Shown: positions 1 through 54,172 of the stretch, one piece after another
How the letters are laid out: the number at the start of each line of letters is the position of its first letter
Position numbering within the stretch: the stretch's first letter is position 1
Assembly (NCBI RefSeq): GCF_008692195.1
Contig: NZ_RXOM01000024.1
Location: 1-54,172, forward strand
DNA: 54,172 nt
Reading direction: 5' to 3'
DNA from: Salegentibacter sp. R32
GTDB lineage: Bacteria; Bacteroidota; Bacteroidia; Flavobacteriales; Flavobacteriaceae
Translations under genes and position numbers: made by a program
The notes under the pieces: model-generated
Database searches by the model: none
The model's input: the letters and a program-made list of their open reading frames with translations, nothing else
What the model was told of the DNA's origin: nothing

Positions 1-1
1 A

Positions 2-112
2 AAGTACCTTCAATTATACCTGAATGAATTCATCTATAAGCTAAACCGAAGATATTTTGGGGAGAAGCTTTTCGATAGGCTCGTCATTGCTGGAATCACA
101 GGATATGACTAA
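2..112 (+). CDS. Transposase C-terminus, IS1595 (ISXO2-like) family, cut by window edge
   Basis: An open frame enters from the left edge and stops with TAA at 110-112. It encodes 36 residues including YLNEFIYKLNRRYFGEKLFD followed by RLVIAGI. This pattern (YLxEFxxxxNRR, then LFDRL) is what I know from the extreme C-terminus of IS1595-type DDE transposases. The catalytic part lies outside the window, so intactness cannot be judged. No terminal inverted repeat was recognised between the stop and the susC promoter. The assignment rests on a short stretch. Confidence 0.6.
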   Translation, partial: KYLQLYLNEFIYKLNRRYFGEKLFDRLVIAGITGYD

Positions 113-315
113 TTACGGATATTCAATTTATTTTTTTAAGAAAAATTTCCTAAGACTAAATTTAAAATGGAATTAAGGATTTTTGATGCTTATTTTTTGT
201 GAATTTACTAATTATAATTTATTTATTGAAGAAAAGTTAAAAGGGTTATTTACCTATTTATTAGTGCATTATAATATTGATAATGAGATATTTTTATTAG
301 ATTTTAAATTCTAGC
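113..315. other. AT-rich non-coding stretch between transposase and pectin locus
   Basis: About 200 bases of very AT-rich sequence without a convincing reading frame. It separates the transposase end from the operator and promoter of the first SusC gene. No clear insertion-sequence end or target duplication was found by eye. Confidence 0.5.
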
Positions 316-333
316 AGTATAGTACAGGATACT
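316..333 (+). promoter_or_regulatory. Operator copy 1 of the pectin locus
   Basis: The 18-mer AGTATAGTACAGGATACT is an imperfect inverted repeat with arms AGTAT/ATACT and a symmetric T/A pair inside. It lies 65 bp before the susC start codon. Close relatives stand before the GH31 gene (16/18 identical) and the esterase/GH2 operon (14/18, opposite strand). All three have the same 19-base offset to a -7-like box. The likely binding protein is the GntR-type regulator encoded at 19598-20644; that link is inference. Confidence 0.72.
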
Positions 334-351
334 AAAAAAGTTATATCAAAA

Positions 352-359
352 TATATTTG
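352..359 (+). promoter_or_regulatory. -7 promoter element of susC (pectin locus)
   Basis: TATATTTG fits the Bacteroidota -7 consensus TAnnTTTG. It lies 39 bp before the susC ATG. The operator at 316-333 sits where the -33 TTG box would be expected, and no good TTG box is visible there. This suggests either activator-dependent transcription or a repressor blocking the polymerase. Confidence 0.55.
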
Positions 360-398
360 AGTGTTAAATAATTGTGAATTTTATAATTAATCAACAAT

Positions 399-3300
399 AT
401 GAAACACAACTTACAAAAAATGATTGCATTGAGTGTGATATTCTTAATATCCATTTCAATGTATGCACAAGAGCAAACGGTAACCGGTACGGTACAAGAT
501 GCCAACAATGTACCATTACCGGGGGTAAATATTTTAATTAAAGGAACCAATCAGGGGACACAAAGTGATTTTGATGGAAACTTTTCTATTGAAGCTTCAG
601 ATGGCGATGTGATTGTTTTTTCGTATGTAGGTACGAAAACGATTGAGAAAACTGTAGGCGAAGATGACTTTGGTTCAATAACAATGGATTCAGATAGTTC
701 AGAATTGGATGAAGTTGTAGTAGTAGGTTACGGAACTCAAAAACGTAAATTGGCAACTGGCTCTATAGGCTCGTTGGATACAGAAAATTTTGTAGAAAGA
801 CCTATAACAAGAGTAGACCAAGGCTTAATAGGCCAAATGGCAGGGGTAAGTGTGCAACAAACTAGTGGAATGCCGGGTAGCCCTCTTAGTATTAGAATTA
901 GGGGAACAGGATCTATCACAGCTGGTAATGAACCATTATATGTGATTGATGGTTTCCCTGTGGAGACCAATGGAGTTAATTCTAATGGTAATTTTACAAA
1001 TGGTAGTCCTCTAGATAACATTAACCCTAATGATATCGAATCTATAGAAGTTTTGAAGGATGCCGCCGCCGCCGCTATTTATGGTTCGAGAGCTTCTAAT
1101 GGTGTAGTTATCGTTACTACCAAAAAAGGTAAAATGGGAAAACCTAAATTTACACTTAATACTTATGGAGGTATATCACAAGAGGCAAGGAGAGTAGATA
1201 TGTTGAATGCGGAAGAATGGATTGACCGTGCAAAAACAATGATCGATCAGCAATGGGTGAATTCTGGGATTCCGGGAGCAAACGCTAGTCAATCTATCGA
1301 GGAAAGAAGAAATATTTATAATCAATATCAAATTTCTGAAGGAAATGATATACTGGGTCCTGATGAATTTGATACAGGTTATATGTATGATCCTCGTTGG
1401 GAGTTACCGGGTTATGGTGATCTTGATGTAATAGATTGGCAAGATAGAATTTTTAGAACTGGAGTTTTTCAAAACTATCAATTATCAGTGTCAGGAGCAA
1501 CAGAAGATATCAACTATTATGTGTCGGGTAATTATCAAAAGAATGAGGGATATATTATTAATACCGATTTTGAGCAATTTGGAGCGAGAGCTAATATTAC
1601 GGCTAATATTACCGATAGATTATCTATGGGGGTAAATTTAGCTCCATCTTATTCTATTAAGAATGATCCGGGAGTTGAAGGGAAAGATAATACTTTGCAT
1701 AAAACAATATCAACAACTCCCTTGATGGAGAGTACACCCAATGAGTCTGGTGAATTATATACGACTAGATATGCATGGGGAAGTAGTAATACCGATCCAC
1801 TTCCTAGATTAAATAGAACCGGTAAGGCGAGTATGTTCAGAAATTTATTTACTACCTTTTTGAATTTTGAAGTTTTAGATGGATTAACCTTAAGAAGTAC
1901 ATTTAATTTTGATAACACCGATAGAACTTCAGAATCATATTTACCTAATGATAATCTTGAAAGCATTCGTGGCGGGTTTGGAACTTATAGAAAGCAGAAC
2001 TTAGTAAACGAGAATACTTTAAATTATGTGAACTCTTTTGGTGAGCATAATTTTAATTTCTTATTAGGACATTCTTATAATAAATATCAAATATCTTCTT
2101 CAAGCTTAAGTTCTGGTAATCGTTATACTAGATATGGTATTTATACCTTGCCTGATGGATCAACTGGGGGTACAAGTGCTTCGAGAAACGTGATGATATC
2201 TTACTTCTCTCGATTGCAATACGATTTTAAAGAAAAATATTTATTGACATTAAGTTTAAGAACAGATGGTTCATCAAAATTTGGTCCAGAAAATAGGTGG
2301 GGTCTTTTTCCGGCAATATCCGCGGGTTGGAGAATTAGTGAAGAGAGTTTTTTGGATAATGCAAATTGGTTGAGTGAATTAAAACTTAGATTAAGCTATG
2401 GAGTTAACGGTAGTAATAATATTGGGCCATATGACTGGAGATCAACTTTAAGTGCCAGTAATTATGTAATAGGTAATTCGTCTGTTCCTGGTACTGGAGT
2501 CGCTAGTATACCAAATAATTCGATAAGTTGGGAAGAATCTGAAAGTACTAATATTGGATTGGATTTAGGTCTCTTTAAAGGTCGTGTAAGTACCACACTG
2601 AACTTTTATAGAAAAGAAAATTCAAAATTATTATTAGAAGTTCCTGCCGTTCAAGCCTCTGGTTTTAATAGTTATTTAGATAATATAGGTAGAGTAAGAA
2701 ATGATGGTGTTGAAGTTGAGTTAACTACATACAATATTGTAAATAATGATTTTCAATGGAAAACTTCCCTTAATGCCAGCCACAATAAGAATGAAGTTTT
2801 AGAATTAGGGCCTGGACAAGAACGTATAGAAGTATCTTCCGGCTACAGCAATATTCCTTTTGTTGTTTTAGAAGTAGGAAAACCTATGTATCAAATTCAT
2901 ACCATTCAACAAGATGGTGTTTTAACCGCAGAAGATGTAGCTAATGGTGCTGCAACGTATGGAGGAGGTGATCCGGTTTTAGGAGATCCAAAATATGTAG
3001 ATCAAAATGGGGATGGTGTGATCAATGCAGATGATCGAGTAGATATAGGTAGCCCTTTTCCAAAAATCAATTGGGGGATAACCAATACATTTAAATACAA
3101 AAAGTTTGATTTAAACATCTTGCTCCAAGGCCAAAATGGAGGGAAAGTAATAAGCCTTTTAGATCGTGCCATAAATAGAACCGGAATGTCTGCTGGAGAA
3201 AATCACTTAGATGTAGATCCTAATGTTCAAGGTAACTGGAAAACTAATTTCGGTTATGTAGTAAATAGTTCTTGGGTGTATGATTCAGATTACATTAGTT

Positions 3301-3533
3301 TACGAAATATAACTTTAGGTTTTGATATGTCTGATTTTTTTGGAGAAAGAATTTCAGGAGCCAGGATTTATGCTACTGCAGAAAATTGGTTGTATTGGAC
3401 AGACTATAGTGGTTTTAACCCAGAGGCTACCAATGCACCGGCCAGTAATGATGGTAGATTCCCAGTGCCGGCAGATTATGGTGGAGCTCCTATTGCAAAA
3501 ACACTAATCGTGGGATTAAATTTTAATTTTTAA
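399..3533 (+). CDS. SusC/RagA-type TonB-dependent oligosaccharide transporter (pectin locus)
   Basis: Outer-membrane active transporter that, with its SusD partner, imports oligosaccharides using TonB energy. The 1044-residue length is normal for SusC. It has a signal peptide (about residues 1-24, ending MYAQ), a carboxypeptidase-regulatory-like domain (about 27-100) with the usual LPGVNI pattern, a TonB-box-like DEVVVVGYG (104-112), a plug domain (about 115-240), then the beta-barrel ending in the terminal aromatic LNFNF. It is the first gene of the plus-strand arm; susD follows after 11 bp, so the two are cotranscribed. The operator at 316-333 and -7 box at 352 control it. The pectin substrate is inferred from the PL1 and PL11 neighbours. 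Confidence 0.95.
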   Translation: MKHNLQKMIALSVIFLISISMYAQEQTVTGTVQDANNVPLPGVNILIKGTNQGTQSDFDGNFSIEASDGDVIVFSYVGTKTIEKTVGEDDFGSITMDSDSSELDEVVVVGYGTQKRKLATGSIGSLDTENFVERPITRVDQGLIGQMAGVSVQQTSGMPGSPLSIRIRGTGSITAGNEPLYVIDGFPVETNGVNSNGNFTNGSPLDNINPNDIESIEVLKDAAAAAIYGSRASNGVVIVTTKKGKMGKPKFTLNTYGGISQEARRVDMLNAEEWIDRAKTMIDQQWVNSGIPGANASQSIEERRNIYNQYQISEGNDILGPDEFDTGYMYDPRWELPGYGDLDVIDWQDRIFRTGVFQNYQLSVSGATEDINYYVSGNYQKNEGYIINTDFEQFGARANITANITDRLSMGVNLAPSYSIKNDPGVEGKDNTLHKTISTTPLMESTPNESGELYTTRYAWGSSNTDPLPRLNRTGKASMFRNLFTTFLNFEVLDGLTLRSTFNFDNTDRTSESYLPNDNLESIRGGFGTYRKQNLVNENTLNYVNSFGEHNFNFLLGHSYNKYQISSSSLSSGNRYTRYGIYTLPDGSTGGTSASRNVMISYFSRLQYDFKEKYLLTLSLRTDGSSKFGPENRWGLFPAISAGWRISEESFLDNANWLSELKLRLSYGVNGSNNIGPYDWRSTLSASNYVIGNSSVPGTGVASIPNNSISWEESESTNIGLDLGLFKGRVSTTLNFYRKENSKLLLEVPAVQASGFNSYLDNIGRVRNDGVEVELTTYNIVNNDFQWKTSLNASHNKNEVLELGPGQERIEVSSGYSNIPFVVLEVGKPMYQIHTIQQDGVLTAEDVANGAATYGGGDPVLGDPKYVDQNGDGVINADDRVDIGSPFPKINWGITNTFKYKKFDLNILLQGQNGGKVISLLDRAINRTGMSAGENHLDVDPNVQGNWKTNFGYVVNSSWVYDSDYISLRNITLGFDMSDFFGERISGARIYATAENWLYWTDYSGFNPEATNAPASNDGRFPVPADYGGAPIAKTLIVGLNFNF

Positions 3534-3544
3534 AAAAAAAGAAC

Positions 3545-5053
3545 ATGAAAAGATTTATATATATACCAATTCTCATTCTTTTATTTGCTTGTGATTCAGA
3601 TTTAGATCAGATTCCCTTATCGACAGGGACCACAGAAAATTTTTACTCAAATCAAAATGATTTTGAACAAGCAAGAAATGCAACGTATTCATCAGGTCTT
3701 TATTCATATCCAACACGTTTGATGAATTTAAGTGAAACAAGATCTGATAATATATATACTGTACCTGATGTAAATTATGGATGGTCAGAAATTCATAATT
3801 TCTTTTCTTCGATTACAGCTAACGGATTCATCGAAGAGGCCTATGCAACTAATTACAATGCAATTTATAAAGCCAACCAATTAATTGAAAAATTAGCAGA
3901 AAATGGTCAAGTAATTACCAATGAAGAGGTAAGATTGAATATAGAGGCAGAGGCCCATTTTATGAGAGCTTTCTGTTATTTTGATCTAGTTCGTTGGTTT
4001 GGACCGGTACCCCTTCTAGATCGTACTGTTTCACCTCAAGAAGCTGCAGAAATACCAAGAGCACCTGTAGAAGATGTTTATGAACTTATCATATCAGATT
4101 TGCAATTTGCCGTTGAAAATCTTCCAGAGAGTTATGAAGATGATAATTTTGGCAGGGTTTCTAAATATGGAGCTAAAGGAATTTTAGGATTGGTTTATAT
4201 GACGCGCTCAAGTGAAACTTATGGGATTGACGGTCCGGGGTTAAACTCAGGTGAATGGGATTTAGCCTATCAACAGTTAAATGATATCAAAAACAGTGGT
4301 TTATTTGAATTAGAAGAAGATTATAGTACAATTTTTTTAACAGAAGGAAACCAAAATTCTGAAAACGTATTTGTTATACCATTTTTAGAGAATACAGGTA
4401 ACGGAGTAGGTACAAATTTTATGTCTGAGCATATCGGTGCAGATTCTTATTTCGCGTCTTTAGGTTTATCAGCTCAAGGAGCTTCGGAAGGCAGATTTGT
4501 TTCACCTGATTTAAGAAGCAACTTTGCTGAAGGAGATTTGAGAGCAGAGTATGGTATCGTAGATGCTTACGTAGTGAATGAGGGTAGATGGGAAGGTTCT
4601 TATAATCGACCTGTGTATTCAAAATATGCTGATATCACTCGCTACGGAGATGGTAGAACAGATTGGGGAGTAGATTTTATGGTTCTTCGATATACCGATA
4701 TTTTAATGTTAATGGCAGAATGTACACTACATGGGGGTGGTGGTTCTCAGGCAGATGTAGATGCCATTGTAAACGACGTTCGGGAAAGAGCGGGACTAAC
4801 ACCGGATGCAGCAAATGTAAATTTAGAAGAATTATTTCAAGAACGACAAAAAGAATTTTTTGCTGAAGGAAATCGTTGGTTCGATTTGTTTAGATCAGGT
4901 AATGCAGTTGGTATTCTAAATGATTGGAAAAATGAAGTTGATGATCAAGATGCTCTAGGCGATATTACTCAAAATTCTTTAATATATCCAATCCCATTGC
5001 AGGAAACACTTTCCAATCCAGGTTTTTATGAGCAAAACCCTGGGTATAACTAA
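3545..5053 (+). CDS. SusD/RagB-type glycan-binding lipoprotein (pectin locus)
   Basis: Surface lipoprotein that caps the SusC channel and captures oligosaccharides. The lipobox LLFAC places the lipidated cysteine at residue 16. The body has the alpha-helical SusD pattern: NAIYKANQLIE, the helix EAHFMRAFCYFDLVRWFG, and the conserved C-terminal block (QERQKEFFAEGNRWFDLFRS, then IYPIP and NPGFYEQNPGYN). Length 502 residues is typical. It is paired with susC 11 bp upstream. A hairpin terminator 36 bp downstream separates it from the lyase gene, which may reduce expression of the distal gene. Confidence 0.95.
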   Translation: MKRFIYIPILILLFACDSDLDQIPLSTGTTENFYSNQNDFEQARNATYSSGLYSYPTRLMNLSETRSDNIYTVPDVNYGWSEIHNFFSSITANGFIEEAYATNYNAIYKANQLIEKLAENGQVITNEEVRLNIEAEAHFMRAFCYFDLVRWFGPVPLLDRTVSPQEAAEIPRAPVEDVYELIISDLQFAVENLPESYEDDNFGRVSKYGAKGILGLVYMTRSSETYGIDGPGLNSGEWDLAYQQLNDIKNSGLFELEEDYSTIFLTEGNQNSENVFVIPFLENTGNGVGTNFMSEHIGADSYFASLGLSAQGASEGRFVSPDLRSNFAEGDLRAEYGIVDAYVVNEGRWEGSYNRPVYSKYADITRYGDGRTDWGVDFMVLRYTDILMLMAECTLHGGGGSQADVDAIVNDVRERAGLTPDAANVNLEELFQERQKEFFAEGNRWFDLFRSGNAVGILNDWKNEVDDQDALGDITQNSLIYPIPLQETLSNPGFYEQNPGYN

Positions 5054-5089
5054 AATAAAATTCCACTTTTAATTTTTTTGAATTGTTCT

Positions 5090-5125
5090 ATATCCTGTTT
5101 TCATAGAAGGCAGGATATTTTTTTT
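5090..5125 (+). terminator. Intrinsic terminator between susD and the pectate lyase gene
   Basis: A perfect 8-bp stem (ATATCCTG at 5090-5097, CAGGATAT at 5111-5118) with a 13-base loop runs directly into eight T residues. It sits inside an otherwise same-strand gene run, so it may work as a partial terminator that keeps susCD transcript above lyase transcript. Confidence 0.7.
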
Positions 5126-5158
5126 AAAGATTCCCCTTTATTTTAAAAAGACTTAATA

Positions 5159-6586
5159 ATGAAACTTCACAACAAATCTAAGTTAGTATTTGCAGTAATT
5201 GCCATAAGTGTTTTCTTTTGCTGTAAAACAGAACACTCGCATAAAAAACAAAAATCATCAGATCATTCAACTCAGTCTTATGTATTGGCCTTTCCGGGAG
5301 CAGAAGGCTTCGGGAAGTATGCCAAAGGAGCAAGAGCAGTAAAAAAACCGGAAGTCTATAAAGTTACCAATTTAAATGATTCAGGCGAGGGGTCATTTCG
5401 GGAAGCTGTTAGCAAACCGGGAAGATTTGTTGTGTTTACGGTTAGTGGCATCATACATTTAAAATCACAAATTACAGTTAAAGAGAATATTACTATTGCT
5501 GGGCAAACAGCCCCCGGAGATGGAGTGATGTTTTATGGGAATAAAATTTCTTTTACAGGAGCCAATGAAACTATTGCAAGATATTTAAGAATAAGATGTG
5601 GTCAACCGGAACAACTTTCAAAAAATACAGATGCATCGGGAATTTCTAATGGAAAAAACATAATATTAGATCACCTTTCGGTGTATTGGGGCTTAGATGA
5701 AGTTTTATCAATTAATTGGAATAAGAATAAAAAAGGCTTTGAACCCGATAGTATAACCATTCAAAACTCGATAATAGCCCAAGGGCTGCATTATTTTAAT
5801 CATTCTGCAGGTGGTCTAATTCAATCTGAAAATGGTCACATCAGTATTATAAAAAATCTATATGCCAGTAATAAAACAAGAAATCCCAAAGTAAAAGGGA
5901 AAAATGAATATGTTAATAATATCATCTATAATTTTGGGAATCTAGGTAACCCTAAAGGTCATACCGTTTCTGGAGCTGCCTATATAATGGGAGGATCTGC
6001 GATGGTTTCTAAAGCAAATATTATCAATAATTACTTTATTAGTGGTCCTCTAACCCCGAACACTTTTAAAACTCCTTTCTCAAGAGGAACATCTACCTTT
6101 CATTTATTCGCAGAAGGGAATTATTTTGATAATAATAAAAATGGAGAATTAGATGGGAAATTAATAACTGAAGATACATTAAGTTATCCGGGAATAGTAA
6201 AATTGAGAACAAAACCCTTCGATTATCCTTACTTAAAATCTGCACTTTCAGCGAAAAAAGCATTTCAACATGTTCAAAATAAGGTAGGGGCCAATTTACC
6301 TAAAAGAGATGAAATCGATAGTCTTATCATTTCAGAATTAACTTCATTGGGAAAAAAAGGGTTATATGTTTATACTGAAGAAGATTTACCTTTTTCTAAT
6401 AATGGACTCGGGAATTATTCTAATGCTATTGTACCAAAAGATAGCGATAATGATGGAATACCGGACAAATGGGAAAATAATAACGATTTAAATAAGAATG
6501 ATCCTACCGATGCTTTGGAATACAGTAGTATAAATACGGGTTATTTGAATATAGAAATCTATCTAAATAGCCTCGTAGATTTATAA
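5159..6586 (+). CDS. Pectate lyase family PL1-like lipoprotein
   Basis: Probably cleaves homogalacturonan or pectate by beta-elimination at the cell surface. An N-terminal signal with lipobox SVFFC/C predicts a lipoprotein (Cys21 or 22). The mature part opens with LAFPGAEGFGKYAKGARA and VTNLNDSGEGSFREAV, then ITIAGQTAPGDG and ISNGKNIILDHLSVYWGLDE, the parallel beta-helix pattern of bacterial PL1-type pectate lyases. Near the C-terminus DSDNDGIPDKWE resembles a calcium-binding thrombospondin-type-3/dockerin-like loop. It lies 105 bp after susD beyond a terminator-like hairpin and is followed by another terminator. The exact PL1 subfamily and preference for methylated substrate cannot be read from sequence. 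Confidence 0.85.
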   Translation: MKLHNKSKLVFAVIAISVFFCCKTEHSHKKQKSSDHSTQSYVLAFPGAEGFGKYAKGARAVKKPEVYKVTNLNDSGEGSFREAVSKPGRFVVFTVSGIIHLKSQITVKENITIAGQTAPGDGVMFYGNKISFTGANETIARYLRIRCGQPEQLSKNTDASGISNGKNIILDHLSVYWGLDEVLSINWNKNKKGFEPDSITIQNSIIAQGLHYFNHSAGGLIQSENGHISIIKNLYASNKTRNPKVKGKNEYVNNIIYNFGNLGNPKGHTVSGAAYIMGGSAMVSKANIINNYFISGPLTPNTFKTPFSRGTSTFHLFAEGNYFDNNKNGELDGKLITEDTLSYPGIVKLRTKPFDYPYLKSALSAKKAFQHVQNKVGANLPKRDEIDSLIISELTSLGKKGLYVYTEEDLPFSNNGLGNYSNAIVPKDSDNDGIPDKWENNNDLNKNDPTDALEYSSINTGYLNIEIYLNSLVDL

Positions 6587-6604
6587 TTTTTATTAAACCT
6601 AAAA

Positions 6605-6630
6605 GTCTACCTGAAACGGTAGGCTTTTTT
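6605..6630 (+). terminator. Intrinsic terminator after the pectate lyase gene
   Basis: A 7-bp stem (GTCTACC pairing with GGTAGGC, one G-T pair) around a 6-base loop is followed by six T residues. It ends the first plus-strand transcript just before operator copy 2, so the GH31 gene has its own promoter. Confidence 0.75.
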
Positions 6631-6638
6631 ATAAACAC

Positions 6639-6656
6639 AGTATAGAGCAGGATACT
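6639..6656 (+). promoter_or_regulatory. Operator copy 2 of the pectin locus
   Basis: AGTATAGAGCAGGATACT differs from copy 1 at only two positions. A -7-like box TATATTTA begins at 6675, exactly 19 bp after the operator end, as in copy 1. The site lies 55 bp before the TTG start chosen for the GH31 gene. Confidence 0.72.
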
Positions 6657-6711
6657 ATCAGTGCTCACAAATATTATATTTACAAACACTAAAATTTTAA
6701 AATACTTAAGT

Positions 6712-9105
6712 TTGAAAAAATTAGGACTCACAGTTTTTAGCTTCTTTCTGTCATTTAGTTTTTTTGCTCAGCAAATAGGTGACTTTCAAAAATTTAAAAA
6801 AGAAAAGAACAATACCTTTCATTTAAAAACCTCAGAAGCCAATGTGAAAGTTGAATTCTGTACTTCTTCTATCGTTCGGTTTAGAACCTCTTGGAACGGA
6901 GATTTTCGAGAAAACGAACCTTATATGGTTTCTAACTATAATTGGGATCAGGTAGAAGTTCAACAAAATGAGAATTCTGAAAAACTAAGCTTTCAAACCA
7001 GTCAATTAAATGTTGAAATTCAAAAAAGTCCGTTTAAAATTCATATTTACGATAAACAAGGTAATTTATTAAATGCCGATGTTGTTGCAAAAAAAGAGTC
7101 TTCAGAAGAAACTTTTGGCGCGACCAAAAAACTACAAGCCGATGAGCATTTCTTCGGTTTTGGTGAACGTATGGATGTACTTGACCGTCGTGGTAAAGAA
7201 GTAACTTTAAACGTTGGTCGCGGTTTAGGAAAGCCGCATATTATCGGCGCATATAATGTTTTAGAAGCTAATTATGCACCGGTGCCATTTTTTATGAGCA
7301 CCAAAGGCTACGGTATTTTCTACCATACTTCTTATCCTTCTACTTGGGATATGGGAAAATCAAATACTAAAACCTATACATTTTCTTCGGAAGATAAAGA
7401 GCTCGATTACTATTTTATTTATGGACCAAAATTTCCCAAAATCTTAGATGGCTATACATCAATCACCGGTAAATCAACAATGCTTCCTAAATTTGCGATG
7501 GGATTACACGTGGGAACGTATAGCGGAGGAACTTGGGGACACGAAGAGAAAACCTCAGCCAATTATCCTGTCGCTTTAGTCGAGAAATTTAGACAATTTC
7601 AAATTCCTATCGATGTACTTCACTTAGATTCTACCTGGAGAATGTTTGGTGAAAATGGAGGGAGCGGAGCCACTACTTTTGAGTGGAGAGAAACCTTTCA
7701 CGATACAGAAAAAATGTTTGATAGTTTATATGCGCTAAATTTAAACGCGGTAGGTTTACACGTTCGTCCGCGTTTTGATAATGGTAAAAAATTACGCTTG
7801 TTAGATGAAGCAAGAGAAGCCGGTTACGTTTATCCTGAACCTAATAATTCAGGTGAATTCGTCAACTTTTTCGATGAAGATGCTGTAAACTGGTGGTGGG
7901 AAAACGGAGCGATGCGCGTGGCAGAGCAAGGTGCTATGTTCTTTAAAACAGATGAAGGAAGTGCTTTTGGTAGAAAGGCTAACGAGAGTAATAAAACCGG
8001 ACCACAAGGACAAGAAATCACCTCGCTACACAACGTATTTCCGGTAGCTTATGCAAAAGCTCCTTACGAGAAATATCAGGAATATAATAAAATGCGTGGG
8101 ATGAATCACACTCGTGAAGGTTATGCCGGGATTCAACGTTATCCGTTTATTTGGGCAGGAGATTGGCCAAGTGAATGGCAATATTTTGAGCCGGTAATCA
8201 AAGCCGGGCTCAACATCGGGATGTCCGGTGTAGGCTATTGGAGCCACAATATGGGCGGTTTCGAGCACGTCGCAGATCCGGAATTATACATAAGATGGTG
8301 CCAATTCGGCTTTTTTAGTCCGGTAGCCCATTTATTTGGGATGGAGCATCCCAATTATAAAGAACCTTGGAATTACGGTGAAGAAGCGCAACGTATCTTT
8401 AAGCAGTATGATGACCTGCGTTATAGTTTAATTCCGTATATCTACAGTACCTCTTACGAAAATCACCAAACCGGGATGCCATTAATGCGCGCTTTGGTAT
8501 TAGATTATCAAGACGACCCTAATGTTTACGAGATTACCGATCAGTATTTATTTGGGAAAAGTATGATGATTTGTCCTGTAACCACCAAAGGTGCAAAAAC
8601 AAGAACTGTTTATTTGCCTGAAGGAAATTGGACCAATTACTGGACAGGCGAACAATTTGAAGGGAAACAATACTTAAACGTACTTTGCCCGATTGAAGAA
8701 ATGCCGATTTTTATAAAAGGTGGAGCCATTATTCCTTCGCAAGAAGTTGTGCAATATGTAGGAGAAAAAGAAATTGAAACCATTACACTAGATATTTATC
8801 CCGACGGAAATTCTTCGTTTTCACTTTATGATGATGATGGTAAAAGTTTAGATTATCAAAAGGGAAAATATGCGCTAACTAAAATTGAAGTAAATGCTGA
8901 AGAAAATCAAGTTGAAGTAACAATTCAACCTGCTGAAGGGAAATACAAACTAGACGATAGAACTTACAAAATCCGTTTACACGGAAATTATTCCGCAGCA
9001 AAATCAAACGGGAAATCTTTAGAAATTCAGCAAAAAGAAAATGTTTCGACGGTAAGTATTTCAACTAATTCTAAGAAGAAAAGTAGTATCAATTTTTCAA
9101 AGTAA
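6712..9105 (+). CDS. GH31 family alpha-glycosidase, secreted
   Basis: Retaining alpha-glycosidase, probably periplasmic, trimming alpha-linked sugars (xylose, glucose or galactose) from imported oligosaccharides. The GH31 barrel shows MGLHVGTYSGGTWGHEE, the nucleophile region FFKTDEGSAFG, the acid/base region FIWAGDWPSEWQYFEP, and SGVGYWSHNMGGF. The length of about 800 residues is normal. I chose TTG at 6712 because it gives a clean signal peptide (MKKLGLTVFSFFLSFSFFAQ). The upstream GTG at 6661 would add 17 unneeded residues and would start 5 bp after the operator, within the predicted promoter. Substrate specificity is unresolved; the pectin context suggests side-chain removal. Confidence 0.88.
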   Translation: MKKLGLTVFSFFLSFSFFAQQIGDFQKFKKEKNNTFHLKTSEANVKVEFCTSSIVRFRTSWNGDFRENEPYMVSNYNWDQVEVQQNENSEKLSFQTSQLNVEIQKSPFKIHIYDKQGNLLNADVVAKKESSEETFGATKKLQADEHFFGFGERMDVLDRRGKEVTLNVGRGLGKPHIIGAYNVLEANYAPVPFFMSTKGYGIFYHTSYPSTWDMGKSNTKTYTFSSEDKELDYYFIYGPKFPKILDGYTSITGKSTMLPKFAMGLHVGTYSGGTWGHEEKTSANYPVALVEKFRQFQIPIDVLHLDSTWRMFGENGGSGATTFEWRETFHDTEKMFDSLYALNLNAVGLHVRPRFDNGKKLRLLDEAREAGYVYPEPNNSGEFVNFFDEDAVNWWWENGAMRVAEQGAMFFKTDEGSAFGRKANESNKTGPQGQEITSLHNVFPVAYAKAPYEKYQEYNKMRGMNHTREGYAGIQRYPFIWAGDWPSEWQYFEPVIKAGLNIGMSGVGYWSHNMGGFEHVADPELYIRWCQFGFFSPVAHLFGMEHPNYKEPWNYGEEAQRIFKQYDDLRYSLIPYIYSTSYENHQTGMPLMRALVLDYQDDPNVYEITDQYLFGKSMMICPVTTKGAKTRTVYLPEGNWTNYWTGEQFEGKQYLNVLCPIEEMPIFIKGGAIIPSQEVVQYVGEKEIETITLDIYPDGNSSFSLYDDDGKSLDYQKGKYALTKIEVNAEENQVEVTIQPAEGKYKLDDRTYKIRLHGNYSAAKSNGKSLEIQQKENVSTVSISTNSKKKSSINFSK

Positions 9106-9133
9106 TCTTTTAATTATTTCTGTATGGAATTAA

Positions 9134-9193
9134 TGTCAGCTTGAGCGGAGTCGAAAGCTAACTAATAACCTCTCGGCTCCGCTCGATGTGACA
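9134..9193. repeat. Intergenic inverted repeat (GAGCGGAG arms)
   Basis: Two arms about 23 bases long, GTCAGCTTGAGCGGAG... and its near-complement ...CTCCGCTCGATGTGAC, match at about 19 positions around a short AT spacer. GC content is clearly above the surroundings. This is one member of the dispersed palindromic repeats in the window's intergenic regions. It lies between the GH31 and sulfatase genes. Confidence 0.6.
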
Positions 9194-9252
9194 AATTGAA
9201 TGATGTATAAAGAAATAACTTATTAAGTTGGAAAAAAGAATTACTTAAAAGC

Positions 9253-9345
9253 GTCATTCTGAACCTGCCTGCCGGCGAGGCAGGCTTGATTCAGCATCTC
9301 ATTCCGCTTATCAAATATGAGATGATTTCGAACCAAGTTCGGTAG
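9253..9345. repeat. REP-like palindromic element with CCTGCC/GGCAGG core
   Basis: The element starts GTCATTCTGAA, has a GC-rich core hairpin (GCCTGCC / GGCAGGC), then TTGATTCAGCATCTCAT and an inverted ATGAGATGATTTCGAA. Related units occur near 11307-11434, 14833-14853 and 40701-40775. With the preceding repeat it fills most of the 303-bp gap before the sulfatase gene. Confidence 0.6.
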
Positions 9346-9408
9346 AAATACTATCAAAGTAAATTTGACAAATAATAAAATTTAAATAATACCTAATAAC
9401 TTTAAAAG

Positions 9409-10809
9409 ATGATCTACTCAAAAAAAGATCTTCAGTTTCGTATTTTACTTTTCAGTTTTTTAATAGTTTCTTGCTTTTCCTGTAAAAATGAAACGAAAAT
9501 TTCAGCAGAAAAAAAAGATGCTTCCACAATTCAAAAGGCAGAAAAGCCTAATTTTTTAGTCATAATCGCCGACGACGCGGGATGGAACGATATGAGCTTT
9601 CACGGGTCAGAAATACAAACCCCAAACTTAGATAAACTCGCAAAATCTGGAACACAACTCGAGCGTTTTTATGTAAACCCAACTTGTTCTCCTTCTCGAG
9701 CAAGTTTACTCACAGGAATGCCGGCCAGCCGAATGGGAATTGTCGCACCAATTAGCGGTCGAAGTGAAAAAACACTTCCCGATAGTATTATTACACTTCC
9801 GCAGGCTTTAAAAAAAGCAAATTATCAAACTGCTTTAATGGGAAAATGGCATTTGGGTTTAACACCGGCAAGCGGCCCGGAAGCTTATGGGTTTGATTAT
9901 TCATACGGATTTTTACACGGGCAGATCGATCAATATTCACACGAATATAAAAATGGTGATCCTAGTTGGCATCGACAAGGAAAACTCATTGAAGAAGAAG
10001 GTCATGCAACCGATTTAATTACTCAAGAAGCTGTAAAGTGGTTAAGCGAGCAAAAGGAGAATCAACAATTCTTTTTGCAGTTAGCATATAGTGCTCCACA
10101 TATTCCGTTGCAAGAACCTGAAAAATGGACAGAAAAATACAGTTTTATAGAAAATAAATCTAGGCGTGATTATGCAGCGGCAATGGCACATTTAGATGAA
10201 GCGATTGGGCAAGTGCTTCAACATTTAGACCGTTTAGGTTTAAAAGAAAACACGATTGTTCTATTTATGAGTGATAATGGAGCGCAAGAAAGTTGGAATC
10301 CCACGACGCAGTACGATGGCAAATATGGTCCTAACGATCAATTAGGAAGCAATCAGCCTTTACGCGATTTTAAAACCAGTAATTATGAAGGAGCCATTCG
10401 TGTTCCTGCCATTATTTCTTGGAATAATTTTATGGAAGCAGAAAAAAATCAGAATTATATTTCGGTAACCGATGTGATGCCTACTTTCTTAGAATTAGCA
10501 GCAGTAGAAATTCCAGAGCAAGTGGAAGGAGAGAGCTTCACTGCAATTTTAAAAGACAAAACGGATGAAAATCATAATATTTACGTTCGTGGGCATAAAC
10601 AAGAAAGCTTTATTCAAAAACCTTGGAAACTCGTAAGAACGCGTCATCTCGATGCAGAAACCGAGTTTGAGTTATATAATATTGAAGAAGATCCTTCCGA
10701 AGAAAAGAATGTGATCGCAGAGCATCAAGAGATTGCTAATAATTTGAAAAAAGCAATTCAACAGCAATTTAATAGAGATGCAAATGAAGTGAACGTGCCA
10801 TTACGTTAA
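9409..10809 (+). CDS. Type I (S1) formylglycine sulfatase lipoprotein
   Basis: Hydrolyses sulfate esters, presumably on a carbohydrate. The N-terminus carries a lipobox (IVSC, Cys22). Metal-binding IIADDAGWNDMSFHG (about 52-66) and the maturation motif C93-S-P-S-R97 followed by ASLLTG are the S1 arylsulfatase signature; Cys93 would be turned into formylglycine by a sulfatase-modifying enzyme not encoded here. GKWHLG and FMSDNGAQ are further family blocks. The 466-residue length is normal. It lies in the pectin locus but 303 bp after the GH31 gene and lacks the shared operator, so coregulation is uncertain. Sulfate is not a usual pectin substituent in land plants; see findings. Confidence 0.9.
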   Translation: MIYSKKDLQFRILLFSFLIVSCFSCKNETKISAEKKDASTIQKAEKPNFLVIIADDAGWNDMSFHGSEIQTPNLDKLAKSGTQLERFYVNPTCSPSRASLLTGMPASRMGIVAPISGRSEKTLPDSIITLPQALKKANYQTALMGKWHLGLTPASGPEAYGFDYSYGFLHGQIDQYSHEYKNGDPSWHRQGKLIEEEGHATDLITQEAVKWLSEQKENQQFFLQLAYSAPHIPLQEPEKWTEKYSFIENKSRRDYAAAMAHLDEAIGQVLQHLDRLGLKENTIVLFMSDNGAQESWNPTTQYDGKYGPNDQLGSNQPLRDFKTSNYEGAIRVPAIISWNNFMEAEKNQNYISVTDVMPTFLELAAVEIPEQVEGESFTAILKDKTDENHNIYVRGHKQESFIQKPWKLVRTRHLDAETEFELYNIEEDPSEEKNVIAEHQEIANNLKKAIQQQFNRDANEVNVPLR

Positions 10810-10823
10810 ATACCAACTTTCCT

Positions 10824-10886
10824 AAGGTTTTTAAAACCTTGTAGGTATAAAATTTTATTGTCACACTGAGCTTGTCGAAGTGCTCA
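10824..10886. repeat. Intergenic hairpin (AAGGTTTT/AAAACCTT) plus REP fragment
   Basis: A perfect 8-bp palindrome with one loop base, AAGGTTTTTAAAACCTT (10824-10840), is followed by GTCACACTGAGCTTGTCGAAG, which resembles the start of the other dispersed repeats. It may act as a weak terminator after the sulfatase gene. Confidence 0.5.
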
Positions 10887-10918
10887 TTTAATATCTTTCC
10901 ATCTAATCAATTATTAAA

Positions 10919-11233
10919 ATGAAAACAGTTGCGTTTAAAATGAAATTAAAACCCGGCTGTGAGGCTGAATACAAAAAGCGTCACGATGAAATTTGGCCGG
11001 AATTAGAAAGCTTACTTCAAGAGAGTGGTATTTCAGACTATCATATTTTTTTAGACGAAGAAAGTCTAAGCCTTTTTGCAGTTCAAAAACTGAAAGAAAA
11101 TTCAACAGAAGCAGAATTACCTAAACATTCGATCATGAAAAAATGGTGGGAGCATATGGCAGATTTAATGGAAGTTAATCCGGATAGCTCTCCGGTTGTT
11201 ATTCCTCTGCAAGAGGTTTTTTATATGAAATAA
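10919..11233 (+). CDS. rhaM: L-rhamnose mutarotase
   Basis: Interconverts alpha and beta anomers of L-rhamnose in the cytoplasm, feeding rhamnose released from rhamnogalacturonan to the isomerase. The 104-residue length and pattern (AFKMKLKPGCEAEYKKRHDE, IWPEL, SDYHIFLD, then MKKWWEHMADLM) match the RhaM/YiiL family. No signal peptide is present. It is the last plus-strand gene of the pectin locus, converging on the PL11 gene across an inverted-repeat region. No other rhamnose catabolic gene is in the window. Confidence 0.9.
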   Translation: MKTVAFKMKLKPGCEAEYKKRHDEIWPELESLLQESGISDYHIFLDEESLSLFAVQKLKENSTEAELPKHSIMKKWWEHMADLMEVNPDSSPVVIPLQEVFYMK

Positions 11234-11306
11234 CATTCTTTATTAAGAATTAGGATTTAAAAATAGGATGTCTTAGTAAAAATCATAAAAAGATAATAAT
11301 AACACC

Positions 11307-11434
11307 ACGATGAACCTGCCCGTCCGACAGGCGGACTTGATCAAGAGTCTAATCTTCTAAGTTTTTTTTATATTTGCTTACCGTATAAGATTCAGGATCA
11401 AGCCTGCCTCGTCGGCAGGCAGCTCCGGAGTGAC
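11307..11434. repeat. Large inverted pair of REP-like elements between convergent genes
   Basis: Two GC-rich units, about 11307-11345 and 11388-11434, are inverted relative to each other (ACTTGATCAAGAGTCT against GATTCAGGATCAAGCCTGCC). Each holds its own CCTGCC-type hairpin. They fill the gap between the convergent ends of rhaM and the PL11 gene and could stop transcription from both sides. Confidence 0.6.
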
Positions 11435-11455
11435 ACATCTTAAATTCGGCTTACA

Positions 11456-13273
11456 TTACATTCCTGTCCCAAGATAAAAACTAGGGTGAGGCGGTTGATT
11501 ATAGCCTACATTTTGCCAAACTAAACTTAAGCGGTATTGACGATCTTGTATTAGCGTAGGAAGCTTAAATGAAGTCGGAATTGTAGTTGAATAAATTCTT
11601 AATTCTTGATTGTCTTCACTTCTAAGTATTAATTCTTCACGCCAATCCCCTAAAATGTCACCCGAAAGACAGGGAGTAGCTTTAGATCCGTTATTAGATA
11701 AAGCTCCCTGAGCCTTAAAAATAATACCTTTATTGTATTTTTTGATATAATTCTTATCCAACAACTCTCGTGATAAATCCCCATCCCACCAAATAAGAAA
11801 ATTCATTTCTTTCGGCGCTTTCCCAATTATATTTCCTTTAATATCATATAGGTTAGGATTTCCCGACCACCACATTTGAGCTCCTTTTTCACTAGGAACT
11901 ATATTCCCGGCTACACCGCGACCTACATCTTTATCTAAAGAAGCTTTAAACAGAAGCTCTCCATTTTTAGCTCGATATAGGGTGACTCCTGGACCGTGCG
12001 TGCTATTTTCAATTTCATGGATATTAAAAATTTCCAAACCAGGGAGATCGGGATCTAAATCACTTATATGCATGGCGTCACCGTGGCGAAATCCGGTAGT
12101 GTATAAACCGGTGCCATCATCATCTACCGTCATTGCACCAAAGATAATTTCATCTTTTCCATCGTTATCTACATCGGCTACAGAAAGTCCATGATTTCCC
12201 ATCCCAGAATAAGGGTTTTTGCCATTTTCGGTATCAAACACCCAACGGGATTTTATTTCACCTTGTTCAAAATCAAAGGCAGTTAAAACACTTCTTCCAT
12301 AGTAGCCTCTCCCCATAATAAAACTAGGATGCTCTCCATCGAGATAAGCAACGGCAGCGGTAAAACGATCCACCCGGTTTCCGTTACTATCACTACCTCC
12401 ATTGCCACCTTTGCCTCCCCATTTACCAATATCTCCACGGGGCGGAATGTAATCTACCGTAGCCAATGCTTTACCGGTAGTGCCTTCAAACACAGTTAAA
12501 TATTCAGGCCCTTGAAGTACTTTACCGTATTTTTTTGAGTTTTTCTCATAGTTTCGCCAATCTTTATTTTTATCACCAATGTAATTTCCTTTGCCATCCA
12601 AAGAGCCATCTGCGGTTTTACATACCAGTTCTGCTTCGCCATCCCCATCAAAATCATATACCAAAAATTGAGTATAATGGGCCCCTTCCCGAATGTTAAT
12701 CCCTAAATTAATTTCCCAAAGCATTGTTCCATCCATTTCATAAGCTTGTAGAATAGCAGGGTCGGTTAATCCAGTATGAGAATTATCGTGAGCACGTCCT
12801 GTTTGATGTAAAATAATTTCATATTGCCCATCTCCATCTAAATCTGCTACAGAAGCATCATTAGGAGTATATCCTTTAGGAGTGTGTAAAGGAAGGGAAA
12901 AGTAAGGTTGAGGTTCAGCTTCAGCAAGAAGGCTGAATGAACCCGGTTCCTCTTTTTCTTTAGAATCCAAGATACTCTTAACAAACCAAGTGTTTTCTGA
13001 AGAGTTGTTGAACGTAGAATCAATACTCCAAGTTTTATTTGATATAGGTTGCGAATTTACCTTCACGGTTCTTCTGTTATCATCCTTCCGGTATAAATTA
13101 AAAGCAAGCTTTGGATCATCCTGTTTAAATGAACGCCAACTAATAAAAACTTTATTTCTGGCTTCTTTAATAGCCACAAGGCCACGGTCTAATTTTTCAA
13201 GTTCCTGTCCTGTTGAGATTATACTGTAACATACACAAAAAACATAAATTAAAATTCTATAATTTTTTTTCAT
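11456..13273 (-). CDS. Rhamnogalacturonan lyase, family PL11
   Basis: Cleaves the rhamnose-galacturonic acid backbone of rhamnogalacturonan I by beta-elimination. After a signal peptide (about 1-22, ending STGQ) comes EKLDRGLVAIKEARNKVFIS, a small beta domain, and then an eight-bladed propeller marked by calcium-binding repeats (ASVADLDGDGQYE, VYDFDGDGEAE, SVADVDNDGKDE, DILGDWREELI). GRGYYGRSVL and HGDAMHISDLDPDLPG are typical PL11 blocks. The 605-residue length is normal. It lies 15 bp downstream of the SGNH esterase gene on the same strand, so the two are cotranscribed. Together with rhamnose mutarotase it is the best evidence that this locus targets rhamnogalacturonan I. Confidence 0.94.
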   Translation of the reverse strand: MKKNYRILIYVFCVCYSIISTGQELEKLDRGLVAIKEARNKVFISWRSFKQDDPKLAFNLYRKDDNRRTVKVNSQPISNKTWSIDSTFNNSSENTWFVKSILDSKEKEEPGSFSLLAEAEPQPYFSLPLHTPKGYTPNDASVADLDGDGQYEIILHQTGRAHDNSHTGLTDPAILQAYEMDGTMLWEINLGINIREGAHYTQFLVYDFDGDGEAELVCKTADGSLDGKGNYIGDKNKDWRNYEKNSKKYGKVLQGPEYLTVFEGTTGKALATVDYIPPRGDIGKWGGKGGNGGSDSNGNRVDRFTAAVAYLDGEHPSFIMGRGYYGRSVLTAFDFEQGEIKSRWVFDTENGKNPYSGMGNHGLSVADVDNDGKDEIIFGAMTVDDDGTGLYTTGFRHGDAMHISDLDPDLPGLEIFNIHEIENSTHGPGVTLYRAKNGELLFKASLDKDVGRGVAGNIVPSEKGAQMWWSGNPNLYDIKGNIIGKAPKEMNFLIWWDGDLSRELLDKNYIKKYNKGIIFKAQGALSNNGSKATPCLSGDILGDWREELILRSEDNQELRIYSTTIPTSFKLPTLIQDRQYRLSLVWQNVGYNQPPHPSFYLGTGM

Positions 13274-13288
13274 TATTTCTTGATTTTT

Positions 13289-14791
13289 CTATTGATTTAA
13301 ATAAATATAATCGCGGATGTAGCAATTTCTAATTTGCTCTAAGTTTTCAGCAACCGTTAAGGCGTTCACTTCTGCGCCTTCTCTATTGGTGTGCGTATGG
13401 TCTTTTGGAAAATACTCCTTCACTTTATCTTTTCCCATTGCTTCATATTTGAGGGCTACAGCATCATTCAGATTTACAAAAATGGCATCCATCTCTTCCG
13501 CAGCTTGTTTTGCTAAACCAGCATAATCGTCATCATTGCGCTCTACTTTATCTCTGTGCCAAATATTTCTAGGAACCATACTCAACACAATAGGAGTGGC
13601 GCCTTTGGCTTTGGTTTCTTCAATGTATTTTTTCATATACCAACCATAGGTGTGCACCACTTCGGTACTATCGTTTCCAAATTCTACTACCTGCGTTTCA
13701 TCGCCCATTCCGCGAATAGAACCACGATATTTTGGCGTATCGATGTGTCCGCCATCGTTATGCCCAAATTGCATCAATACAAAATCTTCTTCGTTAAGCG
13801 AATCTTTCACTTCGTCCCACAAACCTTCACCGCGATAGGTACGACTGCTGCGACCTCCTCTGGCTTTGTTATGAATGCGAACTCGGGTAGTATCGAAATA
13901 TTTTTCGAAAACAACACCCCAACCTACCAGCGTATCGTTATTGCTGGCAACGGTAGAATCGCCGATAAGAAAAATATCCTTTTTTTCCGGTAAATGGGTT
14001 CTCGGATTTTCTACTATATATTTCTTTAAACTATTATTGCTTTCCGATAATCCTTTGCTGATTAAGCGAGCCGATAACAAAGCACCATGTGCAGAAGTAT
14101 GCGTATGGTCACGTTTGTAAAAGTAGGTTCCGGTTACTTTATCTTCACCCATAGGATTCAAAGTGTTCACCATTCTTTCATTTAAATTGATGAAGGTAAC
14201 GCCTTCTTCTTCGACAACTTGTTTTGCCCAACCCCCATACGATTTATCGTTTCTAGACAATTTTCCGTCCGTCCAATCATTACGTGGAATCGGTGACATC
14301 ACTATCGGAATTGCTCCTTTCTCCTTCGCTTCTTTGATCACTTTACGCAAATACCAACCGTAAGAATGTACTACTTCGTGTTCGCCGGTAAGCATATTGT
14401 CAATTTCTTCGCTTTCTTCTCCAACTCCTTTAATAGTTCCACGTGCACGAAAATCATCATTAATAGGTCCATTATCATTATGACCGAATTGCAACAACAC
14501 ATAATCTCCTTTTTTCAAGCTGTCTTTCACCGGTTCCCACAGCCCTTTGCTCTGGAAAGTTCGGCTACTAGTGCCGCCTAAAGCGTGGTTTTCAATATCG
14601 ACTTGGGTGGTATCTAGAAACTGATCCATATAATCACCCCAGCCCCAAAGTCCGCCGTCACCTTTACCGCTACCATTTTTCACAGTAGAATCGCCGATGA
14701 TGTAAACGGTGGGTTTGCCTTCTGGTTTTTGTTCGCAGCTCACAAAGCTTGCCATAAGTAATAACACAGCAAATAACTTGGTTGTTTTCAT
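13289..14791 (-). CDS. Tandem double-domain SGNH/GDSL (CE12-like) rhamnogalacturonan acetylesterase
   Basis: Probably removes acetyl groups from rhamnogalacturonan so that the lyases can act. The protein is a fusion of two homologous SGNH hydrolase domains: domain 1 (about 28-255) with IIGDSTV, LGGTSSRTF, LLQFGHNDNGP and DHTHTSAHGA, and domain 2 (about 270-490) with LIGDSTV, RGGRSSRTY, LMQFGHNDGGH and DHTHTNREGA. Catalytic Ser (GDST) and the D-x-x-H pair are intact in both, so both should be active. An N-terminal lipobox (MASFVSC) predicts a lipoprotein. Single-domain CE12 enzymes have about 250 residues, so the doubling is real. It lies between the repeat-filled gap and the PL11 gene. Confidence 0.88.
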   Translation of the reverse strand: MKTTKLFAVLLLMASFVSCEQKPEGKPTVYIIGDSTVKNGSGKGDGGLWGWGDYMDQFLDTTQVDIENHALGGTSSRTFQSKGLWEPVKDSLKKGDYVLLQFGHNDNGPINDDFRARGTIKGVGEESEEIDNMLTGEHEVVHSYGWYLRKVIKEAKEKGAIPIVMSPIPRNDWTDGKLSRNDKSYGGWAKQVVEEEGVTFINLNERMVNTLNPMGEDKVTGTYFYKRDHTHTSAHGALLSARLISKGLSESNNSLKKYIVENPRTHLPEKKDIFLIGDSTVASNNDTLVGWGVVFEKYFDTTRVRIHNKARGGRSSRTYRGEGLWDEVKDSLNEEDFVLMQFGHNDGGHIDTPKYRGSIRGMGDETQVVEFGNDSTEVVHTYGWYMKKYIEETKAKGATPIVLSMVPRNIWHRDKVERNDDDYAGLAKQAAEEMDAIFVNLNDAVALKYEAMGKDKVKEYFPKDHTHTNREGAEVNALTVAENLEQIRNCYIRDYIYLNQ

Positions 14792-15102
14792 TTTTTAGTT
14801 GATGTTTTTTGGGCGCATCCCTGTCGGGTCGGGCCTGCCTGCGGCAGGCAGGCTGTTCGCTGTATCTTTTTTTGCCACTTATTCAAGCAAAAAAAGGATG
14901 CCGCTGCCATCCCTTGCGCAGTTGGTTTATTTTTCTAGAGGCTAGATCGCTTCGCTTTTAGAGTTTAGACTCTAGACTCTTTTTTTGTCTTTCCGAGCTT
15001 GACGCGGAATCTCATTACTATATTATCTGGATGACGTTTTCTTGTTTCCTGACTATTATTCTTGCTTCTCTAGTCTATATTCTATTGTCTATTTTCTAAA
15101 AT
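14792..15102. repeat. Repeat-filled intergenic gap inside the minus-strand operon
   Basis: No gene was found in this 311-bp gap. It contains a perfect GC-rich palindrome at 14833-14853 (10-base arms GCCTGCCTGC / GCAGGCAGGC around one base), then AT-rich phrases built from TCTAGA/CTCTAG steps (about 14930-14985) and CTTTCCGAGCTTGACGCGGAATCTC, another REP-like unit (about 14992-15015). The GC-rich hairpin may stabilise or separate transcripts of the GH2 and SGNH genes. Confidence 0.55.
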
Positions 15103-17958
15103 CTACTCTTCAAAATCTCTGAAATCAAACCATAATTTCATAGAAATACCATCATCACCATTTTTGATTCGGATGTTGGTTGGTTGACTGCTTGGTCCTT
15201 GTTGCGAAAGCGGTTTAAAAGCGTGCATTCCTGGAATCTCGTACATAAACGAAATATTTCCTTCTGGAAAACTTGGGTGTGCTTTGGCTCTGGATACAAT
15301 ATTTTTAGGACTATCTGGCGTAAATAAACGTAGGAATAGTTTATCTGATTCACTGAAAATTCTAAAAGTTTTGTCTTTCGCTTCTAGTTTTCCGGCAATG
15401 AAATTCGCGTGGTATCCTTTAAATTCAGGATAGATAAGATTTTCAAAACTTTCTCCTGTAATGGTGTTGTTGTAATCTTTGTCCCAAACGTTGTATTCTA
15501 CTCCGTCCAAACGGTTTTTCCAAACGCGGTACGGACCTTTTCCAAACCATTTGAAACCTTCTACAATCTCTTCTGGAAAATCAAACGTAAGTCCGAATTT
15601 GCTAATTTCTCCCTGGAAAAATGCGCCATCAAAACCACTGTTACGTCCGGCATTTTTCAGCATAATCGCTGCCATATGTACTCTTCCGTCGTTAGTGATG
15701 GTCCATTTGATATGATCGATGCCGCCATTGTAAAAAACGGTAGCTACCGCATTTTCTTTGTTGTTTTTGATTTCAATTTTATCCACTTCGGCTTGCATCC
15801 CAATTGGGCGAGGACCGTTTACAAATGGCATTTCACCTTTGGCGTTGGTGATTTTAGTAATTTCACCTGTCTTTTTATCGAGTGTTAGGCTTACGTTTCC
15901 ACCACTTAAAACAACCGAATTTCCATTTTCTGTAGCGCTAACTTTTTCTCCATTGTCTTTTTGAATGAATTTTGCAGCAAATGCATCAGCGTGATGAATT
16001 TTCCACGTCCAGGTATAAATTTCTCTTCCGTGTTTGTCGGTTGCTGTAATTTCAACCCAATCACCTTCAAAGAAATTGTCTTTTACAGGCATTTTTAACT
16101 TTCGGGTTTCTCCCGGTTGAATGTCTGAAACTTCAAAATCTCCTTTGTAAATGGTTTGTACTTCAGCATTCACATACAAGAAGTTTGTTTGCGCCTGTTG
16201 TACTTTATAAGTGATGTTACACTCATTTAAATTGGTAAATAAATAGGTGTTTTCAACTAAAAAGTCACCATTAAAAGTTTGTGTGATCTGCAAAGGTTCA
16301 AACTGCATTGGCGCCCAAACTTCTTTTACAGCGTAGAAACTGCCTTCTTTTTCACGGTGTGGGCCCAAAGCTCCATCGGGTGCTAAATTTCCTTTAGAAT
16401 CATATTTTTGTTCTCCTGTCCAATCGGTTCTTAAGACGGCTTCGTCGCTAAACACCCAAAGAAAACTTCCGGCAAAAAGCGGACTTTCACTATAATGTTC
16501 CCAAAAATCCCGTAAACCTGAACCGATTCCATTATCATAGGTTCCGTGCATCGTTTCTGTTGGAAAAAATACATTTTCACCACTTCCAAAACGGTGCACT
16601 CCTGTTTGAAAAGTAGGGTAGTGGTGCGCATCCCAGCCGTTGAAATCTGCCCAAGGATGAATCACGATTCTGTTTTGCGGATCGTATTTTGCAAAATCAT
16701 CATCCAATTCATAGTTCCAGCCGCCTTCATTTCCCTGATCCCAAATAATAACTGAAGGGTGATTCACATCGCGCTCAACCATTTCTTTCACTAGTTTTTG
16801 TCCGGTTTCGGTGTCATATCCATTTTGCCATCCGGCTAATTCATCTAACACAAAAAGTCCTAGCGAATCACAAACTTCCAGAAAATGCGTGTCTGGCGGA
16901 TAATGAAAACGCACCGCATTCATATTCATATCTTTGATGAGGTTTACATCCATCAAGCTGATGCGTTTGCTAGTACTTCGCCCGGATTCTGGCCAAAAAG
17001 TATGGCGGTTGATTCCTTTCATTTTTATTTTGGTGCCGTTCACGTAAATTCCATCACGCTTTCTGAATTCTAAAGTTCTGAATCCAATACGTTTTTTGAT
17101 AGAATGTAAAACTTCTCCGTTTTTATTAAGATCGAATTGCACCCAATACAAATTAGGATCTTCCGGATTCCACGGATTCACATTTTCAAACTGAACCGAA
17201 ATTCGTTGTTTTTCAGCTTTTTTATCGAGCTCTTTTGTGAAATTTTTGAAACTTGAAGACGAAGCGCCATCTGCGATCAGTGAAATTTCAACTTCTGCAT
17301 TTTTAGTAAGATTTTTAAACTCTAAATCGGCAGTTAAATTCCCGTCTGCTTTTGCATCAATTGCCACGTGTTTGATATTAGTTTTTGGTAAAATAGTTAG
17401 CCAAACGGGACGGTAAATACCACCAAACAACCACCAATCTGCATAGCGTTCGGCTCTATTTACATTATGATTTTCTGAATGTTTCCAAACGTGGACTTCC
17501 AGTAGATTTTTTCCGTCCTCATTGATTAAATCAGAGATATCGTAGCTGAATTCATAAAAACCACCCTGATGTTTTTCACCGGCCAGTTTTCCGTTAATTT
17601 TTACTTCAGTATCAGTCATCGCACCACCAAAATGGATGATTACTTGCTGATCTTCATATTTCTGTGGAACTTCAAATTCATATTTATAAAAACCTTCTTC
17701 TTTGCTAGGTTCTTCCTTGTTCAATTCTTTGTACCAACGCCCGTAAGTATAGGTTCCGAAGCCCTCGGTTTCCCATTGCGATGGCACTCCGATTTTTGTC
17801 CATTTGCCTGAATTTTGCCCATCGGTTACTTTAAAATCCCATTCTTTTTGATGCTCAAAATCTGGACCTGAAAGCATTATTTTTTCAGTTTCCTGAGCGT
17901 TTATATTCAGAAGAAACAAAGAACAGAAGAGAAAGAAAGTAAGTTTTAGTTTGATCAT
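15103..17958 (-). CDS. GH2 family beta-galactosidase with beta-galactosidase small-chain domain
   Basis: Retaining exo-beta-galactosidase, probably periplasmic, removing terminal galactose from pectic side chains. After a signal peptide (about 1-21, ending NINAQ) come the sugar-binding domain (KIGVPSQWETEGFGTYTYG), the immunoglobulin-like domain, and the barrel with GINRHTFWPESGRS, the acid/base region VIIWDQGNEGG and a nucleophile region around FPTETMHGTYDNG. The C-terminal third (from about residue 690) is the LacZ-type small-chain domain (GPRPIGMQAEVD, WFGKGPYRVWKNR). Length 951 matches LacZ-type GH2. It starts 31 bp after the esterase gene stop, so the two form an operon. Confidence 0.92.
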   Translation of the reverse strand: MIKLKLTFFLFCSLFLLNINAQETEKIMLSGPDFEHQKEWDFKVTDGQNSGKWTKIGVPSQWETEGFGTYTYGRWYKELNKEEPSKEEGFYKYEFEVPQKYEDQQVIIHFGGAMTDTEVKINGKLAGEKHQGGFYEFSYDISDLINEDGKNLLEVHVWKHSENHNVNRAERYADWWLFGGIYRPVWLTILPKTNIKHVAIDAKADGNLTADLEFKNLTKNAEVEISLIADGASSSSFKNFTKELDKKAEKQRISVQFENVNPWNPEDPNLYWVQFDLNKNGEVLHSIKKRIGFRTLEFRKRDGIYVNGTKIKMKGINRHTFWPESGRSTSKRISLMDVNLIKDMNMNAVRFHYPPDTHFLEVCDSLGLFVLDELAGWQNGYDTETGQKLVKEMVERDVNHPSVIIWDQGNEGGWNYELDDDFAKYDPQNRIVIHPWADFNGWDAHHYPTFQTGVHRFGSGENVFFPTETMHGTYDNGIGSGLRDFWEHYSESPLFAGSFLWVFSDEAVLRTDWTGEQKYDSKGNLAPDGALGPHREKEGSFYAVKEVWAPMQFEPLQITQTFNGDFLVENTYLFTNLNECNITYKVQQAQTNFLYVNAEVQTIYKGDFEVSDIQPGETRKLKMPVKDNFFEGDWVEITATDKHGREIYTWTWKIHHADAFAAKFIQKDNGEKVSATENGNSVVLSGGNVSLTLDKKTGEITKITNAKGEMPFVNGPRPIGMQAEVDKIEIKNNKENAVATVFYNGGIDHIKWTITNDGRVHMAAIMLKNAGRNSGFDGAFFQGEISKFGLTFDFPEEIVEGFKWFGKGPYRVWKNRLDGVEYNVWDKDYNNTITGESFENLIYPEFKGYHANFIAGKLEAKDKTFRIFSESDKLFLRLFTPDSPKNIVSRAKAHPSFPEGNISFMYEIPGMHAFKPLSQQGPSSQPTNIRIKNGDDGISMKLWFDFRDFEE

Positions 17959-17989
17959 TGTTGTTTAATTTCCGTAAGGTTTTATGCTT

Positions 17990-19522
17990 TCAAAACTTTT
18001 CGTAGGTTTCTCCCGGCCAATCATCGGTACGAAATGGCGAAGCCGGTAATCCGGCAGTATTGAATAAATTCGGTTCAGGAGATTTACTCCATCCAAAACG
18101 AACAGCCACTGGTTTTTTAACTTCAGCTGAAGAAACAATTACCGTATTCCCTTTTATTTTCGCTTTGGCAGGATAGAATTTTTGATCTTCACCGGCAATC
18201 TCAAAATGGGTGAGTTGTTTTCCCTTTTTCTGCAATCCGTTTTCAGCAAAGTCAAAATAGATCTGAATCTTGTTTCTTTTCACTTTAAAGTCTCTATAAA
18301 GCGGTCCTGAATATTCAATATTTTTTTCTTCATAGGTTTTTGAACGCGCCCAAAGCGCTAAACGACGGCCTACTTCTTGTTTATTTTCAGGATGAATATT
18401 TTTGGGATTTCCAATATCAGTGGTTACTACAATTCCGGTATTTTCCACTGACCGGTAAGCCATGAGTTGTGCTTCGCGTATTTCAGGATTCTGGCTATGA
18501 TGCGGAGCGATTTGTACAAAATAAAAGGGGAGTTGTTCTTGTTTCCAATCACTTCGCCAATTCTGGATCATATCGGGAAATAATGTTCGGTATTGATAAG
18601 CACGTTGAGCATTACTTTCGCCTTGGTACCAAGTAACTCCTTTGATAGTATAATTAATTAAAGGATATAACATCGCATTGTACAATACGTATGGATCTTT
18701 ATTTAACTCTCCATATTTTGGTTTCTCTAAAGTTAATTTGGTAGAATCTATTTGACTTTTTTTCTTCTCTTGATAATAGTGTTGTAACTTATTGTAATAA
18801 GAAATTTGTTTTTCGGTAAAGCGTTCTAAAATAGGAAGGTAATCAGGGGTATTTTCTAAAACTTCTTGAGAAGTCCAAGCTTCAGCGCGTGTGCCTCCCC
18901 AAGATGAAGAAATAAGTCCGATAGGGACGTTTAGATTTTTATAAAGATTTTTTCCAAAGAAATAAGCTACCCCAGAAAAATTGTAAACATTTTCTGGTGA
19001 AGTAACTTGCCAATAACCTTCAACATCATTTTCTGGAGTTTGAGAAGCTGCTAATCCTACTGTGAATAAACGAATTTCATTTTCCGTAGCATTTTTTATT
19101 TCTTCCTGATAATTGATTACACCGGTTTTCCAAGTGTTTTCTTGTTTGCCAAGCGGAAAAAACATGTTCGATTGTCCGGAGCATAACCAAACTTCACCAA
19201 ATAAAATGTCTTTTAGTTCTATTTTGTTATTTCCTTCTAAAGTGATTTGATGCTTTTGGTGATCGGCTTTTAGCGTTTTAATCGTGGTTTTCCAATTTCC
19301 ATCTTCATCAGAAAAAATGGTGATAGGTTTTGGCAGCCAATCGGTGGTAATGGTGATTTTTTCAGAAGGAGAAGCCCAACCCCAAAGCTTAACCTCGGTA
19401 TCTTGTTGCAAAACCATATGATCGCCCACCAAAGCGGGAAGCTTTAGCTGTGCTTGAACCGATAATTGAAAAAATAGTAAACCTATAGCTAGTAAGAAGT
19501 TGTGCTTCTGCTGTAATCTCAT
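17990..19522 (-). CDS. Sialate O-acetylesterase-like carbohydrate esterase
   Basis: SGNH-fold esterase of the sialate O-acetylesterase superfamily. In pectin loci such proteins are thought to deacetylate pectic oligosaccharides rather than sialic acid. A signal peptide (about 1-24, ending VQAQ) leads into LPALVGDHMVLQQDTEVKLW, the nucleophile block VWLCSGQSNMFFPLG, and VTWYQGESNAQRAYQY; the C-terminal part shows RFGWSKSPEPNLFN and LPASPFRTD, standard for the family. It is the first gene of the minus-strand arm, with operator copy 3 centred 58 bp upstream of the start codon. Exact substrate is inference. Confidence 0.88.
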   Translation of the reverse strand: MRLQQKHNFLLAIGLLFFQLSVQAQLKLPALVGDHMVLQQDTEVKLWGWASPSEKITITTDWLPKPITIFSDEDGNWKTTIKTLKADHQKHQITLEGNNKIELKDILFGEVWLCSGQSNMFFPLGKQENTWKTGVINYQEEIKNATENEIRLFTVGLAASQTPENDVEGYWQVTSPENVYNFSGVAYFFGKNLYKNLNVPIGLISSSWGGTRAEAWTSQEVLENTPDYLPILERFTEKQISYYNKLQHYYQEKKKSQIDSTKLTLEKPKYGELNKDPYVLYNAMLYPLINYTIKGVTWYQGESNAQRAYQYRTLFPDMIQNWRSDWKQEQLPFYFVQIAPHHSQNPEIREAQLMAYRSVENTGIVVTTDIGNPKNIHPENKQEVGRRLALWARSKTYEEKNIEYSGPLYRDFKVKRNKIQIYFDFAENGLQKKGKQLTHFEIAGEDQKFYPAKAKIKGNTVIVSSAEVKKPVAVRFGWSKSPEPNLFNTAGLPASPFRTDDWPGETYEKF

Positions 19523-19544
19523 AACTGAATTTTAAAATTCAGCA

Positions 19545-19552
19545 TTAAAGAT
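19545..19552 (-). promoter_or_regulatory. -7 promoter element of the minus-strand pectin operon
   Basis: Read on the minus strand this is TATCTTTA, a close match to TAnnTTTG. It begins exactly 19 bases after operator copy 3, the same spacing as before susC and GH31. It lies 22 bp before the esterase ATG. Confidence 0.5.
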
Positions 19553-19571
19553 AGAGGGCTTTAAATGCTTA

Positions 19572-19589
19572 GGTATCCTGTACTGTGAT
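19572..19589 (-). promoter_or_regulatory. Operator copy 3 of the pectin locus
   Basis: Minus-strand sequence ATCACAGTACAGGATACC shares 14 of 18 positions with copy 1, including an unbroken 12-base core AGTACAGGATAC. The left arm has diverged. It lies between the esterase operon promoter and the 3' end of the regulator gene. Confidence 0.68.
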
Positions 19590-19597
19590 GATTGAAT

Positions 19598-20644
19598 CTA
19601 AAGTGAATTACGTTCGATGTACTTAAATACGTTTTTTACCTTCTCTTTTTTATTTTTTAATACCATATAAGCAGCAGATTCTCCCATCGCTTTAAAGTCG
19701 GTACTAATTACCGTGATTCCCAAGAGTTCTTTGAGTGGAGTTTCATTATAAGAGATAATACCAATGTCTTTTCCTAACTCTAAATTTTTAGCACGTACTT
19801 GTCGAACCAAATTTACCAGATCCCGCTCTTGTATGGTGACATAAACATCTTTGCTTTGCAGTTCCATATCATCGTAGATTTCATCTAAGACTTCAAAGTC
19901 AAATTCATTCTCCATACAAAATTGCTTAAAACCGTGAAGAATTCGCCGTGGATAAGGATTCACGGATTTTCGGGGATATACCAAAATAATCTTATCGTAC
20001 TTCCTTATTTTTTCAAGTCCTTCTTTTAAAGCATTGTAAATATCTTTTTGGAAATCTTGATAGATGGAGCCATAATCCCCTTTAATATCGGGTTTGGTAT
20101 TATCCAGAATAATAAGTTGGTCTTTCGGGATTTGTTCAATCAGTTGTAGAACTTCATCGGTAAAACTCACATGATTGGAATTTTCATCCCTAAAGTGGGG
20201 CATAATTACATAATAATCGTAAGCTCCTAAATTTCTTTCTAAGGAACGTTTAAACAAGGTTTGGTCACAGTGGTAAATAAATAAATTAACGTGACCATTG
20301 ACCCCCATCGTATTAACAAAAGAATTATAAATCATCATTTTGTAAGTACTCGGTTTATTCACCAAGAAAAAAACGTTTAGTTTAGAAATTAAATCGGTTT
20401 TTGCGGTGTAATATCCTTTTCCTTTAACGGAAACGATGATTTTTTTCTCCTTTAAAAGTTTATAAGCTTTTTCTACAGTATCCCGGGAAAGTAAGAGAAA
20501 TTCACTTAATTCATTAATAGAAGGTATTTTCTCACCCACCTGAAGTTTTCCCCTGGAGATATCCGTGATTATTGAGTCAACAATTTGTTTGTATTTAGGA
20601 ACACGTGATTGCTCGTTAATTTGAATATTGAGGGTTTGCAACAT
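19598..20644 (-). CDS. GntR-type regulator with periplasmic-binding-protein-like sensor domain
   Basis: Probable local regulator of the pectin locus. Residues 1-75 form a GntR winged helix (NEQSRVPKYKQIVDSIITDI, GEKIPSINELSEFLLLSRDT, VEKAYKLLKEKKII). The remainder (about 90-340) looks like a LacI/periplasmic-binding-protein sensor, with IGIISYNETPLKELLGITVI near the end, the typical effector-domain signature. GntR head plus sugar-sensor domain is the architecture of Bacillus AraR. It is cytoplasmic, without signal peptide or membrane segment. Its own promoter lacks the operator motif found three times nearby, so it does not obviously autoregulate. Whether it activates or represses cannot be read from sequence. 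Confidence 0.85.
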   Translation of the reverse strand: MLQTLNIQINEQSRVPKYKQIVDSIITDISRGKLQVGEKIPSINELSEFLLLSRDTVEKAYKLLKEKKIIVSVKGKGYYTAKTDLISKLNVFFLVNKPSTYKMMIYNSFVNTMGVNGHVNLFIYHCDQTLFKRSLERNLGAYDYYVIMPHFRDENSNHVSFTDEVLQLIEQIPKDQLIILDNTKPDIKGDYGSIYQDFQKDIYNALKEGLEKIRKYDKIILVYPRKSVNPYPRRILHGFKQFCMENEFDFEVLDEIYDDMELQSKDVYVTIQERDLVNLVRQVRAKNLELGKDIGIISYNETPLKELLGITVISTDFKAMGESAAYMVLKNKKEKVKNVFKYIERNSL

Positions 20645-20864
20645 TTCTAGGGGTATTATTTATAAAATTAGCAAATCATTTACATAATTTGCAGTAAAAG
20701 TAGTTAAATAATATAATCTAATTGATGAGAGCTGCATAAAATGTACAATTATTTCCCATGCTTGTTTTCAGCTTTCCTAACGGATGAAATATGAAGTTAA
20801 TGATAATAGAGCATATAGCCATTTGGGTTTACGATTTAAAAAAAACTAAAAATTTTAATATCCA

Positions 20865-21647
20865 TTATTTTGGAGTTGGGAGTATAGATAGAAGTGTCCC
20901 CGGTGTATATCCCGACCATCTTTTAACTTCTTTTATAAAATGGTTTTGATCGAAATAACCAAAATGAAAAAAGTCAGGCATCATTCCTGTCTTTTGGATA
21001 TGGCGAATGGCCAATCGACAGCGAATCATCGACTGAATTTGTTTTGGGGAAAGCCCTGCGTATTGTAAGGTAATACGTTGAAGGTGTCGCTGGCTTACGC
21101 TCAATTCTTTAGCCAAGCAATAAGCAGTGGTGGTATAATGTTTTTGGTTAATAATTAAATCCAAAAAACGATTCCATAAGGAATATCCATTTTTAGGAGT
21201 ATCACCGGCAAGTTGACTTATTTGCCTGGTTAGGGAAGGAATAAAAGTGTCTAAGTTTACTTCATTAAAAAACGGAGTCAACCAATTAGAACCAGGAAGG
21301 ATATCCTCCTGTAAAATAATTTTATTGGTCAATAATTTTGTCTCTTCTTTAAAAAGGGGAAGCGTGCTGCCAAATTGAAAAGTCACCCCAAAAGCCAAGT
21401 TTCCTTCTGGATGCAGGTATTCTGCAAAATTAGTTCTCGGCCCCAGTATTCGTGTATCTTTGATGAGGAGGGAACCCCTACTGTTATCTTTAATTGTATA
21501 AGGCATCCCCAGGGTAAACACCCAATTTACATAAGGGTACGCAAAAATATATTCGGTAAGGTTTTTATCTTCAGTACTTAAATCCAACAGCCAGTAATAC
21601 CTAACCAGGTTTTTTAAATGCTTCGGTGGTGAAAATAGCTGGTACAT
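20865..21647 (-). CDS. AraC-family transcriptional regulator
   Basis: A 260-residue protein with a C-terminal AraC-type double helix-turn-helix (about 160-255: TTAYCLAKELSVSQRHLQRI, GLSPKQIQSMIRCRLAIRHI, then FGYFDQNHFIKEVKRWSGYT). The N-terminal half resembles the uncharacterised sensor region common in short Bacteroidota AraC proteins (LVRYYWLLD near the start). It starts 1 bp after the stop codon of the ketopantoate-reductase-like gene, so it is cotranscribed and probably translationally coupled. Effector and targets are unknown. A 220-bp gap separates it from the upstream end of the GntR regulator gene. Confidence 0.85.
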   Translation of the reverse strand: MYQLFSPPKHLKNLVRYYWLLDLSTEDKNLTEYIFAYPYVNWVFTLGMPYTIKDNSRGSLLIKDTRILGPRTNFAEYLHPEGNLAFGVTFQFGSTLPLFKEETKLLTNKIILQEDILPGSNWLTPFFNEVNLDTFIPSLTRQISQLAGDTPKNGYSLWNRFLDLIINQKHYTTTAYCLAKELSVSQRHLQRITLQYAGLSPKQIQSMIRCRLAIRHIQKTGMMPDFFHFGYFDQNHFIKEVKRWSGYTPGTLLSILPTPK

Positions 21648-21648
21648 T

Positions 21649-22563
21649 TTATAGGTGCAATTCCGATTTAATTTTAACCAAATCCCCTAATAGTTTTGTT
21701 TGTTGGACGTGACTTTCCAAATTCATATCTTTGGCTATTCGGTGAACTTCCAAATTTAGGGTATCTATTTCTGTTTTTCGGTGATTTCTAATATCCTGTA
21801 AGGTAGAAATAAATTGCCCATCAGACATTTTGCTAATTGAAATTACCTGTTTTTCAATTTCCTTTGCAGTTAAAGCAATCCCTTTTTTCGTAGATATGGC
21901 TACACATTCCCGAATAATATTCTTGGCCACAGAAAAAACCGTTGCATCGCGATGGAAAATGCCGTTATCGACTTCTAACAACGGACAAATGGAATTGAAT
22001 ACACAATTGGCAATGGCTTTTTTCCAGATGATTTTATCTATATTTTCTTCCGCTTCAAATCTGAAATCAGGCGTATTCAATATGTCGACAATGCTATTCA
22101 AAAATGTAAGGTTTTGCTTGACGATTCCGATAGGGGAAGGTGCAACGGGTTTGTAACTTATTTCATTTTCAAACACATTTTGACTGGTGGTAAACAGGAC
22201 ACAGCGATAGATTTCCTGAAAATCATTCGCGATAAAAGGCTGTTCTATCCCTAAGCCATTTTGTAGAATAACGATTGGCGTATGCGGTGCTTTATCCTTT
22301 AGTTTTTCTGCTAAGGCTTTATTGCCAAAAGATTTAGTAGTCAGTATAATGATTCCGTCAAAAGCCGAAAAATTACACAGGGAATTGAACTTTATATTGG
22401 CGGTTACCATTTCACCAGTTTTAAGGCGTAAACGTATTTTTTCGGTATAAGTACGTCCATCATCAACACTCCCACGAATGAGTTCCACCTTTTTTCCGTT
22501 TTTGGTTAAACACACCGCAAGAGCTTTCCCGATCGCTCCGGCACCAATAATATACAGTTTCAT
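21649..22563 (-). CDS. Ketopantoate reductase-like (ApbA/PanE family) oxidoreductase
   Basis: NADPH-dependent 2-oxoacid reductase family member. It shows the Rossmann motif MKLYIIGAGAIGKALA at the N-terminus, the LQNGLG block near residue 100, and IIWKKAIANCVFNSICPL, the conserved Lys/Asn helix of ketopantoate reductases. I chose the ATG at 22563 rather than one eight codons upstream, because the nucleotide-binding strand then begins at the usual residue 2-3 and the length (304) fits the family. Cotranscription with an AraC regulator and absence of other pantothenate genes make a true panE role uncertain; many paralogues act on other substrates. Confidence 0.82.
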   Translation of the reverse strand: MKLYIIGAGAIGKALAVCLTKNGKKVELIRGSVDDGRTYTEKIRLRLKTGEMVTANIKFNSLCNFSAFDGIIILTTKSFGNKALAEKLKDKAPHTPIVILQNGLGIEQPFIANDFQEIYRCVLFTTSQNVFENEISYKPVAPSPIGIVKQNLTFLNSIVDILNTPDFRFEAEENIDKIIWKKAIANCVFNSICPLLEVDNGIFHRDATVFSVAKNIIRECVAISTKKGIALTAKEIEKQVISISKMSDGQFISTLQDIRNHRKTEIDTLNLEVHRIAKDMNLESHVQQTKLLGDLVKIKSELHL

Positions 22564-22782
22564 ATTCGAAGGATTATTGATCTTCAAATTACGGTAAAAA
22601 GCAGTTTTTTAAATAGTATAAGTTGGACATTCTGGTTTAGAATTGAACAAGAAAGTGCTCCTAGTTGCTTTTAATGATCTTCTTACATGCACGATTAAAC
22701 TTTAGAATTAAAAAAATGATAACGGTAGAATACAGAACTGAAACCTTTTTGTACATCTTAGCAATCGATAACGCAAGTAAGT

Positions 22783-22884
22783 TTATTGCTCTCCAGAAAT
22801 GGGAGGAGGAATTATCCAACACAGTAGAACTATAATGGCAAGACCAATAATTATAGCGATGACTGCAAACTTTCGAAAACTCAT
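22783..22884 (-). CDS. Putative 33-residue single-pass membrane microprotein
   Basis: A short frame starts 11 bp after the preceding gene's stop, with an A-rich leader, and encodes MSFRKFAVIAIIIGLAIIVL followed by LCWIIPPPISGEQ. A basic N-terminus (RK), a hydrophobic stretch of about 18 residues and a short polar tail describe a classic small transmembrane protein. It would be the fifth gene of the gdhA operon. An overlapping plus-strand frame of 39 codons (22716-22835) competes with it, so expression needs proof. Not recognised as a named family. Confidence 0.45.
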   Translation of the reverse strand: MSFRKFAVIAIIIGLAIIVLLCWIIPPPISGEQ

Positions 22885-22895
22885 ATATCTGCTTT

Positions 22896-23288
22896 TTATC
22901 TAATACTATATTTACTTAACTTTTTGTAGAGACTTAATTTAAAGTCAAAAAAGCTCTTATCGGTATTTATCAATTCTACTCTTTTCTTTTCGTGTGCATT
23001 CGCTAAAGCCAAATCATACTTTCCACGCTTATATTCCAAAACTTTTTGTAATTGTTGTTCATACTTACAAAGGCTGGCAAAGGTCAAGGTGTGTTGACGC
23101 CTTACTTGTTGTAAACTATAAGCAGTTTCTGTATCTTGAATAATCTGTTTGTGGATAAGCTGAAGGTAATCCAGTTCTTGATGGTTTTCTTCCAGTTTTA
23201 TTAGCCAATGTCGCAGCTCTAGTAAATCTTTCTTTATACATAATGTTTTAGTTTCGTTTATTTTTTCAAGCTTAGAATTCAAGAACAT
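22896..23288 (-). CDS. Uncharacterised small helical protein B (paralogue of the upstream gene)
   Basis: I do not recognise the family. The 130-residue product is rich in charged, coiled-coil-like helices, with no signal peptide or membrane segment. Its first half carries ELRHWLIKLEENHQELDYLQ, which aligns with ELEHWIGHLIFIMKEIDYLH in the neighbouring protein, and both have a further L-x-K-Y segment and a basic C-terminal helix. The two are therefore ancient tandem paralogues. It starts 8 bp after the upstream stop and is followed 11 bp later by the microprotein. A regulatory or scaffolding role alongside the Rnk-like protein is only a guess. Confidence 0.75.
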   Translation of the reverse strand: MFLNSKLEKINETKTLCIKKDLLELRHWLIKLEENHQELDYLQLIHKQIIQDTETAYSLQQVRRQHTLTFASLCKYEQQLQKVLEYKRGKYDLALANAHEKKRVELINTDKSFFDFKLSLYKKLSKYSIR

Positions 23289-23296
23289 AGCATGAG

Positions 23297-23683
23297 TTAA
23301 GTTATTAAATTAAATAGCTTTTGTTTTACCTCACGATACTCAGCTATAAATTGATAATATTTACTTCTATAAATTTCGTGGTGGTGAATAAAAAGCCGAT
23401 CGCACTCCATATCATCACATTCATGAAGTAGATCCCGGCTTTTACTATATTTTTCCAAGGTCGAGATAAGTTGCTTATTTTGCCTTTTCCTCCTATCCAG
23501 TTCTATTTTTAATAAATAACTTTCCTTTCCCTTATTTACTTTACACAATTTGTGTAAATAGTCGATTTCCTTCATAATAAAAATAAGATGACCTATCCAA
23601 TGTTCTAATTCTTTCGTATTCCTTTTATGAGAAATATTATGCTCGTCATCGTGTAAAAAGATGGCTTGTGATTTATCATTCAT
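23297..23683 (-). CDS. Uncharacterised small helical protein A (paralogue of the downstream gene)
   Basis: A 128-residue, strongly charged, helical product without signal peptide or membrane segment. The conserved element H-W-[IL]-x2-L-x5-E-[IL]-D-Y-L (about residues 28-43) is shared with protein B just downstream. The N-terminus is acidic and histidine-rich (LHDDEHNISHKRN). It begins 2 bp after the stop of the Rnk-like gene, so expression is tightly coupled. Family not recognised. Amphipathic heptads suggest that the two paralogues could pair with each other. Confidence 0.75.
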   Translation of the reverse strand: MNDKSQAIFLHDDEHNISHKRNTKELEHWIGHLIFIMKEIDYLHKLCKVNKGKESYLLKIELDRRKRQNKQLISTLEKYSKSRDLLHECDDMECDRLFIHHHEIYRSKYYQFIAEYREVKQKLFNLIT

Positions 23684-23685
23684 AA

Positions 23686-24111
23686 CTATATGGGGATATC
23701 TATTTTATTGGTCTCTATATCTTGTTCCACTTTTTGGATTACATAGGCCCTCGCCTGCTCATGGGTAAAAGCTAACTTGACCAGATCCCCTTCAGAATAG
23801 CCCATTAATACTACCGGAAGGGGGCTTAATACAGATAATTTTTGCTTTCGGATGTTTTCGTTCATAGGAATTACTATTTGCAAAGGCATCGTGGAAGAAT
23901 TGGAAACAGACTTAAGGGTTAATATACTGTTTAACCTTACAATATCCTTAGGCATTTCTTCTTCATCTACGATTAAAGAATCCTCTAGTTTATGGGCAAG
24001 TTTTTCTAAAGCCATTTTATGAGCTAGCGTATGGTCATATCCAGAAATATTAAGAAGTCTCTTCAGATATACATATTCCTTTTTTTCTATAATGTGACTA
24101 CCGTATTTCAT
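23686..24111 (-). CDS. Rnk/GreA C-terminal-domain-like protein
   Basis: 141 residues. The C-terminal half (about 55-130) has the GreA/GreB C-terminal fold signature as found in Rnk: VRLNSILTLKSVSNSS, LQIVIPMNENIRKQKLSVLS, PLPVVLMGYSEGDLVKL. The N-terminal half is a short helical region (YVYLKRLL, HKMALEKLAHKLEDSL) in place of the GreA coiled-coil finger. Such proteins bind RNA polymerase near the secondary channel or act as decoys, but no acidic finger tip is visible, so a role in transcript cleavage is unlikely. It lies 11 bp after gdhA and 2 bp before protein A. Function in this operon is unknown. Confidence 0.75.
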   Translation of the reverse strand: MKYGSHIIEKKEYVYLKRLLNISGYDHTLAHKMALEKLAHKLEDSLIVDEEEMPKDIVRLNSILTLKSVSNSSTMPLQIVIPMNENIRKQKLSVLSPLPVVLMGYSEGDLVKLAFTHEQARAYVIQKVEQDIETNKIDIPI

Positions 24112-24122
24112 AAGATTTTGTT

Positions 24123-25424
24123 TTATGGGAAAAGGCCTCGTTGGATATAGGCTTTTTCTATTCGTTTAAGTGCAATACAATAGGCGGCTCTACGCATATC
24201 GATACCTTCCTCTTGAGCGTAGTGAAAAACGCTGTTGAAAGATTCTTCTAGCTTTAGATCAAGCTTTTTTAACGTATCTTCTAACTGCCAAATCTCTCCA
24301 TTTTTGTTTTGGAGCCATTCAAAATAACTAGCAATCACCCCACCGGAGTTGCAAAGAATATCAGGAATAATCGTTACTTTATTTTTCAGTAAGATTTTCT
24401 CAGCTTCATTGTTTATAGGGCCGTTAGCGCCTTCCGCTATAAGTTTGGCCTGAATCGTGGGAGCGTTTTCTTTTGTGATTTGATTGCCTAAAGCTGCCGG
24501 GATAATGAGATCACAATCCAGCTGAAAAAATTGAGCGCTATCCATTATTTCTGCTCTGGGAAAGCCTCCAATACGATTATCATTAATATTTACATAGTCA
24601 TTTAACGAAGAAACATCTATCCCTTGTGGGTTGTATAAAGTGGCAGAGGCATCTTGTACCCCTACTAAAACCGCTCCTTCTTTTTCTAAGAAGTTAGCTG
24701 CCCAATAGCCTACATTCCCAAAACCTTGAACGATAAATGTTTTGTTGAGTAAGGATTCATTTTGCTTTTTTAAATACTTTTTAATCGTTAAAAACACGCC
24801 GTAGCCTGTAGCTCGATCCCTGCCTTCAAGTCCACCGATACCATCGGGCTTTCCCGTTACCACATGTTGGTTAACAGATCGTTTGGCGGGTAAACGGGTA
24901 CTCATGAACGTATCGGCCATCCAAGCCATAGTTTGACTGTTCGTATTTACATCGGGGGCGGGAATATCATGATCGGGTCCAATATTATCTCCTAACGCAT
25001 AGGTAAACCGTCTCGTGATTCTTTCTAATTCGGAGGTAGAATAGTTAGAGGGATCTAATTGTATGCCTCCTTTACCACCTCCAAAGGGAAGACCTGCCAA
25101 AGAAGTTTTCCAAGTCATCCACATGGCTAATGCCCGGGCGGCATCAATATCTACCGTAGGGTGATATCGCAGTCCTCCTTTGTATGGTCCCAAAGCATTG
25201 TTGTGTTGCACACGGTATCCCGTAAAAACTTCTACAGAACCATCGTCCATCTTCACGGGAAAATGAATGACGATTTCGTTATTGGTGATTTTTAAAATTT
25301 TTTGAATGTCATAGGGTAAATTAATGTATTGAGCAGCACTGGTAAATTGCTCCAACACATTTTCCATCATTCCCTGAGAAACTTTTTCCCCAGATTTTTT
25401 ATCGTTCATTAAAGTTGTGTTCAT
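24123..25424 (-). CDS. gdhA: Glutamate dehydrogenase (Glu/Leu/Phe/Val dehydrogenase family)
   Basis: Interconverts glutamate and 2-oxoglutarate plus ammonia in the cytoplasm. Diagnostic blocks are VEVFTGYRVQHNNALGPYKG, the catalytic-lysine loop LPFGGGKGGI, DIPAPDVNTN, the Rossmann motif VQGFGNVGYWAANFL, and AEGANGPI. The C-terminus KRIEKAYIQRGLFP is typical of hexameric small-subunit enzymes. I chose the ATG at 25424 (MNTTLMNDKK) for its A-rich leader; in-frame alternatives are the ATG at 25409, the ATG at 25469 and a GTG at 25508. It heads a compact operon with four small genes, behind a candidate sigma54 promoter, next to a kinase/sigma54-activator pair. That points to nitrogen or stress control. 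Confidence 0.93.
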   Translation of the reverse strand: MNTTLMNDKKSGEKVSQGMMENVLEQFTSAAQYINLPYDIQKILKITNNEIVIHFPVKMDDGSVEVFTGYRVQHNNALGPYKGGLRYHPTVDIDAARALAMWMTWKTSLAGLPFGGGKGGIQLDPSNYSTSELERITRRFTYALGDNIGPDHDIPAPDVNTNSQTMAWMADTFMSTRLPAKRSVNQHVVTGKPDGIGGLEGRDRATGYGVFLTIKKYLKKQNESLLNKTFIVQGFGNVGYWAANFLEKEGAVLVGVQDASATLYNPQGIDVSSLNDYVNINDNRIGGFPRAEIMDSAQFFQLDCDLIIPAALGNQITKENAPTIQAKLIAEGANGPINNEAEKILLKNKVTIIPDILCNSGGVIASYFEWLQNKNGEIWQLEDTLKKLDLKLEESFNSVFHYAQEEGIDMRRAAYCIALKRIEKAYIQRGLFP

Positions 25425-25585
25425 AAATTTTTCACTTAAATAATTAGGCGTTTTTAGAAGAGTATTCATTACAGGACCAAACTTGATCTTTATGAAGAGT
25501 AAGTGCACAATAGGCGCTATGCTTACAGTTTTTACAAATGGAGTGAATAGGGTTAATCATAGTACATTTATTTTGGAGTACTAAA

Positions 25586-25601
25586 GTCAATGCCTATACC
25601 A
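25586..25601 (-). promoter_or_regulatory. Candidate sigma54 (-24/-12) promoter for the gdhA operon
   Basis: Minus-strand TGGTATAGGCATTGAC places GG and TTG at the sigma54 spacing (consensus TGGCAC, five bases, TTGC). The -12 box reads TTGA instead of TTGC, a real weakness. It lies about 160 bp before the chosen gdhA start. No convincing sigma-A type TTG / TAnnTTTG pair was seen in the same gap. The gene for a GAFTGA-containing activator next door makes the reading plausible. Confidence 0.35.
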
Positions 25602-25690
25602 AATAAAAACTGATAGAAACAGGAAAGGTATGAGTGTTTGAAATACAGTTAGTTATGGTTGAAAAGGTATTTCAAGCTAACTTTGAGACC

Positions 25691-25724
25691 GGGTAAAAAT
25701 GTACCAACCGGTACTTTTTTACCC
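25691..25724. promoter_or_regulatory. Long palindrome upstream of gdhA: possible activator site or hairpin
   Basis: Two 15-base arms (GGGTAAAAATGTACC and GGTACTTTTTTACCC) match at 14 positions around a 4-base loop AACC. It begins 5 bp after the response-regulator stop and lies about 90 bp upstream of the candidate sigma54 promoter. The central GTACC-N4-GGTAC resembles the layout of NtrC-type enhancer sites. It could also be a terminator, but the T-rich tail lies on the plus-strand side, where no upstream gene exists. Confidence 0.5.
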
Positions 25725-25729
25725 ATTTT

Positions 25730-27055
25730 TTATTGACCGAGTTTTAACCGAATGGTTTTTCGATCGATCCCTAATATTTGGGCGGCTTTGGTTTTATTTT
25801 GATTGGTTGCTCGCAATACTTTTTGAATGTACTTTTTTTCCATCTCTTTTAAAGTGATGAACTCGTCTTCGGGAAAGTCGATTTTATATTTTAAGTTTTC
25901 GGGAAGATGATGGACTTCAATAGTTTTATCTGATAGAATCACAGCTCTTTGGATTACATTTTCTAATTCCCGAATGTTCCCTGGCCAATGATACCTTTTT
26001 AAAACACTTAATGCTTCTGAGCTAATTTTTATAAACTTATCTTTATACTCTAATCCATATTTTAATAAAAACTTATCGACCAATAAGGGGATGTCTGCCT
26101 TTCGTTGACGTAGCGGCGGCACTTCTATTTCTACCACCACCAAACGGTAATACAAATCTTCCCTAAAAAGATCTTTTTTACTCATTTCTTTTAGGTTGCT
26201 ATTGGTGGCCGCAATTATTCTTACATCTATTTTCTCGGGTTTTTGTGCCCCTACCTTTATCACTTCTTTTTCCTGCAATACCCTTAGTAGCCTATTTTGA
26301 ACATTTAAAGGGGCATTCCCAATTTCATCTAAAAAGATAGTTCCGCCATTTGCAGCTTGAAAAAAACCATTTCTATTCGTGTCAGCTCCAGTAAAGGCTC
26401 CTTTGGTATATCCAAACAATTCAGCTTCCAATAAATTTTCAGGGATGGCTCCGCAGTTAACCGCTATAAAAGCTTGTTTAGAAAATTTACCTTCATAATG
26501 GATCGCCCGTGCCAAAAGCTCTTTTCCGGTTCCGCTTTCGCCATGAATAAAAACGGTAGCTTTATTATCTTTTACTCGCTCTATAATTTCAAAAATTTCT
26601 TGAATAGCCTGAGATTTACCAATGATTTCTTTTGGGAGTTTTTTAGCTGTTTCCGTTTTGGCAATGGTAGAAGCAATTTGAGGAGTGTGGTGTTGCATCG
26701 ATTTTTCTACCGCCAATCTTAACTCTTCTTTGGTAAAAGGTTTGGTAAGATAGTCTGCGACGCCGCTTTTAATAGCTTTTAAAGAATCTTGTACAGAAGG
26801 ATAACCGGTTACAATTAATTTGGGGAGGTGAGGGTAGTGCTCACTTACAAATTTAATAAGTTCAAAACCATCGATTTGTGGCATTTTTAGATCGGTAATT
26901 AAAAGATCGACGTTCGTATCTTTTAAAATACTGACTGCTTCTTTAACAGAAACTGCCTTGAATACGTGAAAATCCCAAGAACTTAAATGCCGGTGCAATA
27001 GCTCAACGATAGAAAGATCGTCATCGACCACTAATATATTTTCTCTTAATTTCAT
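25730..27055 (-). CDS. Sigma54-dependent response regulator (NtrC family)
   Basis: Three-domain transcription activator. Residues 1-120 form the receiver (ILVVDDDLSIVELL, phosphoacceptor Asp in DLLITDLKMP, Lys in DYLTKPF). Residues 140-370 form the AAA+ domain: Walker A GESGTGKE, sigma54-contact loop GAFTGA, Walker B GGTIFLDEIG, arginine-finger region FREDLYYRLVVVEIEVPPLR. The C-terminus is a short Fis-type helix-turn-helix (TKAAQILGIDRKTIRLKL). The domain set is complete at 441 residues. It starts 6 bp after the kinase gene stop. The likely target is the gdhA operon just downstream, by position and by the sites at 25586 and 25691; other targets would be invisible here. Confidence 0.93.
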   Translation of the reverse strand: MKLRENILVVDDDLSIVELLHRHLSSWDFHVFKAVSVKEAVSILKDTNVDLLITDLKMPQIDGFELIKFVSEHYPHLPKLIVTGYPSVQDSLKAIKSGVADYLTKPFTKEELRLAVEKSMQHHTPQIASTIAKTETAKKLPKEIIGKSQAIQEIFEIIERVKDNKATVFIHGESGTGKELLARAIHYEGKFSKQAFIAVNCGAIPENLLEAELFGYTKGAFTGADTNRNGFFQAANGGTIFLDEIGNAPLNVQNRLLRVLQEKEVIKVGAQKPEKIDVRIIAATNSNLKEMSKKDLFREDLYYRLVVVEIEVPPLRQRKADIPLLVDKFLLKYGLEYKDKFIKISSEALSVLKRYHWPGNIRELENVIQRAVILSDKTIEVHHLPENLKYKIDFPEDEFITLKEMEKKYIQKVLRATNQNKTKAAQILGIDRKTIRLKLGQ

Positions 27056-27061
27056 AGCTTA

Positions 27062-28135
27062 TTAGTTAATGGGCAGTTGAATCTCAAAGGTAGCTCCTTT
27101 TTCTATATTGTTTTTTGCGCTAATACTCCCTTGATGACTGGCGATAATCCCGTGTACAACGCTTAATCCCAATCCGGAACCTTCCCCAATGGGCTTGGTG
27201 GTAAAAAAGGGCTCAAAAAGTTTTTCTTTTGCTTCTGCCGTAAGTCCGGTTCCTTCGTCTTTCACTTTAATAATGACCTGTTCGTTCTTTTGAAATGCTT
27301 TTATTTCTATAGTCCCTTGTTCCGGGGTGAAATAAATCGCGTTCATGACTAAATTAAATAGTACTTGGGTAATTTGTAAGGCATCTGCTTTTAAAAATAA
27401 TTTTTCGTGGGTTTCTAAAATGCATTCCATTTGTTTTTTCCTCAACGTGGGCCTTAACAAGTCGATAGCACTTGTAATGGTGGGGACAATGTCTATAGTT
27501 TCCCGTGTTTGAGGCATTTCACAAGCAAAGAACATTAATTTTTTTACCACTTCTCTAGAGTAAATCGCATTTTGAATAATTTTATCCAGGTCTTTAATAT
27601 CTTCTTCTCGGGAGCAGTTTTCTTTAAGTAGCTCCGAAAATCCCAAAATATTGGTCAATGGGGTATTGAGTTCGTGGGCGATGCCTGCGGTAATTTCCCC
27701 TAAAATATTTAATCGATCTGTACGTTCTACCTGACGCCGTAAAGAATTTTCATTTTTTTTAATCTCAATTCTTTCTAAGAGACTGCTAATTTTTAAAGCC
27801 ACACTATCTATCAGTTGTTTCTCTTCTTTTAAAAAAGAGCTTTTATATGCTTTTAGGCTGGCCGTTAGAGTTCCTTTAGGCTTATTAAACAGACGGAGGG
27901 GACTGCTAATAGTAATCTCGTAATTAATATCCCCCGTGGTATAAGAAGTCCCTTCATAAGCAATCTCTATTTCTGTAAACTCGGGATGCTGAAAGGCTTT
28001 TTTTAGGCTCCTTAATATCGCATAAAGGCTGTTAGGTAAAGAATTTATATCGGTATTCCCGATAATGGAAGAGACTTCGTAAAGACACGTAAGTTCTTTT
28101 ATTCTTTCCCGTAATTTAAGTTCTGTGCTATTCAT
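27062..28135 (-). CDS. Soluble sensor histidine kinase with GAF-like input domain
   Basis: Partner kinase of the sigma54 activator. The 357 residues have no transmembrane segment, so it senses a cytoplasmic signal. Residues 1-125 look GAF-like (ELTCLYEVSSIIGN at the start, a pattern common in NtrB-like proteins). The H-box is GEITAGIAHELNTPLTNILG (His about 152), the N-box QVLFNLVMNAIYF, the G1 box VKDEGTGL and the G2 box GEGSGLGLSVVHG. It is the first gene of a two-gene operon with the response regulator, divergent from thiC. The signal is unknown; nitrogen status or redox are guesses from the adjoining glutamate dehydrogenase. Confidence 0.92.
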   Translation of the reverse strand: MNSTELKLRERIKELTCLYEVSSIIGNTDINSLPNSLYAILRSLKKAFQHPEFTEIEIAYEGTSYTTGDINYEITISSPLRLFNKPKGTLTASLKAYKSSFLKEEKQLIDSVALKISSLLERIEIKKNENSLRRQVERTDRLNILGEITAGIAHELNTPLTNILGFSELLKENCSREEDIKDLDKIIQNAIYSREVVKKLMFFACEMPQTRETIDIVPTITSAIDLLRPTLRKKQMECILETHEKLFLKADALQITQVLFNLVMNAIYFTPEQGTIEIKAFQKNEQVIIKVKDEGTGLTAEAKEKLFEPFFTTKPIGEGSGLGLSVVHGIIASHQGSISAKNNIEKGATFEIQLPIN

Positions 28136-28378
28136 CAGGCTGGGGTTTTGCGATACGTACGTAGAATAATATAAAATTAATTTAGATCATACTCATAAAG
28201 AGGTTGAGTAAAATTAAAAGTTTTTTGGAATGAATACAATTTCTGTTGAAGTATAGGGTAGTTAACTCATAGGAGAACAGAACATCGATAAAAAAATTTT
28301 TAGACTGTTATAGAAAAGAGAATATAGCTGTTACCCCTTCAATGTCTATCTTTTACTATTGTATCGTATCACATTTAG

Positions 28379-30220
<1,842 letters not shown>

Positions 30221-30273
30221 AGCAGCCTAAAATAATTCCCATTACCTTTTTAGAAAACTTAATCCCATAGCTT

Positions 30274-30933
30274 ATGATGAAATCATCCAGAATTCACTAT
30301 ATTACTCAGGATATGCCCAATAAAACCCATCAGCAATTGGCCTTGGAAGCTTGTCAGGCCGGAGTCAACCTGGTGCAACTTCGCTTAAAAGAAAAGGAAA
30401 AGGGGGAAATGCTTGAAATTGCTTTAGAAACCCAGAAAATCTGTAAGCAGTTTAAGGCCACATTGGTGATTAATGATCATTTAGACCTTGCTATGGAAAT
30501 TGATGCAGACGGCGTACATTTAGGAAACGATGATCTTGATCACGAAATTGCACGAAAGGAGTTTGGAGAAAACAAAATTATCGGTGCTACGGCTTATAAT
30601 GAAACCGAAGCACTATACCATCAACAACGCGGTATTGCGGATTATATAGGATTGGGAACCTTTAGAAAAACTCGAACAAAACCGGAGATTAAAGACTTTC
30701 TTTCCCTACAACAAATTAAAGCCTTGATCGATCAACAAAAGCAACTAGATCATCATCCCATTCCTTTATTGGTGATCGGTGGAGTGAAGATTTCTGATAT
30801 AAAACCCTTATTATCGGCAGGTGTTTATGGAATTGCCATAGCCTCGCTGATCAATGAAAGTGAAGATAAAAAGTCGATATACACAACTATTCAAAAAACA
30901 TTTCAAGAATCGGGTATAGATTTGAATAACTAA
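30274..30933 (+). CDS. thiE: Thiamine phosphate synthase
   Basis: Joins hydroxymethylpyrimidine diphosphate with the thiazole phosphate to make thiamine phosphate. ThiE landmarks are VNLVQLRLKEKEKGE, TLVINDHLDLAMEIDADGVH, LGNDDL, IIGATAYNETEAL, DYIGLGTFRKTRTK, LLVIGGVK and GVYGIAIASLI. The Thr-Lys-Thr-Lys lid region is present as RKTRTKPEI. Length 219 is normal. It is cotranscribed with thiC and followed after 20 bp by a GNAT gene. Confidence 0.93.
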   Translation: MMKSSRIHYITQDMPNKTHQQLALEACQAGVNLVQLRLKEKEKGEMLEIALETQKICKQFKATLVINDHLDLAMEIDADGVHLGNDDLDHEIARKEFGENKIIGATAYNETEALYHQQRGIADYIGLGTFRKTRTKPEIKDFLSLQQIKALIDQQKQLDHHPIPLLVIGGVKISDIKPLLSAGVYGIAIASLINESEDKKSIYTTIQKTFQESGIDLNN

Positions 30934-30953
30934 AAATTATAAGGTCGCGAAAA

Positions 30954-31364
30954 ATGAAAGCACTCCTCATTAATACAGACAAGAATCAACTGGATGTTCC
31001 GCTGATAACTGATTTTATTTCGAAAACCTATTGGGCCAAAGGGCGCACGCTTCAACAAGTCCAAAAAACCATAGCAAATTCGTTGAATTTCGGGGTTTAT
31101 CTGGAAGGCAGGCAAATAGGCTACGCCCGGGTGGTCACCGATTTTACCATAATCGCCTACCTGATGGATGTGTTTATCCTGGAATCTGAACGCGGAAAAG
31201 GCTACTCCAAAAAGTTAATGGAATACATTCTGAACCATCCCGAACTACAACAAGTGGAACACTGGAAACTAAACACCAAAGATGCCCACGGCCTGTACCA
31301 ACAATTCGGATTTAAAGAAGTTGCAGACCCGAAAAAAATGATGGAGCGTAACCTAAACCGCTAA
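30954..31364 (+). CDS. GNAT family N-acetyltransferase
   Basis: A 136-residue acyltransferase of unknown substrate. The acetyl-CoA loop is visible in VFILESERGKGYSKKLMEYI (motif R-G-K-G), with the upstream beta strands IGYARVVTDFTIIAYLMD and the C-terminal HGLYQQFGFKEV typical of short GNAT proteins. It starts 20 bp after thiE and is probably part of the thiC-thiE transcript. No functional link to thiamine is known. Confidence 0.85.
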   Translation: MKALLINTDKNQLDVPLITDFISKTYWAKGRTLQQVQKTIANSLNFGVYLEGRQIGYARVVTDFTIIAYLMDVFILESERGKGYSKKLMEYILNHPELQQVEHWKLNTKDAHGLYQQFGFKEVADPKKMMERNLNR

Positions 31365-31498
31365 AATATTTACTTGCAGTATCATAGCAACCAGATGGAA
31401 ATTTCACAAGCCTGGAAGTATATGTAAAAATAAACTCCAAGATTTAAAAAGAATAGGTTCTCGGTTGTATTCAAAACAATTGAATATTAAATTTATAA

Positions 31499-31528
31499 TG
31501 TCAAGTATTTTATTTTATTTACTTGACA
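31499..31528. promoter_or_regulatory. Perfect inverted-repeat operator of the AbiE pair
   Basis: TGTCAAGTA (31499-31507) and TACTTGACA (31520-31528) are perfect 9-base arms around a 12-base T/A spacer. The right arm contains the TTG of the -33 box. AbiEi antitoxins are known to repress their own operons by binding inverted repeats, so this is the expected autoregulatory site. Confidence 0.75.
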
Positions 31529-31552
31529 AATAATTAATATTCATTACTTTTG
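31523..31552 (+). promoter_or_regulatory. AbiE promoter (TTG / TACTTTTG), leaderless layout
   Basis: TTG at 31523-31525 and TACTTTTG at 31545-31552 are spaced by 19 bases, a textbook Bacteroidota promoter. The ATG at 31558 is only 6 bases after the -7 box, so transcription should begin at or next to the start codon, giving a message with no or almost no 5' leader. Confidence 0.6.
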
Positions 31553-31557
31553 GAGTG

Positions 31558-32283
31558 ATGGGAGTAGCACAGAACATACAGAAGCAAATCAGTAAGTTAG
31601 CTGACGGGGCCACGTTTAAATATGAGCAGTTGGATATTAACCCACAGCAGTTTTTGGCAGCAGCCAAAGCCATTGAACGGCTAATTGCCAAAGGTGTAAT
31701 TAAAAGAGTTTCGACAGGTGTATTTTATAAACCCAAGAAAACCGTTTTTGGCGAACTAAAGCCCAGTGAAGAAGAAATTTTAAAGCCCTATCTGTTTAAG
31801 AAAGGCAAACGTATTGCTTACATTACAGGAACTTCATTGTACAACCGTTTGGGATTAACAACCCAAATTCCTAAAAGTATGAAAGTTGCAAGTCGGGATA
31901 AACGAATTACTGTTTCAAACGGTAACGTAAAAGCAAGTCCCGTAAAAAGTTATGTGGAAGTAACCGATAAGAATTTTTATTTATTGCAATTGTTGGACGT
32001 ATTAAAGGATTTCAAAAAAATTCCTGATTTGGATAAAAGTTCGGCAATTAAAATCCTTTCCAATAAACTGAAAGAACTCAACCCCACAGAAACAAAACTT
32101 TTAATAAAATGCGGTTTAGCCTATCCGCCACGAGTACGGGGTTTTCTTGGTGCGTTATTGGAAAGCATAAAAACGGAAAGTGATTTAACCGCAATAAAAG
32201 CAAGTTTAAACCCACTTTCAGAATACGAATATGGCATTGATAACAAGCAATTATCAACTGTAGAAAATTGGAACATCAAATGA
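31558..32283 (+). CDS. abiEi: AbiEi-type antitoxin/repressor (DUF6088-like)
   Basis: Antitoxin and operon repressor of a type IV toxin-antitoxin system. The N-terminal winged helix reads FLAAAKAIERLIAKGVIKRV and VFYKPKK; next comes the AbiEi domain with AYITGTSLYNRLGLTTQIPK and VEVTDKNFYLLQLLDVLKDF. The 241-residue length is normal. An in-frame GTG three bases upstream is ignored in favour of ATG. It overlaps the toxin gene by ATGA (32280-32283), implying translational coupling. A perfect inverted repeat spans the promoter. The family name is given from general pattern recognition. Confidence 0.82.
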   Translation: MGVAQNIQKQISKLADGATFKYEQLDINPQQFLAAAKAIERLIAKGVIKRVSTGVFYKPKKTVFGELKPSEEEILKPYLFKKGKRIAYITGTSLYNRLGLTTQIPKSMKVASRDKRITVSNGNVKASPVKSYVEVTDKNFYLLQLLDVLKDFKKIPDLDKSSAIKILSNKLKELNPTETKLLIKCGLAYPPRVRGFLGALLESIKTESDLTAIKASLNPLSEYEYGIDNKQLSTVENWNIK

Positions 32284-33257
32284 AGTTACACGAAAATAAA
32301 GAACTGTTTAAAGATGCCGTAATGGCTACTGCACAACAAATGGGCATACCAGAAATTTATGTAGAAAAGGATTATTGGGTAACCTTCACTTTATTGAATA
32401 TTTTTAAAAATGACATCGGTAAAGAAACTGTTTTTAAAGGGGGAACAGCTTTGTTAAAATGCTTTGGTATGATACAACGGTTTTCAGAAGATATTGATTT
32501 GGTGGTATTGCGAAATGAAAGTGAGACAGGAAACCAACTGAAAACAAAAATTAAAAAGATTTCCAAATGTGTTTCAGTTGTGCTTCCCGAAACAGCTATT
32601 GACGGCATTACCAACAAAGTGGGAATGATACGCAAAACAGCACACAATTATCCACGGACTTTTACGGGACATTTTGGGCAAGTTCGAGATATTATTATTG
32701 TTGAAAGTACTTGGCTGGGTAATTTTGAACCGTACACAACCGCAAATGTAAGTTCGTTCATTTACGAAATGATGCTGCAAAATAATCAGCAAACACTTAT
32801 TGATGAATCCGGAATGAATCCGTTTGAAGTATTGGTATTGAACCCGAAAAGAGCTTTATGTGAAAAAATGATGAGCCTCGTCCGTTTTTCCCAAACCCAA
32901 GAACCGATTACTGATTTGAAAAATAAAATCAGGCATACTTACGACATTCATTTAATGTTGAAAGACGAGAACCTTAAGTCATTCTTTCAATCAGATGAAT
33001 TTGAAACAATGTTTTTACGGGTAGCAAATGACGACATTACAAGTTTCAAAAACAATAACAAATGGTTAGCCAATCACCCAACAACAGCAATTATTTTTTC
33101 AGACCCAACAGACACTTGGAATAAAATAAAAGACGTTTACACAGGAAGTTTTAGTGAATTGGTTTTTGGTAAACTTCCACCCGAAACAGATATACTGAAA
33201 ACACTAACAACACTAGCCAACAGATTGAAGTTTATAAAATGGAGCATAAAGCCTTAG
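32280..33257 (+). CDS. abiEii: AbiEii-type nucleotidyltransferase toxin
   Basis: Toxin of the AbiE pair, a nucleotidyltransferase-fold protein (DUF1814) that in studied relatives modifies tRNA or blocks growth on phage infection. The core reads ETVFKGGTALLKCFG (GG-T-x-L motif) and FSEDIDLVVL (metal-binding D-x-D). Residues LNPKRALCEKMMSLVRFSQ and TYDIHLMLKD form the later conserved block. Start ATG at 32280 overlaps the antitoxin stop; an ATG four codons earlier is less likely. Length 325 is typical, and active-site residues appear intact. The 114 bp that follow, up to the convergent MBL gene, hold nothing I recognise. Confidence 0.86.
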   Translation: MKLHENKELFKDAVMATAQQMGIPEIYVEKDYWVTFTLLNIFKNDIGKETVFKGGTALLKCFGMIQRFSEDIDLVVLRNESETGNQLKTKIKKISKCVSVVLPETAIDGITNKVGMIRKTAHNYPRTFTGHFGQVRDIIIVESTWLGNFEPYTTANVSSFIYEMMLQNNQQTLIDESGMNPFEVLVLNPKRALCEKMMSLVRFSQTQEPITDLKNKIRHTYDIHLMLKDENLKSFFQSDEFETMFLRVANDDITSFKNNNKWLANHPTTAIIFSDPTDTWNKIKDVYTGSFSELVFGKLPPETDILKTLTTLANRLKFIKWSIKP

Positions 33258-33371
33258 CTCAATATTCAACCAAAACTTGTAAAAGAATATGTCTTTTCCA
33301 ACGCTGACTGACAAGCAGAATGAAAGAAGTACGTGCACTAACAAAACTTTTGACAGGTTCCTATCAGTAAA

Positions 33372-34136
33372 TCAACGTAACAAATAATCCTCTCCGTCCA
33401 TTGGTATCAAACACCGCTTTGATACATCAGTTTTTGCCATTTCCCTGCGAATAAACTCCCGATCTTCCGTACACGGACTCACCGCTTCCAAATGCGTGAT
33501 GATAATGGTGATTTCAGGAAAAGTAGTCTCTAGAAATTTAATTTGTTCAGCCGACATTGTTACCGGTTCTCCAATTGCAAAAGTGGCTGCTCCACCGGCT
33601 ACCACCACATACCTTGGTTGGTACGTACTAATACTGGATTTTACGGCATCACACCAAATAGTATCCCCGGCAAAATAGATGCTTTCATTTTTGGATGAAC
33701 ATATAAATCCATTCACCACGCCCATTTTTTCTTCTATGGCTCCTGTACCGTGTTCGCCTTCGGTAAGTACTAATTCAATCCCTTTAAAATGGATGGATGA
33801 AGTTACGGGAATGACATTGGTAAAACCATAAGCCACAATCGTTTTTGCAATGATTTCAGGACAAATGATGGGAAGCTTTTTATCCAAAAGTTGAACCGCT
33901 GCGGCATCCCAATGATCGGGATGAAGATGGGTAACCACTACGGCATCCAGTTCCTGAAGCTGTTTTTTCAATTCTTTACCCGAAAAAGGCAAGTCAACCA
34001 AAGGATTTGCTCGGGTATCTTTGGTGTAGGGAAAAGCCCCAAACGATGATTTTTCACCCAACATAGGATCCACTAAAAATTTGATGTTGTCAATGCTTAC
34101 TAAAACCGTAGCATTGCGCCATAACTGAAATTCCAT
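33372..34136 (-). CDS. Metallo-beta-lactamase-fold hydrolase
   Basis: Metal-dependent hydrolase of the UlaG-like branch. The metal-binding motif is VVVTHLHPDHWD (HxHxDH, about residues 65-73); later ligands are in EGEHGTGA, FAGDTIWCD and ITHLEAVSP. The N-terminus LWRNATVLVSIDNIKFLVDP is the usual first strand pair. No signal peptide. Length 254 is normal. Substrate unknown. It is divergent from an HxlR regulator gene with a 138-bp shared region holding two TTTACGT(A/T)AA boxes, so the regulator probably controls it. Confidence 0.85.
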   Translation of the reverse strand: MEFQLWRNATVLVSIDNIKFLVDPMLGEKSSFGAFPYTKDTRANPLVDLPFSGKELKKQLQELDAVVVTHLHPDHWDAAAVQLLDKKLPIICPEIIAKTIVAYGFTNVIPVTSSIHFKGIELVLTEGEHGTGAIEEKMGVVNGFICSSKNESIYFAGDTIWCDAVKSSISTYQPRYVVVAGGAATFAIGEPVTMSAEQIKFLETTFPEITIIITHLEAVSPCTEDREFIRREMAKTDVSKRCLIPMDGEDYLLR

Positions 34137-34179
34137 AATAATAGGTTTGAATGCTTACGCCAAAACTGAAAACAGCCGA

Positions 34180-34253
34180 TTTACGTAAAGCTTTTTACTT
34201 AATTATCGCTAAATTAGAACGTCGAAAGCAGATCTTAAAGAAGTTTACGTTAA
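34180..34253. promoter_or_regulatory. Twin TTTACGT(A/T)AA boxes between MBL hydrolase and HxlR genes
   Basis: TTTACGTAAA (34180-34189, a perfect palindrome) and TTTACGTTAA (34244-34253) flank the centre of the divergent gap, 64 bp apart. Palindromic boxes in this position are the expected binding sites for the HxlR dimer. Evidence is positional only. Confidence 0.35.
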
Positions 34254-34274
34254 GGTAACCCATTTAATTTTTTG

Positions 34275-34589
34275 ATGATGAATTATACCGAGTTTGAACA
34301 ATGTGGATTAAAACGCAGTATGGAGGTACTGTCGGGAAAATGGAAACCCTTGATTTTACACCATCTCTTTCACGAGAAAGAAATACGTTTTATCGAATTA
34401 TGGCGTAAAATGCCGCGGGTTTCCAAAAAAGTGCTGCTGGAGCAATTACAACAAATGCAGGAACATCGTATTGTAGAGCGAATAGAACGGAATGATTTTC
34501 CGCCACAGGTTGCTTATCGACTTCATCCAGATACAAAATCTTTAGGGCCCGCCTTGCAAATGTTGGAGGCTTGGGGAAGAAGCCGATAG
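34275..34589 (+). CDS. HxlR-family transcriptional regulator
   Basis: A small winged-helix repressor or redox/aldehyde sensor. Pattern CGLKRSMEVLSGKWKPLILH, then FHEKEIRFIELWRKMPRVSK and VLLEQLQQMQEHRIVERI is the HxlR fold. A single cysteine sits at the typical position near the N-terminus (FEQCGL). Starts at ATG 34275 or 34278. Divergent from the metallo-beta-lactamase-fold gene, its probable target. Confidence 0.88.
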   Translation: MMNYTEFEQCGLKRSMEVLSGKWKPLILHHLFHEKEIRFIELWRKMPRVSKKVLLEQLQQMQEHRIVERIERNDFPPQVAYRLHPDTKSLGPALQMLEAWGRSR

Positions 34590-34599
34590 TTTCAACGTT

Positions 34600-34848
34600 C
34601 TAATTGGGATGCATCAATTTTGTGGAGACGGCAAACCTATTTAAAAAATTCATATGATTGATAGCGATACTAATTTGAGCGATTTCATTTTTGCTGAATA
34701 ATTTACTAATCTTATCATACGTATCATCGGTAACTCCGGCTTCGGTTATTTTGGTAATTTCTTCCGTGAGTTTTAATACGGCTTTTTCTTTTTCAGAAAA
34801 CAACGGACTTTCCTGCCTTATTTTAAGGAGTCCCCTAAGTTTTTGATA
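34600..34848 (-). pseudogene. Truncated AhpD/carboxymuconolactone decarboxylase-like gene, N-terminal half lost
   Basis: The frame encodes ESPLFSEKEKAVLKLTEEIT and a C-terminus FSKNEIAQISIAINHMNFLN then RFAV, which match the last 65-70 residues of AhpD-like peroxidase-fold proteins (ESPLFTEREKA, then DLTLAIxxxNxWNR). The CxxC-containing catalytic half is absent and there is no ATG; homology starts right after the stop codon of the HxlR gene at 34849. It is therefore a remnant left by a deletion. A TTG at 34801-34803 could start a 67-residue peptide, but catalysis is impossible. Confidence 0.7.
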
Positions 34849-35205
34849 TTAGTGTACAAGCTTTTTATGCCTGGCACCCCAGTCACTTAATTTTGACCAG
34901 ATAGGGATTAATTCTATGGCGATTGGGGTAAGTTCATAATCTACTCTAGGAGGTACTTCTGCATAAACGGTACGTTTCAGCAAGCCATCTTTTTCCAGCT
35001 CACGCAACTGTAAGGTTAACATTCGTTCCGTGATGTTAGGGATCAACCTTCTAATCTCACTAAAGCGTAATTTACCGTTTTCCAGTTTACATAAAATAAG
35101 CAGCTTCCATCTGCCACCCACCTTACAAACGGCATAAGTTAAATCGCATTCCATGATGCTTTTTTCGTTTTGCATATTAGTTGAATTTTCTTTTCGCTTT
35201 CCCAT
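34849..35205 (-). CDS. HxlR-family transcriptional regulator, second copy
   Basis: 118 residues with the complete HxlR pattern: CDLTYAVCKVGGRWKLLILC, KLRFSEIRRLIPNITERMLT, LQLRELEKDGLLKRTVYAEV, then PPRVDYELT. Two cysteines lie in the N-terminal helix. It is divergent from the frameshifted MFS transporter gene and upstream of the AhpD remnant, so it may once have controlled a detoxification/efflux module. The 98-bp divergent gap contains a weak TACA/TGTA inverted repeat. Confidence 0.87.
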   Translation of the reverse strand: MGKRKENSTNMQNEKSIMECDLTYAVCKVGGRWKLLILCKLENGKLRFSEIRRLIPNITERMLTLQLRELEKDGLLKRTVYAEVPPRVDYELTPIAIELIPIWSKLSDWGARHKKLVH

Positions 35206-35303
35206 TACTTACAAAATTGTTAGTACCATACAATCAGCTGTATACCCTACAAATTTATAGCATTCATTTTAATTTCGTTGGTGAATTATAAAAATCCTTA
35301 TCA

Positions 35304-36463
35304 ATGAAAAAATATGCCTATATTGGTTGCCTGGGGTTCATAGGAGTAATTACTACAGAGTTCGGAGTGATTGGAATCTTACCACAAATTGCGACGCACT
35401 ATGAAATAAGTATCGATCGCGCCGGACTTCTATTAAGTGCTTTTGCATTAATCATTGCATTAACGGGGCCTTTTATGACCCTGCTTGCCTCTGGGTTTGA
35501 CCGAAAGAAAGTAATGCTGCTTTCTATCTTATTATTTGTGATTACCGGAGTAATTTCTTCCTTTTCCCCGCCATTTTGGTTATTGATGTTGGTGAGGATT
35601 TTCCCCGCTTTTTTACAACCGGTTTATATAGCAACGGCACTTTCGGTAGCGGTATCTCAAGGCGATAAAAAGAATGAAAATGAATTAATGAGTATTGTTT
35701 TTAGCGGTGTGGCCATGGCAATGGTGACCACCGTTCCTTTTGCTACGTATATCGCCAGTTTATTTACCTGGGAATATTCGTTTTATATACAATCGGCGAT
35801 CAGTATCATCGCATTCATTGCCATAGTTACCGTTTTACCTCCTATGCCCGTCAAAGAAAAGAAGTCGTATGGGAGTCAGCTAAAAATATTGAGAAAACCC
35901 ACTTTTATGGTCAGTACCGCAATGAATTTCTTTATGATAGCCGCCTGGTTTTCTACCTACAGCTATTTTGCAGATTATCTAAACAAAGCTAAAAATATGG
36001 ACCATACGATGGTGAGCTATATGATGTTTGTATTTGGGGGCATTGGCGTATTCGCAAATTGGGTAGCAGGAAAAATGCTGGATAAAAGTATCACCAAAAC
36101 CACAGCTTTCTTTCTATCGGGAACCATCCTGATCCCCGTATTGCTGCATTTTTCAGGAGGAAATACAATAGCAACAATTGTGATTATAGGAATCTGGGGA
36201 TTTTTGTATTCCCCAAGTTTTTTAAATGCTTCTACTTATATGATTTTGTTGCACCTCAATCTTTGGAATTTGCCAACAGTTTGGCCACCTCCTTTGGGAA
36301 TCTTGGAATCACTTTAAGAACAACGGCAGGCGGTTGGCTCATCGCTACAAAAACTGTGGTTTATACTCCTTGGCTTACATTGCTTTTTGGTATACTGGCT
36401 TTGCTAATGATGGGGGTAAGAAGCTGGTTGGAACGCAACAATTTTAAAGGAAACTTGTATTGA
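35304..36463 (+). pseudogene. MFS drug/sugar efflux transporter with a frameshift
   Basis: An AraJ/YdhP-like major facilitator: FIGVITTEFGVIGILPQIA opens helix 1 and FDRKKVMLLSILLFVITGVI is the loop 2-3 motif. The first frame runs to 36317, but correct homology leaves it near 36244 and resumes in the next frame with APQSLEFANSLATSFGNLGI and TAGGWLIATK, ending at 36463. Restoring one T to the T-run at 36244-36247 gives a continuous product of about 386 residues with 12 predicted helices. The lost last two helices would kill function; a sequencing error in the homopolymer is the alternative. Confidence 0.82.
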
Positions 36464-36742
36464 AATATAAAATTATGGAAATCAGCCTTCAAAGGCATCT
36501 TTTTCATCCATTTTTTTGGGGCATTGAGTGAATTTTCAAGGAAAATTTGTATCGAAATGCTACCAAAATGAAAACTTCGATACAACATCTTTTACAAAAA
36601 TTTTACGCAGTCTCCAAAATTTTCTTAGATCGAATTCAGGTTTTTAATCTCTTATTAAGGGTTTAGTTCCCCGAAGCTTGCCTCGGAATTATAAAAAAGT
36701 TTTTCCGATTCATACCTCGCGGGCTTGCCCCGAGGTTCTTGA
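36464..36742. repeat. Gap with CCCCGAGG-type inverted repeat
   Basis: No gene seen. Around 36668-36737 two GC-rich units, TTCCCCGAAGCTTGCCTCGG and CTCGCGGGCTTGCCCCGAGG, can pair with each other (CCGAGG-type arms). The unit resembles the other intergenic palindromes and may end the transcript of the WG-repeat gene, whose stop codon lies just right of it. Confidence 0.45.
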
Positions 36743-39136
36743 TTACTTTGGAACATCGATGATTTCCCTGGTTTTTATGGGTAACAGTTGGCCGTTTTTA
36801 TCCATAAATTGCCAGAGACCGTCCTTTTTGAAGGCGATGGGAAAGCTGAAATTGGAAGTTTCCCGGTACACATTCAGCGGTTGATTTAAATAGATATCAA
36901 ATTTGGGCGGCAGGAGCTCTTTTCCTTCCGCAGTAATAATTCCGAAGCGATGATCGAGCATCGTTAAAAATCCGTTGCCATTTTCTTCCTCAAAAACCTT
37001 CTGAAAACGCGCAGGCACCACGATCTTCCCTTCCAGATTGGCAAATCCCTTCCACATTTTGCCGGTTGCCGGGTCTTTTTTAAACAAAGGCAGGTAATGT
37101 TCGTTCTCAAATTTCTGTAAATAATCGTTTTCCTGGCTATCGTAAGTCACGGGAACAATCAGTTTTCCTTCCGCATTGGCATAACCAAAATTTAACCGGT
37201 TAGCGTCTTGTTGGGCGACCAGGTAATTTCCGTTTTTTAAAGGTTTAATAAGCGAATAGCCTTCCGTTAGCAGCTTTTGCTTTTTGTAATCGTACAAATA
37301 GGTTTTTCCATTTTTTTGCACGGTGAGCAACCAATGGTTTTCGTCTTTGCTCATTTCAGTAAACGGAAGCGGTTCTTGCGTATTCGTTTCCGCATTAAAA
37401 AGCACATATCCGTTTTCATTGTGCTTCAACACAAAATAGGGGGCGTCCATTTGTTCTATATGAGTGTAAGAGATCGGTAACACTTCGTTTCCTTCCGCAT
37501 CAAAAAGCCCGGCCAGTGTTCGATGATTTTCGGTTTCTTTTTCTACCCGAATTAGCTGATGTTTCTGGTTAAACATCCGAATATACTTGTACTCGATGGG
37601 AATAATTAATTGTTCTTTTGCTAGATCGTAAACGCCCTGAGCGCCATAATTTTCTTTTGATAAAATGACTTTATGATGCGCTTGTAATTCGATTTTAGCA
37701 TAATCTCCCGGGATTATTTTATCGGAATGAAGCTGGTATAATTGGTCTTTTCCGTCATTTTCCAAACGGATTAATCCTACGGGTTTGTCCTCAAAATGAT
37801 AGTGCTGGCGGTCATTAAAAAATTCGACCCGATCGTATTGCGGAGGCACGATTTTACCCGTTTTAGGAACATGAAATCCGTATTTTCCGTTGGTTCTGGT
37901 TTTAAAAATGGGCATTAATTGGTCGGGACCGGTGCGTATTTCGCTTAAATCGATCCAATCGTAAGTGTTGGGCAGCAATTGCTTATTTTGCTTATCCAGC
38001 AACCCTAATTTATCGTTTTTGTTGCTGATGAAATAATCGCCCCGAACCATCAACCGATTTTTATAGGTGGGCGGAATAATGACATTGCCCAGCGTATCGA
38101 TAATGCCGTAACTGCCATCTTTTTCTACGGAAAAATAGGCGCCGGACTGAAAGGTGGAATACGGATTGTAAATCGCCGAATATTCAAACGGAACGATTTG
38201 TTCGCCGTTGCGGTTAATCAGTCCAAAAAGCGCTTCCGCATTGGGAGATTTTCCCGCTTTTGAAGCGATTAAATGTCCGTTTTCGATCTCCAGGCGTTTA
38301 TATTCCGGGCCGGCAAATTCTTTTTGCTTCGGAAGGTTGAAAACCACCTGTTCTCCGTTCTTTCTGAAGGCGGCCACCCACTCGTCGCTGCGCATATTTA
38401 CGTGTTGATGCTCGTAACGGAAAGGCGCTAAGACTTCATTTTTAAAATTGATAACGCCCCATTTTCCGTCTTTTTTCGCATACAAATAATCAGATTTACG
38501 TCCACAACCGCTGCAATAATCAAATTGGTCATATTCAAAAGGAATAATCATTTTTTCTGATTCCGCATCGTAAACGCCCCATTTTTCATTCTTCTTTACA
38601 TCAAAAAGATGTCGATTCAGCACCATCACATCTTCAAATTCCAACGGCACCAAAAATTGCCCCCAGGAATTGGCAAAAGTCTTTTTACCCTGGTCTTCAA
38701 TTTGAAGGTAACGCCCAAAAACAAAGCTTATTTTTTCATAATTTGGCGGAAGCACCCATTCACCGGTTTCGTTGAGCATTCCCGATTTTCCGTTGGCTAC
38801 CTGAACGATATACATTCGCTTGTTTTCGTTTTCGTAAGAGCGTTCCATCCCGTTGCTGGTGGGCACCACGCTGTCTAACGGATGAAAATCCTGAACGATC
38901 TTGGTAAAAGCGCGCCGGCCATTTTTGGTGATGTAAAAATGACTGCTGTCTTTTTCTACTCGGGCAATTCCCTGAAAAAAGGGCGTGCTTTTGGGGTAAA
39001 TCACGGTATCGATTACTGCTTGGGTGGCGGCATCTGGATTTTTTTCGGCGACATTTTTAGAGGTGTCGCAGGCATTTAAAAAACAGATAAGGCTTAGCAG
39101 CAGCAGGCGGTGAATACTAGTGTTGTAGGTGCTCAT
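36743..39136 (-). CDS. WG-repeat lipoprotein
   Basis: A 797-residue lipoprotein (lipobox LNAC, Cys23) built almost wholly from WG/KWG repeats, for example KKNEKWGVYDAESEKMIIPF, AKKDGKWGVINFKNEVLAPF, EKDGSYGIIDTLGNVIIPPT and KKDGLWQFMDKNG. About 12-14 units cover residues 75-790. WG repeats form extended beta structures used in surface binding, but their ligands are mostly unknown. The downstream-gap and start-codon positions are ordinary. It follows the YCF48-like gene on the same strand after 240 bp, perhaps in one transcript. DNA here looks richer in GC than that of the pectin locus. Confidence 0.85.
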   Translation of the reverse strand: MSTYNTSIHRLLLLSLICFLNACDTSKNVAEKNPDAATQAVIDTVIYPKSTPFFQGIARVEKDSSHFYITKNGRRAFTKIVQDFHPLDSVVPTSNGMERSYENENKRMYIVQVANGKSGMLNETGEWVLPPNYEKISFVFGRYLQIEDQGKKTFANSWGQFLVPLEFEDVMVLNRHLFDVKKNEKWGVYDAESEKMIIPFEYDQFDYCSGCGRKSDYLYAKKDGKWGVINFKNEVLAPFRYEHQHVNMRSDEWVAAFRKNGEQVVFNLPKQKEFAGPEYKRLEIENGHLIASKAGKSPNAEALFGLINRNGEQIVPFEYSAIYNPYSTFQSGAYFSVEKDGSYGIIDTLGNVIIPPTYKNRLMVRGDYFISNKNDKLGLLDKQNKQLLPNTYDWIDLSEIRTGPDQLMPIFKTRTNGKYGFHVPKTGKIVPPQYDRVEFFNDRQHYHFEDKPVGLIRLENDGKDQLYQLHSDKIIPGDYAKIELQAHHKVILSKENYGAQGVYDLAKEQLIIPIEYKYIRMFNQKHQLIRVEKETENHRTLAGLFDAEGNEVLPISYTHIEQMDAPYFVLKHNENGYVLFNAETNTQEPLPFTEMSKDENHWLLTVQKNGKTYLYDYKKQKLLTEGYSLIKPLKNGNYLVAQQDANRLNFGYANAEGKLIVPVTYDSQENDYLQKFENEHYLPLFKKDPATGKMWKGFANLEGKIVVPARFQKVFEEENGNGFLTMLDHRFGIITAEGKELLPPKFDIYLNQPLNVYRETSNFSFPIAFKKDGLWQFMDKNGQLLPIKTREIIDVPK

Positions 39137-39340
39137 TTTTTAGTGCTTTTATAGATTGATGCTGAAAGCGGCGTTACTTGTTCAGCTTCTCAGTAGTGCT
39201 CTTTTTGCCATCCCAAAGCAAGCAAAATCTAACGGGAACGCACCCCCTGTATTCCGTGAAAAATATGCTAAAGTTTAGCCAATCTCAGTAATTGGTTGCT
39301 TTTGGGGTTCATTTTTAGGGGATTGGCCTTGCTAAAAATG

Positions 39341-39355
39341 ATATCGCAACGATAT
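39341..39355. repeat. Short perfect palindrome between YCF48-like and WG-repeat genes
   Basis: ATATCGCAACGATAT has 6-base arms around CAA. It follows the YCF48-like stop by about 22 bp on the minus strand. A longer imperfect pairing (GCCAATC / GATTGGC) lies next to it at about 39277-39330. Likely hairpin; role unknown. Confidence 0.35.
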
Positions 39356-39377
39356 GTAAAATAGTTCTTATTGCGAG

Positions 39378-40496
39378 CTATAGTTTTGTTTGGTATAATT
39401 TATCGCGGCTTAAGAGAAACACCTTGCCGTTTAGCAAGAAAAGTCCGTAAGCATCAAAGACAAAGGTTTTCCCTTGGACCAACAGAAAGGGCAAAATTTT
39501 TCCCTGTGCATCGATGGAAAATAGGGGGGCTTTCGTTTTTTCATCTTGAAAACTTTCAGCCGTGGTTAGCAACAAGCGGTTATCGTTCGTATATTCTAAA
39601 TTCGAAATATTGGCGCCGCTTCCCAACACCGCGGTATCTATCTGTTCCCAGGTTTTTCCTCCGTCGGTGGTTTTTAAAAGCAGGCCTTGCAACCCAGAAA
39701 TGTAGCCTTCTTTTTTGGTGATAAAGGCGATGGAATTTAGGGATTCCCCTTCTTTTCCACTACGCAGCTGCCGCCAATTGTTGCCCTGGTTGGTACTTTC
39801 GTACACATTTCCTGTAAACGAAAGGATCCTGATGGTGTTATCGGGAAAAATAATCACATCGCTTAGGGGAACTTCATCGGCTAGCAATCCATCAAGCGGA
39901 ACCTGTTGCCAGTGCGCGCCTTTATCTGTGGTTTTTAGGATGAGAGGTTTCCCGTTGTTATCGCCAACGATAATTCCCAAACCGCTGGGAGAAAACTTTA
40001 TTTTATAAAATTTAGGATGGCGTAAGGCATATTTGTTTTCGGCCAGCGTATTGACATCAAAAGCTTCCCATTCGGTATGTAAATCGTTATTTCTAAAAAT
40101 ATAGCGGGAAGCGCCAACCACATAATACTGATTTTCGTAAATGGCGGTGCTGTAAAAGGCATTGGCAAAACCGGAAAAGGAAAAGCCTTTCCAATGTTTT
40201 CCGCCGTCTTGGGTGGAGCGCAAGCGTAGCCGGGTGCCGCCGGCGATGATGCCTTCTTTTTCGTTGCGAAAGCTCACGCTGTTGTAAAACTGAAATCCGG
40301 TATTTTCTACCGCGTGCAATACCTTGACGGGCTTGCCGGTCACCTCGTTTTTAAACTCTTCCTGCTCGGGGAAATTCACCGGTATCGTGTCAATTTCCAC
40401 ATTAAGGGCACTCACGGGCTGGTACGCTTGCTGCGCGATAGCTGGTAAACTAAAAAGGAGGGCGACAAGGATCCCCAGGCTTGGTCTTGTTTTCAT
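39378..40496 (-). CDS. YCF48-like (photosynthesis system II assembly factor-type) beta-propeller protein
   Basis: A secreted propeller protein: signal peptide MKTRPSLGILVALLFSLPAI then AQQ; repeated blades with S-T-Q/D-G-G-x-x-W motifs (RLRSTQDGGKHWKGF, LKTTDKGAHWQQV, YESTNQGNNWRQL, LLKTTDGGKTWEQI). This is the BNR/YCF48 pattern. In non-photosynthetic bacteria these proteins are of unknown role, often annotated as oxidoreductases without evidence. I chose ATG at 40496 rather than 40514 because it begins the signal peptide directly. Confidence 0.82.
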   Translation of the reverse strand: MKTRPSLGILVALLFSLPAIAQQAYQPVSALNVEIDTIPVNFPEQEEFKNEVTGKPVKVLHAVENTGFQFYNSVSFRNEKEGIIAGGTRLRLRSTQDGGKHWKGFSFSGFANAFYSTAIYENQYYVVGASRYIFRNNDLHTEWEAFDVNTLAENKYALRHPKFYKIKFSPSGLGIIVGDNNGKPLILKTTDKGAHWQQVPLDGLLADEVPLSDVIIFPDNTIRILSFTGNVYESTNQGNNWRQLRSGKEGESLNSIAFITKKEGYISGLQGLLLKTTDGGKTWEQIDTAVLGSGANISNLEYTNDNRLLLTTAESFQDEKTKAPLFSIDAQGKILPFLLVQGKTFVFDAYGLFLLNGKVFLLSRDKLYQTKL

Positions 40497-40514
40497 TGGT
40501 TTATTCTTCCACAT

Positions 40515-40874
40515 AGCATTAAGCTAACGTGGGCAAAAGTATTTCATTATGTGGAACGGCTATTCTTTTAAGGAAAGGTTTTTTGATGTATTTTTCTCTT
40601 TAAAAAAATACCTTTAGGCTCTGCCTCGAGAATAATCGGTTTCAAGAATTTTTTTATTGGCTTGTCAGTCCAAAGAAAAGAAAGAACAAACCACTTCAAA
40701 TGACCTGAAGCAAGTCTGCCTGCCGAAAGTTGCCTGACGGCAGTTAGGCGGGCAGGTTCAGGATGACGGCATCTCATTATGATTCATAACGGATTTTCAT
40801 ATCTTTTTCAATTTAAAAATTATTCTATCATCCCGAAGTGTATTCGCCATTTTCTGCTTCAAATTCAGCTGAAA
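40515..40874. repeat. Intergenic gap with REP-like element
   Basis: No gene was found in this 360-bp gap. At about 40701-40775 there is a REP-like unit: TGACCTGAAG, a CTGCCTGCC / GGCGGGCAG hairpin and TTCAGGATGACGGCATCTCA, the reverse of the element at 9253-9345. The rest is AT-rich with T-runs. An open frame spanning the repeat (40568-40777) is an artefact of the repeat. Confidence 0.6.
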
Positions 40875-41354
40875 CTACACCAGCGGTTTCAGCATCCAGA
40901 TGTTACAGGAAGAATGTCCTGAATTTCCTAAACGGGCATCGAGCGTTTTAAAGCCCAGTTTTTTATACCACGAAACGGCATTGGAAAACTCGGGTAAGCT
41001 TTCCAGGTAAAGTTTGCGATACCCAAATTGCAGGGCAGATGAGATAGAAGCCTCCATTAATTTTTTACCCAAACCTTTTCCGCGGGCTTCCTTAACGATA
41101 TAAAATTTAACCAGCTCGGCACAGGCTTCCGGCAATCCTTCAGTAGGATAGACGCCACAGCAGCCAACAATTTTCCCTTCCGTTTCGGCTACCCAAAGTT
41201 CCGCTTTTTCTATTCCGAAGAATTCATAAAGCCTATTCGTATCGGCATCGGAATAGACGGTTCCTTCTTTTGGCGCATTATATTCTTCGAACACGGTTTT
41301 AATCAGCGTGGCCACCGCGGGGTTATCGGTTCTTTTAATTTTTCTAATTTCCAT
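40875..41354 (-). CDS. GNAT N-acetyltransferase, second of coupled pair
   Basis: 159 residues; acetyl-CoA loop VKFYIVKEARGKGLGKKLME (R-G-K-G-L-G), followed by GYRKLYLESLPEFSNAVSWY and KKLGFKTL. The closing GNSGHSSCNIWML is characteristic of the acetyltransferase half of MarR-GNAT fusion proteins. Its ATG overlaps the upstream gene's stop (TAATG), so translation is coupled. The MarR regulator is encoded separately and divergently just beyond the first GNAT gene, an unfused version of that arrangement. Substrate unknown. Confidence 0.87.
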   Translation of the reverse strand: MEIRKIKRTDNPAVATLIKTVFEEYNAPKEGTVYSDADTNRLYEFFGIEKAELWVAETEGKIVGCCGVYPTEGLPEACAELVKFYIVKEARGKGLGKKLMEASISSALQFGYRKLYLESLPEFSNAVSWYKKLGFKTLDARLGNSGHSSCNIWMLKPLV

Positions 41355-41791
41355 TATAATAGCTCTAATCTCATATAATTATGCGGAATTCCTACCTCGG
41401 TAAAGGTTTCGCCATAAACGGTAAATCCGGCTTTCTTATAAAAATTAACTGCGTATTGCCGGGAATGACAATGAATTTCTTGCAAAGATTTATGTTTTGC
41501 AAATGCGATAATCTTGTTAAGCAATAACTGACCGATGCCTTTTCCTTGAACATCGGAAGCTACCGCCATTTGTATGAGTTGCGCCGAAGTTTTATTTTCT
41601 TCGGAAGGAACCAGCACCGCGCAGCCAATCACTTGATCATCCTGAAGCGCTACAAAATGCCAGGACCGCTCGTCGTGCATTTCCCAAGAATGATCGGGAA
41701 TTCCGAGGGGACGGAGCAATACTTGGTTACGGAGCTCACGCATCTCTCGATAATGGGGAGTATGAATGTTTATATTTTTTACGTGGATCAT
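41354..41791 (-). CDS. GNAT N-acetyltransferase, first of coupled pair
   Basis: 145 residues of the ElaA/YitI-like GNAT type: MRELRNQVLLRPLGIPDHSW near the N-terminus, WHFVALQDDQVIGCAVLVPS, then acetyl-CoA loop MAVASDVQGKGIGQLLLNKI and HSRQYAVNFYKKAGFTVYGE. It is the promoter-proximal gene of a two-gene operon. A minus-strand promoter is visible: TATATTTG at 41835-41842, with a TTG 21 bases upstream inside the second MarR operator. Confidence 0.87.
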   Translation of the reverse strand: MIHVKNINIHTPHYREMRELRNQVLLRPLGIPDHSWEMHDERSWHFVALQDDQVIGCAVLVPSEENKTSAQLIQMAVASDVQGKGIGQLLLNKIIAFAKHKSLQEIHCHSRQYAVNFYKKAGFTVYGETFTEVGIPHNYMRLELL

Positions 41792-41821
41792 GACTGAAAT
41801 TTAGGATAAGATGTTGTATAT

Positions 41822-41840
41822 TACTTGACAAAAGCAAATA
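41822..41840. promoter_or_regulatory. MarR operator 1 between GNAT operon and marR
   Basis: TACTTG-N7-CAAATA, a one-mismatch inverted repeat. It overlaps the -7 box (41835-41842) of the GNAT operon. Confidence 0.65.
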
Positions 41841-41850
41841 TAATTAAAAA

Positions 41851-41869
41851 TACTTGATATAAGCAAGTA
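41851..41869. promoter_or_regulatory. MarR operator 2 between GNAT operon and marR
   Basis: TACTTG-N7-CAAGTA, a perfect inverted repeat with the same spacing as operator 1 and 29 bp from it. It overlaps the -33 TTG of the GNAT promoter and lies 7 bp before the marR start codon, where it would also obstruct marR expression. Confidence 0.72.
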
Positions 41870-41875
41870 ATTAGT

Positions 41876-42307
41876 ATGGGAGAAATTGAAATAATACATA
41901 GCATCCGAAAATTCAATCGTAATTATGTAAGGAGTATTGGGCTGTTAGAAAAAACCTTTTTAAATACCGGGTATTCCCTTACCGAGTCTCATATTTTGTA
42001 TATCGTTAAAGAAGAGGGTAAAACCACTGCGACCGATATTAATAAGGTGTTGCATTTGGATGAGGGGTATTTAAGCCGAATTATCAAAAAGCTTATTTCC
42101 AATTCCATATTAATCAAAGAAAAATCCCAAGCGGATAAGCGTGTTTTCAAAATCAGTTTAACCGAGAAAGGCATAAAGGAGCAGCAAAAACTTGATGAAC
42201 TGTCCTCTTGTTCTATTGCCGGGATTATTTCCCATTTATCCCAAGGACAACAGGAGGAATTGGCACAGTCTTTTAATAAGATCATGAGGTTGTTGTACGG
42301 GCAATAA
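41876..42307 (+). CDS. MarR-family transcriptional regulator
   Basis: 143-residue winged-helix dimer. Pattern: NTGYSLTESHILYIVKEEGK, TATDINKVLHLDEGYLSRII (recognition helix), KKLISNSILIKEKSQADKRV and FKISLTEKG (wing). It is divergent from the two-gene GNAT operon across an 84-bp gap with two tandem palindromic operators. The likely role is repression of both directions, released by an unknown small ligand. Related proteins elsewhere carry a GNAT domain fused at their C-terminus. Confidence 0.9.
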   Translation: MGEIEIIHSIRKFNRNYVRSIGLLEKTFLNTGYSLTESHILYIVKEEGKTTATDINKVLHLDEGYLSRIIKKLISNSILIKEKSQADKRVFKISLTEKGIKEQQKLDELSSCSIAGIISHLSQGQQEELAQSFNKIMRLLYGQ

Positions 42308-42630
42308 GAAGCGGGCGCGATGATGATAAAATGCGCGGATTTTTATATATTGGTTAGGTTTCTGTTTTCAGCTTTTGATTTGTTGGTGGGTAATCTTTTT
42401 GCGCACGTTTACCAACCCAAAATAAAGCGTAGGAATACTTGGAAACTGAACTTGAAATTGAAGTTAAATTTGAAGTCTAATTCTCCAACTTCTAGATTCT
42501 AATCTCTAGCCTCTACTTAAATCACCAAACCCCAAATTTCAAAAACCAAATAACAATTAACCAATACCGAATAACTCATCCCCACCGCGCTGGTTTCCTG
42601 AAAACTGCCTAATGAATGCTCCCTACTGTT
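42308..42630. repeat. Gap with degenerate low-complexity phrases
   Basis: No convincing gene. From about 42440 the sequence is made of near-repeats: GAAATTGAAGTTAAATTTGAAG, then TCTAGATTCTAATCTCTAGC, then CCAAACCCCAAATTTCAAAA and AACAATTAACCAATACCGAA, then CTGAAAACTGCC. A similar TCTAGA phrase occurs at 14930-14985, and CCCTGAAAACTACC recurs at about 53873. These are degenerate, non-coding strings. Confidence 0.45.
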
Positions 42631-44241
42631 TTAAAATTTCTTGATTTGCATGATTTTTTCCTCAAAATTCTCTCGATAATTAGATTTGCTTTTTAATCGG
42701 GTTTTGTAGGAGTATACCGTTGAAAGAGATACATCTAAAAAATCGGCTACCTGTTTATTATCTTGAATTCCTAATCGATATAAGGCGAAAATCCTCAATT
42801 CCGTAGTTAATAATTCATTTTTTTTAGGAACCTTTTGCTCATCTTCAGGAAATAAGTCATTAAATTGATTGATAAAAGAAGGGAATAATTGGAGAAATAC
42901 TTCATCAAACTGATGGAAAAGTTCTGTTCTTTCCTTTTTAGCACTATACTTATAGATGGTTTGTAGTACATCTTCCGGTTTTTTAGTTTTAATTTTTAGG
43001 ATGGTACTTTTTTGAAGGGTTCCCATTTTATTGATAAGTTGAGAGGTAGCTTTTAAGAAATAAGTAATGTAATCCTGCTTAATGGAATCTGCTTCCATCA
43101 AATTTAAATTCAGCTGTTGTAAACGCTTATTGTTCTCGGTTAAAGCTTCCCGCGCAGCTTTCTTTTCTTTCAACTGTTTAAATATAATTCCTAAAGAAAT
43201 CAAAATCAGTAAACTGAGTACGGCTAGAAGAACGACGGTGTTTTCTAAGGTTTTATTTTTCTGTTCCACCTTATATAATTGGGCACTTTCAATAATGGGT
43301 AAGATGGATGAAATTTGGTTTTTACGATGTCGGGCGTTAAAAAAATCGGCATCTTCCAAGGCAATTTTCACATAGGCATTGGCCTTCTTTAACTCTCCTT
43401 TTTCGTAAAGTTTAGAAGCAAGGTTGCGGAGTGCTATATTTTCTTTAATCGAATGTTTTATATCAGAGATCGCTGCAAGAGTTATATAATAAGTAGATTT
43501 TTTTTCCTCGCCAAGCTGAGCATAGATATAACTTAAGCTAGAAGTAGCCACCCCATATAATTGTGGGGAAAGATGGTTGTTTTTTAACCAAGTCAAATAA
43601 TTATTTTTAGCATCTTTCCAATTTTGTTGTTGCAAATGTTTTAATCCATTAGCTTTTAAATATTCAGAAGAATTTTTATCCACTAAGGCTAAGGCTTTTC
43701 TTAAGTTAGAAATCCCCTTTCTTATATAGTTGACTTGAAATTTATTATCATCATTGTATTCGGCTAAATCAAAAAAGGAGCGGGCTTTGGTAAAGTACAA
43801 ATCATATTTTTTTAATTTACCCAGTTGGAGCGTATCAATACTTTGCAAGGTGTCAATAGCTTCCGTAAATAAACCTGCCGATAGTAATAAAAAACCTTCG
43901 TGAATTTTGGCCTCCGCAATCAGCGTACTGTCATTAATTTGATGTGCTACCTGTTTGGCTTTTTCTACATAGATGTATGCAGAGTCATATTTAAATTCAT
44001 TATAACCATCATACAGCTTGATATAAGAATGATAGATTTCTGTAGGACTTCCGCTTAATCGTGTTTTATGGGTTTCAAGACGAAGTTTCTTTAATGTGGC
44101 ATTTTTCTTTTGGGTATAATCTTCCCTTCGCTCGATGGCTTTATCTAATACAGAAAGCAGGCTGTCATTAGCCTGAGCTTTTACATTTACAACGGCACCA
44201 ACTAATAGAAAAGATAAAACAAAAAGATCAAGTAATTTCAT
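42631..44241 (-). CDS. susR: SusR-like membrane-bound regulator of starch utilisation
   Basis: Sensor-regulator of the adjacent starch locus. After a signal peptide (about 1-22) comes a periplasmic region of TPR-like helices (about 30-320) that in SusR senses maltose or larger malto-oligosaccharides. A single membrane helix follows (NTVVLLAVLSLLILISLGII, about 329-348), then a coiled coil and a C-terminal LuxR-like helix-turn-helix: TTELRIFALYRLGIQDNKQV, ADFLDVSLSTVYSYKTRLKS. The 536-residue length matches SusR. It is divergent from susC across a 301-bp gap. The recognised set susR-susC-susD-susE-GH13-GH97 supports the name. Confidence 0.9.
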   Translation of the reverse strand: MKLLDLFVLSFLLVGAVVNVKAQANDSLLSVLDKAIERREDYTQKKNATLKKLRLETHKTRLSGSPTEIYHSYIKLYDGYNEFKYDSAYIYVEKAKQVAHQINDSTLIAEAKIHEGFLLLSAGLFTEAIDTLQSIDTLQLGKLKKYDLYFTKARSFFDLAEYNDDNKFQVNYIRKGISNLRKALALVDKNSSEYLKANGLKHLQQQNWKDAKNNYLTWLKNNHLSPQLYGVATSSLSYIYAQLGEEKKSTYYITLAAISDIKHSIKENIALRNLASKLYEKGELKKANAYVKIALEDADFFNARHRKNQISSILPIIESAQLYKVEQKNKTLENTVVLLAVLSLLILISLGIIFKQLKEKKAAREALTENNKRLQQLNLNLMEADSIKQDYITYFLKATSQLINKMGTLQKSTILKIKTKKPEDVLQTIYKYSAKKERTELFHQFDEVFLQLFPSFINQFNDLFPEDEQKVPKKNELLTTELRIFALYRLGIQDNKQVADFLDVSLSTVYSYKTRLKSKSNYRENFEEKIMQIKKF

Positions 44242-44542
44242 GAGCTTACCGGTAATTTTTAGGTTGTAAAATTAGCAAATTGATAAAAAATTCACTCCAT
44301 AGAAGAAATATTTGTAAATATAAGTTAATATTTTTAATCGAATAAACCTTGATTTTTTTATTAATTTAATCATTTAAAAAACTAATATACAGGTATTTAA
44401 AATTTTAAATAACTTGATTTTTAGTTGAATTTCTTTTTAGCACTCTACATCTCTCCTAATTTTGGTTTTTGAATAAAATTCAGATACGAAAACGATTTCA
44501 GTCTGGAAAGCAGAATCAAATTTTAACTTAAGTCAAGAACAT
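44242..44542. promoter_or_regulatory. Divergent susR-susC control region
   Basis: AT-rich 301-bp gap without a gene. It contains a -7-type box TAATTTTG at 44457-44464 facing susC, without a clear TTG partner, which fits activator dependence, and a 14-base palindrome ATATTTGTAAATAT at 44308-44321 that could be a regulator site. At 44267-44280 it has the 14-mer ATTTGCTAATTTTA (minus strand) that also occurs before the GntR regulator gene. The SusR binding site itself is not identified. Confidence 0.45.
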
Positions 44543-47500
44543 ATGAGAAAAAAATTAAAAGAAAAAAAGAATCCATTTTCTTTTAGATTTTCCACTACTA
44601 CTTGGGTAGTGTTGTTAGCGGTTTTTTATGGAAGTACTTTTCAAGTTAAAGCAACAAGCTTTACGTATGCCGATACTTGGCAACAACAAGACCAAGCCAT
44701 TGAAATTAGCGGAACTATTACCGATGATCAGGGTTTGCCCTTACCCGGTGTAAATATTATGGAGCAAGGGACTTCTAATGGTACGATGACCGACTTTGAT
44801 GGTAACTATACCCTTAGCGTTTCTTCAGAAAATGCGGTGTTGGTTTATTCCAGTCTAGGTTTTGAAAGTCGTGAAATCGTTGTGGGTACTCAACGGGAGA
44901 TTGATTTTGAAATGGTAGCATCGGTAGCAGATTTAGATGAAGTCGTGGTGGTAGGGTATGGGGCCACTACCAAACGGGATGTGACCGGAGCGGTAGCTAC
45001 TATTTCTGAAGAAGAGTTTAATCAAGGGGCCATCACCAATCCATTACAGCAAATTTCGGGAAAAGCACCTGGGGTAAACATCAGTCAGCAAGGGAGTGAG
45101 CCGGGTTCTTCACCCAGTGTGAGAATTAGGGGGATTACTTCCTTGATTGGCGGGAACGACCCATTAGTGGTTGTAGATGGAGTACAGGGGAATATGGATT
45201 TATTAAATCAAATTCCCCCCAATGAGATCAAATCTATCGATATTTTAAAAGATGCTTCAGCCACAGCAGTCTATGGTTCCCGTGGTGCACCTGGGGTAAT
45301 TATCGTAACCACTAAAAGCAATAAAGCCGGAACTTCCACTTTTGAGTATTCCTCAACAGCCTCCCTCGATGTATTATCCAATAAACTCGATGTGTTAAAT
45401 GCAGACCAATGGTGGGAGCAAGCGCAACGCTATGGAGTTCCGGTATCTGCCAATCATGGTTCTCAAACTGACTGGTACGATATTTTAACCCAAACGGGTT
45501 ATACCCAAAACCATACCCTTTCCTTTGGGGCGGGGAGTGAAAATTTTAGCTATAGAGGCTCGGTTAGTGCCATTCTCCAAGATGGTGTGGTAATCAATTC
45601 AAATAATGAAAAATACATAGCCCGGCTTTCCGCAACGCAAAAAGCTTTAGACGATCGCTTAGCAATCACCATGAATTTAAATACCGGTATATTGCAGACC
45701 AGTAATAGTATTCAAAGTATTGGTAATGCTGCATTTACCTCTAATTTAATTACCAATTCTTATTTCATGCGACCTACCGATCCGGTATTCGATACCGATG
45801 GCAGTTATTATACAGATCCTAATGTGTTCGAATACTTAAATCCTTATGCAGTAGCGCAAACTACGGTAGATGAACGGGAGAATAATAACCTGTTCGTAAG
45901 TTTGGATGCCGATTTAGAAGTGTACGAGGGGCTTACGGTAGGATGGTTTGGTAGTTGGAGAAAAACCAATAATACCATTGGTTTCTTTTTACCGGTTGAA
46001 TCTACCGATGCCAATGCCATTAACCAAGATGGCTTTGCCAATATCAATAACAGTCATCAGGATGAAAAGCTAACCAATGTGAGTTTAACCTATAAAAACA
46101 CCTTTGGTGACCACAAATTAGAAGCCTTGGCATTATACGAATGGCAACAACAAACCTATCAAGGTAATTATGCCCAAGCCCGAGGTTTCTTTAATAATGA
46201 AACTACCTATAACGCTTTACAGGGAGGGGATTTGTCTGATGTAAGGACCGGAGATATTTCATCTTATAAAAACGACCGTAGTTTAGTTTCCTTTTTAGGA
46301 AGACTTAATTATACCCTATTCAACAAATACTTATTAACCCTAAGTTACCGTAGGGATGGTTCTTCGGTCTTTGGGGAAAATAATAAATGGGGAAACTTTC
46401 CGGCAGCTTCATTAGGATGGAGAATCGATCAGGAAGACTTTATGCAGGAGGGGATTTTTAATCAATTAAAACTAAGAGGTGGTTTCGGGATCACCGGGAA
46501 CCAGCAAGGTTTATTCCCGCAGCAATCTTTATCATTAGTGAGTCCCGGGGGGATTACCTATTTTGGAGGGGAGGAGATTAGAAATTTTCAAATTTCACAA
46601 AATTCCAATGAAGATTTAAAATGGGAACGTAAAAAGCAAACCAACATAGGGATTGATTTTAGTTTGTTCGAAAGCAGGTTAAGCGGTTCTATAGATGCTT
46701 TTACTGCCACCACAGACGATCTTCTTTTTAATTATACCGTGCCACAACCGCCTTTTCCTTACAATACAATTGCAGCCAATGTGGGGAGTATCCGCAATCG
46801 CGGACTTGAGTTTGCTTTGAGTTATGAGGTGATTCGAACCGAAAATCTGTCGTTCACCATGGCCGGTAATTTATCTTTGCTGGATAACGAGGTGTTAAAG
46901 TTAAGCGGCAGTATTAACGGAGTAGATTTAAATACCAATTACATCCCTTGGGGAGAAAATTCATTCTTAATTGAAGGGGAAGCCATAGGCACGTACTCGA
47001 TTTTACAACACGAGGGCATTAATAATGTAGGTACCGAAGTAGTTCAGGATATCAATGGTGATGGCACCATCGACCAGGGAACTAGAAGTCCGGATCGCGT
47101 GCAGCAAGGTTCTGCTTTACCTACTTATAACTTTGCGATTAACCCGACAGTGAAGTATAAAAACTTTGATTTTTCTATGCTATGGAGAGGTTCTGGTGGA
47201 AATAAAATTTACAACGGTCTTCGTAAAAATATGAGCATGATGGAAAGTATAGGAAACCAAAACGTGCTTCAGAGTGCTGTTAATTTAGACCTTTATACTT
47301 CCCCCTATGCTTCCAATCTATGGTTAGAAGATGGCGATTTTGTACGTCTGGAAAATGTAACCGCAGGCTATAACCTAGCCTTGGAAGATTCTAAATACAT
47401 CAAAAGCCTTAGGCTTTCTATCACCGGAAATAACTTATGGTTGATTACCGATTATTCGGGGGTAGATCCTGAACTTAATTTTAATGGAGCCAGTGGGTTT

Positions 47501-47569
47501 GGAGGTGATTTCGGGATTTATCCGAGAACCACCAGTGTGGCCTTAGGTTTACAAGTAAAATTTAAATAA
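44543..47569 (+). CDS. susC: SusC-type TonB-dependent malto-oligosaccharide transporter
   Basis: Outer-membrane importer for starch fragments. The N-terminus is long, with a basic start and a hydrophobic stretch TTWVVLLAVFYGSTFQVKAT acting as signal. Next come the carboxypeptidase-like domain (ISGTITDDQGLPLPGVNIME), the TonB-box-like DLDEVVVVGYGAT, the plug with NPLQQISGKAPGVNISQQG and SIDILKDASATAVYGSRGAP, and the barrel ending in VKFK. Length 1008 is typical. The next gene (susD) starts 8 bp downstream. The neighbours, GH13 and GH97 enzymes with susR and susE, define the starch substrate; the transporter sequence alone would not. Confidence 0.94.
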   Translation: MRKKLKEKKNPFSFRFSTTTWVVLLAVFYGSTFQVKATSFTYADTWQQQDQAIEISGTITDDQGLPLPGVNIMEQGTSNGTMTDFDGNYTLSVSSENAVLVYSSLGFESREIVVGTQREIDFEMVASVADLDEVVVVGYGATTKRDVTGAVATISEEEFNQGAITNPLQQISGKAPGVNISQQGSEPGSSPSVRIRGITSLIGGNDPLVVVDGVQGNMDLLNQIPPNEIKSIDILKDASATAVYGSRGAPGVIIVTTKSNKAGTSTFEYSSTASLDVLSNKLDVLNADQWWEQAQRYGVPVSANHGSQTDWYDILTQTGYTQNHTLSFGAGSENFSYRGSVSAILQDGVVINSNNEKYIARLSATQKALDDRLAITMNLNTGILQTSNSIQSIGNAAFTSNLITNSYFMRPTDPVFDTDGSYYTDPNVFEYLNPYAVAQTTVDERENNNLFVSLDADLEVYEGLTVGWFGSWRKTNNTIGFFLPVESTDANAINQDGFANINNSHQDEKLTNVSLTYKNTFGDHKLEALALYEWQQQTYQGNYAQARGFFNNETTYNALQGGDLSDVRTGDISSYKNDRSLVSFLGRLNYTLFNKYLLTLSYRRDGSSVFGENNKWGNFPAASLGWRIDQEDFMQEGIFNQLKLRGGFGITGNQQGLFPQQSLSLVSPGGITYFGGEEIRNFQISQNSNEDLKWERKKQTNIGIDFSLFESRLSGSIDAFTATTDDLLFNYTVPQPPFPYNTIAANVGSIRNRGLEFALSYEVIRTENLSFTMAGNLSLLDNEVLKLSGSINGVDLNTNYIPWGENSFLIEGEAIGTYSILQHEGINNVGTEVVQDINGDGTIDQGTRSPDRVQQGSALPTYNFAINPTVKYKNFDFSMLWRGSGGNKIYNGLRKNMSMMESIGNQNVLQSAVNLDLYTSPYASNLWLEDGDFVRLENVTAGYNLALEDSKYIKSLRLSITGNNLWLITDYSGVDPELNFNGASGFGGDFGIYPRTTSVALGLQVKFK

Positions 47570-47577
47570 AAAAGCAC

Positions 47578-49074
47578 ATGAAACGTAACTATATTACCTT
47601 AATCGTAATCTTGGTAGGTGGGTTCTTCACCTCCTGTACCAACGACGTGGAAGAAAATGTATATGATAAGTACCAAGCCGATGAATTTTATGCCACCCCG
47701 GAAGGAGCCGATGTAGCCCTAGCTGCCGTTTATGCCCAAGTGGCGGGAAATTGGAATGGGGTAGGCTATGCCGGAGCCGATAATGGGTGGTACGATTTAA
47801 ACAGTATGAGTGCCGATGAGCAGGTAATTCCCCATCGTAACGATGGAGCTTGGCAATTGGATTTTGCAAGGCTATACCAACACGAGTGGTTACCCTCTGA
47901 TCTTATTGTGAACAATACCTGGAATTGGCTTTATCAAGCTATATTTAGTGCCAACTTAGCGGTCGAGCAATTAGAAAATGCTGAAGCAGCTCCCACAAAG
48001 ATTGCTGAAGCAAAAACCCTGCGCGCATTTTTTTATTATCTATTGATGGATGATTATGGGAATATTCCTTTCTATACCGAAAATAATGTCACGGTAGAAG
48101 AACTTCCCCAGGCTTCCCGTCAAGAGGTATTTAATTTTATCGTCACTGAGTTAGAGGAAAACATACCTCAACTTTCCGAAACAAAAGGCGGGGAATATTA
48201 TGGTCGATTTAATAAATGGGCAGGCTACGCCTTATTGGCAAAAGTCTATCTAAATGCAGAAGTATATACCGGAACAGCCCAATGGCAAGCCTGTATCGAT
48301 GCGATCGAAGAGTTAGAAATTGGAGGCTTTTCCCTTCATCCGGGAGCTGCCAATGAAGGAAGCCCTTTAGGTTACCAATACTATGAGTTATTTGGGGATC
48401 GCTTACCGGAAGATGAAACCATTTTAGCCATGTTTGCAACAGCCAATGTAGTCTCTAGAAATATATATACCCTAAGAAGCTTTAGTGGGCCACACGCTCA
48501 GGAACTATTTGGGGTGAGTGGTTGGAATGGTACCATTGTACCGGAAGCTTTTTACAATCGTTATGATGATAACGATATTAGAAAAGCCCAATTTTTAGTA
48601 GGCGAGCAACCCGGTGGAGTGACGTATACGCCAACAGTGAGTAACCTGGATAATCCCGGAGCCGATCCTTTCGCAGGGGTAAGAAATCAGAAGTTTTATC
48701 CGGCAACGCCGTTAGATGGAGGTGGAGCTTCCAATGATTTTCCTATTTATCGCTATGCAGATTTTATGTTGATGAAGGCAGAATGTTATGTAAGATTAGG
48801 TAATGCGGGCGCTGCCAAGCCTTTGCTAGATGAAGTAAGGCAACGGGCAGGATTATCGACTTTAGAAAGCGATCCTAGCTTAGAAGATATTTATAACGAA
48901 CGCGGTTTGGAATTGAACTGGGAAGGGCATCGCCGCCAAGATATGATTCGCTTCGGAACTTTCTTGGAAGCGAATGAATTTAGGGGGGTATCCCAAGAAT
49001 ACCGAACATTGTTCCCCATCCCTACCTCGGCCTTAGATGCCAACCCTAATTTAGTTCAAAACCCTGGTTATTAA
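47578..49074 (+). CDS. susD: SusD-type starch-binding lipoprotein
   Basis: Surface lipoprotein of the starch locus, lipobox FFTSC (Cys20). The SusD fold is shown by EQLENAEAAPTKIAEAKTLR, AFFYYLLMDDYGNIPFY, FPIYRYADFMLMKAECYVRL, VRQRAGL and the C-terminal DIYNERGLELNWEGHRRQDM with FPIPTSALDANPNLVQNPGY. The 498-residue length is normal. It starts 8 bp after susC; susE follows after 8 bp. Confidence 0.94.
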   Translation: MKRNYITLIVILVGGFFTSCTNDVEENVYDKYQADEFYATPEGADVALAAVYAQVAGNWNGVGYAGADNGWYDLNSMSADEQVIPHRNDGAWQLDFARLYQHEWLPSDLIVNNTWNWLYQAIFSANLAVEQLENAEAAPTKIAEAKTLRAFFYYLLMDDYGNIPFYTENNVTVEELPQASRQEVFNFIVTELEENIPQLSETKGGEYYGRFNKWAGYALLAKVYLNAEVYTGTAQWQACIDAIEELEIGGFSLHPGAANEGSPLGYQYYELFGDRLPEDETILAMFATANVVSRNIYTLRSFSGPHAQELFGVSGWNGTIVPEAFYNRYDDNDIRKAQFLVGEQPGGVTYTPTVSNLDNPGADPFAGVRNQKFYPATPLDGGGASNDFPIYRYADFMLMKAECYVRLGNAGAAKPLLDEVRQRAGLSTLESDPSLEDIYNERGLELNWEGHRRQDMIRFGTFLEANEFRGVSQEYRTLFPIPTSALDANPNLVQNPGY

Positions 49075-49082
49075 AATAGAGA

Positions 49083-50150
49083 ATGATGAAAAGAATATAT
49101 CCATTAATCGGCATGATCAGTTTGGCATTGGTAGCCTTGCTCTCATGTACCGAAACCGACGATACATTAACCACTTTAGAAACGGTGGCTTTTACCGTCA
49201 ACCCACAAGTTAGTCCTGATGCCATAGTGCTTCAGCAAGAATCTCAAGATCAGCCGGCGATAGCCGTCTCTTGGAATAAAGTAAGCTTTCCGGTAGAAGA
49301 AGCTCCGGTAGAGTACAGCTTACAGTTTGATATTCCTTCTGATACCCTGGGGGAAAATGCTTGGCAAAATGCGATCACCCTACCTGCAGGAACAGAGGTG
49401 TTAAGTAAAGAACTCTCCGTAGAACAATTAAATACTATGGCCCAAGACCTAGGATTACCGATAGGAGAGGAAGCAACTATGGTAGTACGCGTAAGGGCCT
49501 ATGTAGACCGGGAAGTGTTTTCAAACGGGGTAGGCTTTCAGGTAACCCCCTATGAAGTGATTCTTGGAAATAACGTACTTTATATGCCCGGTGGCTATCA
49601 AGGCTGGGATCCCGCAAGTGCAGCTACCTTAAGGGAAACCACGACAAGTGGTGTATTTGTAGGTTACCTTACTTTTGACGATCCTGCTGCGTTGGAATTT
49701 AAGTTTACCACTGCTGCCAATTGGGATGAAAACTATGGAGGGGATGGGAATGGTAATTTAGTACTTGACGGTAATAATGTGTCTGTTCCCGAAGTAGGTT
49801 CCTATCAAATCACCGTTAATTTAAATACGATGACTTGGATGGCAGTTCCTTATTCTTGGGGGATTATCGGCACCGCTACCCCAGGCGGATGGGATACCGA
49901 TACGGATATGACCTATAATTACCAAGAAGATTATTGGGAATTTACCGGAGATCTTGTCCCCGGAGCCCTAAAATTTAGATTAAATGATGCTTGGGACGTA
50001 AATTACGGATCACCCAATAGTACCGATTTTATCGCTTACCTCGATGACCCCGGAGCGCATGATATCAGTGCCGCAGGAAATTACCATGTGACTTTTCAGG
50101 TTGATCCTACCGATTCTAGCATTGCTTATTATACCATCGAATTACAATAA
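49083..50150 (+). CDS. susE: SusE-like outer-membrane starch-binding lipoprotein
   Basis: Surface lipoprotein that binds starch without cutting it. Lipobox ALLSC (Cys22). Residues about 30-155 are the SusE immunoglobulin-like domain (IAVSWNKVSFPVEEAPVEYS). Residues about 160-260 and 260-355 are two starch-binding modules: MPGGYQGWDPASAATLRE with FKFTTAANWDENYGG, and IGTATPGGWDTDTDMTY with LKFRLNDAWDVNYG. One SusE protein replaces the SusE/SusF pair of Bacteroides. Starts at 49083 or the next ATG codon. Confidence 0.9.
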   Translation: MMKRIYPLIGMISLALVALLSCTETDDTLTTLETVAFTVNPQVSPDAIVLQQESQDQPAIAVSWNKVSFPVEEAPVEYSLQFDIPSDTLGENAWQNAITLPAGTEVLSKELSVEQLNTMAQDLGLPIGEEATMVVRVRAYVDREVFSNGVGFQVTPYEVILGNNVLYMPGGYQGWDPASAATLRETTTSGVFVGYLTFDDPAALEFKFTTAANWDENYGGDGNGNLVLDGNNVSVPEVGSYQITVNLNTMTWMAVPYSWGIIGTATPGGWDTDTDMTYNYQEDYWEFTGDLVPGALKFRLNDAWDVNYGSPNSTDFIAYLDDPGAHDISAAGNYHVTFQVDPTDSSIAYYTIELQ

Positions 50151-50161
50151 ATTAAACCTCA

Positions 50162-51550
50162 ATGATGAATAAAAAAATGTATATACTGCTTACGTTTATC
50201 GTATCACTTTTTGTAAATGCTTGCGATTCTTCAGACGATGATAGCACCACTTCCCCTGTGGTTAATTTTGATTATGAACAGTATGGGGAAAGCTTTCAGC
50301 AAATGCCGGCACCGGAAGATGCGGTCATTTATCAGGTAAATATAAGGGCCTTTAGTGAAGAAGGGACCCTGAATGCCGTTACCCAAAGGCTCGACCATAT
50401 TAAAGAGCTAGGCGCTAATGTCTTGTATTTAATGCCTATTTATCCCAATGGAATCGAAAATTCTGCAGGCGGGCTAGGTTCTCCTTATGCTGTACGAAAC
50501 TACAAGGAAGTAAGTGAAGAATATGGCTCTTTGGCCGATCTAAGAAACCTAGTGGAAGAAGCCCATCGTCGGGATATGGCTGTAGTTTTGGATTGGGTGG
50601 CCAATCATACCGCATGGGATAATGTTTGGGTCAACGAACATCCGGAATATTATGTAACCAATGAAGAAGGGGAAATGATCCCGCCGGAAGGCACCAATTG
50701 GAACGATGTGATACAGTTGGATTTTGAAAATCCAGACCTTCAACATGCGATGATCGATGCCATGGCCTATTGGGTATATAAGGCTAATATTGATGGCTTC
50801 CGTTGTGATGCGGCCGATTACGTGCCGGAAGGATTTTGGAACCAGGCGGTTTCAGAAATAAGAACTATTAAAGATCAGGAGATGTTGATGTTGGCAGAAG
50901 GAGGCGAACAACGACACTTCCGCTCAGGCTTTGATTATATTTTCGGTTTTCACTATTTCGAAACTTTAAAAGAAATCCATGAGGGGGAACCGGCTTCAAA
51001 CATTCAACTCACACACGGAGAGGAATACAATTCTGTGTATGGGGAAGAAAAACGAGTAGTGCGCTATGTTACCAATCACGATGTCAACCTGAGTGATGGG
51101 ACCCCTTTGGAACTGTTTGGAGGGATAGAAGGTTCAATAGCTACCTTCGTCGTCGCTGCTTATATGAAGTCGGCCCCCTTTGTATATAGTGGCCAAGAGA
51201 TTGGTTACGACCAACGTTTAGCATTTTTTAGCAATACCCCTATCGATTGGTCGCAAGCCCAAGAGGGGGTGTACCAAGAATATCAGCAAATTCTACAAGT
51301 GCGAGCCAATAGTCCCGCGGTACGGGAAGGTGAATATCAAGGCTATAGCGGGCAGAATGTAGTTTCCTTTACGATGGCTACGGAAGAAGAAAGCGTGTGG
51401 GTAGTGGCGAATATGAGAAATCAAGAAAGTACTTACCTTATCCCTCCAGTGTTAGAGGGAGATTGGCAAAACGCTATGGATAATTCTTCCCAAAGTTTCA
51501 CCGGGCAACTTAGTTTAGCGCCCTATTCCTATTTAATCTTAAAACGATAA
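50162..51550 (+). CDS. GH13 alpha-amylase lipoprotein (SusG-like role)
   Basis: Endo-acting starch hydrolase anchored by a lipobox (VNAC, Cys21), so probably at the cell surface. GH13 regions are visible in order: IYQVNIRAFSEEGTL; VVLDWVANHT (region I); GFRCDAADYVP with the nucleophile Asp (region II); MLMLAEGG with the acid/base Glu (region III); VRYVTNHDVN with the third Asp (region IV). At 462 residues it lacks the carbohydrate module inserted in SusG and is shorter than SusG (about 690), so starch binding must come from SusD and SusE. Starts 11 bp after susE. Confidence 0.92.
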   Translation: MMNKKMYILLTFIVSLFVNACDSSDDDSTTSPVVNFDYEQYGESFQQMPAPEDAVIYQVNIRAFSEEGTLNAVTQRLDHIKELGANVLYLMPIYPNGIENSAGGLGSPYAVRNYKEVSEEYGSLADLRNLVEEAHRRDMAVVLDWVANHTAWDNVWVNEHPEYYVTNEEGEMIPPEGTNWNDVIQLDFENPDLQHAMIDAMAYWVYKANIDGFRCDAADYVPEGFWNQAVSEIRTIKDQEMLMLAEGGEQRHFRSGFDYIFGFHYFETLKEIHEGEPASNIQLTHGEEYNSVYGEEKRVVRYVTNHDVNLSDGTPLELFGGIEGSIATFVVAAYMKSAPFVYSGQEIGYDQRLAFFSNTPIDWSQAQEGVYQEYQQILQVRANSPAVREGEYQGYSGQNVVSFTMATEEESVWVVANMRNQESTYLIPPVLEGDWQNAMDNSSQSFTGQLSLAPYSYLILKR

Positions 51551-51560
51551 TACCACAAGC

Positions 51561-53723
51561 ATGAAAAAATCAATGCCCTATACCCACCGGCTTAGCCTTT
51601 ACTTCGTAGCGATGATTTGCCTATGGTGGACGACCGGTGCTGCCCAGCAATTAACTTCCCCGAACGGTGATTTTCAATTGGAGATGAGCTTAACCCCCAA
51701 TGGTTCGCCGCAATACCAATTAAGCTATAAAGGTAAACCGGTCATTAAGCCCAGTCAATTGGGACTTCAATTAAAAGATGCTCCCTCCCTGCAAGAAGGC
51801 TTTACCATAGCGGAAACCCACAGCACGGAAGTAGATAAAAGTTGGAATCCGGTCTGGGGAAAACAAAAAACCGTACGCAACCACTATAAAGAGCTAGTGG
51901 TTCAACTCATACAAGAACAGCAAGAAGGAAGGTCTATTCGGCTTCGTTTTCGCTTATTTAACGATGGGCTTGCGTTTCGATATGAATTTCCGAAGCAACC
52001 AAAGCTCAATTATTTCGTGATTGAAGAAGAGAATACCGAGTTTGCCTTGGCGGGGGACCATAAAATTTTCTGGATTCCCGGCGATTACGATACCCACGAG
52101 TATGCCTATACCACTTCTAAAATTTCAGAAATCCCTGAAAAGATGGAAGAGGCCACAATTTTTATCAATGCGCAGACCCCCATACAACAGCCGGCGGTAC
52201 AAACCCCTTCCATGATGAAATCTGAGGAGGGCTTATATATCAATATTCACGAGGCGGCCTTGAAAAATTATGCGGCGATGGAGCTTAATGTTGATGCGGC
52301 CCGTCAAGTAATGAGTTCGCATTTGGTGCCTGATGCGGTGGGTAATAAAGGCTATATGCAGACCGATACCCATTCCCCATGGCGAACTATTATTGTGAGT
52401 GATGATGCCCGGGATATTTTAGCTTCTAATATGATTATTAATTTGAATGAGCCTACCGACTACAAGGATACTTCCTGGATACAACCCATCAAATACATTG
52501 GGGTATGGTGGGAGTATTTTGTAGAAGGTAAAAGCACGTGGGCCTATGGGAAAGAAACCAATGTAAAACTGGACGACGATTTTAGCAAGCTTACCCCTAA
52601 CGGTCGTCATGGGGCAACTACCGAACATGTAAAGGAGTATGTAGATTTTGCAGCTGCCCATGGCTTTGATGCCGTCTTGGTAGAAGGTTGGAATATAGGT
52701 TGGGAAGATTGGATTGGGAATTGGAAAGAAAATGTATTTGATTTTACCACCCCTTATCCCGATTTTGATGTAGAAGAAGTGAATAATTATGCGCATTCTA
52801 AAGGAGTGAAAATCATGATGCACCATGAGACCTCTGCTGCTGCCACCAATTACGAAAGGCGCTTGGATCGTGCGTTTGAATTTATGAATAAATATGGCTA
52901 TACCTCGGTAAAAACCGGCTATGTAGGCCAAATTATTCCTCGTGGTGAACACCATGATGGGCAATGGATGGTTAACCACTTTACCCATGTGGCCAAAAGA
53001 GCAGCCGACTATAACATCATGATCAACAGCCACGAAGCAGTCCGCCCCACGGGACTGCACCGTACCTATCCCAATTGGCTGGCGCAGGAGTCTGCCCGGG
53101 GTACCGAATTTGAAGCAATGGGAGGCTTGGCCCCCGAACATGCCAGTATTTTAGCTTTTACCAGACTCATCGGGGGACCGATGGATTATACCCCTGGTAT
53201 TTTTCAAACCGATTTATCTTATTACGGTGACAACCAACAACGGGTCAATACCACTTTGGTCAAGCAATTGGCTTATTATGTAACCATGTATAGCCCCCTA
53301 CAGATGGCGGCTGACTTGCCCGAAAATTACAAGCGTTTTCCCGATGCTTTTCAATTTATTAAAGACGTGGCGGTTGATTGGGATAAGAGTTGGTATTTGG
53401 AAGCTGAACCCGGAGATTATGTCAGCATTGCCCGAAAAGCAAAAGGAAAGAAGGAATGGTTTGTAGGAAGTATAACCGATGAACATGCAAGAACGGCCAC
53501 CATCGATTTTAGCTTTTTACCTAAAGGAGAGAAGTATATAGCTAGCATTTATGCTGATGGAAAAGAGGCGAGTTACGATAAAAATCCGCAAAGCTATACC
53601 ATTCAAAAAGTAGTAGTAACCCATAAAAGCAAATTAAAGCAATACATCGCTCCCGGTGGCGGCTTGGCCATTAGTATTAAAGAAGCCACCCCCCAAGAAC
53701 GCAAAGATTTAAAAAAAATGTGA
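51561..53723 (+). CDS. susB: GH97 alpha-glucosidase (SusB-like)
   Basis: Periplasmic exo-alpha-glucosidase that turns imported malto-oligosaccharides into glucose. The signal peptide ends near TTGAAQQ. GH97 landmarks: N-terminal beta-sandwich (LTSPNGDFQLEMSL, VWGKQKTVRNHYKEL), then barrel blocks FDAVLVEGWNIGWEDW, SVKTGYVGQIIPRG, MINSHEAVRPTGLHRTYPNW and ESARGTEFEAMGG. Glutamates in the HEAVRPTG and RGTEFEA blocks fit the inverting, calcium-dependent SusB branch rather than the retaining alpha-galactosidase branch. Length 720 is normal. Starts 10 bp after the GH13 gene and is closed by the terminator at 53751. Confidence 0.93.
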   Translation: MKKSMPYTHRLSLYFVAMICLWWTTGAAQQLTSPNGDFQLEMSLTPNGSPQYQLSYKGKPVIKPSQLGLQLKDAPSLQEGFTIAETHSTEVDKSWNPVWGKQKTVRNHYKELVVQLIQEQQEGRSIRLRFRLFNDGLAFRYEFPKQPKLNYFVIEEENTEFALAGDHKIFWIPGDYDTHEYAYTTSKISEIPEKMEEATIFINAQTPIQQPAVQTPSMMKSEEGLYINIHEAALKNYAAMELNVDAARQVMSSHLVPDAVGNKGYMQTDTHSPWRTIIVSDDARDILASNMIINLNEPTDYKDTSWIQPIKYIGVWWEYFVEGKSTWAYGKETNVKLDDDFSKLTPNGRHGATTEHVKEYVDFAAAHGFDAVLVEGWNIGWEDWIGNWKENVFDFTTPYPDFDVEEVNNYAHSKGVKIMMHHETSAAATNYERRLDRAFEFMNKYGYTSVKTGYVGQIIPRGEHHDGQWMVNHFTHVAKRAADYNIMINSHEAVRPTGLHRTYPNWLAQESARGTEFEAMGGLAPEHASILAFTRLIGGPMDYTPGIFQTDLSYYGDNQQRVNTTLVKQLAYYVTMYSPLQMAADLPENYKRFPDAFQFIKDVAVDWDKSWYLEAEPGDYVSIARKAKGKKEWFVGSITDEHARTATIDFSFLPKGEKYIASIYADGKEASYDKNPQSYTIQKVVVTHKSKLKQYIAPGGGLAISIKEATPQERKDLKKM

Positions 53724-53750
53724 GTTAGTTTTAAATAGTTGATAATTGGA

Positions 53751-53790
53751 AAAGGGGTTCTTGAGAATTTAGACAAGAACCTCTTTTTTT
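53751..53790 (+). terminator. Intrinsic terminator at the end of the starch locus
   Basis: A 12-bp stem with one mismatch (AAGGGGTTCTTG against CAAGAACCTCTT) encloses a short AT loop and ends in a run of seven T. It lies 28 bp after the GH97 stop codon. Confidence 0.88.
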
Positions 53791-54052
53791 ATTTCATTTC
53801 AACACTAAGGACTTAATACTGGATGTTAGGTGATGTATATGGTATAAAGTCTTTTGTACCCTACCTAGTGCCCCCTGAAAACTACCATGAAGATAGAACT
53901 CCTTCTCGATACAATTTTACCCTCGCTACGCTCGTCTAAAAACAATCGAAGTGATAGTTTAATCTCTCACCTCTAGCATTTAGCTCCCAGTTTACTGCCC
54001 CTAAAAACATTCATCAACACCTATTTTACGGCTAGTTCTCTTTTGGGTATCC
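53791..54052. other. Non-coding stretch after the starch locus
   Basis: No gene recognised. It contains fragments of the dispersed repeats: CCCTGAAAACTACCATGAAG near 53873, and TTCTCGATAC...CTCGCTACGCTCG...AATCGAAGTG (about 53912-53955), with a palindromic CTCGCTACGCTCG element. Confidence 0.45.
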
Positions 54053-54163
54053 CCATAGCTCCTTCGATACTCTTTCGAGACTTCTTCGAGTTTTCCTCGA
54101 GAGAAGTCCCGTATTTCCTAGAAATATCGAATAAAACTCGAAGAAGCTACGGAGCAGCTATGG
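54053..54163. repeat. Large intergenic inverted repeat at the right edge
   Basis: Nested pairings: CCATAGCTCC (54053-54062) with GGAGCAGCTATGG (54151-54163), and a perfect 14-base pair CTTCTTCGAGTTTT (54081-54094) with AAAACTCGAAGAAG (54133-54146). Smaller TCGAG palindromes lie inside. The structure may continue beyond the window. Confidence 0.65.
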
Positions 54164-54172
54164 CTTTGCCTA

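Follow-up and report, generated by a model that had tools for sequence, protein, structure and literature searches.

To our knowledge, the way in which flavobacteria control their polysaccharide loci has been poorly mapped, and the best-known models, the hybrid two-component and SusR systems, come from Bacteroides of the gut. AraR of Bacillus subtilis is an arabinose repressor with a LacI-type sensor that acts on palindromic operators, and AusR of Zobellia galactanivorans presumably carries a LacI-type sensor as well. According to a passage in PMC8286568, AusR (Dudek et al. 2020) is a GntR-family repressor of alginate genes. The locus considered here lies in a 54,172-nt stretch of Salegentibacter sp. 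R32 (the window) and combines a regulator gene of this general type with a short repeated tag at one exact promoter distance, a pattern which is real and widespread in flavobacteria. One sugar-sensing protein appears to switch the genes for rhamnose and pectin digestion jointly, by a putative mode of action discussed below.

Operators and promoter boxes in the window

The three 18-mers that a sequence-only reading had set before the susC, GH31 and esterase genes are present where, and on the strands on which, it placed them, and all three stand equally far from their −7 boxes (18 bases between). One coordinate needs correcting, as the third box starts at 19553 and not at 19552, one base away. 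The conserved unit begins 1 base 5′ of these 18-mers, with a C at 315, 6638 and 19590, so that 19 bases lie between unit and box. In the features below, mismatches are counted against the composite of operator plus box, and transcription starts are predicted from the box position in F. psychrophilum, −12 to −5 according to a passage in PMC9723704.

315–332, plus strand: operator copy 1, CAGTATAG-TA-CAGGATAC, two tandem half-sites with a 10-bp period; 0 mismatches
352–359, plus strand: −7 box TATATTTG, 19 nt past operator 1; predicted start ~364
399–3533, plus strand: SusC/RagA-type TonB-dependent transporter, target 1 (TIGR04056)
3545–5053, plus strand: SusD-like lipoprotein, downstream of target 1 (PF07980)
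5159–6586, plus strand: protein of 475 aa with no Pfam match; third gene downstream of operator 1 and putative member of its operon
6638–6655, plus strand: operator copy 2, CAGTATAG-AG-CAGGATAC; 1 mismatch
6675–6682, plus strand: −7 box TATATTTA, 19 nt past operator 2; predicted start ~6687
6712–9105, plus strand: GH31 glycosidase, target 2 (PF01055; listed ORF 6661–9105)
11456–13273, minus strand: PL11-type rhamnogalacturonan lyase, at the end of target 3 cluster (PF21348)
13289–14791, minus strand: GDSL-type esterase, target 3 cluster (PF13472)
15103–17958, minus strand: GH2 resembling exo-beta-1,4-galactosidase BT4156 (NF049891, 1265 bits, below the cut-off of 1700)
17990–19522, minus strand: SASA-type carbohydrate esterase, first gene of target 3 cluster (PF03629)
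19546–19553, minus strand: −7 box TATCTTTA, 19 nt past operator 3; predicted start ~19541
19573–19590, minus strand: operator copy 3, CATCACAG-TA-CAGGATAC; 2 mismatches
19598–20644, minus strand: regulator of 348 aa, GntR winged HTH plus LacI-type sugar sensor (PF00392, PF13377); proposed rhamnose regulator
20865–21647: AraC-like gene next to the regulator gene

When AGTATAGTACAGGATACT is searched with up to three mismatches, only copies 1 and 2 match in the window (0.02 expected from shuffling), copy 3 differing from it at four positions; this third copy begins seven bases beyond the stop codon of the regulator gene. At the second site, the predicted start near 6687 makes GTG 6661 an unlikely start codon for the GH31 gene, and an in-frame TTG is found at 6712.

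The operator consensus is CAGKAYAS-nA-CAGGATRS, a direct repeat with a 10-bp period. Over 66 sites, identity at period 10 amounts to 56 %, as against 36 % for a palindrome, with a period-5 signal of 53 % that overlaps the period-10 signal in part; ACAGGAT was imposed in collecting these sites, and its invariance amongst them is therefore no result. The palindromic pattern AGTATnnTnnAnnATACT advanced earlier proves to be coincidental to copies 1 and 2, whose real unit is the tandem repeat, and the 66 sites do not form an inverted-repeat operator of the sort found with palindrome-binding GntR/LacI-type regulators. A scan of 30 loci for the palindrome AGTAT-N8-ATACT gave mostly noise, and the tandem repeat took its place.

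Targets and regulator

Scanning 4.08 Mb of the Salegentibacter genome for the composite with no more than two mismatches returns six matches, with none in a backwards-read control; allowing a third mismatch adds two more, which are probably chance. The three copies originally claimed are thus half of the genomic set, the other three preceding the L-rhamnose operon and two operons for rhamnogalacturonan enzymes (GH28; PL22-GH106-GH88). As the L-rhamnose catabolic operon, on contig C14, has a copy with no mismatch, and the other targets concern rhamnogalacturonan I (RG-I), the proposed 'pectin regulon' holds as a shared operator and regulon, with a scope that is L-rhamnose and RG-I and not pectin generally. 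Many unrelated copies elsewhere in the genome would have spoken against a regulon; instead, all six stand before rhamnose or RG-I genes, and no alginate genes occur amongst the annotated genes that follow them.

The regulator gene adjoining copy 3 does encode, as first read, a GntR-headed protein with a sugar-sensor domain. The PF00392 match (E 2e-13) spans residues 17–79, and 14 PDB sequences match within residues 6–94, the solved DNA-binding domain of the arabinose repressor (4egy) being a weak sequence match. A predicted model (pLDDT 84, with 25 aligned regulators as input) resembles RbsR, LacI and their relatives (best E 2.7e-13, TM ~0.5). Both the GntR HTH and the LacI-type sensor are identified by domain matches, with the sensor fold taken from the predicted model.

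With regard to relatives, this clade is encoded mostly near rhamnose genes. rhaEW is found in 37 of 60 relatives' loci and is directly divergent from the regulator gene in 33; including Salegentibacter, 38 rhaEW operons were available, of which 37 have the composite immediately in front, whilst in the 38th (L156) it precedes an intervening gene. As expected of an L-rhamnose regulator, its gene is thus often found near L-rhamnose catabolic genes in the relatives, and its proposed operator stands before such genes there and in Salegentibacter. At the level of whole genomes, 59 of the 60 regulator-bearing genomes of the family (best match at least 54 % identical, best E below 1e-113) contain sites, as opposed to 6 of the 239 that lack it (p=2.7e-54), with five matches altogether in the reversed controls, which bears out the suggested link between operator and regulator. 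Outside the family, sites are present in just 7 of the 13 genomes that encode the regulator, and four of these show a single match, as do 7 of 227 genomes without the regulator. In Chryseobacterium, 28 named loci of up to 7 kb contain no site; the impression of an exception is a short-flank effect, as all 12 of the whole genomes searched from amongst these 28 carry two to four composites in the same geometry (control 1). In the three of them viewed in genomic context, composites stand before rhaEW and before a cluster in which SusC is accompanied by PL11- and GH88-like genes, and lie in the same contig stretch as rhaEW.

The site with its architecture, spacing, orientation and six targets, and its genome-wide co-occurrence with the regulator, were computed directly, and it is scarcely credible that they reflect chance or promoter composition devoid of regulatory meaning. 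Admittedly, the core is short and some genomes lacking the regulator have a single match (the 6 of 239 above), but backwards-read controls are almost devoid of matches and spacing, orientation and gene content agree. It is also quite improbable that another protein, an AraC-type or hybrid two-component activator, binds the sites whilst the GntR gene merely travels with them. AraC-like hybrid two-component and SusR regulators typically act on tandem repeats (excerpts of PMC3878776), an AraC-like gene adjoins, and family F12, one member of which was interpreted as a hybrid two-component protein carrying an AraC-type HTH, is represented in 10 of 67 stretches. Against this, the family of the adjacent AraC-like protein (F357) was seen once in the 67 stretches, for which reason this protein was rejected as the binder; F12, rejected likewise, is found in only 2 of 38 rhaEW loci and, amongst linked genes, is absent from the window, hence not constantly linked to the sites. 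Repeats of hybrid systems average ~21 bp and not 10 (excerpts of PMC3878776), and the sites track the GntR clade through the family genomes and Chryseobacterium. Recurring families near the sites are annotated in part, so that another binder could be missed. The assignment of regulator, operator and rhamnose to one another is very probably correct, with the protein taken to bind the site.

Spacing and mode of action

The shared operator at a fixed distance from its −7 box, first proposed from three sites, recurs in related loci when the operator alone is searched. Across the loci of 60 relatives, each of up to 20 kb, ACAGGATA gives 84 matches vs 16 in the reversed control; a single offset accounts for 28 instances of TAnnTTT[GA] downstream, and any other for three at most. 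Named loci kept out of the matrix (72 of 80, eight duplicates having been removed) yield 59 operator matches at 17 bits vs 0 in the reversed control; 42 of the 59 have the box at 19 nt, and five other gaps occur once each. Without the three loci sharing a 120-mer with training loci, a perfect box lies at 19 nt in 39 of 55, and no other distance recurs. Leaving out one locus at a time over 67 stretches identifies 77 promoter-region sites, with perfect boxes at 19 nt in 43, at 18 in one and at 20 in none; 27 of the remaining 34 have an imperfect, TA-initial box at 19 nt, and three of the 77 point away from their sole neighbouring gene. Half-sites are altered in diverged rhamnose regulators (mostly 42–46 % identity), the loci of which contain 18 sites at up to three mismatches vs 4 in the reversed control, with a perfect box five times at 19 nt and at no other gap from 5 to 39. 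As some scans of these diverged loci had the gap preset, independent evidence of spacing comes from their open-gap scan, the 60-loci operator scan, the named loci and the leave-one-locus-out analysis.

Overall, this protein is probably the L-rhamnose regulator, activating six operons from these operators. It would bind as a dimer to two CAGGATA-like half-sites arranged in tandem, 10 bp apart, in the same direction and on one helix face, which end 19 nt before the −7 box TAnnTTTG. Its sensor domain would hold rhamnose or one of its metabolites, a ligand proposed from the targets. If the box lies at −12 to −5, the 19-nt gap puts the operator centre near −40.5, covering the −33 region; relative to predicted start sites, a one-way site centred near −41 and overlapping the −35/−33 region has the position of a class-II activator site. 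This fixed arrangement suggests a rhamnose-responsive class-II-type activator, which would contact RNA polymerase and co-induce the operon for rhamnose catabolism, the SusCD transporter for RG-I, GH31, the esterase-GH2-PL11 cluster, and the GH28 and PL22-GH106-GH88 operons.

The lack of a −33 TTG, remarked upon from the outset, is true of these sites, but is weak evidence: a TTG starts 20–24 nt upstream of 14 % of 165 ordinary boxes and of 1 of 29 operator boxes, a contrast too small for it to be kept as proof of activation. A need for the operator to overlap one promoter element might equally produce a fixed spacing, and the GntR regulators with LacI-type sensors known so far (AraR, AusR) repress; both points weigh against activation.

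It is possible, albeit unlikely, that the same regulator acts from the same operators as a repressor, covering the −33 region, blocking RNA polymerase and leaving upon binding rhamnose or an oligosaccharide, much as is reported of AusR and alginate. Such a role would fit ordinary flavobacterial boxes in these loci, which seldom have a −33 TTG, and the galactose sister clade, where 10-bp repeats sit in divergent promoters at looser, varying, repressor-like distances to the box (7 of 9 gaps fall between 17 and 23, and so are not random either). AusR, the closest described flavobacterial regulator, is itself a repressor (passage in PMC8286568). Repression, however, has no need of an asymmetric site in one orientation at one exact distance in dozens of promoters, a distance that persists even where half-site letters differ. 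Activation is, on balance, the likelier mode. We put at even odds a broader reading in which a GntR/LacI-type one-component sugar sensor genuinely activates in class-II fashion from a one-turn tandem repeat, always 19 nt from the Bacteroidetes −7 box, and is the master switch that couples the use of rhamnose to loci for its polymers in Flavobacteriaceae, in Chryseobacterium and in some further families of Bacteroidia; such loci include those for RG-I pectin and sulfatase-rich, ulvan-like ones with up to 18 sites per genome.

The operator, regulator and regulon are concrete enough to be read in any genome, and make it possible to predict the loci devoted to polymers rich in rhamnose, e.g. RG-I or ulvan. 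The strict promoter geometry offers a direct test bed for GntR-type activation with the Bacteroidetes primary sigma factor, for which the galactose sister clade, with the same 10-bp repeat and looser spacing, is a natural contrast.

Comparison with described regulators

The same two-domain layout is found in AraR, which differs as an arabinose repressor with palindromic operators. Amongst the literature matches listed, which include neither the original AusR report nor RegPrecise, none describes this motif or its link to such a regulator, in keeping with the initial impression of novelty. Compared by description only, from a passage in PMC8286568, AusR likewise belongs to the GntR family and, in a marine flavobacterium, governs the majority of the genes of a polysaccharide system in response to sugars, but these genes are those for alginate and it is a reported repressor. 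FucR (BT1272) and ManR (BT2103) of Bacteroides, similarly compared by description, are GntR-family regulators of fucose or mannose use, ManR also covering a SusCD locus; they respond to other sugars, and the excerpts of PMC3878776 make no mention of a fixed-distance tandem operator. According to the same excerpts, RhaR (BT3768) also governs L-rhamnose catabolism, but belongs to the AraC family and has a single operon as its regulon. Bacteroides hybrid two-component and SusR regulators share tandem-repeat operators in polysaccharide loci, rhamnogalacturonan included, whilst belonging to other protein families and having repeat distances of ~21 or 67–77 bp (excerpts of PMC3878776). Finally, MocR-type GntR regulators (GabR, TauR, PdxR), as portrayed in parts of PMC5320631, have an aminotransferase-like and not a LacI-type sensor domain, but resemble the present regulator in their GntR HTH, in often using direct repeats, in lying divergent to their targets and in often acting as activators, the mode proposed here.

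Operator architecture and distance to the -7 box

Three 18-mers that the sequence-only reading had proposed as operators were found by direct inspection at the coordinates it claimed. The -7 boxes (TAnnTTT[GA]) were likewise where it had placed them for copies 1 and 2 (+), with the box of copy 3 starting at 19553 (-) rather than 19552.

315..332 (+), operator 1, before SusC
6638..6655 (+), operator 2, before GH31
19573..19590 (-), operator 3, before the esterase-GH2-PL11 cluster
19598..20644 (-), regulator, GntR winged HTH with a LacI-type sugar sensor

The window is contig C25 in its entirety, from a genome of 4.08 Mb. The regulator shares 96 % identity with the Mesonia oceanica one and 93 % with that of M. 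aestuariivivens, which makes Mesonia or a near relative the probable affiliation of the genome. The GTG start (6661) of the listed GH31 ORF falls ahead of the promoter box predicted for that gene; a better-fitting start is TTG 6712, after which a signal-peptide-like sequence begins.

Collection by the core ACAGGAT[AG] across 60 relatives' loci (≤20 kb), six stretches of the own genome and the window returned 158 places, 88 of them outside ORFs, and the 66 of these with a -7-like box were stacked (window copy 2, with core GCAGGAT, being absent). The downstream core letters are imposed by this collection, and only the remaining columns were free to vary; these contain a weaker second copy 10 bp upstream of the core. 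The resulting consensus reads CAGKAYAS, two bases, CAGGATRS, with the leading C of the upstream half-site present in 61/66. Identity across the 66 sites was 56 % at period 10, 53 % at period 5 (AGTAC-AGTAC) and 36 % for a palindrome, and near-perfect repeats occur, such as CAGGATACTACAGGATAGC in relative locus L148. The stretch between operator and box in the stacked sites has no clearly conserved column (maximum 0.23 bits).

With regard to spacing, requiring ACAGGATA alone in the relatives' loci gave 84 occurrences, against 16 in reversed sequence; a box followed at a single offset in 28 cases, and no other offset was seen more than three times. An operator matrix (cut-off 17 bits) applied to 72 named loci, 8 of 80 having been removed as duplicates, produced 59 matches, spread over 35 loci, with the reversed control giving zero; a box lay at 19 nt in 42 of the 59 (binomial p ~3e-62 under uniform offsets) and at five other gaps once each. 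Removal of three loci sharing an exact 120-mer with training loci left 39/55 matches with a box at 19 nt, in 32/69 loci. Leave-one-locus-out analysis of 67 stretches yielded 77 sites in promoter regions and one within an ORF, with a perfect box at 19 nt 43 times, at 18 nt once and at 20 nt never, whilst 27 of the 34 remaining sites carry an imperfect TA-initial box at the 19-nt position. Of the 77, 32 point toward a gene only, three away from their sole neighbouring gene, 41 are flanked by a gene on either side and one lacks a neighbouring gene.

Co-occurrence of the regulator and operator sites

Composites of tandem operator and -7 box at 19 nt (≤2 mismatches) were found in 65/299 Flavobacteriaceae genomes, the reversed controls giving five matches in total. 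The regulator (best match at least 54 % identity) is present in 60/299, and 59 of these 60 have sites, compared with 6/239 genomes below this threshold (Fisher p=2.7e-54), each with a single match. The one exception, G256, has a diverged regulator (locus L138), and one of the six, G064, has a more distant regulator adjoining its rhaEW genes (L170). Class-wide, among 247 genomes, the regulator occurs in 19, at ≥40 % identity in 16, and sites in 17, 10 of these genomes being among the 16; the reversed control gave 1. In genomes from other families of the class, sites occur in 7/13 regulator genomes versus 7/227 others (p=6e-7); three of the seven have several (G319 three, G333 five, G329 eight), and four have one each, as in genomes lacking the regulator.

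In Chryseobacterium, 28 named loci (stretches ≤7 kb; regulators 69-71 % identity) contained no site. A genome-wide search in 12 of the 28 found composites in every one, 2-4 each and 33 altogether, against one in the reversed control. Each has a CAGTATAGTRCGGGATRC-type site with the 19-nt spacing kept, which precedes rhaEW in the three genomes inspected (L269-L271). In these three a second variant, CATGACACTACAAGATGC, lies upstream of the gene preceding a SusC-like gene, with GH88- and PL11-like genes nearby; it or near-identical letters occur in 11/12 genomes. The Chryseobacterium sites and the 39/55 count favour assignment of the operators to the regulator, without bearing on activation versus repression, and binding by another protein is most improbable.

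Genes associated with the operators

A bifunctional rhamnulose-1-phosphate aldolase/dehydrogenase gene occurs in 37/60 relatives' loci, directly divergent from the regulator in 33, and is usually accompanied by rhamnose isomerase and rhamnulokinase-like genes. The gap-fixed scan found a composite at 35 of 38 rhaEW operons (own included), with L132 and L140 scoring low. The composites of L142 and L151 precede rhaEW within over-long ORF calls; that of L156, with an imperfect box, lies ahead of a gene intervening before rhaEW. The own genome has six operators, the three in the window and three on contig C14, all before rhamnose or rhamnogalacturonan-I genes.

C14 33179, operator of the rhamnose operon
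C14 42751, operator before a GH28 cluster with a DUF4450/rhamnosidase-like protein and GH43
C14 51583, operator before a PL22-like, GH106, GH88 cluster; first listed ORF 315 bp on

No operator copy (≤3 mismatches) was found at the window's second SusCD locus (44543-53723), which has SusE/F-like, GH13 and GH97 genes of starch type. A Flavo-1 RNA (RF01705, 50.8 bits) lies at 14842-14947 (-) between the GH2 and GDSL esterase genes, inside the operator 3 cluster, and a DUF6088 and AbiEii-type gene pair at 31555-33257 resembles a type IV toxin-antitoxin pair.

In site-rich genomes (maximum 18, G163) the regulators have sulfatase genes and GH39- or heparinase-like ones in their vicinity; these neighbours suggest sulfated rhamnans such as ulvan as the substrate. 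Five loci from site-rich genomes (L134, L139, L149, L153, L154) have two adjoining regulator paralogues near rhamnose genes, several with sulfatase genes also.

Family history and mode of action

In a midpoint-rooted tree of 88 regulators, 13 rows form a separate galactose clade (support 100/100), whose gene neighbours are galK, galT and, in many cases, a sodium/solute symporter. The window protein is nested within the remaining 75, 50 of which have loci with rhaEW. Seven diverged rhamnose-side loci (L169-L175; regulators mostly 42-46 % identity, L172 lacking rhaEW) gave 18 sites outside ORFs with a relaxed tandem pattern (≤3 mismatches) versus four reversed; five of the 18 have a perfect box at 19 nt, and no other distance within the 5-39 nt range had one. 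A gap-fixed search placed sites before rhaEW in three loci and before other genes in three, with none in L172. Galactose-clade sites (L176-L188) repeat CTAGTAG at 10 bp at variable distance from the -7 box: regulator-side gaps, with unit ends set loosely, are 20, 20, 31, 17, 23, 11, 18, 21 and 20 (7/9 within 17-23), three of the 13 loci lacking a unit and one a box. Because galactose sites share the 10-bp repeat with varying gaps, that repeat seems old in the regulator family and the strict distance particular to the rhamnose branch.

In Flavobacterium psychrophilum the -7 box spans -12 to -5, according to PMC9723704, and the operator would therefore lie at -49 to -32. A class-II activator requires an exact distance, one orientation only and a centre close to -40.5, which a repressor does not, and class-II-type activation from these operators is accordingly the reading we regard as probable. 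Repression is rather unlikely, although related characterised proteins are reported to repress, and two points weaken the case for activation: galactose-clade sites differ in spacing to a moderate degree, and TTG in the -33 region discriminates poorly (1/29 operator boxes versus 14 % of 165 others).

Among the matches listed, and within the portions of text available, no paper connects rhamnose or rhamnogalacturonan genes of Flavobacteriia with a GntR regulator. In the MocR subfamily, GntR proteins that recognise direct repeats and act as activators are known (PMC5320631).
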